Shown piece after piece: positions 1-64,000 of a stretch of DNA of 64,000 nt (position 1 is the first letter of the stretch; every line of letters starts with the position of its first letter). A program made the translations under genes and the position numbers. This DNA is from Pelagomonas calceolata (taxonomy: Eukaryota > Sar > Pelagophyceae > Pelagomonadales > Pelagomonadaceae). Location: NCBI GenBank assembly GCA_918797485.1, contig CAKKNE010000003.1, positions 4,898,001 to 4,962,000 on the forward strand, in the 5' to 3' direction. The notes under the pieces are model-generated. The model searched no databases, had not been told where the DNA came from, and saw only the letters and a list, made by a program, of their open reading frames with translations.

Positions 1-1
1 C

Positions 2-1375
2 TGCGGTCGCCGGAGCTACTGCGGCGTGCGGTGCCAGCGTGAGGACTGGGCGTCGCACCGGGTTGCCTGCGGCGTCGCGCCGGCCGCCGCGTGCGCGGTG
101 TGCGCGCGTGGGGGGACGACGACGGCGCCGCCATGCGGCCACGGGTTGTGCGCGGCCTGCGAGTACGCGCTGTCGAAGCGACGCAAGCCCGGCCGGCCCA
201 AGTGCCCGCGGTGCCGGGCGCCGGAGCAGTCGGAAAGCGCCCTTATTCTCGAGGACGAGGTTCCACTGCTCCGCGCGCGGCACGCGGCCGTCGTCAGGAC
301 CGACGCCGCGGAGGCGCGGCGACTGCTCTCGCGGGCGGCCGAACGGTGCCGCGCGGCGCAGGCCTGGGAGGCAGCAGCAGCGCGGCGCGACGCTGGCCTC
401 GAGGGTCGCCGGAGCTCAAGGCGCCACGCGGTTCTCGCGGACCTTGAGCTCGGCGAGGCGCTCCTGGGCCTGGGCGACTTCGACGGCCGGCCGCCGCGTG
501 TGATTTTTTGCGCGCTTTTTTGGGTCACTACCCCGAAACGTCGGACGCGCGCAGCGCAGGCGCGGCGACGTCGCTCGGTCGGGGCCTCCCGCTCGCCGAG
601 GCGGGCGCGCCGGGCGAGCTCCCGGCCGCCACCGCCACCCTTTGGACGGGCCTCGCGCGGGCGCAACTCGAAATCGGCAACGCCGCTCAAATCCCGCGCC
701 GAATGTTTTTGTTTCCCTTTGCTCGTCGACGCGCCGGTCGCACAGGCGGGCGCGGCGCACAGCGCGACGAGGGCGACGGCCCGCGCCGACGCGCCCTGGC
801 AGGCGCACCACACTCTCGGCGCGGCGCAGGACCGCCTCGGCGAGCTCCGCGCCGCCACCGCAGCCTACCGTGCGGCGCTGGCGAAAGTCGGCGCGCACGA
901 CGCCGAACGCGCCACCGTGCTCTTTAATCTCGGCCGGTGCTGCCGCGCGTCCGGCGACCTCGGCGACGCTGTCGAATGTCTCCGAGACTGCCTCGCGGCG
1001 AGTCCCGAGGACGGCGCCGCCGCCCGGGAACTGGCCGTCGCGCTCGAAGCCGCCGGCGATTCCGAGGCCGCCGTCGCCACGCTTCGGAAATATCTCGTCC
1101 GGAGCCCCGCGGACCTCGAGACCACGCGGGCTCTCGGCGCGATTCTTTTCTCGCGCGGCGACCTCCTCGCGGCGAGGGAGGTCTTCTATGGCCTCGCGCA
1201 CAGAGCTCCGGACGACGTCGATGGGCTCGTGCGCCTCGGGCTCGTCCACGCGCGCCTCGGCGACGCGCGCGAGGCCGAGATCCGCTGGCGCCGCGCGCTG
1301 GCGCTCGACCCGGCGTGCGTCGAGGCGCGCGCGAACCTTGCAGGCGTCAGATCCCCCGCTGCCGCGGGACTTTGA
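2..1375 (+). CDS. MYND/RING zinc-finger TPR protein, 5' part outside the window
   Basis: The reading frame is already open at base 2 and begins inside a MYND finger (Y-C-x3-C-Q-x2-D-W-x3-H-x3-C). A RING-like Cys/His cluster follows (C-x2-C, then CGHGLCAAC and CPRC). From about base 780 to 1375 come TPR helices rich in Ala/Leu (for example LFNLGRCCRASGDLGDAVECL). The TPR reading moves to another frame between about 540 and 680, and the original frame there (about 490-760) looks non-coding, so two short introns are likely near 490-555 and 680-750; exact splice sites are not settled. MYND-RING-TPR proteins are protein-interaction adaptors, with possible E3 ligase activity. The true start lies upstream. 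The family assignment is secure; the exon borders are approximate. Confidence 0.7.
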   Translation, partial: CGRRSYCGVRCQREDWASHRVACGVAPAAACAVCARGGTTTAPPCGHGLCAACEYALSKRRKPGRPKCPRCRAPEQSESALILEDEVPLLRARHAAVVRTDAAEARRLLSRAAERCRAAQAWEAAAARRDAGLEGRRSSRRHAVLADLELGEALLGLGDFDGRPPRVIFCALFWVTTPKRRTRAAQARRRRSVGASRSPRRARRASSRPPPPPFGRASRGRNSKSATPLKSRAECFCFPLLVDAPVAQAGAAHSATRATARADAPWQAHHTLGAAQDRLGELRAATAAYRAALAKVGAHDAERATVLFNLGRCCRASGDLGDAVECLRDCLAASPEDGAAARELAVALEAAGDSEAAVATLRKYLVRSPADLETTRALGAILFSRGDLLAAREVFYGLAHRAPDDVDGLVRLGLVHARLGDAREAEIRWRRALALDPACVEARANLAGVRSPAAAGL

Positions 1376-1415
1376 TACTTGTAGTCCCTGGCAGTATCTC
1401 GAGCTCGGGCGGGCC

Positions 1416-1490
1416 CTAGAGAGAGAGACACTTATTGTGCCCACCCAATGCCCACCCCTAGGTAGTACGGACCCCGAACGCAGCCGGCTA
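1416..1490 (+). repeat. Dispersed repeat end with an AGAGAG tract
   Basis: An AGAGAGA tract is followed by a CTTATT/CCCACCC block and GTAGTACGGACCCCGAACGC. The same order appears at about 38078-38112 on + and 49312-49380 on -. It is probably the end of a mobile element; no full copy could be delimited. Confidence 0.5.
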
Positions 1491-1710
1491 CGGATACGGG
1501 TAAAAGTGCACTTATGGTATGTGTAAGTTTACCTTTTCCGAGCGTGTTTTTGGACGATATGTCCCCAGTGCGCGGCCTTCGCGCGGCTTCGACGAGGCGC
1601 CGGGGCGCTGCCGGGGGTCCCCTCGGATGGGCGCGCAACCGAAGCCGCGCAAAACGCTGCCCACGCAGCCCATCATGCCCTCAAACGGCGCACGGTCCCC
1701 TCCCAGCTAT

Positions 1711-1999
1711 TGTATAAGAAAAAGTCGAGGGGTTCTGTAAAAGTCGGTATCCCATTCGCTTTCTCGAAACCTAGCTTTGGCGATGATTTTGGCGATAGTT
1801 CACCACCAACTGCCACCTACGCGCACCGTGACACCACCGAACACCGCCCGCGCGCACCGTGGACCCCAGGGGACGCGGACATTGTTATCTTTACTGGAGG
1901 TGTATCCCTGCGACCCAGAGTGCAGAACCCCCCAAGGAATTATATAAGAAAAGCTCGGGGGGTCCTGCAAAAGTCGGCATCTGATTCGCTTTCTCGAAA
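1711..1999 (+). repeat. Two direct copies of a ~59-bp sequence
   Basis: Bases 1711-1769 and 1941-1999 are diverged direct copies. Both run from TATAAGAA through a G-rich stretch and AAAAGTCGG to ATTCGCTTTCTCGAAA. The 170 bases between them carry no recognisable gene. No gene is visible from 1376 to 2730; this stretch holds these copies, the 442-bp TIR element and unassigned sequence. Confidence 0.6.
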
Positions 2000-2124
2000 A
2001 TGGCAGTGAGCCCCTTATTATTCTGCGCCCGCGGTTCTCGGGGGTGTGGGGGGCGGGGGCGCGTACCCCCGGAACCACGGGCCACGTGGATGGTGGTCTT
2101 AGGGGTGGTTGTCTGACGTCACCC

Positions 2125-2566
2125 CTAGGGTGCGATTTACGCGGAAAAAACGCGTAAGTTACACGTAAAGCACCGCTACAGGAGATCCCACGTAAAAAAC
2201 GGCGTAAAAAAGAAGGTATCCAAAAGTCCTTCCAGGGCTCTTCCCGAAGCCGGCGCTAGCGGCCCTCTAAGACTCTAGCTCGCGATCAGCAGCTCGCAGA
2301 GTGTGGCTGCCCCAAACGTTGTCAGAGCCGAGCCAATTGCTAGTTGCATGCTGTTGCGAGCAAGGTGTGCACTCTAGGTGTGCGCTTATGCGCCGTGCTC
2401 GTGCTGCTATTGAGCTGCGTGGCCACCAAGGCCTTGTTTAGGGGCTCTGGCTGCGTGTGTGCGGGTTTTATAAATAAATGCACGCGTAAATTACGCGTAA
2501 ATTACGGCGTAAATGACGCTGGGCCGTTTCTCACGTAAAGAACGCCGTGCGTAAATCGCACCCTAG
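2125..2566. mobile_element. 442-bp non-autonomous TIR element (CTAG ends, 8-bp TSD)
   Basis: The left end CTAGGGTGCGATTTACGC is matched by an inverted copy at the right end (GCGTAAATCGCACCCTAG). The octamer CGTCACCC flanks both sides (2117-2124 and 2567-2574) as a target-site duplication. The interior is rich in CGTAAA/TTACG motifs and encodes no transposase. An 8-bp duplication fits hAT-like or other 8-bp-TSD superfamilies; no transposase is present to decide. Confidence 0.85.
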
Positions 2567-2730
2567 CGTCACCCCGGGTCTAACGTGCGGGTTGCCCATA
2601 CACGGTCTGTACCGTTAACGGTACAGACCGGCATCACACGTGTTTCCTTTAAAAAGAAGACGCGCGGTGCGGGTTTGCGTGGTTAAAGAACTGTTTAGGT
2701 TCCTGCCATCGCTAGGTCCATCGTTCCTAG

Positions 2731-3807
2731 TCAAGCGCTCAAATTCGGGCCTGAAGAATCGATGTAGAGCTCTAAGCTCCACAGCGGGAGACATCGCAGA
2801 CAGGCGCTCTTGAGATTGTGGCGCTTGATGTAATTGGCGATTGCATTGGGCTCGATCTTGTGGCCCTCTGCGGCTTGTATGACCTCCCAGGGCTTGGGAA
2901 AACCAATCCAGTGCACAATTTTTGTGTTTTTTGGCATGGTTTGCCCGTTAAAATACGGACGAACATTGAACTCAGGACCCAGTGGGATGACTGCATGTTT
3001 GTTCTCGCGCCAATGTGAAACTAAGACGTCCTGTTCCGTCGGGTTGCTGCGATCCGGAGCATATTTTCCAGCGACGAGGCGGCTGACTAGCTGGGCGAGC
3101 GTTTTTCGGCTCGGATGGTAGGCAAAAACCCCAGAGTTAAAGTAGTAGGGGTCTTTGGGTGCTTGGCGAGGTTTGTCCACAAGGCCGCGGCCATAGACAG
3201 CCGAGATGCTTCCCTTTGCACATGACGCTACGAGTGTAACCACATCCTGCCGCGTTGTTGCCCTCATAAACAAAGCATCAGCGTCTACGTATAGCGCCCC
3301 GCGCCTAACGTACCGCCCAATGCCCCACGCAAAAAGTTTACTGTATGTTGCCTTGCGCTTCTGCGCTGCAGTGACTGCCATGATACTCTTAATTTGCTGA
3401 ATCCTTTTACCACTGGTACACTCGAGGCCCACCGCACTCAGGAAAGGAGCCACTGTCGAAAGCCCCACAACATAATATTCCAATGGACGTATTATCCTCA
3501 TAAGTATTGAAAAGGGTGGAGCGTCGAGATCCACAACAATAACATGCGGGAGAGAAGGCGTTAAAATGTGCTTTAGCGATGAATGGAGAGCTGATAATCC
3601 GGGAGCGTAGGCCTCGGATGACAGCACGGTCACGAGTGCATGGGTCGCGGGGAGCACCGGTTCCCGACCAGGCATCAGCCCCAGCTTGATGCGACGAAAT
3701 AATTGGCACGGTTGAGTTTCATTCGTCAACTTCGCGTCCAGTTTGCCTGACACCAAAAAAACGAGGGAAAGCTTAATTGAACGATGGTTCATATGCAGTA
3801 ATTTCAC
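2731..3807 (-). CDS. GT8 (glycogenin-like) glycosyltransferase
   Basis: A 358-residue intronless protein with a hydrophobic N-terminus (about residues 11-20) consistent with a signal anchor. The GT8 pattern is clear: HALVTVLSSEAYAPGLSALHSSL near residues 56-78, the metal-binding D-A-D at 175-177 in LYVDADALF, YYFNSGVFAYHPS, TEQDVL, and the C-terminal H-W-I-G-F-P-K-P-W motif. GT8 enzymes transfer sugars from nucleotide-sugar donors with retention of configuration; here the enzyme probably works in the secretory pathway on a glycan or glycoprotein. The acceptor cannot be told. It is the first of several glycan genes set among repeats. Confidence 0.85.
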   Translation of the reverse strand: MKLLHMNHRSIKLSLVFLVSGKLDAKLTNETQPCQLFRRIKLGLMPGREPVLPATHALVTVLSSEAYAPGLSALHSSLKHILTPSLPHVIVVDLDAPPFSILMRIIRPLEYYVVGLSTVAPFLSAVGLECTSGKRIQQIKSIMAVTAAQKRKATYSKLFAWGIGRYVRRGALYVDADALFMRATTRQDVVTLVASCAKGSISAVYGRGLVDKPRQAPKDPYYFNSGVFAYHPSRKTLAQLVSRLVAGKYAPDRSNPTEQDVLVSHWRENKHAVIPLGPEFNVRPYFNGQTMPKNTKIVHWIGFPKPWEVIQAAEGHKIEPNAIANYIKRHNLKSACLRCLPLWSLELYIDSSGPNLSA

Positions 3808-3956
3808 GGAGTACTACCACATGGTAACTTGTGCTGCACAAGCAGCATATGTCTCAAGAACCAAGTTTCTCCGGTCTGATGTCGCATAAGCCCCGGGGCT
3901 GAAGATCCAGCTACAAGCTACCGCGGTGAGGCAAAAGTACCGTAGGTACCGTAGGT

Positions 3957-4083
3957 ATGTCGCAGCCTTATGTAAGGTAGCAGGGTCCTGGCTCACCAGC
4001 CGAGGGCTGGGCCAACCTAACTACGAGAGTGTTTTATAGGAAATTGTTGTTACACCGTAGCGTCAAAGACACTCGCTGTATAC
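3957..4083 (+). repeat. Dispersed 'ATGTCGCAG' repeat, truncated copy
   Basis: A copy of the commonest repeat in the window: ATGTCGCAG, then GTAGCAGGGTCCT, a small CAGCC-GAG-GGCTG hairpin, GAGAGTGTTTTATAG and TTACACCGTAG. It stops after the ACACTCGCTGTATA motif. It is preceded by GTACCGTAGGTACC-type sequence at 3938-3956. Confidence 0.75.
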
Positions 4084-4527
4084 TGGGCTGCTCAGCAGCA
4101 TCGGACACTCGGCGCCCCGTCCGATAGAAAAGTCCGTCGGCCGCGGTTCGCCTCACGGCTCGTCCGATAGGTGGATACATACTTGGTTCTAGTGGGGTGC
4201 GTCCTAGTATGTCCATACGCTAGGTCACTGTGTCTAGCGGCTCGCCAAAATGCACCAGCGATTGACGGTGCCTTCTACCGTCCAAATGGTACATCATATC
4301 AACTCCAGCCCAGTTTTTATACACATTCGACGGAACCGGAGCCGACGGCCCGCGCTCGGAGGGCGGGAAAAGAATTCTACTAGACAACTCCCGAGTTTAT
4401 GTTCGTTTCCTTCCATTTGTTAGGGGTAGAGTCCATGCAGCCGGCCAGAACGTCTAGTGAGCACTGGCATGATCATGTACTCCGTTAGAGCCTCGCCGCG
4501 AAGCGACTTCGCGGCCCCCGCGTTTTC
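4084..4527. other. Unassigned non-coding stretch
   Basis: About 440 bases between the truncated dispersed repeat and the LTR. Only short reading frames without recognisable motifs are present, and I see no RNA gene or regulatory element. Confidence 0.5.
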
Positions 4528-4790
4528 ATAAGACCCGGCTTGAGTTCCAGGAAGGGGGGAGTGAGGTGAAAACTCCCCTAGATATATATCTGCAACGCCA
4601 TAGCCCCCCATCGCCGGATCATGTGATGCATGGCATATTGCCTCGCCTATCAGCACGCGCATATCAGCCCGCGTGCCGGGCTGATGTTTTTACTATATCC
4701 CGTATCTTCTTACTTATCCAAGTGGATCAAGCCCGGCGCTAAGTAGGCGCCGTAAAAACACCGGGGTGAACCTAAAGTAAGTTCACTTCA
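4528..4790 (+). repeat. Solo LTR-like repeat (~260 bp), uninterrupted
   Basis: It starts near AAGACCCGGCTTGAG and ends GTTCACTTCA. The same sequence, inverted, lies directly after a gypsy pol fragment at 52952-53599, where it runs TGAAG...CTTCA. Another partial copy is at about 45775-45895. The TG...CA ends, the ~260-bp length and the position after pol support an LTR. This copy also serves as the empty site for the 382-bp insertion at 53100-53481. Confidence 0.65.
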
Positions 4791-5076
4791 TCACTGGCAT
4801 ACCAAATCTATAAGCATGCCGCATAGTGAATAGACCCCTCTCCAACAACTTTGAGAAGAAGTCCGCAACATTGTAATTTCCGGGACACCAGTAGGGCCTG
4901 ATTATTCCATGCTCATGATAGTTCGAGTCTCTTATTCTGAACTCTCGCAACGCCACCACTGTCTGGGTGCTTGTGTCTTCCTGCACGGCGGAACTGGTCA
5001 GCAACCCCGTCAAAGACGTTATTAACATTTGCTGCGTGGCTTGGAAGCAGGGGGCCCGGGGTTCCCACACTCTCAC
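4783..5076 (-). pseudogene. Ty1/copia RNase H C-terminal remnant
   Basis: A 97-residue remnant. The stretch NYHEHGIIRPYWCPGNYNVADFFSKLLERG matches the end of copia RNase H domains, where a basic helix is followed by a P-x4-N-x-A-D-x-(L/F)-(T/S)-K motif. No RT, integrase or gag is attached. Its stop codon falls a few bases inside the oppositely oriented LTR at 4528-4790, so it was probably cut by that junction. It is a dead fragment. Confidence 0.6.
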
Positions 5077-5178
5077 GTTTCAGCGAGAGTCCTTCCTGTT
5101 GGTATCTCAGTGTCACATTGACACCCGAGAGACCTAGCTACAACAGCTGCATTGTGCACTTGCTGCACCCAGCTCATC
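5057..5178 (+). repeat. 120-bp dispersed repeat ('CACACTCTCACGTTTCAG')
   Basis: A unit running from CCCACACTCTCACGTTTCAG through GACACCCGAGAGACCTAGCT to GCACCCAGCTCAT. Further copies are at 33140-33258 (+), 12893-13012 (-) and 44142-44280 (-). Here it overlaps the upstream side of the copia remnant, so it may be an internal piece of that retroelement family. Confidence 0.75.
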
Positions 5179-5322
5179 AGATTCAAGCACATACCAAAGC
5201 TGATAGCTGAAGTCGCGTGAGAGCGACACCCCGGGCTGGCCCTCACCATAGACTGCAGTGGAACTCCCATCTCTGCAGCACTACTGGTCGTGTAGCTGCT
5301 GCGACAGCAGCTCAGCAGCGCG

Positions 5323-6243
5323 TTATCTGACGCCACATGGGAAATATACGGCACCTCTGCGCCGCACAGCATACTTACATTTCGCTGCACGCCAGGAAGC
5401 ACCGAAGTCAGCACCGCATGTTTCAATGGCTGCGTCGATGTCAGGAGGCTGCTCGCCAATGCCATGGTGCGTGAGAAAAGCTACAAGATTGGCTAGAATG
5501 CGACGGGCATCATCCTGTTGGCGGTCAAAGAGATGCACAGTGTGCAGATGGTCCTTGATGGCAACACAGGCAACGAAGGCCTGATATACGAGAAATGCTG
5601 CTTTCGCCTTAAGTGCTTGAGATGTCTGGTCGACGTAAGCGCGTGTACCCGCAGCCTTGCGGCGCCGACGGCCCCAAATGGGAAAGGCTATGCGTGGGGC
5701 TCCGACGCACCCGCCCTCGACAGATGCAGTGCGATGCAATGTACGCTTGCGTACCCACTGATCTGGGTGGCGAAGCGAGAGCACGACTGGCACGTGCCTC
5801 TCGTGCGCATCGTAGAGCTGCCAGAATTGGTGCCCTACTGGTGTATCTGCGAGGACATCGAACCGGAGCGCATTGCCAGGATTGGAATATTGGGTTGCCG
5901 TGCCGTTTCCTTCAACGTAGTGACCAACCTCGATCCCAAGCGCCACCTCTACCGCACATGAAAGCCATCTTGAACCGGTCGATCCTGCACCCGCAAACAG
6001 CGCGCGGTTGCCTCCGTTTGTTGTCACTAAGGTACGAAGCGCGGGATCGCGATGACACACTGACGTCGCATACTCTGTCTCGTATAGCGTGATCGCAGCG
6101 TCGACTATCGTTGTCGTAATGTTCAGGCGGAGACCAAGAGCACGTGCGTGGAGACCGAGATGCGCTACGCTACACAGCTGGCGCATGCGCTGCGCGTAAG
6201 AGACGACGGATAATAATTGAAGAGCTACGAACACAAATTTCAT
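5323..6243 (-). CDS. Secreted/Golgi sulfotransferase-like protein
   Basis: A 306-residue intronless protein with an N-terminal hydrophobic signal (MKFVFVALQLLSVVSYA). The PAPS 5'-phosphosulfate loop is GAGSTGSRWL (about residues 85-94), and the 3'-phosphate-binding strand is VVLSLRHPDQWVRKR (about 152-167), in the usual order and spacing. Sulfotransferases of this type move sulfate from PAPS to a sugar hydroxyl or amine in the Golgi lumen. The acceptor is unknown. The C-terminal third is not conserved enough to place in a subfamily. It is one of seven sulfotransferase-like loci in the window. Confidence 0.7.
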   Translation of the reverse strand: MKFVFVALQLLSVVSYAQRMRQLCSVAHLGLHARALGLRLNITTTIVDAAITLYETEYATSVCHRDPALRTLVTTNGGNRALFAGAGSTGSRWLSCAVEVALGIEVGHYVEGNGTATQYSNPGNALRFDVLADTPVGHQFWQLYDAHERHVPVVLSLRHPDQWVRKRTLHRTASVEGGCVGAPRIAFPIWGRRRRKAAGTRAYVDQTSQALKAKAAFLVYQAFVACVAIKDHLHTVHLFDRQQDDARRILANLVAFLTHHGIGEQPPDIDAAIETCGADFGASWRAAKCKYAVRRRGAVYFPCGVR

Positions 6244-6279
6244 TTGTGTTGAGCCATCGCATACGAGTTGTACTGCGGT

Positions 6280-6640
6280 ACGACGTCTGTCAAAACCTCA
6301 TACTGCGGTACCTACGGTACGGTACTGGTACCAAGTACCGCAGTAAGGCACCCATACCGCAGTAAGGGGTACTACAGCGATTGTGCTATGTAGCAAGAGT
6401 ATGTCGCTATGGGCAATCCATGGTGGACTGCAATGGCCATTAGAGTTCTAGCTGTAATGAGACTGCTCATTGGGGAATAGGTGGCATACTCAGGCTAGTA
6501 ATCGAGACCAGATCGTGCTAGGAAACCTCTGACTACTAAACGCGCCTTGTGTTTCCGATAAGTCCCGTCAGCATCCCGCTTAGCGTCGATAGACACTCAA
6601 TGTATAGACTCAAATTTAGAGAGTGGGAGATACATATCTA
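6280..6640 (+). repeat. GTACC/GGTAC palindrome cluster and broken dispersed repeat
   Basis: Bases 6280-6365 carry repeated TGCGGTAC, CTACGGTACGG and ACCGCAGTA words. A fragment of the common repeat follows (ACAGCGATTGTGCTATG, then TAGCAAGAGTATGTCGC at 6373-6410), and its other half is found at 6590-6636 (GACACTCAATGTATAGACTC and GTGGGAGATACATATCTA). About 180 bases of unrelated sequence separate the halves. Confidence 0.65.
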
Positions 6641-6699
6641 TTGCATGGGCGTGCTGAATCGTGCTGCGGTTGCGTTTGCGAGGCTGCTGCGGCGCTGGC

Positions 6700-6772
6700 C
6701 AAATGCAACTGTGAAATAATAGGTACTAAATTACCGGTGATTAACCGTTTAATGCCAACCTAGCTCCCGGGG
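6700..6772. repeat. Fragment of a CTAG-ended TIR element
   Basis: Bases 6725-6765 read like the right end of the CTAGGTT family (ATTACCGGTGATTAACCG, then TGCCAACCTAG), compare 11405-11447 and 53100-53481. The left end is not found. Confidence 0.4.
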
Positions 6773-6805
6773 GCCCTTACTTACTTTGCAAGCTTACCCA
6801 GGAGC

Positions 6806-8110
6806 TTACCCTGGTGATTTATCTCCATGATGCCGTGGCGGCCGGCACCACCGTCGGCGCGCTGCCGAGTCATTTTGAAACGCCAAGGTGAGCATATCCT
6901 CCACTGGGACTTGGACACGTGCGGAAAGGCAGTCGTTGATACCATAGGTAACGATCAAATCGCCGGATCCCGGCGCGCGCGCGTAGCCGGAGACAAACTG
7001 AATGAGATCACACCGGTCCGGTGCGTCCAACGACGGAAAACAGAAGGGCCGCGACATCGTGACGATCTGATGCGGCGGGTCGTGCCGCCACAACACGATG
7101 TAGTGGATGTAGACCGTGCCCGGTGGTGGTCCGCGGTACGAGGCCGCCCACGACGACAATGGCGACAGCAAAGGCAGGAACCGTGCCGTCGCGTTAATCT
7201 CGTCGGTATGGACGTGGCCGAACGAGAGACGTAGGCCAGGGCACCACGCGTCGACGGACAGCGGACTCCCGTTGTGGTGGAGACGTCGGCCGCGCAGACC
7301 GACGCCCGGTACCGCGTTTATCGGCCGTTGAAGAAGCGGTGGGACGCCCCTTCGTACATCTGCGACATTCTGGTCGAGCCAGTGAAGCAGCGAGAAGGGG
7401 TCTGCGGCTGTTCCGTCCCAAACAATCCCAAGATTTTTCCCGAAACGGGTTACGTCGAGCGACGCCGGCGATGCCACGTCAGCATGTGCGAGCCAGCGCT
7501 TGCGCGCGGTAATGGTGTTATTTCTGCGCAACACGTCAATAGAGTGCAGGTAAAACTCAGCGACGTCCCGCCTGATGCCGCGCTTGCGTTTGCGGCCGTA
7601 GAACACTGACGTGGCGTATATTCGTCCAGCGATGGTTTTCAGGAAAACGTCGTAGCTACCGTAGTCTGCGGGCCTGGCGGACTGAGCTTCGTGCACAACA
7701 TCCCGAAGACACGCGAGCTCGCGAAATGTCCTATCGTAAAGGCAGAGCATACCACGAATATGGAGCGGCGGCTCAATGGGGGCTCGGCCGCAAAGCAGTT
7801 CGCAGAAGCCGCCGCGGTAGCGGAACGCGACGAGATAGACAGGGTCGCCGCCCTTCTGTCGAAGCACGGCCCTCGTCTCTAACGGTAGGGGCGCGACGCT
7901 CGGATTGAAGAGGTGCGCCCCGCCAAAGGAGACTGGACGCACATCGAGCACCGCAAGCGCCCTGCCAAAGAGTTCGACCGGCGAGAATGTTGCAGTGCCC
8001 CAGCCGCACCGCTGGTGAGCGGGCCGCGCGCCGGCGCACGCGATTAAGGACGTCGCAATACACGTCCGTGCCCTGGTGTATGATGGCATCAACCGGTGGG
8101 CGACAGCCAA
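6806..8110 (-). CDS. Five-bladed beta-propeller glycosidase/phosphorylase-like protein
   Basis: A 434-residue intronless protein. The N-terminus has a short hydrophobic run (CIATSLIACAGA) that could be a signal peptide or anchor. Motifs recall the GH130/GH43-like five-bladed propeller fold: HLFNPSVAPL near residue 66 followed by VYLVAFRYR, then a C-terminal blade with DLIQFVSGYARAPGSGDL and IVTYGINDCLSARV near residue 386. Such proteins hydrolyse or phosphorolyse beta-linked sugars, and related sequences occur next to glycosyltransferases. Catalytic residues cannot be named from sequence alone. Its position between GT and sulfotransferase genes suggests a role in glycan processing. Confidence 0.5.
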   Translation of the reverse strand: MAVAHRLMPSYTRARTCIATSLIACAGARPAHQRCGWGTATFSPVELFGRALAVLDVRPVSFGGAHLFNPSVAPLPLETRAVLRQKGGDPVYLVAFRYRGGFCELLCGRAPIEPPLHIRGMLCLYDRTFRELACLRDVVHEAQSARPADYGSYDVFLKTIAGRIYATSVFYGRKRKRGIRRDVAEFYLHSIDVLRRNNTITARKRWLAHADVASPASLDVTRFGKNLGIVWDGTAADPFSLLHWLDQNVADVRRGVPPLLQRPINAVPGVGLRGRRLHHNGSPLSVDAWCPGLRLSFGHVHTDEINATARFLPLLSPLSSWAASYRGPPPGTVYIHYIVLWRHDPPHQIVTMSRPFCFPSLDAPDRCDLIQFVSGYARAPGSGDLIVTYGINDCLSARVQVPVEDMLTLAFQNDSAARRRWCRPPRHHGDKSPG

Positions 8111-8287
8111 TTAGACAGACGGGAAGGCGGTGGCGCGATGCTCGTTGTGCGCACCGCGCCGGTCCCCATACAGTTTGCTATCCATTCCTCCCCGGCACTG
8201 GGCAAATATGCACTTAATAACAGGACTGCGGTACCGTGTAGGTACCTACGGTACAATTGTACCTACCGTATAGATACCGTAGGTACT

Positions 8288-8585
8288 AGCAAGAGTATGT
8301 CGCAGCGTTATGTAAGTAGCAGGGTCCTAGCTAACCAGCTTAGAGCTGATAGGCCTGACTGCGAGAGTGTTTTATAGTGAACTGTTGTTACACCGTAGTG
8401 CTTTTGACACTCGATGTATAGACTCAAATATTAGAGAGTGGGAGATACATATCTAGGGTAGGAAGGGCTAGTAGGTTTCTCTCTCTACTCCCCCTGGGCG
8501 CGAGCGTCCACTAGATGCGCTTCCACTAGAGGATGTATCAACTCAGTCTATTCACAGGCAAAGTCCATGTGACAAGTGATAGGCT
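8288..8585 (+). repeat. Full-length dispersed 'ATGTCGCAG' repeat (~300 bp)
   Basis: One of the most complete copies: AGCAAGAGTATGTCGCAGCG, GCAGGGTCCTAGCT, hairpin CAGCT-TAG-AGCTG, GAGAGTGTTTTATAGTG, GACACTCGATGTATAGACTC, GTGGGAGATACATATCTAGG, then CTGGGCGCGAGCGTCCA and an extension to GACAAGTGATAGGCTTC. The extension also occurs at 49612-49712 and, in part, at 51195-51275. Confidence 0.8.
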
Positions 8586-8615
8586 TCATAAGCAACAGAC
8601 TTCTTCACGCCAGTG

Positions 8616-9705
8616 ACTTCGACCCCCCCCCACAACGACCCCCCCCTTACGTAACATGCCTAAGTCGCTGTCCCCGCCCCGATTTCGGTTGCCGTGAGGC
8701 TCCGCAGGGTTTGATATCGTAGCGCAGCTCCGATTGTGACTTCTAAAGGGTTGCACTTGTCCTCAGTCCCGAAAGTCGTCGATTTATTTATGTCGCCGCG
8801 TACGCCGAGAACCTCGAATCGGTCTCTCGCGATGCTAAGACGGCCACTACGATAAGCCAAGATGACCGTAGCTTCGCCCGATCGTACCAGGATAGCAGCC
8901 GCGCGGAGGGCAGCTTCTGCGCACGCCCGGCGAGATTTTGTGCGTACGAAGGTGGGGATTCGACTGTAGCTGGATCTTGGCGCTACGTGCGTCTTTTTTT
9001 ATGCTGAAAAGCAGAGTACCCCGCATTTCCGGGCGCTCGGGCAGCCCAAGTGATGCACCTGCTTCCAGTATACGATACGGCTCAATTGCGCTGCTATATT
9101 CGCATCGTGCGGGAATATCTCGTATATTCGGCCTTTTCTCGTAGGCACGTTAGGTAAGGGGGGGGTCTAAGTGCCCTACCATCCTGGCCTACCTAGAAAA
9201 GGCCGAATATACACTCGGGCACCCGCACGATGCGAGGATAGCCGCGCAATTGAGCCGTATCGTATACTTGAAGCAGGTGCATCACTTGGGCTGCCCGAGC
9301 GCCCGGAAATGCGGGATACTCTGCTTTTCAGCATAAAAAAAGACGCACGTAGCGCCAAGATCCAGCTACAGTCGAATCCCCCACCTTCGTACGCACAAAC
9401 TCTCGCCGGGCGTGCGCAGAAGCTGCCCTCCGCGCGGCTGCTATCCTGGTACGACCGGGCGAAGCTACGTTCATCTTGGCGTATCGTAGTGGCCGTCTTA
9501 GCGTCGCGAGAGACCGATTCGAGGTTCTCGGCGTACGCGGCGACATAAATAAATCGACGACTTTCGGGACTGAGGACAAGTGCAACCCTTTAGAAGCCAC
9601 AATTGGAGCTGCGCTACGATACCAAACCCTGCGGAGCCTCACTGCAACCGAAATCGGGGCGGGAACCGTAAATGTGGCCAAGATGGTAAGGGGGGGGTCG
9701 TTGTG
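8616..9705. mobile_element. Head-to-head pair of 0.54-kb CAC...GTG TIR elements
   Basis: Copy A (8631-9173) lies inverted to copy B (9174-9705). Both have ends built of (T/A)CGACCCCCCCC. Copy B is essentially identical to the single element at 46336-46881; copy A has diverged at many positions. An extra left terminus (ACTTCGACCCCCCC) sits before copy A. The short reading frames inside occur on both strands, overlap each other and resemble no transposase, so they are treated as non-coding. Confidence 0.8.
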
Positions 9706-9719
9706 GAGCCGTATCGTAT

Positions 9720-9965
9720 AAGTAGCGGCAGGGTCCTAGCTAACCAGCTTAGAGCTGATAGGCCTGACTGCGAGAGTGTTTTATAGTGAACTGTTGTTAC
9801 CCGTGCTTTTGACTGACACTCGATGCGCGGGACTCAAAATATCGAGAGTGGGAGATGCCATCTAGGGTAGGAAGGGCTAGTAGGTTTCTCTCTCTAGGTA
9901 CCTACCGTAGGTACCTACGGTACCGTAGGTACCGTAGGTACCGTAGGTACGGTACCTACGGCACA
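9720..9965 (+). repeat. Dispersed repeat copy plus GTACCGTAG palindrome array
   Basis: A diverged copy (GGCAGGGTCCTAGCT to GGTTTCTCTCTCTA, 9728-9894) with the CAGCT-TAG-AGCTG hairpin. It is followed at 9895-9962 by back-to-back GGTACCTACCGTAGGTACC-type palindromes, the densest array in the window. Confidence 0.75.
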
Positions 9966-10037
9966 CCCGGAGTGAAATGTACCAGGCATCCCAACTAGTC
10001 GAGCGAGTTGCAACCACCATTAATTCTGGTGTGATAG

Positions 10038-10964
10038 ATGCCAGGTCTAATCGCTCTGCCTATAACTGTCGCCGCGGGGGTTGTATCGACGATAAAGGGG
10101 CAAAACCAAATTATCGGCCCCCGTCCATGCACCTTCCCGCTACCCACGGTCGCGGTTTCAATGAATGCTTCTACTGAACACGCCTACTCTTGGCGCTACA
10201 TGGCCGCAACGCGTGGCGTCGACGCGTTTCAAATGCGTCGAGGCGTTGATAGCAGCGACGAAAGGACAATGGCAACGTTTATTCCCCTCGAGTTGCGGCA
10301 CAGCATCCTTCGCCTCACGGCAGACTTGCGAAAGATTGTATACAGGAAGATTTCTAATTGGGCGGTGACGCGGTCTCTCTGCGCAGATGTAATCCGCGGT
10401 AAATTCAGCGCGAGGGGACATCCCAGCGGTGCGGTCCTTAAACTAGAGGATGATGCACAGTTCCTGCCTGACTTCTGCGGGGCTTCCACCCGCGTCCTAG
10501 AAGCCCTGCCATCGCGCGGCGATTGGGACATACTGTACCTGGGACACTGCGCCGAGGCAACTCACCGAGTTCGCTCCTGCCACCGCATCCAGGGCGCCCC
10601 GCGCGGCCATGAGTTCGTATCGAAGGGAAAGAAACCGATGTGCACACACGCGTATGCCATCACTCGGCGTGGCGCTAGGCGAATTTATGACCTACTAGAA
10701 GGCTGGCCCAGCGTCTATCTGGAGAGGGTCTTGGCTGCAGCCGAGCCAGGCAAGGGGTTCCCGGGCAACAACACACCCCGCATATTCTGGCAAGTGGACT
10801 GGGGACACGACTTCGAATTAGCACATTTGATTAAACGGAACGAGCTCGACGCGTTTTTGGCGTGGCCGCCGACGGTGGTGCAGCCGTGGCAGCTGAGCCG
10901 TAGGGCGAGTTCCGATGACATTTTGCGGCCTGCCCCCTCGGTGTTGCCGGCGGCGTGCGGGTAG
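10038..10964 (+). CDS. GT25-like glycosyltransferase (LPS/collagen galactosyltransferase fold)
   Basis: A 308-residue intronless protein whose N-terminus (LIALPITVAAGVV) can act as signal anchor. GT25 hallmarks are in order: SGAVLKLEDDAQFL (residues 130-143) with the acidic E-D-D, GDWDILYLGHC (161-171), and CTHAYAITRRGARRIYDLL. GT25 enzymes add galactose or related sugars in the ER/Golgi (collagen hydroxylysine) or build bacterial LPS. The acceptor here is unknown. It shares the E-D-D / W-D-I-L-Y layout with 31618-32874 and, more distantly, with 50117-50959 and the remnant at 49762. Confidence 0.75.
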   Translation: MPGLIALPITVAAGVVSTIKGQNQIIGPRPCTFPLPTVAVSMNASTEHAYSWRYMAATRGVDAFQMRRGVDSSDERTMATFIPLELRHSILRLTADLRKIVYRKISNWAVTRSLCADVIRGKFSARGHPSGAVLKLEDDAQFLPDFCGASTRVLEALPSRGDWDILYLGHCAEATHRVRSCHRIQGAPRGHEFVSKGKKPMCTHAYAITRRGARRIYDLLEGWPSVYLERVLAAAEPGKGFPGNNTPRIFWQVDWGHDFELAHLIKRNELDAFLAWPPTVVQPWQLSRRASSDDILRPAPSVLPAACG

Positions 10965-11452
10965 TTAGCTACGAACTTTACTGCGTGTCCTGAATCCTGC
11001 CAGGGATACTTCATTCGAGCCTCGCCTCTTGTGCTCGTGAACCACTCGCGCCATTGAGGTCGCTTGGGTCCCGGTGCGCGTGGTCGTCTTATTAAGAAAG
11101 GGGCCTGACCCTCTAGCCTGACCCTAGTATTATAGCCTGAGACAGGGACGTAGACAGGGCCGGCACCCAAATTGGGTGCGATCATGATTTTCAATTAGCA
11201 ACCCAAACCCGGAAACTCGGCCCGTTTGGTCCCAGGGGAATCCTAAGCACACGGCGACACTAGCTTGCCACGGAGGTGCCCCCCTCTAGATGGGGTGAGG
11301 TGCCCAAAATGGCCTAACGTGCGGGTATTTGGCTTAACTCGCGGTTTTCAGGGGGAGCGGGTTATTGACCCCGGATCCCCTATGTGATCCTCCGAGGGGT
11401 AATTGTAGGTTAATAACGGGTAATTAACAGGTAAGTGCCAACCTAGCCACCA
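10965..11452. other. Intergenic stretch with a CTAG-family TIR end
   Basis: No gene is seen. Bases 11345-11447 match one arm of the 382-bp element at 53100 (GACCCCGGATCC, CTCCGAGGGGTAATTGTAGG, GTTAATAACGGGTAATTAAC and the end GCCAACCTAG). The opposite end and a target duplication could not be found. GGCCGGCACCCAAA at 11159 recurs at 16228. Confidence 0.5.
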
Positions 11453-12535
11453 CTAGCCCCCCTTCCACCGCGCAGGCATCGTCGACCGCCGCTTGTGCTC
11501 GCGTACCGAGTCCTGGGTCCGCGTCCGGATGCACGCCGCGTCGAGGGCGCCCTCGAGCTTCGCGACCTCGGCCTCGAGGTGCATGAGCTTGTGCTGGAGC
11601 GCGGCGTTTTGCGCCTTGATGTGGTGCGCGCGGAGCGGGTCCCGCGCCGCGAGCAGGAGCGCGCGCGCGAGGTCGTCGAGCGAGTCGTCGTCGACCTGGC
11701 CTCCGTCGCGGCCGCGGACGACGAAGACGTCGCGCACCGAGCCCTGGACGTCGCCGGCCCGGACCGAGGCCTCGACCAGGTGGACGCCCGACGCGCTCAG
11801 CGCCGCGGACAGCGAGGCCAGGAGCCCCGGGAGGTCCGGCCCTTCGACGACGAGCGTCGTCGCGTCGCTCGCCGCCGCGTTGTCGGCCTCGATCTGGAAC
11901 GCGTGGCGGTCGGCCGCGCCGGCCTCGGCGAAGTGCCTCGCCTTGAGGTCCGAGCTCTGCCGCGTATCGACGAGGAACAGGTTGAGGAGGCCCAGCGAGC
12001 AGCCCGCGACGACGCCCGCGAGCGCGCCGAGGAGGCCGACGCGCCGCGTCGCCGGCTGCGCGCGCTGCGCGGCCGTGAGCTGCGCGGGCCGGAGCCCCAG
12101 CCGCTTCGCGAGGCCGTCGAGCGCGCCGCCGAACACGACGCCGGCCGAGTCGCTGCAGATTTGGCCGCACGCCTACGATCCGTTCCGGGGTAAGATCAGG
12201 GTTGGAGTTTTATTCAAAACGCTCGAGAAACGTACCGCCGCGGACAGCGTGGACAGGCCGAACGTGACGCCTAGCGTGCAGTCGATCAAGTTGCCCGCGT
12301 GGATCATGATCGTGTTGTCCATGAGACCGAAGCCGACCATGGGCACGGCGCAGACCAGGAAGTGGCGCGAGAGCTCCCGCCGCGGCGCCGCCGCCGACGA
12401 CGACGCGTGCCGCGAGGCAGCCACCGGGGCACGGGACGTACTCCCCCGGCTGCGGAGTCGCCGCACACGCGCCGCCGCGAGGCCTCGGCGCCAGGCAGCG
12501 CGGAGACGCATTTCTGAACAGTGGCAGCGCAACAC
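11453..12535 (-). CDS. TMEM65: TMEM65-family membrane protein with C-terminal ACT domain
   Basis: Two exons: 12535-12236 and 12172-11453, with a 63-nt GT-AG intron (12173-12235) whose last codon is an in-frame TAG. Exon 1 carries the TMEM65 signature VPMVGFGLMDNTIMIHAGNLIDCTLGVTFGLSTLSAA. Exon 2 continues it (CSDSAGVVFGGALDGLAKRLGL, then a hydrophobic LLGALAGVVAGCSLGLLNLFL). An ACT-like ligand-binding module follows (VEGPDLPGLLASLSAALSASGVHLVEASV ... VRDVFVVR), then a coiled-coil tail. TMEM65 is a mitochondrial inner-membrane protein linked to Na+/Ca2+ exchange in animals. The N-terminus is Arg/Ala-rich and targeting-like. The ACT addition is unusual. The start ATG at 12535 is the first in frame. 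Confidence 0.8.
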
Positions 12536-12571
12536 TTCCTGCGACTCTCGACACCCTCGAGCACCACCTGC

Positions 12572-12620
12572 GGTACCGTACCGTAGGTAGCTACGGTACG
12601 TACCTACGGTAGGTACCGTA
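12572..12620. repeat. GTACCGTAGGTACC palindrome cluster
   Basis: Overlapping GGTACCGTACCGTAGGTAG, CTACGGTACGTACC and TACGGTAGGTACCGTA words lie immediately upstream of the TMEM65-ACT start. Confidence 0.7.
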
Positions 12621-12797
12621 TTCCTAGACCTATTTTATCCGGGTATTCAAGTAACTAGGATAGTGAAGCTAAGATAAAAGTTGGGAGATTTATGAGTGGA
12701 AAGAGGCCGTTGCCACAACGGACGCCAACCCCAGCCTGAGGGCCCCGCCGAAACTTTTGAAAACCTACTCTAGAGGTATATGCTTGGATCTGATGAG

Positions 12798-12889
12798 TAG
12801 TGACGGGTGGGGGTTAACCCGCAGGGGTGCCCACACCTGGGGGTACCCTCGTTACCCCTGGGGTACCCCGGGGGTGGGACCCGTCACTA
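12798..12889. mobile_element. 92-bp miniature TIR element with 8-bp TSD
   Basis: Ends TAGTGACGGGT and ACCCGTCACTA are perfect inverted copies. CTGATGAG flanks both sides (12790-12797, 12890-12897). The 5-kb region holds the same host repeat without the insert (complement of about 5165-5195: CTTGAATCTGATGAGCTGGG), proving insertion. The inside is GGGGTACCCC-rich and non-coding. Confidence 0.88.
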
Positions 12890-12892
12890 CTG

Positions 12893-13012
12893 ATGAGCTG
12901 GGTGCAATAAATGCACAAAGCAGCTATGGTAGCTAGGTCTCTCGGGTGTCAATGTGACACAGAGATGCCAACAGGTAGGACTCTCACTGAAACGTGAGAG
13001 TGTGGGAACCCG
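12893..13012 (-). repeat. 120-bp dispersed repeat, copy interrupted by the 92-bp element
   Basis: Complement of the unit at 5057-5178, from GATGAGCTGGGTGCA to GAAACGTGAGAGTGTGGGAA. Confidence 0.75.
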
Positions 13013-13323
13013 CTCACTGTGGCAACCTCAGGACGTCGCCGACTCGCCGCCTTGTGCTTCGTCGTGCCTGCCAGTGAAGCACCAGCCGCGGGACGCAGAG
13101 CACTCCTCGGGGAGGCACGCTCACGGTCCTCGACATCGCCCAGACGTACAAGCTCGTACGAGCCGTCAACCCGGCAGTTCCGACGAGTACCGACTACTAG
13201 GGAAGCGTGAGGCGGAGTCCGGGAGGGATGCGGCGCGCGACGGCGCGTCGCCCCCCAGGTTTCAGAGAGGCGGCAGCTCGCTGGAGGACGCTGCTCCGCC
13301 ACAGACCAACCTAACTAAAAACC

Positions 13324-16152
13324 ATGACCTCGGGCTTCGCGACGGTCAAGGGCGTCACGTCCGGCGACACGCTGCTGCTGGTGGGCCGCGCGGCGGCGGG
13401 CCCGCCGCCTGAGCTCCAGCTGACGCTGAGCGGCGTCGCCGCGCCGCGGCTGGCCAAGGGCTCGAACGCCGTCGACGAGCCCTTCGCCTGGGCGGCGCGC
13501 GACTTCCTCCGGAGGCTCGCGCTGGGCAAGGCCGTGAGCTTCCGCGTCGACGGCGAGGCCGCGGGCCGGTCGTTCGGCGCCGCGTGGCTCAAGACCGGCG
13601 CGGGCGAGCCCGAGTCGCTGGCGCTCCTGCTCGCGCGGGCGGGGTGGTGCCGCGCGCAGGCGCCGGCCAAGGGCGGCGGCGGCGACGACGAGGCGCTGCG
13701 GGCGGCCGAGGCCGACGCTCGCGCGGCGGGGCTCGGCGCGCACGCGCGCGCGGCGGGGCTCGGCGCGACGCGGCGCGTCCAGTGGACGGGCTGCGACGCG
13801 GCCGCGCTGGCGGGGACGTCGCGGCGCGCGCTCGTCGAGCACGTGCGCGACGGGTCGTACCTGCGATGCCTCGTGTACGGCGGCCCCGAGGACGCGCCGC
13901 ACGCCGACATGGCGGTCGTCGGCGTGCGCCTCGCGGGCGTCCGCTGCGGCCGCGTGCCCTTCGCGCCGGCGGGCGGCGACGCGCCGGCCGGCGCGCCTCC
14001 GCCGCCGCCACCGCCGGCGGAGCCGTTCGCGCTCCAGGCCAAGCACTTCGTCGAGGCGCGGCTGCTGCACCGCGAGGTCGTCGTGCGCTTCGCGGCGGCG
14101 GCCGACGGCGCGGCCGGCGGCGCGCCCGTGGGCGACGTCGCGCACGCGGCGTCGGGGCAGCGCGTGGGCGTCGCGCTGCTGCGCGAGGGCCTGGCCAAGC
14201 TCGACGAGCGCGCGCTGGCGGCGCTGGGCGACGCCGCGCTCGCGGCGACGCTCCGCGCCGCCGAGGCCGAGGCGCGCCGCGACAAGCGGCGGCTCTGGCG
14301 CGCGTACGAGAAGCCGAGCTTGGGCGGCGGCGGCGCGGACGACTTCGAGGGGCACGTCGTCGAGGTCACGTCGGGCGACACGCTCGTGGTGGGCGACGCG
14401 GCCGGCGTCGAGCGCCGCGTCTCGCTCTCGTCGTGCCGCGCGCCGCGGCCGGGCCACGACAAGAGCGGCCGCGCCGGCGAGCCGTGGGCCGCCGAGAGCC
14501 GCGAGGCGCTGCGCCACGCGGCCGTCGGGCGCCGCGTCCGCGTCGTCGTCGAGCAGGTCCGCGACGTGCCCGTCGCCGGCGGCGGCGACGGCGGCGCCGA
14601 CGCGCCGACGCGGCGCCTCGTCCTCGCGAGTGTGCGCCTCCTGCCCGACGCGCGGCCGGGCCGCGAGCCGCGCGCCGTGCCCGAGGACAAGCAGCGCGAC
14701 GTCGCCGAGGCGCTCGCGGACCTCGGCCTCGTCCGCGTCGTGCCGCCGCGGTCGAGCGAGGACCGCGCCGCGCGCTACGACGCGCTCGCCGCCGCCGAGC
14801 AGCGCGCGCGCGAGAAGAAGCTGCGGCTCCACTCGGGCCGCGCGCCGCCGCCGGGGCCGCGCGTCGCGGACCTCGTCGGCGACGCGCGCCGCGCGCGGAC
14901 GTTCCTGCCCGCGCTCCAGCGCGCCGCGACCGTCCGCGCGACCGTCGAGGCCGTCTTCTCGGGCAGCCGCGTCAAGCTCCGCGCGCCGGCCGAGGGCTGC
15001 GCGTTCGTCTTCGGCCTCGCGTGCGTCCGCGCGCCCGCCGCCGCCGCGCGCGGCCGGTCCGGCGACGCCTGCGGCGACGAGGCCCGGGCGTTCGCGCGCC
15101 GGCACCTCCTGCAGCGCGTCGTCGACGCGCGCGTGCTCGACATGGACCGCCACGGCGTCGCGCTCGGCACGCTGCGCCTCCTCCCCGAGGACGCCAAGCG
15201 CTCGCGGCACGCGCCGGCGCCGCCGGGCGCGCCGGCCGTCGCCGCCGCCGACGACGCGTTCGAGAGCCGGCTCCTCGCGCGCGGCCTCGGCCGCCTGGAC
15301 GCGCGCCGCGCCGACGCCGGCGCCGCCAAGGCCTGGGGCGCGCTCGAGGCGGCCGCGCAGGCCGCCCGGCTCGGCCTCTGGGCGCACGAGGCGACCGCCG
15401 AGGCCGCGGCGGCCGCGGCCGCGCCCGCCGCGCGCGCGGCGGCGCCCTGGCGCGGCCGCGCGGCCGAGGTCGTCGACGGCGCCACGCTCTACGTCCACGC
15501 GGACCCGCCGGCCAAGCTCGACGCGGTCCTCGCCGCCATGAGGGCGTTCGCGCCGCCCGCGACGGCGGCGGCGGCCGCGCACCGGCGCAACGCGGTCGTC
15601 GCCGCGCAGTTCGACGACGGCTCGGGCCTCGGGTGGTACCGCGCGCGCGTCGTCGAGGTCGGCCCGGGCGGCGCGACGTACGCGCTCCGCTACCTCGACT
15701 TCGGCAACCTCGAGGCCGGCGTGCCGGCCGCCCGCGTCGCGCCGCTCGACGCCGCGCGCGCGGCGCTGCCGCCCGCCGCCGTCGAGTGCCGCCTCGCGCA
15801 CGTCCGCGCCGCCGCCGTCGACGACGAGGCCGGCGAGGCCTGCGCGCGCGCGCTCCACGAGCTCGTCTGGGGCAAAGGCCTCGAGCTCGCCGAGGTGCCC
15901 GGCCGCGCCGACGGCCCGCGCTTCCGCGTCCGCGTCGTCGACGGCGTCGCCGAGGCCAAGGCCGGCGGCGACTCGCGGCCGACCGTCAACGAGCAGCTCG
16001 TCGAACGCGGCCTCGCGCGCGTGCCCGGCGCCTCCAAGCACGCCGCCGACGACCTCGCGGTCGCCATGCGGGCGCTCCAGCTCGGCGCGCGCGCCGCGCG
16101 CGCCGGCGTCTGGCGCTACGGCGACTGCGACTTCTCCGACGACGAGAAGTAG
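13324..16152 (+). CDS. SND1: Tudor-SN (p100/SND1) multi-nuclease-domain protein
   Basis: A 942-residue intronless protein. It has four tandem staphylococcal-nuclease-like folds, each opening with a V-x-(S/G)-G-D-T-L type strand (GVTSGDTLLLVG at residues 10-21, VVEVTSGDTLVVG about 345, TVEAVFSGSRVKLRAP about 540, AEVVDGATLYV about 715). The fifth is split by a Tudor domain at about 756-800 (AQFDDGSGLGWYRARVVEV ... ALRYLDFGNLE). The length is close to animal and plant SND1 (about 900-1000). SND1 works in RNA stability, splicing and RISC-linked RNA decay in the cytoplasm. The exon is extremely GC-rich, which produces long open frames on the other strand. A start at 13324 follows AAAACC. Confidence 0.93.
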   Translation: MTSGFATVKGVTSGDTLLLVGRAAAGPPPELQLTLSGVAAPRLAKGSNAVDEPFAWAARDFLRRLALGKAVSFRVDGEAAGRSFGAAWLKTGAGEPESLALLLARAGWCRAQAPAKGGGGDDEALRAAEADARAAGLGAHARAAGLGATRRVQWTGCDAAALAGTSRRALVEHVRDGSYLRCLVYGGPEDAPHADMAVVGVRLAGVRCGRVPFAPAGGDAPAGAPPPPPPPAEPFALQAKHFVEARLLHREVVVRFAAAADGAAGGAPVGDVAHAASGQRVGVALLREGLAKLDERALAALGDAALAATLRAAEAEARRDKRRLWRAYEKPSLGGGGADDFEGHVVEVTSGDTLVVGDAAGVERRVSLSSCRAPRPGHDKSGRAGEPWAAESREALRHAAVGRRVRVVVEQVRDVPVAGGGDGGADAPTRRLVLASVRLLPDARPGREPRAVPEDKQRDVAEALADLGLVRVVPPRSSEDRAARYDALAAAEQRAREKKLRLHSGRAPPPGPRVADLVGDARRARTFLPALQRAATVRATVEAVFSGSRVKLRAPAEGCAFVFGLACVRAPAAAARGRSGDACGDEARAFARRHLLQRVVDARVLDMDRHGVALGTLRLLPEDAKRSRHAPAPPGAPAVAAADDAFESRLLARGLGRLDARRADAGAAKAWGALEAAAQAARLGLWAHEATAEAAAAAAAPAARAAAPWRGRAAEVVDGATLYVHADPPAKLDAVLAAMRAFAPPATAAAAAHRRNAVVAAQFDDGSGLGWYRARVVEVGPGGATYALRYLDFGNLEAGVPAARVAPLDAARAALPPAAVECRLAHVRAAAVDDEAGEACARALHELVWGKGLELAEVPGRADGPRFRVRVVDGVAEAKAGGDSRPTVNEQLVERGLARVPGASKHAADDLAVAMRALQLGARAARAGVWRYGDCDFSDDEK

Positions 16153-17118
16153 CCACCCGCTGCCACTCGCGGGCCCCCTCCTCTCTCGCATTAATTGGTC
16201 GGGCGTTGACTTGGGTTGGGTTAAGGGGCCGGCACCCAAAGACGGGGCAGGCCTGCCAGTGCACCCAAAGTGAGAAATTACCGTAGCTTTTCTCCCTGAA
16301 TAGCTTGAACCCCGAAACTTGCTACGAACATACTTAAGGTAATGACTAATATTCACGCAAAACAGGGGCTGCAAAAGGTAGGGGGGTTTGGGGTGCGCCG
16401 GCCGCGGGCAGGCCGCGGGCCGGACGGCGGAGTCTCAAAGTTCCAAATCGTCGTCGTTGTCGTCCGCATCGTCGTCGCCCGCATCGACTATAACCCCGCG
16501 CCGGTCCCCGGGCCCGTGGTTTCTCGCAGGAGCGCCCTCGAAGCTCTCTATTCGTCCCGCGTCGACCTCGACGCGGCCGCCGCGGTGCAATGATTTCCAG
16601 CTTTTCGAGCGCCTGAAGTTGTCCGCGGGGCTCGGGGCATATCCACCGTACTGTCCGCACCGCTTTTTGTGCAGTGGCGTGCCCACGTCGCGTATCGCAC
16701 ATCATGTGGTGGGAGCGATTTTGGCGCATCGCGAAATGTTGTGCTGCCGCGCTTTTTCTTGGCGCATCGCCTCGGCCGACCCCTTGAGCGGTCAGAAATA
16801 GCTTGGGGCTGCCTATGGGTGCGTTTAGGCTGCGCACGAGGCCAAAACAAAATCGCGTTTAATCGAGATTCACGGGTTTTTGCCGTTTTCAGCGCGCCGC
16901 TGCGCCCTAGTCCCGATCCCCATACACCCCCCTGACCTCAGCCGGCCCTTAAGAGGGCCCTATAGCACAATCGCTGTAGTACCTACTGCGGTACGGTACC
17001 TACGGTACACGGTACCATAGTATCAGGTAAGTTCGCCTTCGAAAAAAAGAAGAGGGCTGCCCGTGCCACCGGCCACGACGCGATGACGCCTGCGCGTATC
17101 GACACGCGACGAACATAA
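16153..17118. other. Intergenic stretch, no gene recognised
   Basis: Contains the GC-rich palindromic block GCGGGCAGGCCGCGGGCCGG near 16404, which recurs at 47344. A TAGCACAATCGCTGTAG motif (the reverse of ACAGCGATTGTGCTA) and a GTACCTACTGCGGTACGG cluster lie at 16963-17016. Overlapping frames on both strands show no domain. Confidence 0.5.
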
Positions 17119-18291
17119 TTCGCGCTGGCGCCCCTCCCGCCCGACGAGCCGCCGGCGCCGCCCTGGCTTGCGAGCCGGCTGGATGTGCAGCGCGCCGATG
17201 TTGGCTTGAAGCCGACGACGTCGCCGGCGGTGGGCGACACGGGCGTCGACGCATGCGAACGCTGCGGTGCGCGCGGCGCGCGACTGCGGTGCGGCGCGTG
17301 CCGCGGCGTCGCGTACTGTTCGCGAGCGTGCCAGGCCGCGGCATGGTCCGCGCACCGCGCCGCGTGCCAGCCGGCGGCGGCGACGATTAGGAGGGCGCGC
17401 CTGGCGAGGCGCGGCGCGGCGCGCGGGGCCACCTCCGGGACGGCGCCCGCGCCCGCGACCGAAGAGACGCGCGCGACCACGGCTACGTCGGCCAAAGCAG
17501 CTGCGGTGGCGTCGGCACGAGAGTGGGCGCGGGACCGCCGGGCGGAGTCAGCCGGGGCGGCGCGACCGGTCGTCGAGGCGAAGCCGCGAGACGGTATGGA
17601 CGAGCGGTCGCAAGCGGCAAAGACGGAGCTCGCGGACGACGCGGCCGCGCGGCGCGAGGCGCGGAAGAACAAAAAGATCGACGCTCTTGCGGCGGCGGCG
17701 GCGGCGGTCGACAATGCGCCGAGGCCGGCGCAGCTGGGGGGTCTGGCGCGCCTCCGGCCGGCGCGGTCGCTCGGCCATCAGTACGCCCGATGGGATGCCC
17801 TGAGCGACTCCGGCTCAGACGACGACGGTGGCGGCGGTGCGGCCGGCGCGGCGGCGCTGCCCCTCGCGGGCCGCTACGGCAGATGGAACGGGTTCGACAG
17901 CGTCGACGAGTCCGACGACGCGCCCGACGATCGGGACCGCCGGTGGTGCGCGCGTCATCACCGGAGCCACTACGGCGCCTGTCCCCAGTGCGTCAACCCG
18001 AGCCGCCGGCCGTCACAGCCGACGCCGGCCCCGTACGTCCCCAGAAGCCCGCGGCTCCGCGATCCGGACGACGTCGACGCGGCGATGGACGACTTCGAGA
18101 AGAAGATCGCCGAGTCCAAGCGCGCCAAAGACGTCCTTCGCCAGCTCAAGGCCACGATCGACGGCGTCCCCGACGCGGAGGTCGACGTCGCCTCGTGCCT
18201 TTCTGCCATCAAGACAGCCGCCGCCTACTCGCCGCCCGAGTCGTCCTTGAACGAACTTCTCCGCGGCACCGACCCCGCCGAGTCAAAGTAG
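17119..18291 (+). CDS. MYND zinc-finger protein
   Basis: The frame is open from 17119 to the stop at 18291. The MYND finger is complete: C-E-R-C-G-A-R-G-A-R-L-R-C-G-A-C, then Y-C-S-R-A-C-Q, W-x2-H and C (nt about 17250-17370). A low-complexity Ala/Asp/Arg middle follows, then a second Cys/His cluster (WCARHHRSHYGACPQC, about 17943-17990) and a charged helical C-terminus. There is no ATG in frame between the upstream stop at 17116 and the MYND finger, so a short upstream exon or a missed splice is probable. MYND fingers bind proline-rich partners; no catalytic domain is seen. The partner is unknown. Confidence 0.65.
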   Translation, partial: FALAPLPPDEPPAPPWLASRLDVQRADVGLKPTTSPAVGDTGVDACERCGARGARLRCGACRGVAYCSRACQAAAWSAHRAACQPAAATIRRARLARRGAARGATSGTAPAPATEETRATTATSAKAAAVASAREWARDRRAESAGAARPVVEAKPRDGMDERSQAAKTELADDAAARREARKNKKIDALAAAAAAVDNAPRPAQLGGLARLRPARSLGHQYARWDALSDSGSDDDGGGGAAGAAALPLAGRYGRWNGFDSVDESDDAPDDRDRRWCARHHRSHYGACPQCVNPSRRPSQPTPAPYVPRSPRLRDPDDVDAAMDDFEKKIAESKRAKDVLRQLKATIDGVPDAEVDVASCLSAIKTAAAYSPPESSLNELLRGTDPAESK

Positions 18292-18396
18292 CGACCTCCC
18301 TCCTGGTTTGATTGGGTCAAGTAAAAATATCGACTAGTACCCCAAGCCTCATTAGAAAAAACCGTGACGAAACGTCTCGGGCGTCATCCATCGCGA

Positions 18397-20784
18397 TCAG
18401 GCGGCGTCACCGTCGGCGTCACCGGGGTCGTTTTTGCGCTCGGCGGTGTCCGGGGGCGTCGCGTCTTGCACTGTGAGCCCCGGCGAGGCGGTCGACCAGC
18501 CGCCGTTTTCCGAGTCGCCGTCGGACCCCTCAACGTCGTCGCGCGAGGCGTCCGACTGAAAAAGGATGCGGCTGTACGGTTGGTCGCCGGCGCGCGCGTC
18601 GGTTTTGAGGGGCTTGGCGCAGAACGGGCAGATGGGCCGGTAGCGCGCGTTCGGCGGCGCGTTGTCGGGGAGCGCGAGGCCGGCCCACTTGCGCGCGACC
18701 TGCGCGACGAAGGAGATCGGCGACGAGCGAGCACGCCGTTCCGGAGCGCCGGCGAAGGCGACCGGGGCGCGTGGTGCCACACGGTTCGCGACGCGCTCGG
18801 AGACGATGTGGCCGCATGGGTTAAAGGCGACCTCGGGCTCTTCGTCGCAGATGGCGGGCTCCCACTCGAGACGGAGCTCGACGAACGGCCCGCGCGTCCG
18901 GCAGAGCGGGCACGGCAGGCGCTGGAGCTCGGGCGCGAACCTGCGACGACGAAGAGAGCGTCGATCTCATCGCGGACGGCCCTCGTTTCCAGCGATGTCT
19001 CCCGGACCAGCCGGGGCGAGGAGACGCCTTGCCGCGCGGGGCGCGCGCGCGTGCACGTGGCCGCACGCCGGGAAGATGTAGGGCCGCCGGTCCTGCGCCA
19101 GGGCGCGGCGCTTCTCGTCGTCGTACTCGAGCCGGATCGTGTGGAGCTGGACCGGGCACTGCGGCCGGCGCGCGTTGAACCGCGCGACGATGCGCGCGGG
19201 CGCGTCGGCGCGCGGGTCGCCCGGGATCGGCGACCGGCCGTCGCCGCCGATGCCGCGCTCGCTGCCGCGGCGCGCGGCGCGCTCGTGCGCGCGCATCGAC
19301 GCGGCGCTCTCGAAGAGCAGCTGGATGCCCGCGAGGTCAACGATCGTGCCGTTCGTCAGCACGGAGTCCTCGTCCGGGTACCGCCGGCCGGCGACGTCCG
19401 CGCGCGCGCGCGGCTCGTGGACGCCGCCGTGGACGCTCACCTCGCGCCAGGCCCCGACCTCGGGCTTCCAGATGCGCACGCCGAACGTCGTCAGCGCGTC
19501 CCACTGCGCGGCGTCGGGCTCGGCGTCCGGGTCCGTCACGGCGTCGTCCGCGTCGGCCGCGCGCTCGCCCGGCGCGAGCTGCCACTTGGGCGCCTGCTCG
19601 CTCAGGAACACGTCGCGCTCGTTGTTGAAGCCCGCCGCGTAGAGTCGGCACGCGTACGGCGGCGCGCGGCCGCACGACAGGCGGCAGGCGTACCGCGACA
19701 CGGGCCCGCAGAGCACGCCGCCCGCGTCGAGGTGCAGCGGGCCGCGGACGACGAAGTCGTTCTGCGGGACGATCATGCGGCCCAGCTGGAACATGTCCTC
19801 GCGCGCGTCGGGCACGTACTCGACGGTCACGCGCTGCGACCGCGCGACCGGCTTGCCGTCCGCGCCGCGCGCGCCGGCGGCGACCGACATGGTCACCGAG
19901 TGGCTCGCGTCCGCCGACCGCCGCTTCTCGCCCGGCCGCCGCGGCTCGCCGACGCGCGCGCGCGCGCGCCGGATGCCGTTCGCCTCGTCGCGGCGCGCGA
20001 GCGCGAACTTTTCGTTCCGCGCGCCGACGGGGTGCCACGTCGAGCCCTCCACGCGGTACTCCTTGTAGCCCAGCACCACCAGCTGGCCGTAGACGCCGCC
20101 CTCGCCCGTCTCGGCGGCCGCGCGGTCGGCGGCGGCGAGCGCCGCGCGCTCGGCGTCGGAGAGCGCCGGCGCGGCCGCCGGCGCCGCCGGCGCGCCGGCG
20201 GCCGCGCGGCCCCGCGCCGCGCGCGCGACGCAGCACAGCACGGTCGCGTGGTCCCGCGACAGCCCGACCTCGGCGTAGTCCTCCCAGTCGTCGACCTCGG
20301 CCGCGACCCAGCCGTCGAGGCCGTGCTCGGCGAACTTGGCGCCGTAGGCCGCCGCGGCCTCGGCGCCGAACCCCAGGTCCTCGCAGAGCCGCGCGAGGTC
20401 CGGCGCGCGCATCGCCCGGAGGTCCTCGACGGTCAGGGCCGCCGCGCGCCGGCTCGCGGCGGCGGCGTACGCGGTCGCGCCGAGGCGCTCGAGCTCGCGC
20501 GCCACGTCGGCGAGCGGCGGCGGCGCGGCCTTGGCGGCGGCGACCCCGGCGGCGCCCGCCTTGGCCTCCGCCGCCGGCGGCGCCGCGGCCGCCTTGGCGT
20601 CCGCGGCGGTCGGCGGCGCGCCCTTGGCCTCCGCCGGCCCGGCCGCGCCGCCCTTGCCCTCGGGCGCCGACTCGGGGGGGGGCTTGGCCTCCGCGGCCCG
20701 CCGGCGGCCAAAGATCCGTGGCGTCGCTGTCTGGGGGCCGTCCGCCGTGGTGCCCGACGTCAGGCCCGCGAGGCGGCGGAGCAT
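18397..20784 (-). CDS. Pellino-type E3 ubiquitin ligase with N-terminal SAM-like domain
   Basis: Start ATG at 20784 (MLRRLAGLTSG). An Ala/Pro-rich linker is followed by a SAM-like helical domain (LCEDLGFGAEAAAAYGAKFAEHGLDGWVAAEVDDWEDYAEVGL). The Pellino core then follows in order: YGQLVVLGYKEYRVEG, NEKFALARRDEANGI, QRVTVEYVPDAREDMFQLGR, a FHA-like RYACRLSCGRAPPYACRLYAAGFNNERDVFL, APKWQ, TNGTIVDLAGIQLLF, RPQCPVQLHTI and CGHVHA. After a frame change at about 18900-19040, the RING-like end continues: LPCPLCRTRGPFVELRLEWE, NPCGHIVSE and CPFCAKPL. An intron ending near GTCGTCGCAG explains the frame change; the donor is uncertain. Pellinos ubiquitinate immune-signalling kinases in animals; the role in an alga is unknown. 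Confidence 0.85.
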
Positions 20785-20867
20785 GCTGGTTGTGCTCACG
20801 GGACTCTTTGCTTTTCTTTCTGGCTTGTCTCGTATAATGTCCTGAAGTCCCAGGGGCACTACTTGGT

Positions 20868-20922
20868 ACCTACGGTACTGCGGTACCGTAGGTAGGCCTA
20901 TCCAGGTACCTACGGTATGTAT
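20868..20922. repeat. GTACCGTAGG palindrome cluster
   Basis: GGTACCTACGGTACTGCGG, TACCGTAGGTAGG and GGTACCTACGGTATG words lie in the Pellino upstream region. Confidence 0.65.
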
Positions 20923-21247
20923 AACTGAAATAAGCAGAATAGTGAAGCCAAAACAAAGTTGGGGGATTTGTGAGTGGAAAGGAGGCCGTTGACCACACAA
21001 CGGACGACGACCCCCGCCGGGCCCGGGGACTCGGACCCCCCTCGTGTTTTTGTTGGAGCTGAGCTTGTGATTGTTCGATCGCGTTTTGAAAGAGCCGGTT
21101 AAATTCATCTTCATCCATCGCTGGATATTCACTTTCTCCGCTCTTTTGGGGTGTTTTCTCTTTAGATTTCTTTTTGGGTGTTTTTCCTTGTTTAGGCATT
21201 CACTGTAAAACACTCTACGTTAATAGGCAGAACCCTGTGGGCCCATA

Positions 21248-21455
21248 ACCTAGCAAGAGTATGTCGCAGCGTTATGTAAAGTAGCAGGGTCCTAGCTAAC
21301 CAGCCTAGGGCTGATAGGCCTGACTACGAGAGTGTTTTATAGTGAACTGTTGTTACACCGTAGTGCTTTTGGCACTCAATGTATAGACTCAAATATTAGA
21401 GAGTGGGAGATACATATCTAGGGTAGGAAGGGCTAGTAGGTTTCTCTCTCTACGT
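21248..21455 (+). repeat. Dispersed 'ATGTCGCAG' repeat, full core copy
   Basis: AGCAAGAGTATGTCGCAGCG through GTAGGTTTCTCTCTCTAC, with hairpin CAGCC-TAG-GGCTG. It lies 130 bases upstream of the ENO4-like start and could supply its promoter. Confidence 0.8.
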
Positions 21456-21583
21456 AGGTACCGTATGTAAGATACCTTGACCGGAATCCTGCTCAGCTAC
21501 AGGCGTTTTCCTCTTGGCTCTTCACCGTAGCTTGCTGTAGGGCTTGCTGTAGGATAGCACACACGTTAGAACGCCGCCGTGTC

Positions 21584-23116
21584 ATGGGCGACAAGCACCT
21601 CGAATCCGAGCGCGTGGTGATTGAGACGTACCTGCAGGAGCACGGCCTCGAGACGACGCTCAACGACGCCGTGAATGCCGTCGTCAAGGCGCGCCCCCGG
21701 GACCCTTACGTTCAGCTCGGCAAGGCGCTGTTGAAGGCTAGCGACGGCGCGGACGCGGTCGCGGCCGTCGCGGCGCGCGAGATCCTTGGAAGTTCCGGCC
21801 GACCGGCGCTCGAGGTCGAAATCGAAACGCAGCGGGGCACGTTTGTCGGCGTGGCGAGCTCGGGGCCCTACGACGACGACGCCGACCGCCACGGGGGCAA
21901 GGGGCTGCTGAAGGCGCGCGATGCCGCGCGCGCCGCGCTCCCGGAGGTCCTGCGCGGCCGCGACGTCGGCGACCAGACCGCCGTCGACGCGATACTGGCC
22001 GAGGCGCTCCAGGACGGTCGCCTCCCGGCGAATGCCGTCGCGGCTGCGTCCGCCGCGTGCTGCGTCGCGGGCGCCGCCCACGCGGACGTCGCGCCGCACG
22101 CGTACATCGCCAAACTCGCCGGCCAGTCGGGCGGGGCGCCGCGGCTGCCGCTGCCCGTCGTCCGCATCGTGGACGGTCAACAGGCCGGCGCCGGCGCGAC
22201 GGGCCTCCACGTCGCCGGCATCTCCGTCGCGCCCGCGTCGTCCTCATCCCTCGAGGAAGCGCTGGATCTCTGCGCCGCCGTGCACGAGAAGGTGCCTGCG
22301 GCGTGCGTGGCGAAAAACGTGCCACCGCCGGCGTTCGGCCGCGGCGGCGGCTACGCGCTCGTCGTGTCTGGAGACCGCGCGGCCAAGGCGCTCGAGGTGG
22401 TCGTCGAGGCCTGCCGCCTCGCCGGCGCCGACGATAAGGTCGCTCTTTCCCTCGAGTGCGGCGCCCACGCGCTCGTCGCAAAAAGCGACGCGGACGACGA
22501 CGACGAGAAGAGCCCTGCCTACGACGTCGAAGCATTCGCGTATGGCGACGCCAGCTTCTCCAAGAGCGGCGCGGAGATGGTCGAGGACTACGCTGCGCTG
22601 CTCGCGGCGTTTCCCGTCGACACGCTCGAGGACCCGTTCGCCGAGCACGACGTCGACGCGTTCGTCCAGCTCAAGGAGCGCCTCGACGCGGCGGCCAACG
22701 GCGACGCCTCCGCGGGCCCGCCACCGAAGAAACGCGGGCCCGTCGGCGGCGACTCGACGTGCGCCGTCCAGCTCGTCGGCGCTGCGTGCTGCGGCGACGG
22801 CGACGCCGTCGACGCTTTCGACGAGCGCAAGACCCTCAACACGCTCAACGTGACGCTGGCCAAGGGACGGACCGTCTCCGGCGCCGTCGCACTCGCCGCC
22901 CACGCGCGCGGCCGCGGCTGGGGTCTCGTCGTCTCCTCCGACGGCGACGACGGCGACGCGTTCGCGGCCCACCTCGCCGTCGGCCTCCGCGCGGGACAGT
23001 TTCGGGCCGGCGGTCTCCAGGGCGCCGAACACGCGGCCAAGTACAACGCGCTCCTGCGCCTCGCAACCGGCGGCCAGCAGGTCGCGTGGGCCGGCGCCGA
23101 CTTCCGCACGGCCTGA
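21584..23116 (+). CDS. ENO4: ENO4-type enolase-like protein with DPY30/RII-like N-terminus, probably not an enzyme
   Basis: A 510-residue intronless protein. Residues 8-46 (VIETYLQEHGLETTLNDAVNAVVKARPRDPYVQLGKALL) form a DPY30/RIIa-type dimerisation-docking helix pair, as in animal ENO4. The enolase fold begins with AREILGSSGRPALEVEIET. It keeps TLEDPFAEHD and the AGGLQGAEHAAKYNALLRL end. Alignment by eye shows loss of several catalytic positions: the metal-ligand region reads LECGAH, VGDD is VGAA, the general-base Lys is replaced in TLNVTLAKG, the S-H-R-S-G-E-T loop reads SSDGDDG, and the last Lys is Arg in QFRAGGL. It is therefore probably a structural protein, possibly of the flagellum, as ENO4 is in sperm. 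Confidence 0.85.
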   Translation: MGDKHLESERVVIETYLQEHGLETTLNDAVNAVVKARPRDPYVQLGKALLKASDGADAVAAVAAREILGSSGRPALEVEIETQRGTFVGVASSGPYDDDADRHGGKGLLKARDAARAALPEVLRGRDVGDQTAVDAILAEALQDGRLPANAVAAASAACCVAGAAHADVAPHAYIAKLAGQSGGAPRLPLPVVRIVDGQQAGAGATGLHVAGISVAPASSSSLEEALDLCAAVHEKVPAACVAKNVPPPAFGRGGGYALVVSGDRAAKALEVVVEACRLAGADDKVALSLECGAHALVAKSDADDDDEKSPAYDVEAFAYGDASFSKSGAEMVEDYAALLAAFPVDTLEDPFAEHDVDAFVQLKERLDAAANGDASAGPPPKKRGPVGGDSTCAVQLVGAACCGDGDAVDAFDERKTLNTLNVTLAKGRTVSGAVALAAHARGRGWGLVVSSDGDDGDAFAAHLAVGLRAGQFRAGGLQGAEHAAKYNALLRLATGGQQVAWAGADFRTA

Positions 23117-23660
23117 GGGGAAAGGTGTCGTGATAGTTTACCACGGGCCCCAAGGAGCGATCCTTGGTTCCAAGTTATTAAGATATGGGGCTGTCTTCAG
23201 GAGCCCGAGTCAAGTTGTGCCACTGAGGGACCACTGCAAGACCGGTGGCCTGGGTCACGGTCAATGGTAGGCTCGACGGCTCAGATGACACGATGGCATT
23301 CCCTCCTGCATCCTGATACAGTGATACAGCATATCTAATCAACCATTATTACCAGTTTGAACAAAGGGCATTGCGTTCGTTCACGGACGCCTCCGAGTCA
23401 CACTCGCAGTTTCCGAGTCGTCGGAGTCACAACAAGGATACCTCGCATTGCGAATGGGCTACGCCGGAGCAGGTGTCATCCCAATGATCCGAATTTTTTG
23501 CTTTGAGTCTCCGCCCTTCGCGCGCATGGCCCGGGCACCGCCGACCTACGAGGAGAGGAGGTGGTTTTTAAATTAAATCGAGGGAGCCCAAAAGGAGGCT
23601 CCTCGGAGCCCTCTCCCCGCGGACTCGGTCAGCAACAGTGGTCCCGCCGAGTGTAAAGTG
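23117..23660. other. Convergent intergenic stretch
   Basis: About 540 bases between the 3' ends of the ENO4-like gene and the K+ channel gene. I see no gene, repeat copy or RNA in it apart from short GAGTC-rich direct repeats at 23385-23430. Confidence 0.5.
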
Positions 23661-26059
23661 CTAGTACGTTAGGCGCCAGCCGGGGTCGACGTGCTGGCGC
23701 ATGGCGTGGAGGGCCTCGGGGAGCGAGGCGAAACTGGCGAGGAGTGCGTCCTGCGGAATCACGTAGACCTTCGACGGCGCGACGGCGCGCGCCGAGACGC
23801 GCGACCGCGAGTCGATGCCGAGCGCCGCGGGCTGGCCGAACGAGCCGCCCGGCTGGAGCGTCTCCTCGGTGGCCTCGGCCCGACCGTCGTCTCCACAGCG
23901 CTTCACCCGGACCTTGCCGCTGTAGAGGACGAACATCGAGCCGCAGCGGTCGCCCTCGGCGACGAGGGGCTCGCCGGCGCGAAAGTGGACGAGGCGGACG
24001 ACGTCGATGAGCTTGCAGAGCGCGCCGCGCGGCAAAACCCCGAACAGGTCGTTGTGGCGGATGCAGGACGGCAGCACGTGGTCCGCGATCTTCTCGCGCG
24101 ACACGGGGTCGAGGTCGTCGATGATGGCGCGCTCGTCGAACGCCGTCCGGTGGCTGAAATACGTGCGGTAGTAGCGGCGCACGTGGCGACGCACGTGGAG
24201 GGGCACCTGGTGGTACGTGAGCCAGCTCCGCAGCGTGTCCATCTTCTGGTAGTAGGGGCCGCGCTGCGCGTCGAAGTCCGCGACGACGCGCGTCGCCTGG
24301 GCGACGACGTAGCCGTAGAAGCCGCCGCCGACGATCATCGCGAAAATCGTGAAGGCGCGCTCCGAGTCGGTGATCGGCACGACGTCGCCGTACCCGACGG
24401 TCGTCATGGTCGTGATCGCCCAGTAGACGGCCGCGAGATATTGCCGCCGGACGCTCCACGCGTCCGCCGGCGCGCCGCCGTACGGCGTCCCGCGCGTCGC
24501 GTCCGCCAGCGCCCTCCGCGCCGCGGCCGCGTCGTCGTCGGGCGCCGGCGCGCGCGCGAGGCGCTGGCGCGGGTAGTAGGCAGTTAAATGCTGTCGCCCG
24601 GCTACTGAGAATAGGCACCCGAGGTAGTGCGCCAGGACCATGAACGCGACGAGCACGTTCGCCGTCCGGCGGAGCGCTTTCGAGTACGACGACGCGAAGA
24701 AGTCCTCGCAGAACTCGGCGAGCGCGCCGTCCTCATTCCGGAACCTGTGTGCAAATCCCGCGGTGAGCCCCCTAATCTTCACAAACTCATTCTTGGCCGT
24801 GAAATTCGATTTGCGCGCTGTCCGGAACCGGAGGAACTTCGCGAGTCGCAGCATCTTCATGAGCTTCATGATGCGCAGGAGCCGCACGAGCTTCACGCTC
24901 CGGAGCGGCGAGAGGTTGCCGCCCGACCCGGCGGCGACAAGATATGTGACCCAGCCGAAGATCGGCGGCACGCTCGAGACGAAGTCGAGCGCGAACCACG
25001 TCGCAAGGTAATGCCGCCGCGACCGCGCCGGGTCGAGGTCGACGACGCCGGTCTCGCGGCGGACGTAGCCCGTGCGAAAGTTGAGCGCGAGGTCGGCGAT
25101 GAAAAAGACGTCCGTGATCCAGTCCAGCGCGTTTACCAGGGGCGGCTTCGACGCGCCTTGCACGTCGCCTGCGTAGAAATCAACGAGGTGATGCGCCCGA
25201 GGAAGCTTCAGAACCCTTGGGTGGAACGTGTCGGTTCCTGTTTGGACGACAGGACAGCCCGCCCTGTCGATCATTCACGAGAAAGCGGTCGAAAAGGGAC
25301 CGTGGAAGCTTGATTTCTCCACTGGCCCTCGCCGCTCTCCGACGCAAAGTACGACGGCCAGCCGAGGCGCAGCGGCTCGATGACCGCGACGTAGACGAGC
25401 AGCAGCGCCGTCGCCAGGTCCCAGCCGACGCGGAACCTTCCGTGCGGCGAGATCATCCCGACGTGCGTCGCGTTCGGATCGACCCAGACGCCGCCGTCGT
25501 CGTCGCCGCCGCCGCCGAGCGCGTCTTGGATCTCGGCCGCCCACGCGACGCGCCGGAGGAGCGGGTGCCGACTCTCCATGAGGCTGATGAACTCCATCTG
25601 GTCCATCGTCCCGTCGCCGTTCTCGTCGACGCTCCTAAATAGGGCTTTCGCCTCGCGGAGCGTCAAGCCGCCCGGGTCGGTCGAGGCGACGCCTGCCGCG
25701 AACTCGTCCGCGTCGACCTCGCCGTCGGCGTCGGCGTCGAGCGCTTTGAAGCGCTCGATTAGCAGCCGGCGGTGCGCCTTGCGCTGCGCCTCCTTGCCGT
25801 TCGCCGAGGCCGCGGGCTCGCTTTCCTCGGCGGCGCCGCCGTCGGCCGGCGCGCGCCGCCGCCGCGCGATCGTCGACAGGCGCGCCGCGATCGCCTCGAG
25901 GCGCCGCTCGTCGAGCGCGCCCTCGGCGGCGGCGAAGGCCTCGAGAGCCGCGACGCTGCCCTCGGCGGCCGCGACCAGCGCGGTCCCCAGCGGCGTTGTT
26001 GCTGGCGTTGTTGTGGGCCGGCGCGCCTCGGGTGGCGGGCCCGGTGCGATTTGCGCCAT
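23661..26059 (-). CDS. Voltage-gated, cyclic-nucleotide-binding-domain K+ channel with N-terminal EF hands
   Basis: Proposed exons 26059-25279 and 25168-23661 with a 110-nt intron (GTGAAT...CTACGCAG). N-terminus: two EF hands ([17 protein letters not shown] and FRSVDENGDGTMDQMEF). S1 is FRVGWDLATALLLVYVAVI, S2 LDWITDVFFIADLALNFRTGY and S3 TWFALDFVSSVPPIF. S4 has basic residues every third position (SVKLVRLLRIMKLMKMLRLAKFLRFR). S5 is VLVAFMVLAHYLGCLF, the pore AVYWAITTMTTVGYGD has the K+-selective GYGD filter, then S6. A C-linker and a cNMP-binding domain follow (LVHFRAGEPLVAEGDRCGSMFVLYSGKVRV). This is the EAG/AKT/CNG class, and the EF hands suggest Ca2+ control. An earlier in-frame ATG at 26176 is possible. 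Confidence 0.88.
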
Positions 26060-26576
26060 GGCGGATCTCTTGCGGTCCGCGGTTTTTGCGCCTGTACCCC
26101 AGGAATGCGTGCCGGAGCGGCTATCTCTTTTTTGATGGCGAGTTTTGTATTTTGTACCTGCTATGATATGGACCACGTATCCTTGTATTTACGCCTATGG
26201 AGCTCCGGGTTTTCAACCCAGCCGCTTTTGGCAGTCAAGGCAGGGGATTTATATCCCTAAGCTGGGCTTAGCCCCCAGATAAAATACGTCCTGTTCGACC
26301 TGTCGCAGATCAATAGAATGATCATCTGTTGGCCGGGCGGCGACTCCGACTCGGAGTCGGCCCGGAGCCAAACTTGAACTGCCAGTGTTATCAGTTTGCT
26401 CAGGCACTGCCAAAGGGACTTTTGGTAATTCCCCTGAAGGTGTGGGGTTATCCCCGGAACTTCTTGTTCACCCCGGCCTTCGAAGCCTATTGATGGGTCG
26501 TTACGATCATGATCCCGGGCCCCCGCGGCGCCCGGCCCGGCGGGCCGCCGGGCCGGCGGCCGCGCCGGCGCCCGTG
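26060..26576. other. Intergenic stretch, no gene recognised
   Basis: Upstream region of the channel gene. It holds a small inverted motif GGGCTTAGCCC near 26263 and a GGCCGGGC/CGGCGGGCC-rich block at 26516-26570. No promoter element can be named. Confidence 0.45.
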
Positions 26577-26745
26577 TAGGGTCCTAGCTCACCAGCCGAG
26601 GGCTGGGCCAACCTAACTACGAAGGTGTTTTATAGTAAATTGTTGTTACAACGTAGTGCAATAGACATTCGCTGTATAGACTCAAATTTAGAGAGTGGGA
26701 GATACATATCTAGGGTAGGAAGGGCTAGTAGGTTTCTCTCTCTAG
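26577..26745 (+). repeat. Dispersed 'ATGTCGCAG' repeat, 5'-truncated copy
   Basis: Starts at TAGGGTCCTAGCTCACC, with hairpin CAGCC-GAG-GGCTG, and runs to GTAGGTTTCTCTCTCTAG. Confidence 0.8.
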
Positions 26746-27628
26746 TATAGTACCGTAGGTTAGGTTCCTCGCTGTTACACAAGCGAGGGTTTATACCGCA
26801 CAATCCCACTTTTAGTAACCGGGCACCTACCGCAGCCCACACGCCATCCCAAGCCACCAAATTTGGCACGCGGTGCACTTACATAAAGTTGGTAGGGTAG
26901 CCCAATTTTGGGCTGCAGCGGAGCCCCTCGCGTCGCGCACGGAGCAGCGGAAGAAATGCGCATTTCTCGATCTCGGCCTATACGCGCGCTCGAGGGACGG
27001 CGACTGCTGCGCTGGGACGCTCGACCACCTATTCCTATAGAAAGTGGCCTTTGTTTCGACGCTGCGGGCCCAGAAGGTGACCGAATTGCGTGACTTTGTC
27101 TCCTCTCTCTCGGTGTCCGAGATGCGTTCCAATCTGGTGCGGGCTGCGTCAACGACGCCTGCGTGGGTAACTACGCACCTGTGTACGTACTGGCGGAGGG
27201 TTAGGGGACGCCTCTTCCACGGGTGGACTTGAAGGGGACTTGGGACCGCGGTGGATTTGGGCCTAAGCCACCGCCGCCGGGGTCGACCCGCGTCGGGGGC
27301 CGCCAGCGGGCGCGAAGCAGTCCCCGCCAACCACGTACGGCAGAGATGGGAGTCGAGCGCGCGAGCCGAAGCTCGGGAGCGGTTCTTATGGTGCGGGTTT
27401 TACAAAAAGAGAAAAAAGGGAAAGGACTGAGGCGAAGGAGATTAATCCTACAGCGAGGACCGGCGAGCGCTGCTCAGCGAGCCAATACGTAAACAAGTAT
27501 AGTATACCACACACGTTCTATCAGATGCTTCATTTGGTCACTGCTACTTGCTGCGTGCCTGCCTCATAAAGATCATTAGGAGGACCAATTATGCACATTG
27601 CGCGCGCACGCGGCTAGCCATCGTCCTG
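26746..27628. other. Unassigned GC-rich stretch
   Basis: Overlapping open frames are present on both strands between 26775 and 27330, but none shows a domain, signal peptide or codon signal. A purine-rich tract (AAAAAGAGAAAAAAGGGAAA) at 27400-27425 precedes the MED20-like gene. Confidence 0.45.
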
Positions 27629-28291
27629 ATGGAGAGGGCCTCGCTCCACGAGGCCCTGGCACCGTGCGGTACGCTCGCGACGGTCGCGCCGCGGACCGGC
27701 CCCGACGGCCGCGCGGAGACGTTCGCGGCCGCGTTGGAACGCGTCGCGGCGGCGGCGGCGGCCGTCGGGGCGCGCGTCGGGTCGTGGGACGTCGAGGTCG
27801 CGTTTCACCTCCTCCCGGACAGCGCCGCCTTCCGCGAGGTGTACGCCGTCCGGTTGGAGAAGGGCGGTGGCACGACGTTCTGCGGCCGGACCGGCGCGGC
27901 GGCGGGCGCGCGCGTCGTGGCGTGCGGCGCGACGACGGCCGCGGCCGTCGTCGGCGCCGCTGGCGTCGACGCGCCGCGCGCCGCGGCGGTTTTTTCTGGG
28001 TCCGTTTTCGCGTGCGGCGACTTCTGCGCGCGCGTCGGGCTTTTGTATCGGAACGGCGCGGCACGTTCGCTCGTCGTCGCGGTCCGGTTCGCGCCTCTTT
28101 CGCGCGGCGGCGGAGCCGCGGAGCGGAACTTCCTCGAAGCGTGCCTAGGACTCGACCCCGCGGGCATCAGGATCCACGCGCCGTTGGCGTCTGCCGAAGT
28201 CGGTGGCGGCGGCGACGACGACCGGCCCCACATCCGCTCCGTCCTCTGCCTCGTCCGTTGTTTTCGGGCCGTGTGCTACGGAGCTTCCTAG
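27629..28291 (+). CDS. MED20-like Mediator subunit (tentative)
   Basis: About 220 residues from MERASLHEALAP. The order of features fits Mediator subunit 20. An N-terminal strand is followed by a helix (ETFAAALERVAAAAAAVGARVGSWDVEVAFHLLP), then FREVYAVRLEKGGGTTFCGRTGAA. The diagnostic-looking segment is SVFACGDFCARVGLLYRNGAARSLVVAVRFAP, resembling the C-D-F-x-V-K-V-G segment of MED20, followed by AERNFLEACLGL. MED20 is part of the Mediator head and contacts RNA polymerase II machinery in the nucleus. The length is near the family norm of about 210. An earlier ATG exists at 27548. The similarity is weak, so another beta-barrel family is possible. Confidence 0.45.
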   Translation: MERASLHEALAPCGTLATVAPRTGPDGRAETFAAALERVAAAAAAVGARVGSWDVEVAFHLLPDSAAFREVYAVRLEKGGGTTFCGRTGAAAGARVVACGATTAAAVVGAAGVDAPRAAAVFSGSVFACGDFCARVGLLYRNGAARSLVVAVRFAPLSRGGGAAERNFLEACLGLDPAGIRIHAPLASAEVGGGGDDDRPHIRSVLCLVRCFRAVCYGAS

Positions 28292-28820
28292 GCGCTCGCG
28301 TTGCCTTGCTTGTAGCACAGGGAGGGGCTTGAAGAAGGCTATGCCATTCACGAGCTTGAGCGCGGCGACTGGGTGGGGGCGTACTGAGTCCAGCCTCAGC
28401 TCTGACCCGCCTGAAGTCCGGCGACCGAAACCAAAACTTACCTAGCTGAGTGCTCAAGAGAAGAAAGTAAGATACTAGTAGATTACGCCCCTGCTCTCAC
28501 TTAGTATGCTCTCACTGGCATACTTGCTCTCACCTAGCGGACCGTTTCTCACCTAAAAACGCCGTAGTAACTACGGCACCCCAGGTCTCTCACTGAGCCT
28601 CTCCGCGCGCCTCAGCCTCAGGCTGAGGCTGAAGTTGGCACTGCCCGGGGCACCGTGACTGGCTAGGTTCCCACTTACTGGTTAATAACCGGGTATTTAC
28701 CTATTATTACCCCTCGGAGGGGATCTGGAGTGCATAACCCGGTCATTAACCTAGATAGCTATAGTCGATTCGGGTTTTGGGGGCACGCGCCTAGGGAGGG
28801 GTGTAGAGGGGGCCGGGGCG
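28292..28820. repeat. Remnants of two TIR-element families
   Basis: Bases 28547-28585 (ACCGTTTCTCACCTAAAAACG ... GCACCCCAGG) match the right end of the 442-bp element at 2125-2566. Bases 28668-28752 (CTAGGTTCCCACTTACTGG, ATTACCCCTCGGAGGGGATC, CATTAACCTAG) match the CTAGGTT family of 53100-53481 and look like a short, nearly complete copy with CTAG at both ends. No coding region is seen after 28291. Confidence 0.55.
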
Positions 28821-29826
28821 ACTGAAGTAGCTCTAGAGCTACTTCAGTAAGTAACCCTACCCCCCTACTATAATAGGGTTAGTTTAAATCATACTAGGCC
28901 CATACCCGGGGTTACTTTAAATCATACTAGCCCCTAACCCGAGTTACTTTAAATCATACTAGGCCCATACCTGGCTTAACTGGGATCTCATAACCGCAAT
29001 CCTTGTACTTTAATTGCTCTATGCGGCTCTCCACAGCCTTTAGAATACGCTGCGCCTCCTATGCACACGATTTACCCATGGCTGCTGCATCACACGCATT
29101 AGAACTGTTGCGCAACACGTCAAAGCGTAGCGCTGCTCCATTGCGACACATTGCCGTGATCAGAAACGCCATCGACGCCATTCTCAATCGCCGCATAAAA
29201 AAATTGTAGCACTCATCACTAAATTATCGCTAAGGTTACTTCAAAACCTACTAGGATAACAGTAGAACAGTGGGACTTTTTTACAAAACTTTTTTTTTTT
29301 CAGATTATACTCATATGTTACTCATATGATATCATACATATATGATACTCTATACTCAAAAAAAAAAAGATAGTAAAAAGTCTCACTGTTCTACTGTAAA
29401 TTTAGCGATAGTCTAAATAAACCCGAATTTAGCGATAATTTAGTGATGAGTGCTACAATTTTTTTATGCGGCGATTGAGAATGGCGTCGATGGCGCTTGA
29501 TCACGGCGTGTCGTGTCGTAATGGAGAGCGCCGCGCGACGTGTTGCGCCACGCCAAAACGCGTAAGATGCAGCAGCAGGCGGTAAATCGTGTGCATAGGA
29601 GGCGCAGCGTATTCTAAAGGCTGTGGAGAGCCGCATATATACAATTAAAGTACGCCGATTGCGGTCGCAGATCCCAGTTAAGCCAGGTATGGGCCTAGTA
29701 TGATTTAAAGTAACTCGGGTTAGGGGCTAGTATGATTTAAAGTAACCCCGGGTATGGGCCTAGTATGATTTAAACTAACCCTATTATAGTAGGGGGGTAG
29801 GGTTACTTACTGAAGTAGCTCTAGAC
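28821..29826. mobile_element. 1-kb foldback (long inverted-repeat) element
   Basis: The left arm (28821-about 29280) and right arm (about 29395-29826) are inverted copies around an A/T-rich loop. Each arm has three spaced blocks of TTTAAATCATACTAG, a TAGGGTTA stretch and the outer motif CTGAAGTAGCTCTAGA. Each also has a short frame beginning MRLSTAFRIRCASYAHDLP. Neither arm encodes a recognisable transposase. A related half-element lies at 31378-31537. The right arm ends about 30 bases from the stop of the next gene. Confidence 0.8.
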
Positions 29827-29855
29827 AGTTAACCTAGGACCCCGAGGCAATTTTC

Positions 29856-31028
29856 TTAATTAGGCTCACTGCTGACGTTGTAGTCGAAGAAGCCGAGGAG
29901 CGAGGTGTAGGAGTTCCGATCAATGGTTGTGGGCAGGGTAGTATTGTACGGCAGCTGCGGGATAAAGGCGGTATGGCAGAACTCCGGGATCGGCATCTGC
30001 TCGTGCGATCCGCACCCGGAATGGTTGCATAGCAGGCGCCCGCGCGGCGTCGGACGACGCCCGCCAGCACCTGGCGTGCGATAGGGGTCGATTCCCGCGC
30101 CGAGGCCGGGGAGCCACTCTTCGAGCGCCACAGGCACGCGCCTTGGCTGGTCGCAGAGATCCTCGTAGCGCAAGACGAAGGCGTGGCGCCGGCCGTACTT
30201 TCTCGCGATCTTGCGTACGACGTCCATCCTGCTTGCGTGGTTGTCGGTGTTTGTGGCGTGCTGGTTGCACGGGGACCTGACAATGACGACGAACCGGACC
30301 TCGGTATCGTTGCGTGTGAATTGCCGGAACAAGTGGTCGGGGTGGAGGATCTCGGGAGGCGAATTCTCGAGAAAGATTGGCTTGCTGTGGTCCCAGTGGC
30401 TGTTGTACGTGCGCTCCAAGTGCTGCCACGGGATCCATGTGTCGTCGTCGGCCCAGCGTTGATGGCCGTCTATTTGCTGCCCGTCGGGAATCTTGCCCCT
30501 TTTCAGGCCGTCGACTGACCAGCCCTCCTTCTTGGGGCCCAACGTGTTCGGATCTATGAGCGTCGAGACTGCTGGCGCCTGCGCGAGGAGCCAATGGATC
30601 GCGCTCGTGCCGGAGAACGCGTAGCCGAGGAGGAACACAATGACGTGGCGTGGCGGCGGCGCATGCGTGCCGTTCCAGGGCCGCGCCACCGTCGCGGCGA
30701 CGTCATGTACCGTCTTGGCACCACGTGCTGCGCGCCCAAGCCCCAGGCCCGCCTCCTGGCACCGGATTGACCACTCGGTCGCGGCAAGCCTTCGTACCCT
30801 TGGGTCTCGAGTCTCGGACGCTAGCGCGGCTCCGTCGAGGACCGGGCTCGCGCGCCCGCGACGCAGACGCCGCCCCGCGCGTTTCTTGTCGTCGGCCATG
30901 GTGTCTGGAGTGCTTTGAAATTGTCCCATGGCGCGGAGAGGCGGTATGGGGTGCGACACGTTGCGCCGCCACGGCGCGAGCTCGTCGGCGGCGGCGGCAG
31001 CCGCCAGCAGCCCCGCAAGCAGCCTCAT
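29856..31028 (-). CDS. Golgi-type sulfotransferase
   Basis: A 390-residue intronless protein with a signal peptide (MRLLAGLLAAAAAADELAPW). The PAPS loop is HVIVFLLGYAFSGTSAIHWLL (residues 128-148), and the 3'-phosphate motif is VRFVVIVRSPCNQHATN (244-260). Downstream, HAFVLRYEDLCDQPRRVPVALEEWL is the usual element after the PAPS site. Four N-x-S/T sites support a lumenal location. The acceptor is unknown. A 159-bp TIR element sits 57 bases upstream of the ATG, and a foldback lies directly downstream, so the gene is bracketed by mobile sequence. Confidence 0.8.
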   Translation of the reverse strand: MRLLAGLLAAAAAADELAPWRRNVSHPIPPLRAMGQFQSTPDTMADDKKRAGRRLRRGRASPVLDGAALASETRDPRVRRLAATEWSIRCQEAGLGLGRAARGAKTVHDVAATVARPWNGTHAPPPRHVIVFLLGYAFSGTSAIHWLLAQAPAVSTLIDPNTLGPKKEGWSVDGLKRGKIPDGQQIDGHQRWADDDTWIPWQHLERTYNSHWDHSKPIFLENSPPEILHPDHLFRQFTRNDTEVRFVVIVRSPCNQHATNTDNHASRMDVVRKIARKYGRRHAFVLRYEDLCDQPRRVPVALEEWLPGLGAGIDPYRTPGAGGRRPTPRGRLLCNHSGCGSHEQMPIPEFCHTAFIPQLPYNTTLPTTIDRNSYTSLLGFFDYNVSSEPN

Positions 31029-31085
31029 CGGCGCCGCAGGAACTGCGCAGCGCTGACGGTGGGCGCGGGCGCACGTCGCCTTTTT

Positions 31086-31244
31086 CTAGTGTGCTGTTGG
31101 TGTTGATGCTGTTGTTGTTTTGATCATAAGAAAGAGAGAAAGTATAAGTATAATTTAAGTAACTCCCGGGTTTCCGTGGTGGCCCCGGTGCTGGGAGTGT
31201 GGGACTGAAAAACAACAACACCAGCAGCACCAACAGCACACTAG
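31086..31244. mobile_element. 159-bp CTAG-ended TIR element
   Basis: The left end CTAGTGTGCTGTTGGTG is inverted at the right end (CACCAACAGCACACTAG), and the match extends imperfectly to ~35 bases through GTTGTTGTTTT. The flanking octamers (GCCTTTTT, GATTTTTT) match at 6 of 8 positions, so any duplication has decayed or the ends are off by a few bases. It lies in the promoter region of the sulfotransferase at 29856-31028. Confidence 0.65.
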
Positions 31245-31377
31245 GATTTTTTTCCTACTAGAAATGTCGGTATTTGATTGGTAGTTGGAATTTTACCCGG
31301 GGGCATGCCCCAGACGCAGAGCAACGCGAGTGACGCGGATTGTGGCGTTTTGTATCGCAGAAAAGCGAGGTTGGGGG

Positions 31378-31537
31378 GCTAGTAAGATTCAAAGTAACCC
31401 GGGGTTAGGGTTAGGTAGGATTAGGATTAGGGTTAGGGTTAGGGTTAGGGTATGGGGCTAGTAAGATTCAAAGTAACCCCCTATTATAGTAGGGGGTAGG
31501 GTTACTTACTGAAGTAGCTCTAGAGCTACTTCAGTGG
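31378..31537 (+). repeat. Half-copy of the foldback element with a telomere-like (TTAGGG)n tract
   Basis: Two CTAGTAAGATTCAAAGTAACC blocks enclose a run of TTAGGG units with GGATTA variants (31404-31455). CTATTATAGTAGGGGGTAGG and the palindrome GAAGTAGCTCTAGAGCTACT follow, the latter being the outer end of the 28.8-kb foldback. Confidence 0.75.
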
Positions 31538-31617
31538 CGGGGGCAGGGAGCTAGCATGGGTCACACGGTGTCTAATCTGACTGTAGCCTAATTCTTACTC
31601 CTACGCTGGTCAACGCG

Positions 31618-32874
31618 TCAGCGCCGCCGCGTCGTCTTGAGCTCGAGCCAGGCGGTAATGAACTGGGAGGAGTTCATGCCGTATCCGTCGTCGGGGCGGC
31701 CGTAACCGTCGTGGAACCGGTGGACTACCGGCGGCCAGATGACAAAGGCGCGAAGGACGCGGTCGGCCGCGAGTCGCGCGAGCGTGAGATCGAACTGACC
31801 CTCGTGGAACGGGCCGAGCGAGGGGTCGCCGTCGACGACCGAAGCGAGGGTCGCGGCTAGCGCAGGCGTGTATCTCACGGCGAGGGCGTCGGAGCACCGC
31901 GGGTCCACGGCCCGCGCGAGCGCCGCCGTCGTGCCCGAGAGCGCGACGACGGCGCGGCGCTCGACGGCGACGGCGACGTCGCGCGCGCCCGTCCGGGCGA
32001 GTTTTCTGGAGCTCGGGCGCTTCCGGCGCCGCGGCGCGGCCGCGTCGGCGTTGCAGCCGGGATCGTGACTCCTGTTGAACGCGTACTCGTTGAGGCCGAC
32101 CTCGTCGCCCGCGAGACCGCCGCCGAGCCTGGCCGTCGACGAGTCCGTCAGCGCGTCGGCCCACCAGAGGCACTCGCCGCAATGCGCCGCGTAGAGAATG
32201 TCCCAGTTGCCGAAGAGACCCGTGTCCGACTCGAGATAGCGCAGGGCGTCGTTGAGGACACTCACGCCCCCGGGCAGCACGACGGCGTCGTCCTCCAACA
32301 CGAGCGCCACCTGTGCACAAATCAAACAGTGAGTCGGGTGTCCATATAATGAAGATGGCGTGCAGCTGACGCGTCGCGAAAAGTTGATTTGTGCACCGGA
32401 CCAGACGGGGTGGCGCTTGGGCGACTCGGTCGCCCAGTCGACGAGCGCGTGGACAAGGTGCCGCATGCCGGTGCCCTTGGACCACCGCCTGAGCATCGCC
32501 TCGCGCGTCGAGACTCTCTCGGGAGCGTAGACGACGTGGATGTCGTCGTTCGTCAAGCGCAGCGCGCGGAGCTGGAGCTTGAGACGCTCGAGCTCGGCCG
32601 AGCTCGTTCCGTTCGAGCCGCGCGTCGACAGCACGAACGCCCGATCCAGGTGCCCGAACTCGCCGATCGCGCGCCGGCCCCGCGCGTCCGCGTGGCGCAG
32701 GAGGACGGCCAGCAGCCCCACCAGCAGAACGACAAATCCCGCGATGAGCCGCACCTCCGCGCGTGCGCTGTACTTCTCGGGCCGCACGCGAGCGGCGGGT
32801 GTCGTTGGGAGGTCGACATCCGGTTCTTCTTCGTCCTTGGTCGCGCGCCGGCGCGACGACGACGCGCTATCCAT
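31618..32874 (-). CDS. GT25-like type II membrane glycosyltransferase
   Basis: Open for 418 codons. A cytosolic acidic tail is followed by a single anchor (LIAGFVVLLVGLLAVLL), then a lumenal domain with ALVLEDDAVVLPGG and GNWDILYAAHCGECLWW, the GT25 E-D-D and W-D-I-L-Y motifs. Conserved tail elements include FHEGQFDLTLA and RAFVIWPPVV. A 96-nt insert (32311-32406) separates residues HP from VALVLEDD. It begins GTCTGG, ends CACAG and carries 13-bp inverted repeats, so it is probably a 3n intron with no stop. Removal gives the family-like junction HPVALVLEDD. The mature protein would be about 386 residues. Donor and acceptor sugars are unknown. Confidence 0.75.
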   Translation of the reverse strand: MDSASSSRRRATKDEEEPDVDLPTTPAARVRPEKYSARAEVRLIAGFVVLLVGLLAVLLRHADARGRRAIGEFGHLDRAFVLSTRGSNGTSSAELERLKLQLRALRLTNDDIHVVYAPERVSTREAMLRRWSKGTGMRHLVHALVDWATESPKRHPVWSGAQINFSRRVSCTPSSLYGHPTHCLICAQVALVLEDDAVVLPGGVSVLNDALRYLESDTGLFGNWDILYAAHCGECLWWADALTDSSTARLGGGLAGDEVGLNEYAFNRSHDPGCNADAAAPRRRKRPSSRKLARTGARDVAVAVERRAVVALSGTTAALARAVDPRCSDALAVRYTPALAATLASVVDGDPSLGPFHEGQFDLTLARLAADRVLRAFVIWPPVVHRFHDGYGRPDDGYGMNSSQFITAWLELKTTRRR

Positions 32875-32945
32875 GTGCTAGTGACCCATGGCCGCACACC
32901 ATCCGTTCGCGCGCGGTGCAGCTCGACTCGAGTTCGTCCCTTGTT

Positions 32946-33500
32946 TTGTACCGGTACCGTAGGTACTAAAAATTGATACCGTTCCTAGTACAGCGATTGT
33001 GCTATGATGCTGTAGTTATCTTTATCTAGAGCTCCTCACAGGTTCTAGTAGATATCAGAGGCTAGTGGCCTGTATCTTAGGATACTTCCTTCTCCCTCTT
33101 AATCTCCTTTATTCCAATTCTGTCTTCTCAGAGTTGAGGGGGTTCCCACACTCTCACGTTTCAGTGAGAGTTCTTCCTGTTGGCATCTCCGTGTCATATT
33201 GACACCCGAGAGACCTAGCTACCACAGCTGCATTGTGCACTTGCTGCACCCAGCTCATTACACCGTAGTGCTTTTGACACTCGATGTATAGACTCAAATA
33301 TTAGAGAGTGGGAGATACATATCTAGGGTAGGGCTAGTAGGTTTCTCTCTCTAGTTCCCTCTACAGCGATTGCGCTATGATCCTGTAGTTACCTACATCT
33401 AGAGCTCTTCTCAGGTTCTAGTAGGTACCAGAGGCTAGTGTCCTGTATCCTAGGACTCGGATACTTCCTTCTCCTTCTTAATCTCCTTTATTCCAAGTTG
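32946..33500 (+). repeat. Composite of retroelement-like repeats
   Basis: In order: a GTACCGTAGGTAC motif (32948), ACAGCGATTGTGCTATGATG with a downstream block GAGCTCCTCACAGGTTCTAG (32991-33135), the 120-bp unit (33140-33258), then directly the 3' part of the common repeat (TTACACCGTAGTGCTTTTG to GTTTCTCTCTCTAG, 33258-33353). A second, diverged copy of the ACAGCGATTG block follows (33363-33500). The order is reversed at 44142-44395, so these pieces belong to one longer element, perhaps a copia-type LTR retrotransposon. Confidence 0.6.
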
Positions 33501-33833
33501 AACTCTGTCTTATCGAAGTCCGCCGGTTGCCCCGGCGGCCCGGGTCGGGCCACTCAGGCTGGCAGTGGGTTGCTGCCCGGGTATCCGAGTCCTGACTGAG
33601 CAGGCAGAAAGGGCTCTTAGGAGCTTGTTCCTATCCTACTATCCTATGGACTCGGATCTACGCAACCGCAGGTCCTAGGTCCTTGTTGATTTTATTAATC
33701 ATTATAATTTACTATTGTGACTCGAGAATCGCCGGCGGCGGACGACGCCTCCGTCACGACTCGGACAGGACAGATGAGGGGACAACCGGGGCAAGTCGAC
33801 GGACCCGCCCAGGGATGTTGGAAATTGGTCGCC
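33501..33833. other. Unassigned stretch downstream of NDUFAF5
   Basis: GC-rich, then AT-rich sequence (TTTTATTAATCATTATAATT near 33690). No gene or known repeat is seen. Confidence 0.4.
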
Positions 33834-34886
33834 TCATCCTGGGCCCCGGGCCCGCACAGGCGCTGGCTCGTTCGTGTCGGGCGCCCAGCCGATGAGGAAC
33901 GTCATCTCGAACGACGCGCGGAGCGCGGTCGCGTCTCCGGCCGCCGGGAACATGTGCTGGTACGCGGCGGCCGCGGCGAGGAGCGCGTCGCGGCCGAGCG
34001 GCGCCGGCGCGAGTGGCGCGTGCTGCTCGCCCATGCGCTGGAGGTCGTCGAGCAGCAGGAAGGCGTCGCCGAAGTCGACCTGCACGCGCTCCACGTCGAC
34101 CGTGATGAGCCTAAAGCCGGCCTGGTGGAGGAGCTGGCCGCAGTCCGCGAGGCGCGCGGCGGGCGAGCACCGCGGCGCGACGCCGCCCGTTCGCTCCTCC
34201 TCGGCCGCCGCGAGGCCTGCGCGCGCCGCCACCCTCACCCCGGGCCGTCGCCTCTCTATGCCCCTCCCCCGCGCCGGGCGCCGACAGTACTGCAGCTCGC
34301 CCAGCGTGCCCGCGCCGGCGAGCGCGCCGATGAAGACGCCGTCGGGTCGGAGCACGCGGCGGACCTCGCGCAGCGCGCCGGGGAGGTCGTTCACCCAGTG
34401 CAGGCTGCCGGAGCTCAGGACGGCGTCGAAGCTCGCGTCGTCGAACGGCAGCGGCCGCTCCTCGTCGGCGACGACCGCGGTCGTCGCGAAGCCCGCCGCC
34501 GGCGCGCGCGACGCGCACGCCGCGACGGCCTCCGGCGCGGCGTCGCACTGCGCGAGCGTCGCGATCCCGCCCGCGACGTCGCCGTCGACCGCGTCCGCCT
34601 CGAGCGCCGCGCGGAGATGGCCCGCGCCGCAGCCGAGGTCCAGCGCTGTTTTTTTTTCCTCGCGCGCCGCGACGTCGCGCAGGCGTCCGACGACGCGCGC
34701 CGCCGCCGCCTCGCGCAGGTACGCGACGCCCGCCGCGTCCTCGGCGGCGGCGCGCGCGCGGTGGCGCAGCTTGAGCTCGCGGTCGAAGACGGGCGCTTGG
34801 CTCGAAGTCGTCCGCGTCAATTGCAGCCCGCGGCGGCGGCGCGCGGCTCGCACGGCTCGAAGCAACGGAGGCGCCCTTAGTCCCAT
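33834..34886 (-). CDS. NDUFAF5: NDUFAF5, complex I assembly methyltransferase-like hydroxylase
   Basis: Arg-rich mitochondrial-targeting N-terminus, then the family signature FDRELKLRHRARAA, AYLREAAAARVVGRLRDV, the SAM-binding DLGCGAGH, SSGSLHWVNDLPGALREVRRVLRPDGVFIGAL, TLGELQY, and the C-terminal DFGDAFLLLDDLQRMGEQHAPL ... LLAAAAAYQHMFP ... FLIGW. A 69-nt in-frame, stop-free intron (34217-34285, GTCGGC...GCGCAG) is inferred. Removing it joins LGELQYC to LAAAEEERTGG, matching the animal protein in length and sequence. NDUFAF5 hydroxylates an Arg of a complex I core subunit in mitochondria. It is divergent from the transporter gene at 34999, sharing a 112-base promoter interval. Confidence 0.93.
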   Translation of the reverse strand: MGLRAPPLLRAVRAARRRRGLQLTRTTSSQAPVFDRELKLRHRARAAAEDAAGVAYLREAAAARVVGRLRDVAAREEKKTALDLGCGAGHLRAALEADAVDGDVAGGIATLAQCDAAPEAVAACASRAPAAGFATTAVVADEERPLPFDDASFDAVLSSGSLHWVNDLPGALREVRRVLRPDGVFIGALAGAGTLGELQYCRRPARGRGIERRRPGVRVAARAGLAAAEEERTGGVAPRCSPAARLADCGQLLHQAGFRLITVDVERVQVDFGDAFLLLDDLQRMGEQHAPLAPAPLGRDALLAAAAAYQHMFPAAGDATALRASFEMTFLIGWAPDTNEPAPVRARGPG

Positions 34887-34998
34887 CTAGTGCTGGCGGG
34901 GCCTGTGGCGTTGCTCTCCGCTGCATGCTGCTCCACTCACAGAGTTGGTTGGCGTGCGTTGGTTGGCGTGCACGCGAGACGTACAACCTGTGAGAGCT
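34887..34998. promoter_or_regulatory. Bidirectional promoter interval (inferred)
   Basis: Only 112 bases separate the divergent ATGs of NDUFAF5 and the SLC35B-type gene. It contains a TTGGTTGGCGTGCGTTGGTTG direct duplication. No TATA box is seen. Confidence 0.4.
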
Positions 34999-36130
34999 AT
35001 GCGCCGCCGCGCACCGCGTGCAAGCGTTGCCACGCCGCCGCCGGAGACGGAGTTGCCCCTGGCCTCGCCCGCGCGGCAGCTACTGCTGAGCGCAGGCGTG
35101 CTGCTGTGCTTCGGCGTGTCGTCGCTGACGCAGGAGGCGTTGACGACACGCACGTACGACGGGGCGACGTTCCGCTACAGGAACGTGTTGCTGCTCTTGC
35201 AGTCGGCGGCGTCCGCGGTCGTCGCGGGCGCGATGATGCTGGCGCGCGGGCCGCGACCGCGCGCGCGACGGCCGCCGCGCGGCGACTACGGCCGGTGGGC
35301 CGTCGTCGTCGGCGCGTACTACGCGTCGCACTGGTTCGGCCTCGCGTCGCTGCCGCTCCTGAGCTACCCGGTGCACGTCACGCTCAAGTCGTGCAAGGCC
35401 ATCCCCGTCGTCGTCGGCGAGCGGCTCCTCACGGCCCGACGGCGCGAACCGGCGCCCCCTGCGGCCGGCCGCGGCGTGCCTCCGCGCGCGCGCGAGGCGG
35501 GCGCCGCGCAGGCACGCGCCGGCGAAGTACATTGGCGTCGCGGCCATGTGCGTCGGCGCGAGCGCGTTCTTTCTTCTCCACGAGACCGCCGGCGGCGCGC
35601 GGCGCACGACGCCCGCGGGCGTCGCGCTGGTGGCGTGCGCGCTCGTCTCGGACGGTGCGTCTGTCGCGCGGAGCCCCGCTTCCGTCGCGCGATCCGACCG
35701 CGCCGGCGCAGGCATCTACGGCGGGTACCAGACGAAGCTCGTCGCGCGGTGCGACAGCGAATGGGTGCTCATGTTCTACATGAACGCCTGGCAGGCGCTC
35801 CTGAGCGCGTGCGCGTGCGCCGCGGCGGGCGGCGAGCTCGGCGCCGCGGCCGCGTTCGTCTCCGCGCACCCGCGCGTCGCGCGCGACCTCGCCCTTTTCA
35901 ACGTGTCCAAGGCGCTCGGAACGCTTTGCGTCTACCGCCTCCTCCGCGAGAGCGGCACCATCGTCGTCGCCACGGTCACGACGCTCCGCAAGGTCCTCTC
36001 GGTGCTCCTCTCGGTCGCGTACTTCGGCCACGCGGTCGGCGCCGCGCAGTGGGCCGCCCTCGCCCTCGTCTTCCTCCACGCGTACGTCGGCGGCGCGATA
36101 GCGGCGGTGCTTCGCGTCGGCTCGGACTGA
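34999..36130 (+). CDS. SLC35B-family nucleotide-sugar (or PAPS) transporter
   Basis: About ten hydrophobic segments. Diagnostic stretches are QEALTTRTYDGATFRYRNVLLLL, LSYPVHVTLKSCKAIPVVVGERLL (compare Y-P-x-Q-V-x-x-K-S-C-K-P-I-P-V in SLC35B1), KYIGVAAMCVGASAFFLLHE and TVTTLRKVLSVLLSVAYFG. The first half and second half are in different frames, so an intron near 35440-35530 is needed. A second intron (35655-35711, 57 nt, in frame) restores SDGIYGGYQTKLV. SLC35B members carry UDP-galactose/glucose, ATP or PAPS across ER/Golgi membranes. B1-like motifs favour UDP-sugar, but PAPS cannot be excluded. The transporter could feed the neighbouring glycan enzymes. Confidence 0.75.
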
Positions 36131-36852
36131 GCGCCTGCCTCGCCGGTGGCTTGAAAGTCGGAGTTTGACATCGGGTGGTTTAAATGTAATTTAGCATATT
36201 AGCCAAGTACACCGACTCGGACCCGGATGCCGTCCGGCCCTCGTGTTCCGAGTCGGTTCCCGATGAGGCCCAGACCCACTGGCAGATTTTGGGAGGCTCT
36301 ATCGCGCGACTCAGACCATCCAACATACGTTGTTCGAATGGAGGGCTTTCTGGAAAGAACGCGACGTATTTCTTTCGAGATTGCACTCGGTTCGCCCTCT
36401 CTAGTACTTTACGCCAAAAAGCCAAGCTGCTTCAAGTTGACCCCCCTGTAAATATCGAGGTCTCCACGGAGCCTTAAGCTTCGCAGGCTGATTCATTCTA
36501 ATTAGAGCTAAGGAAATCGCAGGCTGATTCATTCTAATTGCTCGTAGAGCTTGCATAAGCTAAGGGAAGGTATGTATCCGCTGATACCTCGAGAGTCATA
36601 AGCAATTTTAGGCATCCCTAAGCTGTTTTGCGCCAGCTCGTCACAGTAACATGAGCAGCGCCGTAGCCGGCGTAGTAATACGGAAGGTGGCCTCCAGCAG
36701 ATAGAATTTTGTGTGACTGCGCGCGCCGTTGTGGCGGATCTTTCAACCTTCCGAGGGTACGAACGCAGGACAAAGGCGTTTCTTCTCTGCTCCTACCACC
36801 CACTATTTCTCGGTGGTCGTCCGACTGAGTCGCTTCGGAGCGTTTCGCCGCT
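36131..36852. other. Intergenic stretch with a short tandem duplication
   Basis: CGCAGGCTGATTCATTCTAATT occurs twice (36482-36503, 36518-36539), 36 bases apart. The rest shows no gene or known repeat. Confidence 0.5.
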
Positions 36853-37899
36853 ATGCCCCGGCTCACACCGCTGCTGCTCCTCCTGGTCCGAACGGCACAG
36901 TGCGGCGCGCGCGGCGCTGAGCGCGCGCGCGCGAGCCGTGCCCACGCGTCGTCGTCGCACGCGACGAGCGCGCAGTCCGCGGCGGGCGCGAGCAACGCGG
37001 ACGCGGACGCGAAGCGCTCGAAGCCTTCGCCCGGGCCGGCGAGCCAAGGGCCGGCGAGCCAAGGCGAGAGCCGCGCTCGCGAGTGCTGCCACTTGCTGCG
37101 CGGCGCGCCGAAGACCGGGACGACGTGGACGACGGAGATCCTTGAGAAGATCGCCGCGCTCGCGTGCGAGGAGGGTCCCTCGGAGGAGCCCGCGCGCGCC
37201 GGCCGTGGCGCCGGCTGCCGCGCGTGCGCGAAGTGCGACGGCGACAGCGGCAAGCACAGCAACGGCTTCGACGCGGGTATTTACGCGGGCGCGGCGTCGA
37301 AGCGCTCGGACGTGCGCTTCATCTCGACGTACCGCGACCCGCGCGACGTCGCCGTCTCGATGTACCACTGGAGCGGCGTGTTCAAGTCCGAGTTCAGGTC
37401 GACGACGGCGTCGGAGTACGCGATCCGCAAGGGGTGCCGCGAAGCGACGCGGCGCGCCAACGCGCAGATCGCCGCGGAGAACGGCAAGGGGCCGAATGCG
37501 CGCGTGCTTCGCGTCTTCTACGAGGCGACGAAAGTCGATCCCGTCGGCGTCATTATGATCGTCGCCCGATTCATCGGCCACCCGATCCGCCAAGAGCAGG
37601 CCGTCTCCGTCGCGAACGCGACGTCGTTCGAATCGATGCGCCGAGAGGAAGCCTCGGGCGAGATGCATTTGAAGGTGCACCCCGACTCCGCAGCGAAGCT
37701 GCAGAAACCGACCGATCCCACGATGCTGAATGGCGTCATGACGCGCAGCGGTATCGCCGGCAACTTCATGCAAGAGCTGAACGCCACGGCGCAGCGAGCG
37801 TGCGTGCGAGAGATGAAGCGCCTCAGACCCATGCTCGCGTCTCGCTACATGCCAGTCTACGAGGCAGACGCTGCTTTTGACTTCTTACCAAAACCCTAA
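36853..37899 (+). CDS. Sulfotransferase family 1-type protein, secreted
   Basis: A 348-residue intronless protein with signal peptide MPRLTPLLLLLVRTAQC. A low-complexity linker (about 20-75) is followed by the PAPS loop LLRGAPKTGTTWTTEIL (81-97) and the 3'-phosphate motif FISTYRDPRDVAVSMYHW (157-174), which is the Sulfotransfer_1 consensus. Later segments are VLRVFYEATKVDPVGVIMIVARFIGHPI, the usual Y-E-x-x-x-x-D-P helix, and a C-terminal GIAGNF. It shows the clearest Sulfotransfer_1 consensus in the window and is likely active. The acceptor is unknown. Confidence 0.87.
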   Translation: MPRLTPLLLLLVRTAQCGARGAERARASRAHASSSHATSAQSAAGASNADADAKRSKPSPGPASQGPASQGESRARECCHLLRGAPKTGTTWTTEILEKIAALACEEGPSEEPARAGRGAGCRACAKCDGDSGKHSNGFDAGIYAGAASKRSDVRFISTYRDPRDVAVSMYHWSGVFKSEFRSTTASEYAIRKGCREATRRANAQIAAENGKGPNARVLRVFYEATKVDPVGVIMIVARFIGHPIRQEQAVSVANATSFESMRREEASGEMHLKVHPDSAAKLQKPTDPTMLNGVMTRSGIAGNFMQELNATAQRACVREMKRLRPMLASRYMPVYEADAAFDFLPKP

Positions 37900-38454
37900 C
37901 CTTGAATCCACCCGTCCTAGCTACGCATGCGTTGTCCCCGGGCGCTGGTTCATCGTGCGCGCGGACTCGGATATACCTTACTTCAAGTTTCCGAGACGCC
38001 AATTACAGGGGGAACGGGGCCGGGGTCTATCTGGCGCGCGCGCCCTCGCCGCCCCGCGTCGCGCCCCTCCGCCCGTTTTAAGAGAGAGAGAGTCGCTTAT
38101 TGAACCCACCCGTTTTACTATATCGAAAAAATTACCCGACGTTGGGTGGGCCCTTCAAGTTCGGCCTCCCGGCGCGGCCGCGACGTCTGCCAGGAGAGTC
38201 GGCGTCCTCTTCGGCGAGCGGCAGCGTTCCCGTCGAGCCCGCCAAGGCTGCAGTCTACATGCTCTCCGGCGCGGGGCCGCCTCCTCTCCGAAGCTGAAGC
38301 GCCAAGTAGGCCAACCCCGGACTACACAAGAAACTACAAGCAAACTTGGCAAAGACCCCTTTGTTACTCCGCAACTCAAGTGGCCAGAGCAACGATCTCC
38401 AGAGGGGGGCACCCCTCTAGAAACCAGACTCGGAGCCGTCAAAGTAGACCTGGC
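37900..38454. other. Intergenic stretch with one dispersed-repeat end
   Basis: AGAGAGAGAGTCGCTTATTG followed by ACCCACCCG at 38083-38113 belongs to the repeat also at 1416 and 49312. The open frames here overlap one another on both strands and show no domain. Confidence 0.5.
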
Positions 38455-39795
38455 TTACCCGGCATACTCCGCCGTCGCCCAGCTCACGGACGGCTTACCA
38501 TGGCGGAGGAGGAGCGCCCGGAGCTCCGCGTTAGGCCGTTCGTAGTACCGGTGGAGAGCCGCACGCGCGCCCGGACTGATTCCGGCCTCCCAGGAAGCGT
38601 CGAAGGACCCCTTGTTGGCAAAGCCAGGCCGAATGGCGGCGGACATCGCGCCACCTACCTTGCCCCCGTAGCCGCGCGCGTGTGTGCCTCGGTTCTCGCG
38701 CGTGTTGAAGACAAGTGAGGTATCGAAGCCTGAGAAGTTCGCACTGGGTCGCGGGTCGAGGCCCAGGTGGTGCGCGACCTCGTCCATCACGGCCGCTGGG
38801 TCCACCGCAAAGGCCGCGTAGTCCACCACAAGTAATTGGTCTGAAGGCAGCACTTGAAAAAATATGTCCAGGTACTTTGCGTAGTAGCCGTGGAGCACGA
38901 AAGGGCTCACGTAGCAGTCGCCCTTGCCGTCCTTGGGGGCCTCGCCGAGCGTGCGGTGGTAACGCTGATCAGGGCACTTGGCGAGCACGCTGAGCCTGCA
39001 GGGGGAAAACTATCGGCCGCGTGCAAGGCCACCAAACACTGGAACCGTGCGCATCCAGCGCCAGGGAGTCGAGAGTTGGCGGTGTGTAGTTGGATAGCTC
39101 GCCGTCGAGGCGCGTGTCTCTCAACGCATCGCGGTTTCTGAGAAGGTGCTTGTGGAGCGTGCCATCGGCCTTCTTATTCGCGTACGCCGAGCACGCGCGC
39201 GCGATTGGTTCGCGGAGGCTCACGACAAGCTTGACGAGGGGCATGTAGCGCAACAAGTTGGACAGGACCTGGGGCCCAGCCACGAGGTAGTCGGGTGAAC
39301 CCTCCCCGTAGACATGCACGGCCTCGTCGGTGGGCACCCGCAGCGGGAAGCGGGGCATGTAATCCTGGAGGAAGTCGGTCATGCTGACCATGCGTCCGCC
39401 GTCGTAACCCGGCTGGCGGCTGCGTGCGCTCCTCGTGGGCGGCCAGATGCTGCCCCAGAAGTTCAGCTCCTTCTCCTTAGGCAGCAGCACCTGGGGGTGC
39501 TGGCCGAGGTAAGCGAACATGGACGTCGTGCCTGCCTTCTGCGCGCCAATGATGGTGAAGCGCGGCAGGCACACGGGCGCCGACAAGGACCAGTGGAAGA
39601 AGGGTTCGCAGAGGTCCGGCGTCGGCGGGCGCGCCGTCGGTGGTGATCCGCCCCACCTGCATGGGGTGTGTCTCTCGGGCACGTCGGACTCTTTGGGGAC
39701 GAAGCGACGGCAGCCCCAGCTCTGATGTTCGACGCCGAAGCAAACGCAGCGAGGAGCGCCGCAGCGTCGGCCGGCGCAGGAGCAGCGAAGCGCAT
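38455..39795 (-). CDS. Heparan-sulfate-type sulfotransferase, spliced
   Basis: The core is on two frames. The 5' part has FTIIGAQKAGTTSMFAYLGQHP, KELNFW, GEGSPDYL and LVKLVVSLREPIARACSAYANKK, the PAPS and 3'-phosphate sites in the HS3ST/NDST style. The 3' part, after a frame change near 38980-39060, has YAKYLDIFFQVLPSDQLLVVDYAAFAVDPAAVMDEVAHHLGL and YYERPNAELRALLLRHG. An acceptor CCCCCTGCAG at 39001 fits an intron. A likely signal-peptide exon starts at 39795 (MRFAAPAPADAAALLAAFASA) in a third frame, implying another intron near 39640-39690. Heparan-type enzymes sulfate glucosamine or uronic acid in the Golgi. Exon limits are approximate; a frameshifted pseudogene is the alternative. Confidence 0.7.
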
Positions 39796-40036
39796 CTCGG
39801 CAGCGAATGCATCCCAGGCAAACGCGTGGTCGTCAGCGTGCGCGGCCCGATGGAAGCTGACCCCCCGCGCGGCGCTGTCCCGCGCGTAGTGGGATATCCT
39901 GTTGCTCAGAAAACCATCGTTGTGCTCGAGGCGGACGCCCGCGGCCTGGAGGCACTGACCGAGCCTGCGTGGACGTCAACAACTTGATTGGCCGGGCTCG
40001 AAGGGGTCTCCACTCGACGTCCCATTTCGATTTCGC

Positions 40037-42415
40037 TCAAAACTGGGCAGTGCGGAGGAGTGACTGGCAACATTCGTCGACGAGACACGATCGGAGGCAG
40101 GCCCAATGTTTTAGATTCCCACGCAGGCTTCCAAGCCAGCCGTCGCCCCCCGGCACGCTGCTGGAGATGATGGGAAAGGTGCGTTTCGTGCACTCGGCTG
40201 CGGAGATCTTGTCGAGGGCCGTACGCGAGAGCGCGATGCCCGGACCGCCGCCCAGCAGCATGGTCTTGCGGCTGTGGAATTTACGGCCGACCGCCAGCGC
40301 CGAGCGCGCAGCGAAGCCGTACCAGCCGAGCGTCGCGCGTAGACGACCCGGTAGGACGTAGGTATCATCGTCCATAAGTACGAGCCAGTCGGTGCGAGTT
40401 GCGTTGGCGTCCGCCAGCAGACCGAACGTTGCGGGGTTTTTCGCCGAGAGCCAGCCGACCATGTGTGCGACCTTTGCGCGGAGCCACAAATTCCAGGAAG
40501 ACGTTTTCCTCAGCGACGTCTGATAAAAGTCCCGGCGCGCGAGGTTACTCGATGCTGAGGCTCGCTTGCGGTTCTTGCGCCCGACCGGCCGCGGCGCAGG
40601 AGCAGGGGGCAGCTGGAGGCCGACGAGCCGCACGTCCTGGCGCCGGCGGTCGACGTCGAATAGCCCGGCGGCCAGATTTGCTGAGCAGCGCACGCGAGTC
40701 CCCTCCGCCACGACTGCGGCTTCTGGCGTGTAATCTTTCCCATAAGCGACGAAGCCGCGCCGGTGCCTTTCTCGCGGCCTAGACCGCCAGTGCGCGCCGG
40801 CCGCGGCGATGGCCTGGCGCGGCTCCCCGCGGCCGTCGGGTTCTTGGGCCAGGCGCCGCGCGGCCCCCAGGAGTTCTGGTATGTCGCGTTCCAATTCGGC
40901 GCGAACGGAGAGAAACGCATGTTCGTCGATGAAGAAGTAGACGTTGGCCTGTGATGCCCAGGTGCCTAGCACATCAACAACAACGCGCCTGACGGCGTTC
41001 TCTGGTGTAATTATCGCGAAGGCCACGTTGGCGCTCGAGACTGGAGGTGGCGCTCGGAACGCCCCGCCAACCTGGGACTTCGTCTCGAAGCCCGCGGCCG
41101 GAAGTTCCACCGCAGTCGAGAGCTTGATCGACGCGTAGCGGGCACCAAACGCGAGCAACCCAGCGGTGTCCAGCGGGCCAGCAGCCACGGGCTCCTGAGC
41201 GCTCTCGAGCGTGGACCTGAACACGTGCGACGCATCCTTCGGGTATGCACCGAGGGCCCAGAGGCAGGACGCAACCAGCGCGACGGACGCGTCCGCGGCC
41301 CGAAGGCTCGCTGACGCTGTACACAAGGGCTCGCGCGCCGGCGCCCGCGCCATCGCTCGGAGGAAGTCTGTTCGGATGACGACGCCGTTTTCTGGGACCA
41401 CATGCGGCAGATGACCCGAATAGGGAATTTCACTCGCATTGCGCGTGCGACCCACGTAGGGTGGCGTCTTCGCCCAGGGGTTGCGTCTGCGACCCGGGTT
41501 CCGGCGCCGCGCCTCGGCAAGGAAGGCCCCCAAATTTTGCGGATGCACGCCGGTCGCGGCCGGGACAACACAGACCCAAGGGGACCAGATGCGCTTCAGG
41601 GCCACGACGCGGCGTAAGGTATCGAAATAATTGGCGACGCTCGGCACGCGCACTCTGTGCACGACTCCAGTACCACAGGCCCCCACTACGACCGTCTCAG
41701 GCCCGGATTTGTCCTTGGACAAGATGGCCTCGGCGCGGGCCTCGGGCACGGAAAAGCCGACGACAAAGTCTGTCACATACACAACCCTCGAAGGAGGCAC
41801 ATGCCGGAGCCACGTGCACTGCGCAGCAAAGATGTGCGGCCGCTGGCGTTCGTCGGCGAGGACAAGGTAGCTGACGGCTGCTTCGGCTGCCTTCTCGGGC
41901 TCCGAGGCAAAGTACGGCGGTAGGCTACACGCCACGTCACTGGGGAAGATGCAGGGCTTGGCGGCTCTGCGCAGGGCTCCCACGCAGCACCCTTCGGTGC
42001 CCTTGCGCTTCGTGGCGACATCGACCTCGTCATCGCAGGCCGACTCGCCGCAGGCGCCGCACTCCTTCGGGCAGCACGCGTTGCCGGCGTACTCCGCGGA
42101 GTCGGCGTTCGTGCCCCGCAAACCTTTCGCGCAGAGCAGCTCGGCGTCCGTCTGGCCCACGGCCGGCCGTCTCTCATTCTTCTTGTCGGGCTCGCCCTCG
42201 TGCGGCGTCCGCGGCGGGACCAGCAGGCCCTGGCAGGCCTTGGTGTCGTCGCAGCGCCCGTCGCGCCGACACCGCCGCCGGTACCCCACCCGAGAGGTGG
42301 GTTCGCAGTACACGCCGCATCGCATTTCGTCGCAACCCGCCTGCTTGCTGGTGTAGTAGGTCATGACGGAGCCGGCGGCCAGGGCGAGGGGCAGCCAATT
42401 GAGGCAAATGATCAT
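40037..42415 (-). CDS. Double Fringe/C1GALT-like GT31 glycosyltransferase with Cys-rich N-terminus
   Basis: A 792-residue intronless protein. A short hydrophobic N-terminus is followed by a Cys-rich stretch (about residues 28-155). Two GT31-like halves follow. The first (about 180-430) has YLVLADERQRPHIFAAQCTWL, VVYVTDF and WSPWVCVVPAATGV, but lacks a clear D-D-D. The second (about 460-790) has VAFAIITPENAVRRVVVDVLGTWA, the catalytic TDWLVLMDDDTYVLPGRL (about 675-692) and LLGGGPGIALSRTAL, typical of Fringe/core-1 beta-1,3-transferases. So one active and one degenerate domain are likely. GT31 enzymes extend O-glycans with Gal or GlcNAc in the Golgi. The reading frame end at 40037 may hide a further spliced exon. 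Confidence 0.75.
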   Translation of the reverse strand: MIICLNWLPLALAAGSVMTYYTSKQAGCDEMRCGVYCEPTSRVGYRRRCRRDGRCDDTKACQGLLVPPRTPHEGEPDKKNERRPAVGQTDAELLCAKGLRGTNADSAEYAGNACCPKECGACGESACDDEVDVATKRKGTEGCCVGALRRAAKPCIFPSDVACSLPPYFASEPEKAAEAAVSYLVLADERQRPHIFAAQCTWLRHVPPSRVVYVTDFVVGFSVPEARAEAILSKDKSGPETVVVGACGTGVVHRVRVPSVANYFDTLRRVVALKRIWSPWVCVVPAATGVHPQNLGAFLAEARRRNPGRRRNPWAKTPPYVGRTRNASEIPYSGHLPHVVPENGVVIRTDFLRAMARAPAREPLCTASASLRAADASVALVASCLWALGAYPKDASHVFRSTLESAQEPVAAGPLDTAGLLAFGARYASIKLSTAVELPAAGFETKSQVGGAFRAPPPVSSANVAFAIITPENAVRRVVVDVLGTWASQANVYFFIDEHAFLSVRAELERDIPELLGAARRLAQEPDGRGEPRQAIAAAGAHWRSRPRERHRRGFVAYGKDYTPEAAVVAEGTRVRCSANLAAGLFDVDRRRQDVRLVGLQLPPAPAPRPVGRKNRKRASASSNLARRDFYQTSLRKTSSWNLWLRAKVAHMVGWLSAKNPATFGLLADANATRTDWLVLMDDDTYVLPGRLRATLGWYGFAARSALAVGRKFHSRKTMLLGGGPGIALSRTALDKISAAECTKRTFPIISSSVPGGDGWLGSLRGNLKHWACLRSCLVDECCQSLLRTAQF

Positions 42416-42499
42416 CCTGATTCAGCTAAAGGGCGGGGCGCCTGCTCGCCTCACACCATGGTCCCGGGGCTCTGATCCGTAGGTACCGGTACTAGAAAG

Positions 42500-42660
42500 C
42501 TTAGCAAGAGTATGTCGCAGCGTTATGTAGAGTAGCAGGGTCCTAGCACACCAGCCAAAGGCTGTGCCTACCTAACTACGAGAGTGTTTTATAGCAAATT
42601 GTTGTTACAACGTAGTGCAATGTACACTCGTTGTATAGACTCAAATTTAGGGGGAAGTCG
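42500..42660 (+). repeat. Dispersed 'ATGTCGCAG' repeat
   Basis: AGCAAGAGTATGTCGCAGCG, hairpin CAGCC-AAA-GGCTG, GAGAGTGTTTTATAGC, TTGTATAGACTCAAATTTAG. The 3' end is truncated. Confidence 0.8.
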
Positions 42661-42671
42661 CCTCTCTCTCC

Positions 42672-42790
42672 TAACTATTATCATCCTGAGTCACTTTTAT
42701 TGACGGACGCAATTCCCCGTCACAAACCCCATCAAACATGGGAGAAACTATTTCGTTAGACGACTACACTACGCTGCCGGGGAAGTCCGG
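42672..42790 (+). repeat. Host repeat with the empty site of the 546-bp element
   Basis: AACTATTATCATCCTGAGTC through CATCAAACATGGGAGAAAC|TATTTCGTTAGACGAC matches 46255-46335 joined to 46882-46910, but without the element inserted there. Confidence 0.85.
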
Positions 42791-42835
42791 AGCTACACAC
42801 TCTATTTCCCTATGCATCGCATAAAAATAACCTCG

Positions 42836-42905
42836 GTTAGGATTAGGGTTAGGGTTGAAATTAAGGGAGGTTAGGGTTGATATTAAGGCAGGTTAGAGGT
42901 CAAGT
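42836..42905 (+). repeat. Telomere-like GGTTAG repeat tract
   Basis: Short run of GGTTAGGATTAGGGTTAGGG followed by degenerate GGTTAGGGTTGA/T units. It is an interstitial TTAGGG-like tract beside other repeats. Confidence 0.55.
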
Positions 42906-43066
42906 ATACTAGAAAAAAAAAATCTGAGGTTATCATGGGACCTAGCATGTTTTTCCCACTAGCTTGTCGAGTTTTTCTAGAAAAACTTGACACGTAAGTT
43001 GCCGCGCCGCGGGCCTCCCGGATAAGTCCCGAATCAGCCCGTTTATGGGGTGGTTCAAAGGAGGGA

Positions 43067-43801
43067 TTACCGAGGTTCAAATTGGAACGGCGCGCTGGCC
43101 GGGGTGACGCGGGGTTGTGGCGGGGGGTCCGCACGCAAGAGTTCGACGGCGCGCGGCGCGCCCCAACTCGCAAAGGCGGGCACTGGCCGGAGGCCCAAGC
43201 GCCTGGCCGTGTCGACGAGCGCCAAGATCTGCGACTGGCACCACCTCTGGACGGCGAGATCGCGGGCCCAGGCCGGGATGGCGCCGCCCGGGTCGACGCA
43301 GGAGTAATGCGAAATCAGCGTCTCGGTTTCGGAGACAGCCGTAAAGTTCCACCACACGGTGTGCGCCAGCGTCCGGACCGCGCCCGGCGCGACGGGCGTG
43401 CCCTCGTCGACGCTCTCGAAGTGGACGGACACCGTCTGGTTCCGTCGCCATTCTCTCCGGCGCAGCACGAGTTCCCTATCGCGCACCGGCCAAGGCTGCT
43501 TGAACCGCTGATACACGTACGTGCCGCCGTCGGCGCCCGTCCACTCGCGCGCATCGACGAGCGTCGCGTCCCAGTGCCCGTGCTGGTCCAGGTCGCCGAA
43601 GACGCTCATCAGCTCCGCGACCGACGCCTCGACTACGGCCTCGCCGTGCACGGCGCAGAGCTGCGACGTCGCGTCGATGCGCGCGCGCGTCGTGACGCCC
43701 TTGGCGGCGCTGACGACGCGCCACTCCGGCGTCAGCTTGGCGGCGGCCGTTGCGATCGCGGCTAGGAACAGCAGGGGCGATATATGGGTCTGGCTTGCCA
43801 T
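43067..43801 (-). CDS. Secreted START-domain lipid-binding protein
   Basis: A 244-residue intronless protein with signal peptide SPLLFLAAIATAAAKL. A START fold follows: KGVTTRARIDATSQLCAVHGEAVVEASVAELMSVFGDLDQHGHWDATLVDAREW, YVYQRFKQPWPVRDRELVLRRREW, VRTLAHTVWWNFTAV, then the START hallmark ISHYSCVDPGGAIPAWARDLAV. The long C-terminal helix that closes the lipid pocket is present. START proteins bind sterols, phospholipids or ceramides. A signal peptide is uncommon for this fold and suggests a lumenal or extracellular job. Confidence 0.82.
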   Translation of the reverse strand: MASQTHISPLLFLAAIATAAAKLTPEWRVVSAAKGVTTRARIDATSQLCAVHGEAVVEASVAELMSVFGDLDQHGHWDATLVDAREWTGADGGTYVYQRFKQPWPVRDRELVLRRREWRRNQTVSVHFESVDEGTPVAPGAVRTLAHTVWWNFTAVSETETLISHYSCVDPGGAIPAWARDLAVQRWCQSQILALVDTARRLGLRPVPAFASWGAPRAVELLRADPPPQPRVTPASAPFQFEPR

Positions 43802-43857
43802 TTTATGTTTGCTTCGCGCAGGTGGTTCGTGACAGCATTACAAGCTCGTACTCTGAG

Positions 43858-43985
43858 TAGCAAGAGTATGTCGCAGCGTGATGTAAAGTAGTAGGGAAAT
43901 GCTCACCAGCCAGAGGCTGGGCCAAGCCAACTACGTCAACGTTACTGCAAATTAATTGGTTTACACCGTGCCTACGGTACCGACG
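43858..43985 (+). repeat. Dispersed 'ATGTCGCAG' repeat, truncated
   Basis: AGCAAGAGTATGTCGCAGCG, hairpin CAGCC-AGA-GGCTG, then a break at TTACACCGTG followed by a CTACGGTACCG motif. Confidence 0.75.
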
Positions 43986-44141
43986 CGGTACCGTACCTCG
44001 GGGCAGCGGCCTCAGGCTGAGGGTCACGGTAACTTGAGTTCATCTTAATTAGGACTCATGGAGGATGGGTCAATTTCCGAGTCTTATTCAAAAAAAAAAT
44101 TACCGGAATAGAGGTCCAGCGATATTAGCTTCGGTATGTGC

Positions 44142-44395
44142 TGGTGTCTAATGAGCTGGGTCACGGTGCAGCAAGTGCACAATGCAGCTGTGGTAGCTAG
44201 GTCTCTCGGGTGTCTATGTGACACGGAGATGCCAACAGGAAGAACTCTCACTGAAACGTGAGAGTGTGGGAACCCCCTCAACTCTGAGAGAAGGAAGTAT
44301 CCTAAGATACAGGCCACTAGCCTCTGATATCTACTAGAACCTGTGAGGAGCTCTAGATAAAGGTAACTACAGCATCATAGCACAATCGCTGTAAG
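44142..44395 (-). repeat. 120-bp unit plus ACAGCGATTG block, reverse copy
   Basis: The complement of 33140-33258 lies at 44142-44280, followed by the complement of 32991-33135 (CACTAGCCTCTGATATCTAC ... TAGCACAATCGCTGTA). The order confirms these are parts of one element. Confidence 0.75.
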
Positions 44396-44506
44396 AGGTC
44401 ATGAACTCTGTTCCGATAGTAAGGGGGAAGTAAGGGGTTTCTTAGGGTAGGGGGTTTCTTACTACAAGCCTCAGCCTGAGTACCGTGACTGAAGTAGCTC
44501 ATGCAG

Positions 44507-45517
44507 TCACAGCACAATGCAATCCAGCTTGTCACCGTGCCAACTAGCCAACTGACACCTGCTTGAGCACGACAATGATGACGAAGAGTTCCAAGGCAAC
44601 ACCATAGAAAAGTATCGCTCCATCGAGTCCCAGCGTTGTTTTCCTACACCATCGGTGTCATACAGTTCCTGTAAGTCTGAAGGCGAAATTTTTTCGAGTT
44701 GAGAAACTTGATTTCCTTTCAAATTGCCCACCTTGTGGATCGCCCTATTTTTAGATACAATGATTGCCCTGGAGCCTACCTCTGTCCCATTCTTTGGAAT
44801 AATCGAAGCCATGGACGTCCCCCCGCTGGTTGCAATTGTCGATGCTTGAGGAAAGCATTGGAGAAGACTATTCATTTGTCGATAGTCAAATATCGCAACG
44901 CGCGCACTCGTGTTGGAGGTGAAAAATTTCTTCCTAACGACATCGGCTGGACTACGACCCAATTCATGGGGGCGCTCGCGGACCCATCTAAAGCTTGCGA
45001 GTGAACTGCACTTTCCACGCTTAGCCCATCCGCGCTGCTCACATATGTACCTCGTAGCAGAGCGGAGCCAGGACATCTTGTCACGCACTGAGATCAGAAA
45101 CAATGTCTCCAGGCCGCACGGACTAGATATCAATTCCTGCAAATCGATGAGGCGATTCTCGCGATTCTTCCCAATGCCAAAACCTGTAACTTTCCAATCA
45201 CAATGGTCCTTCCGTGTGTCGCGGGACACCGATTTCCATGTGTGCCCAAAGAAAGTGTTAAGGGTTGTCCCTGCGCACTTGGCTGGTGCCCCAATGAAAA
45301 TCCTTTGTAAATGAAGATTATCTACGTACGCGCGCAAATGCGAACACCAACCCTGAGTCGTCGGGGCCGGACGCGCGGACAACAAAGATTTGTTCAAACC
45401 GCTAGTGTTGTGCTCTTGTGGGGCATGTGATGGCGCTGCTCCTCTACTGTTCCTTGCCCGAGTAGGGGGCAGTATCGCGCCGCGGATGAGCAGGTGGACG
45501 ACCGTAATGCTCAACAT
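44507..45517 (-). CDS. Sulfotransferase-like type II protein (carbohydrate type)
   Basis: A 336-residue intronless protein with an N-terminal hydrophobic anchor (MLSITVVHLLIRGAILPP). The PAPS loop is RIFIGAPAKCAGTTLNTFFG (72-91), the K-C-A-G-T(T/S) form typical of Golgi carbohydrate sulfotransferases. LETLFLISVRDKMSWLRSATRY (137-158) gives the 3'-phosphate strand. The middle is rich in Ser/Arg/Lys, unlike the Ala-rich housekeeping proteins, and the gene is visibly less GC-rich. The acceptor is unknown. It lies between repeat copies with palindrome clusters at its 5' side. Confidence 0.7.
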   Translation of the reverse strand: MLSITVVHLLIRGAILPPTRARNSRGAAPSHAPQEHNTSGLNKSLLSARPAPTTQGWCSHLRAYVDNLHLQRIFIGAPAKCAGTTLNTFFGHTWKSVSRDTRKDHCDWKVTGFGIGKNRENRLIDLQELISSPCGLETLFLISVRDKMSWLRSATRYICEQRGWAKRGKCSSLASFRWVRERPHELGRSPADVVRKKFFTSNTSARVAIFDYRQMNSLLQCFPQASTIATSGGTSMASIIPKNGTEVGSRAIIVSKNRAIHKVGNLKGNQVSQLEKISPSDLQELYDTDGVGKQRWDSMERYFSMVLPWNSSSSLSCSSRCQLASWHGDKLDCIVL

Positions 45518-45524
45518 GATGTGC

Positions 45525-45575
45525 CTACGGTACCGTAGGTACTGGTATGTCGATACCGTAGGTACCTACGGTAGG
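45525..45575. repeat. GTACCGTAGGTACC palindrome cluster
   Basis: CTACGGTACCGTAGGTACTGG then GATACCGTAGGTACCTACGG lie directly upstream of the sulfotransferase start. Confidence 0.7.
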
Positions 45576-45774
45576 GGAGTTTTCACCTCAGAGGCTAACC
45601 CCATAAGTAAGCTACCTTTACAAATATAGGTAAAGAGGTGACCTCCTTGGAACCTTGGAACGAACTCCACAAGACCAGGGATTACAAAGTAGAATGAAAG
45701 CTAGGGCGACCAACGTCCAGGCCCCAGCCCGGGCCCCGCGCGGGTATAGCACGCTCTATCAGCCGGCATGTGCC

Positions 45775-45895
45775 CGGAGCTGATATCATGATTTCCCTAT
45801 ATCCCGGATCTTTCTACTTATCCAAGTGGATCAAGCCCGGCGCTAAGTAGGCGCCGTAAAAACACCGGGGTGAACCTAAAGTAAGTTCACTTCAG
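45775..45895 (+). repeat. Partial LTR of the gypsy-like family
   Basis: The 3' part of the 4528-4790 LTR, from about CGGAGCTGATATC through GTAGGCGCCGTAAAAACACC to the terminal GTTCACTTCA. Confidence 0.65.
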
Positions 45896-45954
45896 TTCTG
45901 TTCAAGTTTGATACTAGCCTGAGTATGCCGCGCAGCCAAATGGATACAAGTCTG

Positions 45955-46142
45955 GGTGGACGTAGTTGCCACCTGATATACAGTCCCCAGAGAGAGAAAC
46001 ATACTAGCCCATCCTACCCTAGATATGTATCTCCCACTCTCTAAATTTGAGTCTATACACTGAGTGTCTATCGACGCTACGGTGTAAACCAATTTACTAT
46101 AGAACACTCTCGTCACGGCCCACGGTAGGTTGGCTTGGCCCA
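45955..46142 (-). repeat. Dispersed 'ATGTCGCAG' repeat, reverse copy
   Basis: The complement of the 3' part: AGATATGTATCTCCCACTCT, GAGTCTATACACTGAGTG, GGTGTAAACCAATTTACTAT, CTCGTC, then the hairpin CAGCC-TCT-GGCTG. It does not contain the AAGAGTATGTCGC start. Confidence 0.7.
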
Positions 46143-46335
46143 GCCTCTGGCTGCCAGTGGTAAAGTGAACTTACTTTATGGAAGCGAGCGTCCACACCCC
46201 GGGCCCCCTGCTACCGGCCTACTCAGGCTAGCCTCCCAAGACTCGGAGTCCACTAACTATTATCATCCTGAGTCACTTTTATTGACGGACGCAATTCCCC
46301 GTCACAAACCCCATCAAACTTGAACATGGGAGAAA

Positions 46336-46881
46336 CACTTCGACCCCCCCCCTACCATCCTGGCCTACCTAGAAAAGGCCGAATATACACTCGGGCACCC
46401 GCACGATGCGAGGATAGCCGCGCAATTGAGCCGTATCGTATACTTGAAGCAGGTGCATCACTTGGGCTGCCCGAGCGCCCGGAAATGCGGGATACTCTGC
46501 TTTTCAGCATAAAAAAAGACGCACGTAGCGCCAAGATCCAGCTACAGTCGAATCCCCCACCTTCGTACGCACAAACTCTCGCCGGGCGTGCGCAGAAGCT
46601 GCCCTCCGCGCGGCTGCTATCCTGGTACGACCGGGCGAAGCTACGTTCATCTTGGCGTATCGTAGTGGCCGTCTTAGCGTCGCGAGAGACCGATTCGAGG
46701 TTCTCGGCGTACGCGGCGACATAAATAAATCGACGACTTTCGGGACTGAGGACAAGTGCAACCCTTTAGAAGCCACAATTGGAGCTGCGCTACGATACCA
46801 AACCCTGCGGAGCCTCACTGCAACCGAAATCGGGGCGGGAACCGTAAATGTGGCCAAGATGGTAAGGGGGGGGTCGTTGTG
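46336..46881. mobile_element. 546-bp CAC...GTG TIR element, insertion proven by empty site
   Basis: The left end CACTTCGACCCCCCCCCTAC is paired with the right end GGTAAGGGGGGGGTCGTTGTG. It lies between GGGAGAAA and AACTATTTCG. The same flanks are joined without it at 42741-42760, giving a 2-3-bp duplication (AA or AAC). CAC ends with a 2-3-bp duplication recall the CACTA/EnSpm class, but no transposase is present. It is essentially identical to copy B at 9174-9705, pointing to recent movement. Deduced frames on both strands agree over more than 115 codons between copies. Confidence 0.88.
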
Positions 46882-47400
46882 AACTATTTCGTTAGACGAC
46901 TACACTAACTTACTTTCCCTACACACAACGAATCGCCACCGCCAGTCTAAATTCACTATGTTATTATCACTAAATTACATTAATGAAACTATCATGATGT
47001 ACTATTGGGGAGTCAATTCTACTAGTAAGATGCAAACCTCACATACCGAGGGTGACCCTGTGCTCCCGTCCTAAACGGTACGGTGCTTTGCAAAAACCGA
47101 CACCCCCTACTCTCTCACTGCGACACCTGAGAGACCTCAGACTAGCTACTATAGCTGCATACCGTAGGTAGTGCACCAGTGAGGTTGCCGTGACGGTACC
47201 TTCAACTTGAAGTTGGCGTCACACGGTAGGCCCGTGGACTATCGGCTCAAAAAGATTACTACGGACGTTGTAGTGAGTAATGGGTGTCCAATATGTTGTC
47301 GTGTACAATCAATGATATCTGGGACCGTGACCCAGACCGCCCGGCCGCGGGCAGGCCGCGGGCCGGACGGTAGCTGGCCCCGCGGTTAAGTTCTGATAAA
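46882..47400. other. Unassigned AT-rich then GC-rich stretch
   Basis: It includes TTATTATCACTAAATTACATT at 46961. The GC block GCGGGCAGGCCGCGGGCCGG at 47344 is shared with 16404. No gene is seen. Confidence 0.45.
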
Positions 47401-48366
47401 TTACGCTGTGACCGTGGTGCGGTCCGGGGAGCGGCACAGCAGGTCCACGCCAGTGGCGTTGCGGACGCGGTCGACCTCGTTGTAGAACAGGCGCCTGGCA
47501 TGCTCATAGAGGCGCATGTCCACCTGGACGAGCGTGCTAATCATCGCCAGCGTATCCGCATCCAGCGACGTTACGGAGTGGACGGGTACGCGGTGGGTGA
47601 TGTAAGTACCTAGTTTTTTGCTCCGACGCTCCAAGAACGCCACGCAACTGCATTTGCTTCGGGGCAACACGTTCGCAGCGTCAAGGGACCGAAACAACAG
47701 CAGGCATAGCGATGCGTCATAATGCTCCGTCAAGCCGACGATGCCAACCTTTTCCAGATTTGCCACGGCTATTTTCAAAGAAGGCAGGGCGTCGTCGTGT
47801 TTTACGATTCCGTGGGACCAACGGTTCGTTTGCGTGAGGTAGCGAGCTTGCATGTTCCACGGATTATAGCACTTAAACATCATGGGTGCGCCCGTGGCGT
47901 GGTCCGGGGCATGCACGAAGTGCGCCAGCCAATCCCCAAATCCTTCCTTTGGATCGTTCATCGACCAGCGACCGGGGAATTCCGTCCCCCGGGTCACACG
48001 CTTTCCCCATTTATCGTATTTACATTCGAGGAACTGGGAGTAGACGTGTTCCATCGGGTCGCGAAGCAGCACAACCATGTCTCTCGCATGGCCAAGGGTG
48101 TGTGCGAAAGAACGTTCGCTGTTACCCCTGAGCGTGTCGCCGACTCGTAGGAACCGCCCCGAGTCTTGAAGGAACGACGACCCCGCGCACTTCGGGATGT
48201 GGATAAAATTGAACGCCGTAGACTTGTTCATGCGCCATGGCACTGTCACGTCGGTGCCGTTCCAGAGCGTCCCATCCTGAGCAGAGAGGCGCCGCGGCGG
48301 ATCACGCAGGGCCGAGCCCGCCGCAAAAACCAGGCCGAGGGCCGCAACAACGCGCGGCATGGTCAT
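47401..48366 (-). CDS. Sulfotransferase family 2-type, secreted
   Basis: A 321-residue intronless protein with signal peptide MTMPRVVAALGLVFAAGSAL. FNFIHIPKCAGSSFLQ (53-68) is the Sulfotransfer_2 PAPS loop, and MVVLLRDPMEHVYSQFLECKY (97-117) the 3'-phosphate site. VGIVGLTEHYDASLCLLLFRSL is the usual family element after the catalytic core, and RLYEHARRLFYNEV a closing helix. Family 2 includes uronyl-2-O and chondroitin/dermatan sulfotransferases and plant-like relatives. All main motifs are intact, so the enzyme is probably active in the Golgi. Confidence 0.87.
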   Translation of the reverse strand: MTMPRVVAALGLVFAAGSALRDPPRRLSAQDGTLWNGTDVTVPWRMNKSTAFNFIHIPKCAGSSFLQDSGRFLRVGDTLRGNSERSFAHTLGHARDMVVLLRDPMEHVYSQFLECKYDKWGKRVTRGTEFPGRWSMNDPKEGFGDWLAHFVHAPDHATGAPMMFKCYNPWNMQARYLTQTNRWSHGIVKHDDALPSLKIAVANLEKVGIVGLTEHYDASLCLLLFRSLDAANVLPRSKCSCVAFLERRSKKLGTYITHRVPVHSVTSLDADTLAMISTLVQVDMRLYEHARRLFYNEVDRVRNATGVDLLCRSPDRTTVTA

Positions 48367-48536
48367 CGCATCTGGTCTTTACACCCGGTTGGTGGCACGC
48401 GTAGTACGCTGGGGGGGGGAGTCCTACGGCGCCGTACCCTGTGCACCTCGCACTCGGCTGCGGCTGAAGTGCGCTAGTTTGAGCGCTCACCCCATCTTTC
48501 TAGCGGACCTCCCGAGTAAAAGTAGCAGGCCCGTAG

Positions 48537-48622
48537 CAAGAGTATGTCGCAGCGTTATGTAAAGTAGCGGGGTCCTAGCTCACCAGCCAGAGGCTGGGCC
48601 AAGCCAACTACGAGTGTTTTAC
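48537..48622 (+). repeat. Dispersed 'ATGTCGCAG' repeat, 5' half
   Basis: AGCAAGAGTATGTCGCAGCG to CAACTACGAGTGTTTTA with hairpin CAGCC-AGA-GGCTG. The matching 3' half reappears at 49527-49610 after the intervening 675-bp TIR element and other sequence. Confidence 0.75.
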
Positions 48623-48630
48623 GTAATAGA

Positions 48631-49305
48631 GAGCTTACGTTAGCGCTTTTACTGGAATTGGCACTACATCTGCCGCGCGGGGGGGCAGCGGAAGGCTGGG
48701 CCGCTCGTCGTTGGCGAGCTCCATTTCGCTCGACTAGCCTGCGCGCCGAAGAGCCGGCCGCAAACGATGCGGCGGGCCCCAAGAACGGCCAGGCTGGGAA
48801 AGTTGTGCCTGCGGGCATTTGGCCGCTTCGGGCGCGCCGATTTCCGCGACCAACCCCCGCGCGCGCACGCCGTGGTGGCTGGGAGGGTCCCTGCCAAATC
48901 TCGCGACCCACGGCGCGATTTTTGCCCGAAACCGCGTCCCGGCGAGAAACGCGGACCACACATAGACCGACATCTCACGAGCCGCTGCTGCCGAACTTCG
49001 TCTCAGATCGTCGTCGGCCACGTGGTGAATGATGTCCGACGCTGCGGTGGCCCGATCGGCTCGAAACGGCGCCAAAAAAGACGATCGTAGGTCATTTTGC
49101 ATGGTTTTGGCCGTTTTCTCGGCGAGAAAGGCCGCGTTTGCTGCCGCGTTTTTTGCAATGCGTCGTCCGACTGCCGGGGCCCAGCCGGGGCTGCCCCTCG
49201 GCGCTCGGCCATGCTCCGCCATCCTTATTCCAATCTGAGTGAAAGCTTGGCACTCGAGTGCCAGCCTGTAAGTCCTAGTGCCAGTAAAACGGCTAGCGTA
49301 AGCTC
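48631..49305. mobile_element. 675-bp TIR element
   Basis: The left GAGCTTACGTTAGCGCTTTT and the inverted right end (AAAACGGCTAGCGTAAGCTC) match at nearly all of 24 positions, extending to TTACTGG. The GC-rich inside has overlapping frames on both strands but no transposase signature. A target duplication was not found. It breaks a dispersed repeat copy. Confidence 0.65.
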
Positions 49306-49311
49306 ACGGTG

Positions 49312-49380
49312 GCGAAGCGTTCGGGGTCCGTACTACCTGGGGGTGGGTTCAATAAGTGGCTCTCTCTCTCTAGCTCTTTA
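49312..49380 (-). repeat. Dispersed repeat end with AGAGAG tract, reverse copy
   Basis: The complement of 1416-1490: GCGTTCGGGGTCCGTACTAC, GTGGGTTCAATAAGTGGC, CTCTCTCTCTC. Confidence 0.6.
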
Positions 49381-49439
49381 ATGTCGTCGCGGGAGGGGTA
49401 CGGGGGACCCTGCGACGTAACTAGCCTGAGCCTGAGCCG

Positions 49440-49712
49440 TCGCCCCGTACCGTAGGACCGGCGTAGGTACAAGTACCTACGGTACCGTAGGTCCCTACGG
49501 TACCGTAGGTACCGTCGTAGCGTCGTTAGACACCCCATGTATAGACTCAATTTAGAGAGTGGGAGATACATATCTAGGGTAGGAAGGGCTAGGGGGTTTC
49601 TCTCTCCAGGGCTGGGCGCGAGCGTCCATTAGAAGCTTCTTCTACTCGAGCCTGAGGATGTACCTCAGCTTGCTCATTGACAAGGTAGTCCATATGGCAA
49701 GTGATAAGCTTC
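49440..49712 (+). repeat. GTACCGTAGG cluster and dispersed-repeat 3' half with extension
   Basis: GTACCTACGGTACCGTAGG arrays at 49450-49515 are followed by ATGTATAGACTCAATTTAG, GTGGGAGATACATATCTAGG (49540-49578), GGGCGCGAGCGTCCATTAG and GGCAAGTGATAAGCTTC. Confidence 0.7.
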
Positions 49713-49761
49713 TAAGGTGAACTTACTTTACCCGTGATACGACGATACACTGGCAATTTGA

Positions 49762-50031
49762 TTGAGCGTGATGCTAGTGAAGAAACAACACCTGAACACG
49801 TCAGGCTTGACGTTGGTGTTGGAGGACGACATTGAGCTCAATATCAGTCGACTCCCCGAACTCGTGTGTCGTGTACCGCCGGCGGACGATTGGGATGTCA
49901 TACGGTTTTATTGCAAGCGCTACAGCAATGCAAGCCGTGCCAGTTCTGCCAGTGACTCAGCACTTGAGCTAGGCGTCGGCCTAAATTACGACACTGGCAC
50001 ATGGCCCGGGAGGATGGGCCAGTTAGCCTGA
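49762..50031 (+). pseudogene. GT25-like glycosyltransferase fragment
   Basis: Eighty-nine residues keep only the core: TSGLTLVLEDDIELN (E-D-D motif) and DDWDVIRFYCKRY (the W-D-I-L-Y equivalent). There is no signal anchor and no C-terminal half, and the frame stops soon after GLNYD. It is a truncated relative of the GT25 genes at 10038 and 31618. A spliced gene is unlikely because the flanks are repeats. Confidence 0.6.
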
Positions 50032-50116
50032 GTTAGAGCGGCCACTGTGGCAGTTTCGTATTCGAGAAATAATTCTGGCAAGGGAGGCCCCTGACCTTAT
50101 CCCACTACAAATCGGC

Positions 50117-50959
50117 TCATTTCAATCGCTGGAATGCGATCCCCCTTTGGTTCCTCGGGGCGTTCCTAACCGCGACGGGCGGTAAGTCGACGAGTCTTTG
50201 CGAAAGGTGGGAGAAGCGATCTCGAAGCCAGATGTCAATGTTTTTCGCATTCCAGTCTGAGCGGAGGACAGGCTCGACTTGGGCCAGCTTTCTCGCTATT
50301 CTTGCAAAGTCCTTTGACACGACATACGCGTGGGTCCCTGGTCCAAAGCCTATGGCCCACCCCCGCCGATCGGCCTGTGGGTGTTGTTTTGTGAACCTGA
50401 AGGCACCCAGCTGCCAGATGCCCACGCGGCCAACGCGGCGCTGGGGCCAGTATCTAGCAAAAAGCGCGGAGAAATTGTGATGAAACTTTACATCATCCTC
50501 GAAGATGAAGGCACATTCGAGCGATCGCGACCGTGCCAAAAGATCTATCATTTTCAGGTGCGCAAAATTTATGTTTTGCCGGCTGCCACCATTTGACGAG
50601 GTCTTATTACCTGCGCTTCCAGACCAATAAGGGAACTCGGCTGCCAGGCACCCGTGGACGTCGTCGCCGGATAGGCCACGGGTGAATGGCCAGCCAATCC
50701 GTCTGAACTCCTCCGTCGCGTGTTTTAACCTCTCCGGCCGAAGTCCGTCATGGAGAAGCCATATGTTCGATCCGTGCTTAGTGTCCGGCTGGCAGTCGAG
50801 TGGCAACTGTGGGGCCTTGGAGCATTCTGCCGCCAGATCCAGCCTGGTTGACATCGAGCTTTGAGTCGCAGGCTCCGGCCAACGCACACCGCCAGATGCG
50901 ACGACACAGTTTTGCATGGCACACGCGATTAAGAGGAGAGAGGACAAGATCATGGCCAA
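50117..50959 (-). CDS. GT25-like glycosyltransferase, secreted
   Basis: A 280-residue intronless protein with signal peptide MAMILSSLLLIACAMQNCVVA. It opens with NIWLLHDGLRPERLKHATEEFRRIGWPFTR, the GT25 start where the polypeptide names a 'player' residue and position. AHLKMIDLLARSRSLECAFIFEDDVKFHHNF (133-163) carries the E-D-D motif. GTHAYVVSKDFARIARKL is the conserved A-Y segment, and NIDIWLRDRFSHL a late acidic site. It is more complete at its N-terminus than the other GT25 copies here. The acceptor is unknown. Confidence 0.75.
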   Translation of the reverse strand: MAMILSSLLLIACAMQNCVVASGGVRWPEPATQSSMSTRLDLAAECSKAPQLPLDCQPDTKHGSNIWLLHDGLRPERLKHATEEFRRIGWPFTRGLSGDDVHGCLAAEFPYWSGSAGNKTSSNGGSRQNINFAHLKMIDLLARSRSLECAFIFEDDVKFHHNFSALFARYWPQRRVGRVGIWQLGAFRFTKQHPQADRRGWAIGFGPGTHAYVVSKDFARIARKLAQVEPVLRSDWNAKNIDIWLRDRFSHLSQRLVDLPPVAVRNAPRNQRGIAFQRLK

Positions 50960-50993
50960 ACTATCACGTGTTATACTGCCCCGGCGGTTAACA

Positions 50994-51275
50994 AGAGTAT
51001 GTCGCAGCGTTATGTAAAGTAGCAGGGTCCTAGCTCACCAGCCGAGGGCTGGGCCAACCTGGCTACGAGAGTGTTTTATAGTGAACTGTTGTTACACCGT
51101 AGTGCTTTTGACACTCGATGTATAGACTCAAATATTAGAGAGTGGGAGATGCATATCTAGGGTAGGAAGGGCTAGTAGGTTTCTCTCTCTACTCCCCCTG
51201 GGCGCGAGCGTCCATTAGATGCCTTTCTACTAGAGAATGTATCAACTCAGTCTATTCACTGGCAAAATCCATCAG
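50994..51275 (+). repeat. Dispersed 'ATGTCGCAG' repeat, full copy
   Basis: ACAAGAGTATGTCGCAGCG to CACTGGCAAAATCCATCAGG, including core, CTCCCCCTGGGCGCGAGCG and the 3' extension. Hairpin CAGCC-GAG-GGCTG. Confidence 0.8.
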
Positions 51276-51765
51276 GCGCATAGCTGCGGTAGGGCACGCC
51301 GCGAGCCTCCAGAAGCCCCATAAAACCATAAGAACGAGGTCATACAACTACCAGGCATCAAACCAATGGCCCTCACCGCAGCTAAGCGTCGCATGATGTG
51401 TGTGGGCTATGTAGTGCCGAACGCCGCGACCGCCTCAGGCTCGTACGCAACAACAGCAAAGGGTTATACGATTTGACTTTCGCTGGTGAACGCTTGGCTA
51501 CCGCATAAGCCAATGCCAATGCGACGCACCCGCGTACGTGCGCCGGGAGCCCCTCTACTGCGAGGGAGTGGTGTATAGGACGTGGTGTTATGGGTCATGC
51601 CTAGGCCTGTAGATGATCATTAGTACATGCTCCCCATATTGTATTAAACTATACTAGGACTCCCTATACCCGTTGCACCGCAGTATATTTTACCGCAGTA
51701 TACCTACGGTATTTACCTACCGTAGGTACCTACGGTACCGTAGGTACCTACGGTACGGTAATATT
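51276..51765. other. Intergenic stretch ending in a palindrome array
   Basis: Bases 51276-51690 show no gene. Bases 51693-51760 carry GCAGTATA repeats and GGTACCTACGGTACCGTAGG arrays directly upstream of the next gene. Confidence 0.55.
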
Positions 51766-51797
51766 GAGATACAATATTCTCCCCGCAACACTGTGTA

Positions 51798-52930
51798 ATG
51801 GTGATCATGCTACCCATACCCATAGGGAGGACCGCCGGCATCCTTTTTGCCTTTGCCCTCTTGGCTCGTGGTCTGCGCGAGAACGAGCCGCGCAACACGT
51901 CGCGTGCGGCTTCCGCCATCGCGCATCCGCCCAAGCGAAGGAGCCCCATGATGATGATGCGCGACACGCGCGCGTACGGAGGCAGACGAGATAGGCTCAT
52001 AGCTCCCGAAGCGGGCATTATGTTCTCGCACCACAAATCGGGCCATATCCTGTCGCACAAGATCGTCGCGCGCGCGCGCCGGCTCGGTGGCGACGTGCGC
52101 CACGGAGGTCACTGGTTCGGCCAGGGCCTCGACGAGGGAGCAATTGCGTCGTTCGCCCGGCGAGATCGATACTTCAAATATCGCTGCCATAGTTGCTTCC
52201 AGGGGGCGCTCGTGCCGACGGCGCGCGTCGTGAATATAGTCCGGGACCCCTTCAGCGTGGTCGCATCAGGGTACGCGTACCGAACCAGAGCGGAATGTGA
52301 AATGGGGAAAGTTGATGAACTGTTGCGTTCGTAGTTGAGATCACTCCGCTTTCCATCATTCCAAAAGATGGCCGGAGGGACCTTGCCGAGCTAGGGTGCT
52401 TTAGACAACCACTCGAACGCAGGTATCACGTTCGCGGCAGCGAGCGGATGGCGCTGCTATTTCGCGACAGTGGCGAGCGTGGAGGCGATCTCGTGTCGTT
52501 TTTTGATGGCTCCGCAGTAAAATACGGGCTGCCTCTCCCACGGTCGCGCGACGAGAGCTACGTTGACTACCTTGCGCGCCTCCCCGTCGACCGCGGCGTT
52601 CTCGCGGAGATGGTCCGCGTCGACGGGTGGGATGGGCCAGAGATGGTCGCATCCGTCCGTGCGACGCGACACCTAAAAAACGGACAGAATTACTGCATCG
52701 AGCGCTTCGCTGGGCCCCTCGACACCTTCCGCAGCGCCGTCGCAGAAGTCCTCGTGGGCCTCGGTGTCGCATCTCTCGCAGTGGAAGCCTTTGACGAATT
52801 TCACGAGCCCGGTGAGCACGCAACGCGGCGAAACGACGTCGAAGCGCTCGTCGAGGCCGCGAGGAAACACGACGCGCGCTTCTTCGGCGCGTCTTTTGCC
52901 AACGCGAGCCACGAGCTCGGATGCGCGTGA
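51798..52930 (+). pseudogene. Sulfotransferase-like gene with a broken reading frame
   Basis: First part (51798-52334): hydrophobic signal GILFAFALLARGL, a degenerate PAPS loop IMFSHHKSGHILSHKIV, and VVNIVRDPFSVVASGYAYR (3'-phosphate site). It stops at 52334. The next 600 bases are open in another frame (from about 52320: ITPLSIIPKDGRRDLAELGCF ... MALLFRDSGERGG ... FAGPLDTFRSAVAEVLVGLGV), which looks like the family's C-terminal half. The two frames nearly abut, leaving no room for a normal intron, so a small frameshift is the simplest reading. The loop also has H-K-S-G instead of K-x-G-T. It is probably a decaying copy. Confidence 0.6.
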
Positions 52931-52951
52931 TATTGTGCTTTGGCCTTCGAC

Positions 52952-53599
52952 TGAAGTGAACTTACTTTAGGTTCACCCCGGCGTTTTTACGGCGCCTACT
53001 TAGCGCCGGGCTTGATCCACTTGGATAAGTAAGAAGATACGGGATATAGGGAAATATCAGCCCGGGCACGTGCCGGCTGATATAGCGTGCTGATAGGCGC
53101 TAGGTTGCCGTTAACCTGTTAATTACCCGTTATTAACCTATAATTACCCCTCGGAGGGGATCCGGGGTTAATAACCCGCTCAATAACCCGACGGGTTTTC
53201 GACTAAACCCGTTTAGTGAGTTTAGCGAAGACCCCCTCCGGGCGAGCGGATGGGCGCAAGCAGCCCATTGGGCTTTTGGATACGTACAGGTGCGCCAAGG
53301 CAAGTACCAAGTCATGTGGCCCGGCGCGGCCCAGGCCCGCGCCAATGGCCCGTGAGGCCCCCTCCCCCTACCCCTCTATAAGATCCCGGGGTTAATAACC
53401 CGTACTAACGGGTAATTACCCGGGTTACTAACCCCGGGCCGCGATTGGGGTTAATAACCCCTGGGGTTAATGGCAACCTAGGATAGGCGAGAGTAATGTA
53501 GCCATAGATCCGGCGATAGGGGGCTATGGCGTTGCAGATATATATCCAGGGGAGTTTTCACCTCACTCCCCCCTTCCTGGAACTCAAGCCGGGTCTTCA
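52952..53599 (-). repeat. LTR of a gypsy-like element, split by a 382-bp insertion
   Basis: Read on the minus strand it runs TGAAGACCCGGCTTGAG ... GTTCACTTCA. Without the insert it is about 258 bases, matching 4528-4790. It starts one base after the stop of the pol fragment. No clear polypurine tract lies between, so the call rests on TG...CA ends, copy number and position. Confidence 0.65.
53100..53481. mobile_element. 382-bp CTAG-ended TIR element nested in the LTR
   Basis: Ends CTAGGTTGCC and GGCAACCTAG are perfect inverted copies. The octamer GATAGGCG flanks both sides (53092-53099, 53482-53489). The uninterrupted LTR at 4528-4790 holds the target once (complement GTGCTGATAGGCGAGGC). The interior has many TTAACC/GGTTAATAACCC blocks and no coding region. 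Confidence 0.92.
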
Positions 53600-53600
53600 G

Positions 53601-54257
53601 CTAATTTACCGTTGAAATCAACATCACCGCGTATCCATCAGTAACCAATTCCTTAACGATTTTCACTGGAATCTCGTTCTTATTCGTCAAACTGAACGGG
53701 TAGAATCGCAATTCGGACCTGTGGACCCTCATGGTCATTTCTTCTAAGGTTTTTGTCTTTTTCCACTTATAGATCTCAAGATCGTCCCTGCTGTCGATGT
53801 ACGCTGGGGCATAAGCCCGCTTGGCGAGGCTCTTAGCTTTGGAGTAGGTCCCAAACCAATGGAGATGGAACTCCTCTTTGGGGTTCTGGGGTTTAACTGC
53901 GCTAATCTTGGCCAATCCCCAGTTTGGAGTCCCATCGTCATCAGTCAGGTCTACAATACACATGTCCCCAGCCTCAAACTTGTCTCTATCATCATCATCC
54001 AATAAGGCATGGTCGAAATCTTGAAGGATATGGTCGTTCTCACGGTTATATGGGTATACATTCCGCACATTTTGAGTGTCAGCTGGTGTGCCGTCCAGAT
54101 TCTTGAGGTGCACTGCACTTCTAACGATCTTTTCGATCCGGAACGGCCCAGTAAATTGCATTAGGAGCTTAGAGGACACTGGGGCATCACTATTCCGATT
54201 GGGTGGACGATACACTATGACCAATTTACCTGGCTGGAGCCAGCGCGTGTTGGCCAC
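53601..54257 (-). pseudogene. Ty3/gypsy-like pol C-terminus (integrase tail)
   Basis: A 218-codon frame. LQPGKLVIVYRPPNRNSDAPVSSKLLMQFTGPFRIEKIVRSAVHLKNLDG is the typical integrase C-terminal 'GPF' module of gypsy elements. An extension follows, GDMCIVDLTDDDGTPNWGLAKISAV ... EEFHLHWFGTY, resembling a small Tudor/BAH-like barrel, and may bind chromatin. The rest of pol and gag is missing upstream (54258 on), so this is a 3' fragment. It is followed by the LTR as expected for Ty3/gypsy gene order (integrase last). Confidence 0.7.
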
Positions 54258-54840
54258 GTAATATTTCTCAGGCTGAGGCTATCAAGACCAAGACCAGTTG
54301 AATAGGTGTTTCTGTGTTCCGCGCGCGGCCCGGGGGCTCGCCTATTCACTGCCAGTGGCAGCATGCTATATGGGAACCCGGTCAACTTCGTTAGCATTCG
54401 GGACAAATTTTGGAATAGGAGCCTGAGGGATTAAGAAGGGAAAGGGGTAGTCCAGGACACACAAGCGCTCGCCACTATTATCCGCTAGTACCGGAGAGGC
54501 TCCATCAGTATAAGTAACTCAGCCTGAGCCTGAGCCTGAGGCTGGGGGATCATAGCGCAATCGCTGCAGGCACGGTCCTCATGATCCGTTTTTTTCAATT
54601 TCAATCTAAGAATAGCACATTGCAGGGCCAGGACAGCATCGCCCCGGCGATAGGAATGCATACACGGGATAGAATTTTTTCGTCGAGGAAACTTACACAT
54701 CAACGTCGACCAATTCAGCTCGGGCGAGGAGATTGAAAAAAAGCCGGCAAAGCCTCGAAAGGGCAGCCAAGGCGTCGGCACCGGACTCTACGTTCTTTGC
54801 CGCGCTCCCCCGCCTGCGCTGGGCCACACGTACAAGTAAA
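54258..54840. other. Intergenic stretch with GCCTGA microsatellite
   Basis: AGCCTGAGCCTGAGCCTGAG at 54519-54543 is a short hexamer repeat seen singly elsewhere (28610, 49425). ATAGCGCAATCGCTGCAGG at 54551 is a variant of the ACAGCGATTG motif. No gene is recognised before 54841. Confidence 0.5.
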
Positions 54841-57112
54841 ATGGCGCGGCGGCAGCACGTAGCCGTGGCCGCGTGCCTCGCCGTGTTCCTGAGTGGGGCC
54901 CTTTACGTGGCCGGCGGCGGTGCCGCTGCAGCCGCGCGCGCCCGCCGCCTGCTGGGGCAGCCCGGCGCCGCGGGCGCGGAACTGACGCTCGCGGCGAAAG
55001 CGCCGGCAAACTCGGCCTCGCCGCGCATCCCGAGGCGCGTCTTTCAGACGGCGCGGTCGGCGGCCGACGTAGACGCAGACCTCTCTCGAAGACTCGAAAC
55101 CACCAGCCCCGGCTTCGAGCGCGTATTTTTCGACGACGCCGCCGCGCAGGAATACATGGCGAGAGCATACGCGGGAACGCGGATACTCGACGCGTACGAG
55201 GCCGCGCCGCGCGTCGTGATGCGCGCGGATCTGTTTCGGCTGGCGGTCGTCGCGAGGGAGGGCGGCTTCTACTTCGACGTCGACGTGTACGTCAAGCGGT
55301 CGCTGGAGCCGCTCGTCGCGCACGCGGCCGTGCTTCCCATGGAATGGTGGCTCTCCGACGACGCGTTTATGGAGCGGCATCACAGAAATGTTCTGGATGC
55401 GGAGGAACACTGGCAAGTTGGCAACTACGCCTTCGGCGCGCGACCCAACCACCCGCTGCTGATCGACGCGCTCGACGAGGCCGCGAAAAGGACGCTGGCG
55501 GCGGTCGGCGCGCCCGGCGATGCCGACGTCCTTCGGACGACCGGACCATACATGCTCAGCGAACTCTACCACGCCGGGCGGCGCGCGGGAAAGTACGCCG
55601 ACGTCGTGCTGCTCCGAGGCGACGCAGAGCCACGCGTGGGCCGTGCGACGAGGGGTGGCGCGGACTGGCACAAATTCGGAAGCTTCGCCGAGCATCTCCT
55701 CGCGCACACGTGGGTAACAGAGGCGAGCCGTCGGCTCGACGAGACGTACGATGACGAGACGTACGACGACGAGACGTACGACGACGAGGCCTCGGGCGAC
55801 CAGGGCTCGTACTCGTACGAGGCCTCGGGCGACCAGGGCTCGTACTCGTACGAGGCCTCGGGCGACCAGGGCTCGTACTCGTACGAGGCCTCGGGCGGCC
55901 AGGGCTCGTACTCGTACGAGACAAGCTCCGCGGGCGACCAGGGCTCGTACTCGTACAGCTCCTCCTACGGCGGCGTCCCGAACGACAGCGTCCTCTGCCC
56001 CGGGCTCCCGGCTGCGGCCTACTGCGACTGCGGCGGCGATTGCACCGGCCAACCCGACTGGTGCGCGTGCCCGGAGGCCTTGGAGTGCTGCGGACAGTCA
56101 CAAGCGCCCTACTCGTACTCGTACCGTCCCTGTCCCGACGAAGAGGATGATTTTACGGACTGCCTCTCGTCTACGCCCGGTTTCACGGCTGACGACGACT
56201 TCTTCACCGACGACGACTTCGACCACAGCGGCCACGACCACGGCCGGCGTCTGGACGACTTTTCGCCGGAGACATGCGACGACGTCCAGCAGTGGCTTTC
56301 AAACGGACAGTGCGCCAACGGGCCCGCCGCATGTCAGGCGGAATATCAGGCGTACGTCGAGTGCACTTACGAGGACTTGGCCCTGAGCGCACTCGGTCTC
56401 GCGTGCGATTTCAACTGCTCGTCAACGGGAATTTGGGACGGCTGCGACTGGGTGCAAAGCAACAGCAACACGGCCAGCGAGCAATATATTGGGGACGCGG
56501 CCTCGCCGGACGAATGCATCGCCATGGTCCTCGCGCAGTGCCCGGACGCGACGATCGCCAACCTCGCAGTCGACGGAGAGGGGTCATGCTGGTGCCAGTA
56601 CGGAGAGGATCCTCAACCCGACTCCTCGGGCTGGATGTCCTGCGTGCTCCCGCTCGCAACGATGCTGGTCTACGAGGACGAAAACTGTGCCGTCGAAATC
56701 GGCGCCGATGGCGTCGCGTGCGACTGGAGCGCAGGCTTGGGCAACGACGACCTTGGTCAGCAGCCATATTACTATGGAACAGCAGACGACTACCACACCA
56801 ACGACGGCGTGTACTACGGAGCAGCAGACGACTACTACACCAACGACGGCGTGGACTACGGAGCAGCAGACGACTACTACACCAACGACGGCGTGGACTA
56901 CGGAGCAGCAGACGACTACCACACCAACGACGGCGTGTACTACGGAGCAGCAGACGACTACTACACCAACGACGGCGTGTACTACGGAGCAGCAGACGAC
57001 TACCACACCAACGACGGCGTGTACTACGGAGCAGCAGACGACTACTACACCAACGACGGCGTGTACTACGGAGCAGCAGACGACTACTACACCAACGGCG
57101 TGTACTATGGAG
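54841..57112 (+). CDS. GT32 glycosyltransferase domain with Tyr/Asp-rich repeat tail
   Basis: Start [26 protein letters not shown], a type II anchor. The GT32 (Och1/capsular polysaccharide) core is [17 protein letters not shown] (about residue 61) and [27 protein letters not shown] with D-V-D (about 126-150), then [17 protein letters not shown] and [11 protein letters not shown]. After it come DETYDDE and [11 protein letters not shown] repeats, Cys-rich segments (about 55975-56450), a WSC-like Cys region and 14-residue repeats of the type [14 protein letters not shown]. The frame is then lost near 57118, where one base is missing from a repeat unit, and the same repeats continue in the next frame to the window end. 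It may be one giant gene with 57113-64000, or a fusion in the assembly. Confidence 0.7.
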
Positions 57113-57725
57113 CAGCAGGCACTACTACACCAACGACGGCGTGGACTACGGAGCAGCAGACGACTACTACACCAACGACGGCGTGGACTACGGAGCAGCA
57201 GACGACTACTACACCAACGACGGCGTGTACTACGGAGCAGCAGACGACTACTACACCAACGACGGCGTGTACTACGGAGCAGCAGACGACTACTACACCA
57301 ACGACGGCGTGGACTACGGAGCAGCAGACGACTACTACACCAACGACGGCGTGGACTACGGAGCAGCAGACGACTACTACACCAACGACGGCGTGTACTA
57401 CGGAGCAGCAGACGACTACCACAACAGCAGACGGCTACTACAAGACGATTACCACACCAACGACGGCGTGTACTACGGAGCAGCAGACGACTACTACACC
57501 AACGACGGCGTGTACTACGGAGCAGCAGACGACTACCACACCAACGACGGCGTGTACTACGGAGCAACAGACGACTACCACACCAACGACGGCGTGTACT
57601 ACGGAGCAGCAGACGACTACTACACCAACGACGGCGTGTACTACGGAGCAGCAGACGACTACTACACCAACGACGGCGTGTACTACGGAGCAGCAGACGA
57701 CTACTACACCAACGACGGCGGGTAC
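56770..57725 (+). repeat. Coding minisatellite, 42-bp unit (14 residues)
   Basis: About 22 units of GGAGCAGCAGACGACTACTA followed by CACCAACGACGGCGTGTACT, encoding (G-A-A-D-D-Y-(Y/H)-T-N-D-G-V-(Y/D)-Y). Units vary at Tyr/His and Tyr/Asp. One unit near 57093 lacks a codon, the next (57111-57131) lacks one base, and an irregular unit lies at 57411-57460. Confidence 0.9.
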
Positions 57726-58048
57726 ACGTACTGGGGAACCGGCAATGGCTGGTGTTCCTCCGACCTCGACGAATTGATTGGCAGCACGTCGGATGCCAGC
57801 GCCTGCTGGACAATGTGCGAGAATACGTATGCCGACCTCGTGGCCATCGATTGGACTCCTGACGGGGAGTGCTGGTGCCAGGACGACTGTCAGTGCATGG
57901 AGGACACGGACAACGACGACATCCACCTCATCACGGGCAGCTCGATCGCGACGCTTCCCAACGAGTGCGTGTCGGCGTGTCCCGCGGAAGAGGCGGCTTT
58001 CCAAGACTGCCTCAGCAAGCAACAAAGCCTCGACGACGACTTCTTTGC

Positions 58049-58080
<32 letters not shown>

Positions 58081-61000
58081 ACGACTTTTCGCCGAATACC
58101 TGCGACGACGTCCAGCAACATCTCTCGAACGGAGAGTGCGAGGGGCCCGCCGTCTGCCAAACGGAGTACCAGGCGTGGGTCGAGTGCCATTATGAGGACA
58201 TGGCCCAGAGCTTCCTAGGCCTCACGTGCGACTTATCCTGCTCCGGCAACCTCGGCAGCGACTACTACACCAACGACGGCGTGCTGGTGTCATGGACGCT
58301 CCAGCTCTACGGCCACCAGCCCACAGAAAAGTACCTGAACTTTTACCTCGACGGGGTGCGGGTTAAGAACAGACGCCTGAACGGGACAATGGCAATCAAC
58401 ACGCGCGCGGGCGACGGCAGCATACGGCTGGGCGCGAGCATACGCAGCGAGGTCACATTGGACGGCGCCGTCGACGACATCTACGTCTACGACCGGACGC
58501 TCAACCCCGACGAGATCAAGATTCTCTATCAGGACGTAAGCTCGCCGCCGCCGACGTCCCTGCCGACGTCCCTGCCGACGTCCCTGCCGACGTCCCTGCC
58601 GACGTTCCTGCCGACGTCCCTGCCGACGTCCCTGCCGACGACGTCCCTGCCGCCGACGTCCCTGCCAACGTCCCTGCCGACGCCCCGGCCGACGTCCGTG
58701 CCGACGTCCGCGCCGACGTCCCTGCCGACGACCCTGCCGACAATCTCGTTCGCGCCGACGAAGCCGAGCCTCACGCTGACGTCGGCGCTCGTCCTCGACG
58801 GGACGTCGAAAAGCAGCTGGAACGCCGCCTACGAAGAGACCTTCAAACAGAGCCTCGTCGACGTGAGCGCCCTCATCGAGAGCACGGACGACTTCGTAGG
58901 CAACCTCACGGTCTCCGACGGCGCGCGGCGGTCGCGGACGCGGCGGCGACGCCTCCAGGACGCGTCCGTCAGCGTCTCGTTTGTGGTCCGGGTAGACGTG
59001 GACACCGGCGAAGACGGCGCCGTCGACATCGACTCGTACGTGACTGCTTTCGAGGCCGAGCTCGTGAGCGCGACGACTGTCGACGAACAGACTGGCGTGT
59101 CGCCGTTGGACATTGCGCTCCAAGCCACGGCCGAAGAGAAGGGCTACGAGGTGAAAATCACGGCGGACCAAGAGGCGTCGCACTCTATGATCGCGACGGA
59201 GACCGGAGGCGTCGAATCGTCGCGGCCGCCGACAGCGGCGCCGTCGCCAGCGCCGTCGACGGCGCAGCCGACGACGCCAAGGCCGACGCCCAAGCCGACG
59301 CCGGCGCCGAGCGTCACGCCTGGGAACCCGACGGCCGTGCCGGTCCCCGCGCCGACGCTGGCGCCGACGATAGAGTCGTGCGAAAAGGTCCGAGAGCGCA
59401 CGGGCCCGCCGCCGGACGTGGACTCGGCCCGGTTCTCGTCGACGGGCGCGAGCATCCTCGTCGACCTCGACGCGGCGTCGGACCAGGCGGGCATGCTCGC
59501 GGGCGAGTACTTTCCGTGCGCCGAGCTCCTCGACTTCGCCGACGTCGACACGGCAGAGTGCTTCTGGGTCAGCGCGACGCAGATCTACGCCGAGGTCAAC
59601 AAAGCGCTCGATTTCGTACCGGGCGAGAACGTGACGCTCCGAGCCAACACGACGATGCTCGCGTGCGACGACGACCGCTGCGAATGTCGCGTGCGCAACA
59701 CCGCGTCGAGCGTGCCGGCGGACCCCCCGGACCCGCTGCCCGACGTCGAACCGGTCTTCCAGGTGCCCGACTCGATCGCCGTTTGCGAGGAAGGCGGCCT
59801 CGCAGTCGAAGCGTCGCAGTCGATCGGCTCGGGCGGCCGCGAGTGGAAGCAACTCGTGTGGTCCGTGAACGCGACGGGTCCGCCGGAGTCGCGAGCCGCG
59901 GCGAAGGTAAACGGCACGTGGGAAAACGCGACCGAGGCCCTCGAGAGCATGCAACATAGAGCAGCGAATGATACCTCGTCCGAGTTCACCGCAGAGGCGA
60001 CCGAGCTGCAAGCGCTCGCCAACGGCGGCTTCGACACGCTCGTCCTGTCCCTCGCGCTCGAGAACTTCCTGGGCAGCACGAAAACAGAGTCCGTGGAAAT
60101 GAAGCTCTCGACGAAGTCGATCCCGTCGGTCCTCATCGTCGGCGGCGCCAACCAAGTGGCGAAGGTCGGCAACGCGCTGACCGTCGAGGCGTCGGGGCTC
60201 GCGTCGGGCTGCGACGGGCGCAGCAAGGCGCAGCGCGCGGTCGACTACGCGTGGAACCTCTACCGCCTCGACGGCGTCGACGACCCGGAGGAGGATTGGA
60301 CGCAACTCGCCGAGGGCGCGAGCGCCGATTTCGTGAACGTCGCGGCGAACAAGCGCTACTTCCAGCTCGACCCGTTTTCGCTCGACTCCGGTACGACGTA
60401 CGTCGCGCGCGCGGAGGCCACCGACACCAAGTACGACCTCTCCAACACGGCGGACGTCTACCTCGCCGTCGGCGTCGGCAGCGTCGTCGCGGTGATCGAG
60501 GGCGGCGACCGCGTCGTGTCCGTCCAGGACGAGCTGCAGCTCGACGCGTCCTCGTCGTTCGACGAGGACATCAATCCGGACTGCGGCGACGGCGCGGGCG
60601 ACTGGCGGGCGAACTTTGGCCGGCGCAGACTCGCTCATAACGATGCGCACGGGACGCGCACCGCGGGCGACTGCGGCACGGGCGACGACGCGGGCCTGTC
60701 GTTCTCCTGGATCTGCGAGGAACTCGAGGTACGCGACGACGGGGAGAAACAAGTAAACGGAAGCTGCGCCACCGACACCGAACCCTTCCCGACGGGCGTC
60801 TGGGCCTTGAAGTCGGATAAGCAGCGGCTGATTTTCTTGGGCACTTGGCTCGGCACGGGCAATTACCGCTTCACGGTGACGGCCGCGTCGGCCGATGCTA
60901 GGAACTCCACCACCTCCGTCGACATCGAGCTCATCAACGAGGAGCCGAGCAAGGTCGTCGTGTCAAACTTCGCCCGGAAGGTGAACGCGGCGGAGAAGCA

Positions 61001-64000
61001 GACGATCCTGGGCCTCGTCACGCCGCCGGACGGCGTGACCATCGACGACCTCACGACGACGTGGACGCTCGCCGAAGGCGACCTCGAGGCCGGCCAGACG
61101 CTCCGGGAAGTCGCCAAGACCCGGGTCGAGCTCCAGGGCGCCGACCTAGCCTCGGGCCAGCGGTATCACGACCTCGTCCTGAGCCTCGGTGCGATGGTGC
61201 CCGGCGGAACGTACAAGTTCCTCCTCACCGCGACGCTGACGTCGGAGACCGGCGACACGACCGAGGGCTACGCGAGCGTCTCCGTGTCGGCGTCGGCGCT
61301 GCCGTCGGCGGGCGTCGTCGCGGCGTCGCCGCGCAAGGGCTTGGAGCTCGAGACGCCGTTCGAGCTCGTCGCGAGCTACTGGGTCGGCGACGAGCTGCCG
61401 CTCAAGTACGGCTACGAGACGGATGACTCGGTCCTCCGGACCCCGACGGCCAACCCGAAGCTCGCGGACGTGCGCCTCTCCGTGCCAGTGGCGACGAGCG
61501 GTCGCGGCGGTGGTCGCGGTGGGCGGCTCTTGCGGCGCGCGCGGCGGCGGCGGCTCAGCGACGAGGAGGAGGCCGCCCGTGGTAACGTCACCCTCCGCGT
61601 CGTGGTCGTCGACCAGGTCGGCGCCAAGGGCCAGGGCGAGACGTCGGTCGTGGTCATGGAGAACGTCCTGGAGGCAGAGGCGCTCGCGAACCTGACGAAC
61701 GAGCTTCTCGACAACGCGTTCGCTGCCGCGGACCTGTCGGCCGTGTGCTCGGCGGTATCGGCGACGTCGAGCGCGGCCGTCGCGGCCGTTGGCGACCCGT
61801 CGCGCCGCCGCCTGCAGGGCGCGGACGACGAGCCGAGCCTGCTGGGCGGCATCGTCGGCTCGCTCGCCAAGGCCGCGACGGAGCTCATGAACGCGGATCC
61901 CGACGCGATCGAGCAGACGACGGTCGCCGTCGGGGGCCCCATCGCGGACCCGCGCGCGCTCGACGACAACTCGGCCTTCGAGGCCCTGGACATGGTCAAC
62001 GGCCTCTCGGCGTCGGCGGGCGACGTGGGCCTCGGCAGCGGCGAGTCGTCGACGGCGGACGCGGCGGCGGGCGCGGTGTCGAGCATGCTCGGGAGCGCGC
62101 TCTTCGACACGCCCGAGGACGCGGCGTCGACGGGCAACGGCACGCGGCGGCGCCTCACCGCGGCGCGCTGGGCGCGGCGGCGGCGCCGCCTCGCCGGCAA
62201 CCAGACGTCCTTGTACTCGTACTCGTACGACGACGACGCCGCGGCGGCGGCGGCGGAGGTAGATGCGGCATCGACCGTGCTCCTCGGCGTCGCGGACAAC
62301 CTGGCCAAGGCCCAGCTGGACACGATCATCGCAAACGAGGCGGCGGTCGGCGTCTCGAGCGACGTGTACTCGAGCGCGAACCAGGTCGTCTCCATGTCTG
62401 ACGGCTCGACGACGGCCGCGGAGCTCGGCCCGTCGCTCGGCCTAAACACGTCGGCGGCGCTCAACCTCTCGGCCGACGTCGACTTCACCACGGAACTGTC
62501 GCAGTTCTCGGCCAACCCGCACGGCGGCGACAAAAACGGCTCCGCGGCGTCGTCGGACACGATACGCTTCGGCCTGGGCGACGCTGGCGCCGGCTCCGCG
62601 GACGCGACGGCGCGCCGGCGCCTCAGCGCGGCGCGCCGGCGCCTCCAAGAGGTCACTCCGGCTCCAACGCTCGCGCCGACGACGGCCGCGCCGACGGTCT
62701 CGCCGACGTTCTCGCCGCCGCCGAGCGCCGTGCCGACGCCCGCGCCGACGGTCGCGCCGACGGTCGCGCCGACGACGGCGCCGACGTCGGCGCCGTCGAT
62801 CTCGGCGGCGCCGACGGCCACGTTCGCGCCGACGCCGGCGCCGCTCAAGACGCCCGTGGAGCTCGTCATCCCCGGGACGGCGGCCGCGAGCAACGCGACG
62901 CCCGCCGTCCTCAACGTGACGTGCCTCTGCGACGTCGAGGAGAACAAGACGGTGACGTGTCCCGACAACTCGACGCAGCACTTCTGGTGCAACGGCATGC
63001 CCGGCGAGCACTCGCTGGTCTGCGGCTCGACGACGAGCGGCTGCGCGACGTGGGACACGACGCGCGGCAGGTACGTCATGCCCGACTACTGCGAAAAGGT
63101 CGCCGGCGACGACGGCGAGACGACGTGCCTCTGCGACCTCGAGCTCGGCGCGGCGGCCGACTTCAGCACGGCCGACGGCGCGACGGATGCGATGGCCGCG
63201 TTCAAGAGCATCATGGGCGCGCCCATCGACCTCTCGAAGGCGCTCATGATGATCATCATCCTCCTCAGCATCCTCGTCTTCCACACGGGGTGGAGCGTCG
63301 TCGGCGGCGCGCAGGACCGGTGCGACGAGAAGGCCGAGGCGGACGCGGCGCTCGTCGCGACGAGCGCGTTCGACGTCGACGCGGACCTGCCCGTCGGCCA
63401 GGGCGCCGCGGCGGCGCTCGCGCGGCGGACCGAGGCCATCTTCACGAAGCAGTCGTGGGGCCACTGGTGGGACGTCATGTGTGCCGAACACCCCATCCTG
63501 AACATCGTCTTCGTCCACGACGACACGCCGCGCTTCGTCCGGATCTGGGCGTTCGCGTTCGAAGTCCTCTGCGGCCTCTGGGGCATGGCGCTCGAGGTCA
63601 TGCTCAGCTACCCCGAGCCGGACCCGGAGTGCGCCTCGTATACGGCGCAGTGGGAGGCCTGCGACTACTGCCCCGAGGCCATCGTCGGCGGCGTCTGCTA
63701 CCCCGAGAAGATCGGCCAGCTCGGCACGGTCGTTCAAGACCAGGGCGACGGCACGTTCGCCGAGGTCGAGACGACGATCTGCCCCAAGGCCTGGAAGGCG
63801 GCGCGCACCGCGTGCGAGGACGACGGCATCAAGACCCGGACGATCGTCGGGAACAAGCTCTGCCTCTGGAATCGCTGCGCCGAGGAGTGCTGCGACTTCT
63901 ACGCTGGCGGCTGTCCCGACGACCCGCCCGACGACAGCGCGTCGCCCGAACACTACATGTGCCTCATCCTCGTCATGATCGTCTTCATCCCCATCGTCAT
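57113..64000 (+). CDS. Giant LamG/REJ polycystin-like surface protein, 3' end outside the window
   Basis: Open in one frame from the repeat to base 64000. In order: the rest of the 14-residue repeats; a Cys-rich WSC-like unit (57720-57900); a second copy of the DDFSP(E/N)TCDDVQQ module (58084-58250); the C-terminal half of a LamG jelly roll ([11 protein letters not shown] ... IRLGASI ... [24 protein letters not shown]); and (P-T-S-L)n linkers (58545-58750). An Ig/PKD-REJ-like stretch follows ([28 protein letters not shown], 61335-61420), then more P-T-x-A-P linkers, a Cys-rich GPS-like region (62922-63135), and a membrane segment ([22 protein letters not shown]). REJ and GPS regions are typical of polycystin-1 relatives. 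Channel segments are not reached. Confidence 0.7.

Follow-up and report, generated by a model that had tools for sequence, protein, structure and literature searches.

A repeat-rich chromosome arm in which sulfotransferases are over-represented

The right ~1.05 Mb of chromosome 3 of Pelagomonas calceolata concentrates the copies of one repeat family and over-represents sulfotransferase genes about fivefold. The window that we analysed is a 64,000-nucleotide stretch of this arm (C3:4,898,001-4,962,000, in a genome of 32.4 Mb); the contig carrying it, contig 3, is 5,385,517 bp long, so that we are not dealing with a separate small chromosome. The arm was taken as C3 positions of at least 4,338,001, i.e. 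3.24% of the nuclear genome, its borders being drawn after the repeat matches were known. The repeat core that marks it has its reference copy at 8388..8487 (+) of the window, with further cores (up to three mismatches) at 21401, 26693, 33306, 46013, 49557 and 51140. At the same tolerance the genome holds 72 copies, 46 of them in the arm, which gives 43.9 copies per Mb there versus 0.83 elsewhere. Outside the arm, 21 of the 26 copies group as one cluster per chromosome, and these clusters are presumably the centromere-like low-GC regions of the genome.

The original prediction was of a concentration of glycan-modifying enzymes in the window, to be checked by a genome-wide density count. Counted with six Pfam families, this stood in part: the window holds three loci and ties for the densest 64 kb of the genome with a second three-locus stretch starting at C3:4,569,940, in the same arm, while the stretches ranking next have two loci each. 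In the arm as a whole we found 12 of the 84 loci of the six families together (P=1.7e-5; 9/81, P=8e-4, when the window is excluded), 7 of the 42 sulfotransferase loci (P=3.7e-4; 6/41, P=0.0014, without the window) and 3 of the 11 GT32 loci (P=0.0046; 2/10, P=0.036), all these P values being uncorrected. Kinases, used as a control, showed no enrichment (3 of 132 raw matches). GT8 was not enriched either (2/23, P=0.17), and none of eight GT25 matches fell in the arm; the Pfam model behind this count does not pick up the GT25-like genes of the window itself. Proximity to the repeats gives a divided picture: 6 of 41 sulfotransferases versus 5 of 126 kinases lie within 25 kb of any repeat copy, an excess (P=0.027) that is no longer seen within 50 kb (7/41 versus 12/126, P=0.15). 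One sulfotransferase match, C6:3746602, was dropped as a duplicate of C3:162257.

Low-GC islands and their genes

Along the 264 kb formed by the window and its flanks, GC content and repeat coverage are inversely related (rho=-0.65 over 264 one-kb bins). In the window, low GC is confined to three islands: A at 1501..11500 (10 kb, GC 0.56, 28% interspersed repeats), where the codon model picks no ORF from the left end to 11453; B at 28001..30500 (2.5 kb, GC 0.54); and C at 42001..55000 (13 kb, GC 0.56, 30% interspersed repeats). Islands alone range from 0.54 to 0.59, and mean GC is 0.631 in the window and 0.625 and 0.677 in the flanks. The mean of the 264 kb stretch is not below the 63% given for the genome in the available part of PMC9481584. 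Several repeated elements are large: a 997-nt foldback element at 8670..9666 has a partial second copy at 46350-46842, and a 994-nt palindromic element in island B (28832-29825) has outer arms of 157 nt that are 100% complementary. The frame at 53601..54278 (-), without Pfam or NCBIfam match, we take to be a retroelement remnant resembling an integrase C-terminus. The arm also has a weak reverse-transcriptase zinc-finger match (E=0.0066, below cut-off). Rfam yielded no family in the window at the gathering threshold.

Sulfotransferase matches outside the arm have a GC3 of 0.67-0.93 (13 loci inspected) and 36829, within it, has 0.90, so that low GC is no family property of these enzymes. Ordinary genes of the arm have a high GC3, often 0.85-0.97 by codon scoring, and some island genes of the flanks also have ordinary codon scores. 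Over the 264 kb, a signal-like N-terminus is predicted for 19 of the 28 ORFs in islands, compared with 13 of the 53 other ORFs (P=2.6e-4); this test applies a rough hydrophobicity rule to early ATGs of each frame, and its island set includes some shadow frames. Islands make up 40% of the window and 9 of the 15 loci that we listed lie at least half inside them (P=0.09), so that islands alone do not account for the placement of the enzymes. Among the three loci passing Pfam, the GT8 gene is the only one in an island.

The flanks contain enzymes of a similar kind, with matches to PF00685 (5.4e-7), PF13469 (6e-4), DUF5672 (1e-4) and GT8 (3.5e-12), together with a fusion of Methyltransf_24 and GT2 (5.6e-10/2.7e-7). 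Flank islands house GT8, the GT2-methyltransferase fusion, Sulfotransfer_3, DUF5672 and an FkbM-type methyltransferase; irrespective of islands, GT61, TOD1_MUCI70, RXYLT1 and TMEM260 were also matched in codon-scored flank genes. The latter four come from a control set of 53 flank genes, some of which lie in islands. To build it, we started from 85 codon-scored ORFs that each fit within one locus and removed 18 window ORFs, 8 covered by other scans and 6 shorter than 170 aa (14 further ORFs cross locus borders and come in addition to the 85). The matches cover all families in two of three subsets (22 and 25) and the best 25 of 43 in the third.

Sulfotransferase-like loci of the window

Seven sulfotransferase-like loci had been proposed. 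An ORF exists at each of them, and one of the seven passes the Pfam cut-off, the gene at 36829..37899 (+), outside the islands (PF00685 E=1.8e-18; motifs K-T-G-T-T-W ... R-D-P-x5-S). It matches solved sulfotransferases (best 2.8e-06), was also found in the genome-wide profile search and, judged by its profile, is a member of the sulfotransferase superfamily (PF00685, PF13469, PF03567). Two others are probably members, on sub-threshold matches to PF13469: 29856..31085 (-), with E=3.6e-4, and the split locus 38455..39832 (-), where E=4.5e-5 comes from the frame 38969-39832 and the overlapping second piece, 38455-39009, has a Sulfotransfer_3 score of 0.02-0.03. The locus at 51768..52930 (+), also in two overlapping frames, carries H-K-S-G-H ... 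R-D-P-x5-S and gives a marginal E=0.067 to PF13469 in 51768-52334.

The last three lie below the reach of the profile searches applied here. At 44507..45565 (-) both PAPS-type motifs can be seen by eye (K-C-A-G-T-T ... R-D-K-x5-S); at 47401..48378 (-) I-P-K-C-A-G-S-S and R-D-P-x5-S were read in the same way, at a short spacing of only 37 residues; and 5323..6297 (-), which has a signal-like N-terminus, is a doubtful case with G-S-T-G-S-R-W and R-H-P motifs only, from which the usual K and S are absent by eye. None of them has a Pfam match at E<=0.1, an NCBIfam sulfotransferase match or a convincing relative among solved structures. For 44507 and 5323, structure prediction from 4-sequence alignments gave models too poor to use (pLDDT 33), and when all three were compared, profile against profile, with four genomic Sulfotransfer_2 proteins, the profiles lacked the depth to be informative.

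The pair of motifs, which we take to be the PAPS-binding elements named 5'-PSB and 3'-PB, occurs more often than in shuffled sequence. Of the 651 ORFs across the 264 kb, 4 carry a strict two-motif pattern, three of them in the window (36829, 38969 and 44507); 100 shuffles gave 0.36 on average and never more than 3. With a looser pattern, the only one that 51768 satisfies, there are 7 matches, whereas the shuffles gave 2.17 on average and 6 at most. The enzymes had also been described as mostly intronless. Two loci (38455 and 51768) are split into overlapping frames, so that this status is not established for every enzyme; the single GT-AG introns able to open them number 113 and 127, too many to discriminate.

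Other candidate enzymes and ordinary genes

Two further assignments were borne out: the GT8-like glycosyltransferase at 2731..3813 (-), which has a signal-like N-terminus (PF01501 E=3.8e-8; GC3 0.55), and the GT32 frame at 54673..57777 (+), whose long tail consists of tandem repeats (PF04488 E=2.4e-9; C3:4953087 in the genome-wide search). The three proposed GT25 genes are weak candidates, with E-D-D motifs read by eye: 10038..10964 (+) reaches PF01755 at E=0.053, the orphan at 50117..51034 (-), with F-E-D-D, at E=0.011, and 31618..32877 (-) has the motif only and neither Pfam nor NCBIfam match. Sub-threshold support was obtained for the GT31/Fringe-like protein in the 794 aa frame at 40037..42421 (-) (PF02434 E=0.0014; against solved chains, beta-1,3-glucosyltransferase E=0.047 and C1GALT1 E=0.089) and for a possible UAA/SLC35B-type nucleotide-sugar transporter at 34891..36168 (+) (PF08449 E=1.9e-4), where the codon model favours opposite-strand frames. 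The frame at 6806..8110 (-), with a signal-like N-terminus, had been called propeller glycosidase-like; it has no Pfam or NCBIfam match and we list it as an orphan.

Between these loci, a block of ordinary genes at 11453..26188 encodes TMEM65, a Tudor-SN type protein (SNase x5 + Tudor), MYND, a Pellino-like FHA/RING protein, enolase, an ion channel with a cyclic-nucleotide domain and an EF-hand protein. The window may or may not be the locus for a sulfated polysaccharide that the original prediction had allowed: enolase, Tudor-SN, the ion channel, the Pellino-like and other genes intervene, so that the enzymes are not a single contiguous cluster, and further glycan-type enzymes lie in the flanks.

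Orphans and their relatives

The three island genes tested, 5323, 44507 and 50117, are orphans. Among 5.8 billion public proteins their relatives amount to three clusters for 5323 (98/90/48%), three for 44507 (97/88/80% over the alignment) and four for 50117 (98/71/73/71%), all unnamed. The diverged relatives keep an open protein frame through long alignments, which suggests constraint on the three genes. In the genome itself, 5323 and 44507 have one match each, and 50117 has a broken partial relative of 61% at C3:5083976-5084245, in the same arm; its third match, C3:4526634, is confined to residues 1-35 of the query, most of which precede the Met, and resembles the shared repeat. Simple tandem duplication can therefore be rejected, as had been argued from the diversity of sulfotransferase motifs. 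Searches of viral contigs with four island genes, and of bacterial and archaeal contigs with one, revealed no relative within their reach, which is limited to fairly close ones.

Discussion

Our preferred explanation, to which we would give slightly less than an even chance, is that the arm is a niche that gathers lineage-specific secretory glycan enzymes. GC-rich ordinary genes are broken up, in the 264 kb part, by repeat-rich low-GC islands; the islands would house secreted or Golgi-type enzymes plus orphans (in the window GT8, GT25-like and sulfotransferase-like genes), and the arm over-collects glycan-modifying enzymes, chiefly sulfotransferases and GT32. Repeats may drive gene gain, loss and duplication in the arm, the island products may decorate and sulfate a cell-surface glycan, and viruses or grazers may select for changes in that glycan. 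The data support the repeat-rich compartment gathering secretory enzymes that had been suggested from the window. It extends well past the window, over about 1.05 Mb, and in the 264 kb its repeats are tied to low GC. The arm resembles a fast-changing arsenal of cell-surface genes, short of proof.

A neutral origin is possible, though we consider it the less probable: repeats would have built up in the arm passively, weakly constrained secretory genes of the lineage would survive there without shared pathway or selection, and sulfotransferases would be frequent because they form a large secretory family. This would fit the mixture of enzyme families interspersed with ordinary genes, the lack of GT8 or GT25 enrichment, and the clustering of the same repeats once per chromosome in presumably centromere-like regions, usually read as neutral accumulation. 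It fits poorly with the kinases (3/132 in the arm versus 7/42 for sulfotransferases) and with the long open alignments of the relatives of 5323, 44507 and 50117. It seems unlikely to us that over-generous reading of motifs produced most of the concentration, which would leave the 64 kb with no more than three to four genuine members of these enzyme families. Only three loci pass the uniform Pfam yardstick, and 5323, 47401, 6806 and 31618 are without profile support; nonetheless, on that very yardstick no 64 kb stretch of the genome holds more than the window and one other holds as many, two more sulfotransferases and the GT31-like protein have independent sub-threshold matches, and the strict motif pattern exceeds every one of the 100 shuffles.

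Recent horizontal gain of the island genes from giant viruses or bacteria is suggested by their low GC, mostly uninterrupted frames and orphan character, and an Aureococcus virus has a carbohydrate sulfotransferase gene, AaV_102 (according to the accessible text of PMC5917014). We regard it as very improbable, given the searches for fairly close viral or prokaryotic relatives described above and given that signal-like N-termini and intermediate GC suit host genes. Slightly less so, yet still quite improbable, is a recombination-suppressed arm, mating-type or sex-linked, in which surface glycans serve cell recognition, in the manner of the Mamiellales big outlier chromosome (as presented in part of PMC13242883). 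On each chromosome the repeat family also makes a single cluster, in what we take as the low-GC troughs read as recombination-poor in the excerpted PMC9481584, and public relatives of 50117 stand at 71-73%; against this, the GC3 of ordinary genes is often 0.85-0.97 and the 264 kb are near mean GC, unlike the regions of 52% GC.

The niche reading has its closest parallel in the SOC (small outlier chromosome) of Mamiellales, known in Ostreococcus tauri as the 'viral immunity chromosome' and described in the consulted portion of PMC5082852: a picoalgal compartment with repeats and transposon remnants, lower-GC segments, orphans and many surface-glycan genes (glycosyltransferases, methyltransferases, sugar transporters). 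The SOC is further characterised by a size and content that differ among strains and by expression that shifts with virus resistance. The arm shares the repeats (46/72 cores in 3.24% of the genome) and, within the families counted, is enriched in sulfotransferases and GT32 while GT8 and GT25 are not. It differs in being part of a 5.4 Mb stramenopile chromosome rather than a separate small one, in having, over the 264 kb, no lower mean GC but low GC confined to islands, and in that sulfotransferases are the over-represented class. By analogy, it is best read as working like the Ostreococcus SOC without being one. We think it rather doubtful that the arm is the full stramenopile counterpart of the green picoalgal chromosome, i.e. 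repeat-driven, of fast turnover, devoted to altering the cell-surface glycan with sulfation as the main variable, and independently evolved in a species that ranks among the most abundant eukaryotes of the ocean. The centromere-like regions of P. calceolata, one per chromosome, of about 259 kb and 52% GC in the available part of PMC9481584, presumably share the repeat family with the arm, each chromosome having one cluster of copies, whereas the arm spans about 1.05 Mb near the genome mean GC in the part studied. The parts consulted of PMC10087736, PMC13284251 and PMC13390643 hold nothing on point.

A repeat family with a single cluster on each chromosome is tied here to an entire arm that, over the 264 kb, shows no GC trough, a situation that the accessible text of PMC9481584 does not mention. 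If unrelated picoalgal lineages each kept a repeat-rich compartment in which surface-sugar enzymes are swapped, glycan turnover would be a general open-ocean strategy against viruses and grazers, and the chromosome 3 arm would be the place to look in the Pelagomonas genome.

Candidate glycan enzymes of the window

The ORFs listed in the original prediction are present at the window positions it assigned to them, and they are designated here by their start coordinates in the window. As for their identification as glycan enzymes, profile support was uneven. Three loci exceeded the Pfam cut-off (GT8 at 2731, Sulfotransfer_1 at 36829 and GT32 at 54673). Matches to Sulfotransfer_3 at 29856 and 38969, to Fringe at 40037 and to the UAA transporter family at 34891 fell below it, at scores for which chance is unlikely. 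Support from Pfam was marginal for 51768, 10038 and 50117, and five ORFs (5323, 44507, 47401, 6806 and 31618) had no supporting match in Pfam and NCBIfam searches. We also looked for PAPS-type motif pairs in the 651 ORFs of at least 150 amino acids of the 264 kb region, i.e. the window and 100 kb on either side. The strict pair occurred in 4 of the 651 (shuffled sequences: mean 0.36, maximum 3), three of which, 36829, 38969 and 44507, are in the window; a looser pattern was found in 7 ORFs of the region (shuffled mean 2.17, maximum 6). We judge at least three of the seven sulfotransferase loci originally proposed to be real, and probably five or six; 5323 is a doubtful member. Two loci, 38455 and 51768, are split into a pair of overlapping frames, by either an intron or a frameshift. 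By eye, the frame at 43067-43837 is START-like and has a signal-like N-terminus; it has no Pfam match.

Genome-wide density

The density check proposed in the original prediction was carried out with six Pfam families searched over the whole genome. Raw matches numbered 20 for PF00685, 22 for PF13469, 11 for PF03567, 8 for PF01755, 11 for PF04488 and 26 for PF01501. They were merged into loci within each group and one copy was dropped at duplicated chromosome ends, giving 42 sulfotransferase, 11 GT32, 23 GT8 and 8 GT25 loci (84 in all). The assembly totals 32,445,274 bases in 8 contigs (5,385,517 for contig 3, C3), and the window is C3:4,898,001-4,962,000. The genome paper of Pelagomonas calceolata describes 32.4 Mb made up of plastid, mitochondrion and six nuclear contigs, of which 3/6 and 1/5 share duplicated ends that are near-identical (PMC9481584). 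The 3/6 ends are mirrored by equal-scoring profile matches at C3:162257 and C6:3746602, and the 1/5 ends by equal-scoring kinase matches at C1:36245/C5:36203 and C1:200150/C5:200188. By the six-family yardstick the window holds 3 loci. It does top the genome distribution, but it is tied and is no dramatic outlier: a second 64 kb stretch, from C3:4,569,940, also has 3, and all remaining ones have 2 at most. This second dense spot comprises two sulfotransferases and one GT32 inside 6 kb (C3:4569940-4575677), and both stretches fall in the right arm of chromosome 3.

A repeat core and the arm that it marks

Used as query, the repeat core at window 8388-8487 had at least 42 matches in the genome, with 40 of its 89 candidates scored; 34 of these matches lie in the terminal megabase of C3. 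A 27-nt core pattern, allowing up to 3 mismatches, gave 72 copies in the whole genome and none with the reversed pattern. There are 46 copies between C3:4,342,870 and 5,379,547; the others are at C3:3.21-3.29 Mb (3), C1 2.80-2.93 Mb (3), C2 (7, with 3 at 3.46-3.66 Mb and 4 at 0.18-0.25 Mb), C4 1.50-1.87 Mb (4), C5 (6, with 5 at 1.57-1.83 Mb and 1 at 2.85 Mb) and C6 1.74-1.92 Mb (3). Outside the arm, 21 of 26 copies make up one cluster per chromosome. According to the genome paper, each chromosome has a single low-GC, centromere-like trough (PMC9481584); the one-cluster pattern fits this, the positions presumably coinciding. The arm is the exception, with 43.9 copies per Mb versus 0.83 elsewhere. 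The smaller second C2 cluster (C2:177017-246811) lies by the chromosome end, apart from the remaining C2 copies, and contains a Sulfotransfer_2 match at C2:199832. Within the arm, core spacings at C3:4535537-4553269 (297 and 17435 bases) recur at C3:4741195-4758935 (304 and 17436) with orientations swapped, by chance or through an old rearrangement.

With arm limits set from repeat matches (C3 from 4,338,001 on, 3.24% of the nuclear genome) and P values taken as nominal, 7 of the 42 sulfotransferase loci are in the arm (P=3.7e-4), and 6 of 41 when the window is removed (P=0.0014). For GT32 the counts are 3 of 11 and, window removed, 2 of 10 (P=0.036), while among Pfam loci of the whole genome no enrichment in the arm was found for GT8 (2 of 23) or GT25 (0 of 8). 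The six families together give 12 of 84 (P=1.7e-5), or 9 of 81 (P=8e-4) once the window is removed; kinases, an unrelated yardstick, have 3 of 132 raw matches there (126 of 291 candidates scored). Distance to the repeat gave weaker contrasts than these arm-based counts: the nearest core is within 25 kb for 6 of 41 sulfotransferases versus 5 of 126 kinases (P=0.027), and within 50 kb for 7 of 41 versus 12 of 126 (P=0.15). The enrichment, measured on few loci, seems to go with the arm rather than with the repeats as such.

Islands, ordinary genes and flanks

The window does not form a single gene cluster; its enzymes are separated by other genes: Tudor-SN type, Pellino-like FHA/RING, enolase, a cyclic-nucleotide-domain ion channel, TMEM65, MYND and EF-hand proteins and one methyltransferase. 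The low-GC islands of the window (A, B and C) lie at 1.5-11.5, 28-30.5 and 42-55 kb, and the first and last are the largest two of the 264 kb region, over which repeat coverage drops as GC rises (rho -0.65, 1-kb bins). Of the originally named loci, 9 of 15 are at least half inside islands, which make up 40% of the window (P=0.09); 36829, 38455, 40037, 31618, 34891 and 54673 fall short of that share. Cores, counted with up to 6 mismatches, are in islands or within 300 bases of them in 13 of 23 cases in the 264 kb (zone 36%, P=0.037). Under a codon model trained on long ORFs of the region, scores are negative for the enzymes named in islands A and C, with the second piece of 51768 as the exception; in the flanks, several genes of islands score like ordinary ones.

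The islands contain other elements. A 994-nt palindrome at 28832-29825, different from the arm-marking repeat, has 157-nt outer arms that are 100% complementary, with more arms nested. A 997-nt foldback at 8670-9666 has a part copy, 97-100% alike, at 46350-46842, so that both large islands carry it. The low-GC ORF at 53601-54278, which has no Pfam or NCBIfam match, resembles a retroelement integrase C-terminus. A near-identical translation of about 150 residues is encoded at 48734-49303 and in a flank locus (L025:381-1190) in another island some 66 kb away; the flank copy has no Pfam match.

Flank islands, within 100 kb of the window, hold a GT8 (3.5e-12), a fusion of Methyltransf_24 (5.6e-10) with GT2 (2.7e-7), proteins like Sulfotransfer_3 (6e-4) and with DUF5672 (1e-4), one of each, and an FkbM-type methyltransferase with weak support (0.034). 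A Sulfotransfer_1 protein (5.4e-7) and a FUT8-like frame (3.1e-5) are found at island edges. A rough rule assigned signal-like N-termini to 19 of 28 island ORFs and to 13 of 53 others (P=2.6e-4). Among the matches listed for the 53 codon-scored flank genes general cellular families predominate; GT61, TOD1_MUCI70, RXYLT1, DUF3431 and TMEM260 are matched too.

Possible turnover of island genes

Relatives were sought, through shared 5-residue words, in 5.8 billion proteins from public genomes and metagenomes. There were three for 5323 (98, 90 and 48% identity), three for 44507 (100, 87 and 87%) and four for 50117 (98, 71, 73 and 71%), all unnamed and for the most part on short contigs. Because no second full copy of any of these ORFs was found in the genome, we infer that other strains or species are the source of the divergent forms. 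The 73% form of 50117 represents 126 sequences, more than the 53 of its 98% form. An additional cysteine-rich stretch, N-terminal and absent from the window protein, is present in two relatives of 44507. For 50117 there is also a relative in the same arm, 135 kb rightward, which is partial, broken and 61% identical. Such differences would fit gain, loss and decay of genes inside the arm.

Comparison with known systems

The small outlier chromosome of Ostreococcus is repeat-bearing and low in GC, and its glycosyltransferases, methyltransferases and sugar transporters are reported to shift expression with virus resistance (PMC5082852). In its anatomy the arm operates like this chromosome. However, the Pelagomonas compartment forms one arm of a large chromosome, with GC near the mean in the 264 kb read, whereas that of Ostreococcus is a small low-GC chromosome, and for this reason we do not place the arm in the small-outlier-chromosome class. 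No earlier description of such a compartment in a pelagophyte was found among the matches listed in the open-access literature (titles and abstract openings). In Aureococcus, infected cells are described as having no glycocalyx, and expression of a viral carbohydrate sulfotransferase gene sets in right after infection (PMC5917014). By analogy, it is plausible that the arm compartment is linked to viruses in Pelagomonas.
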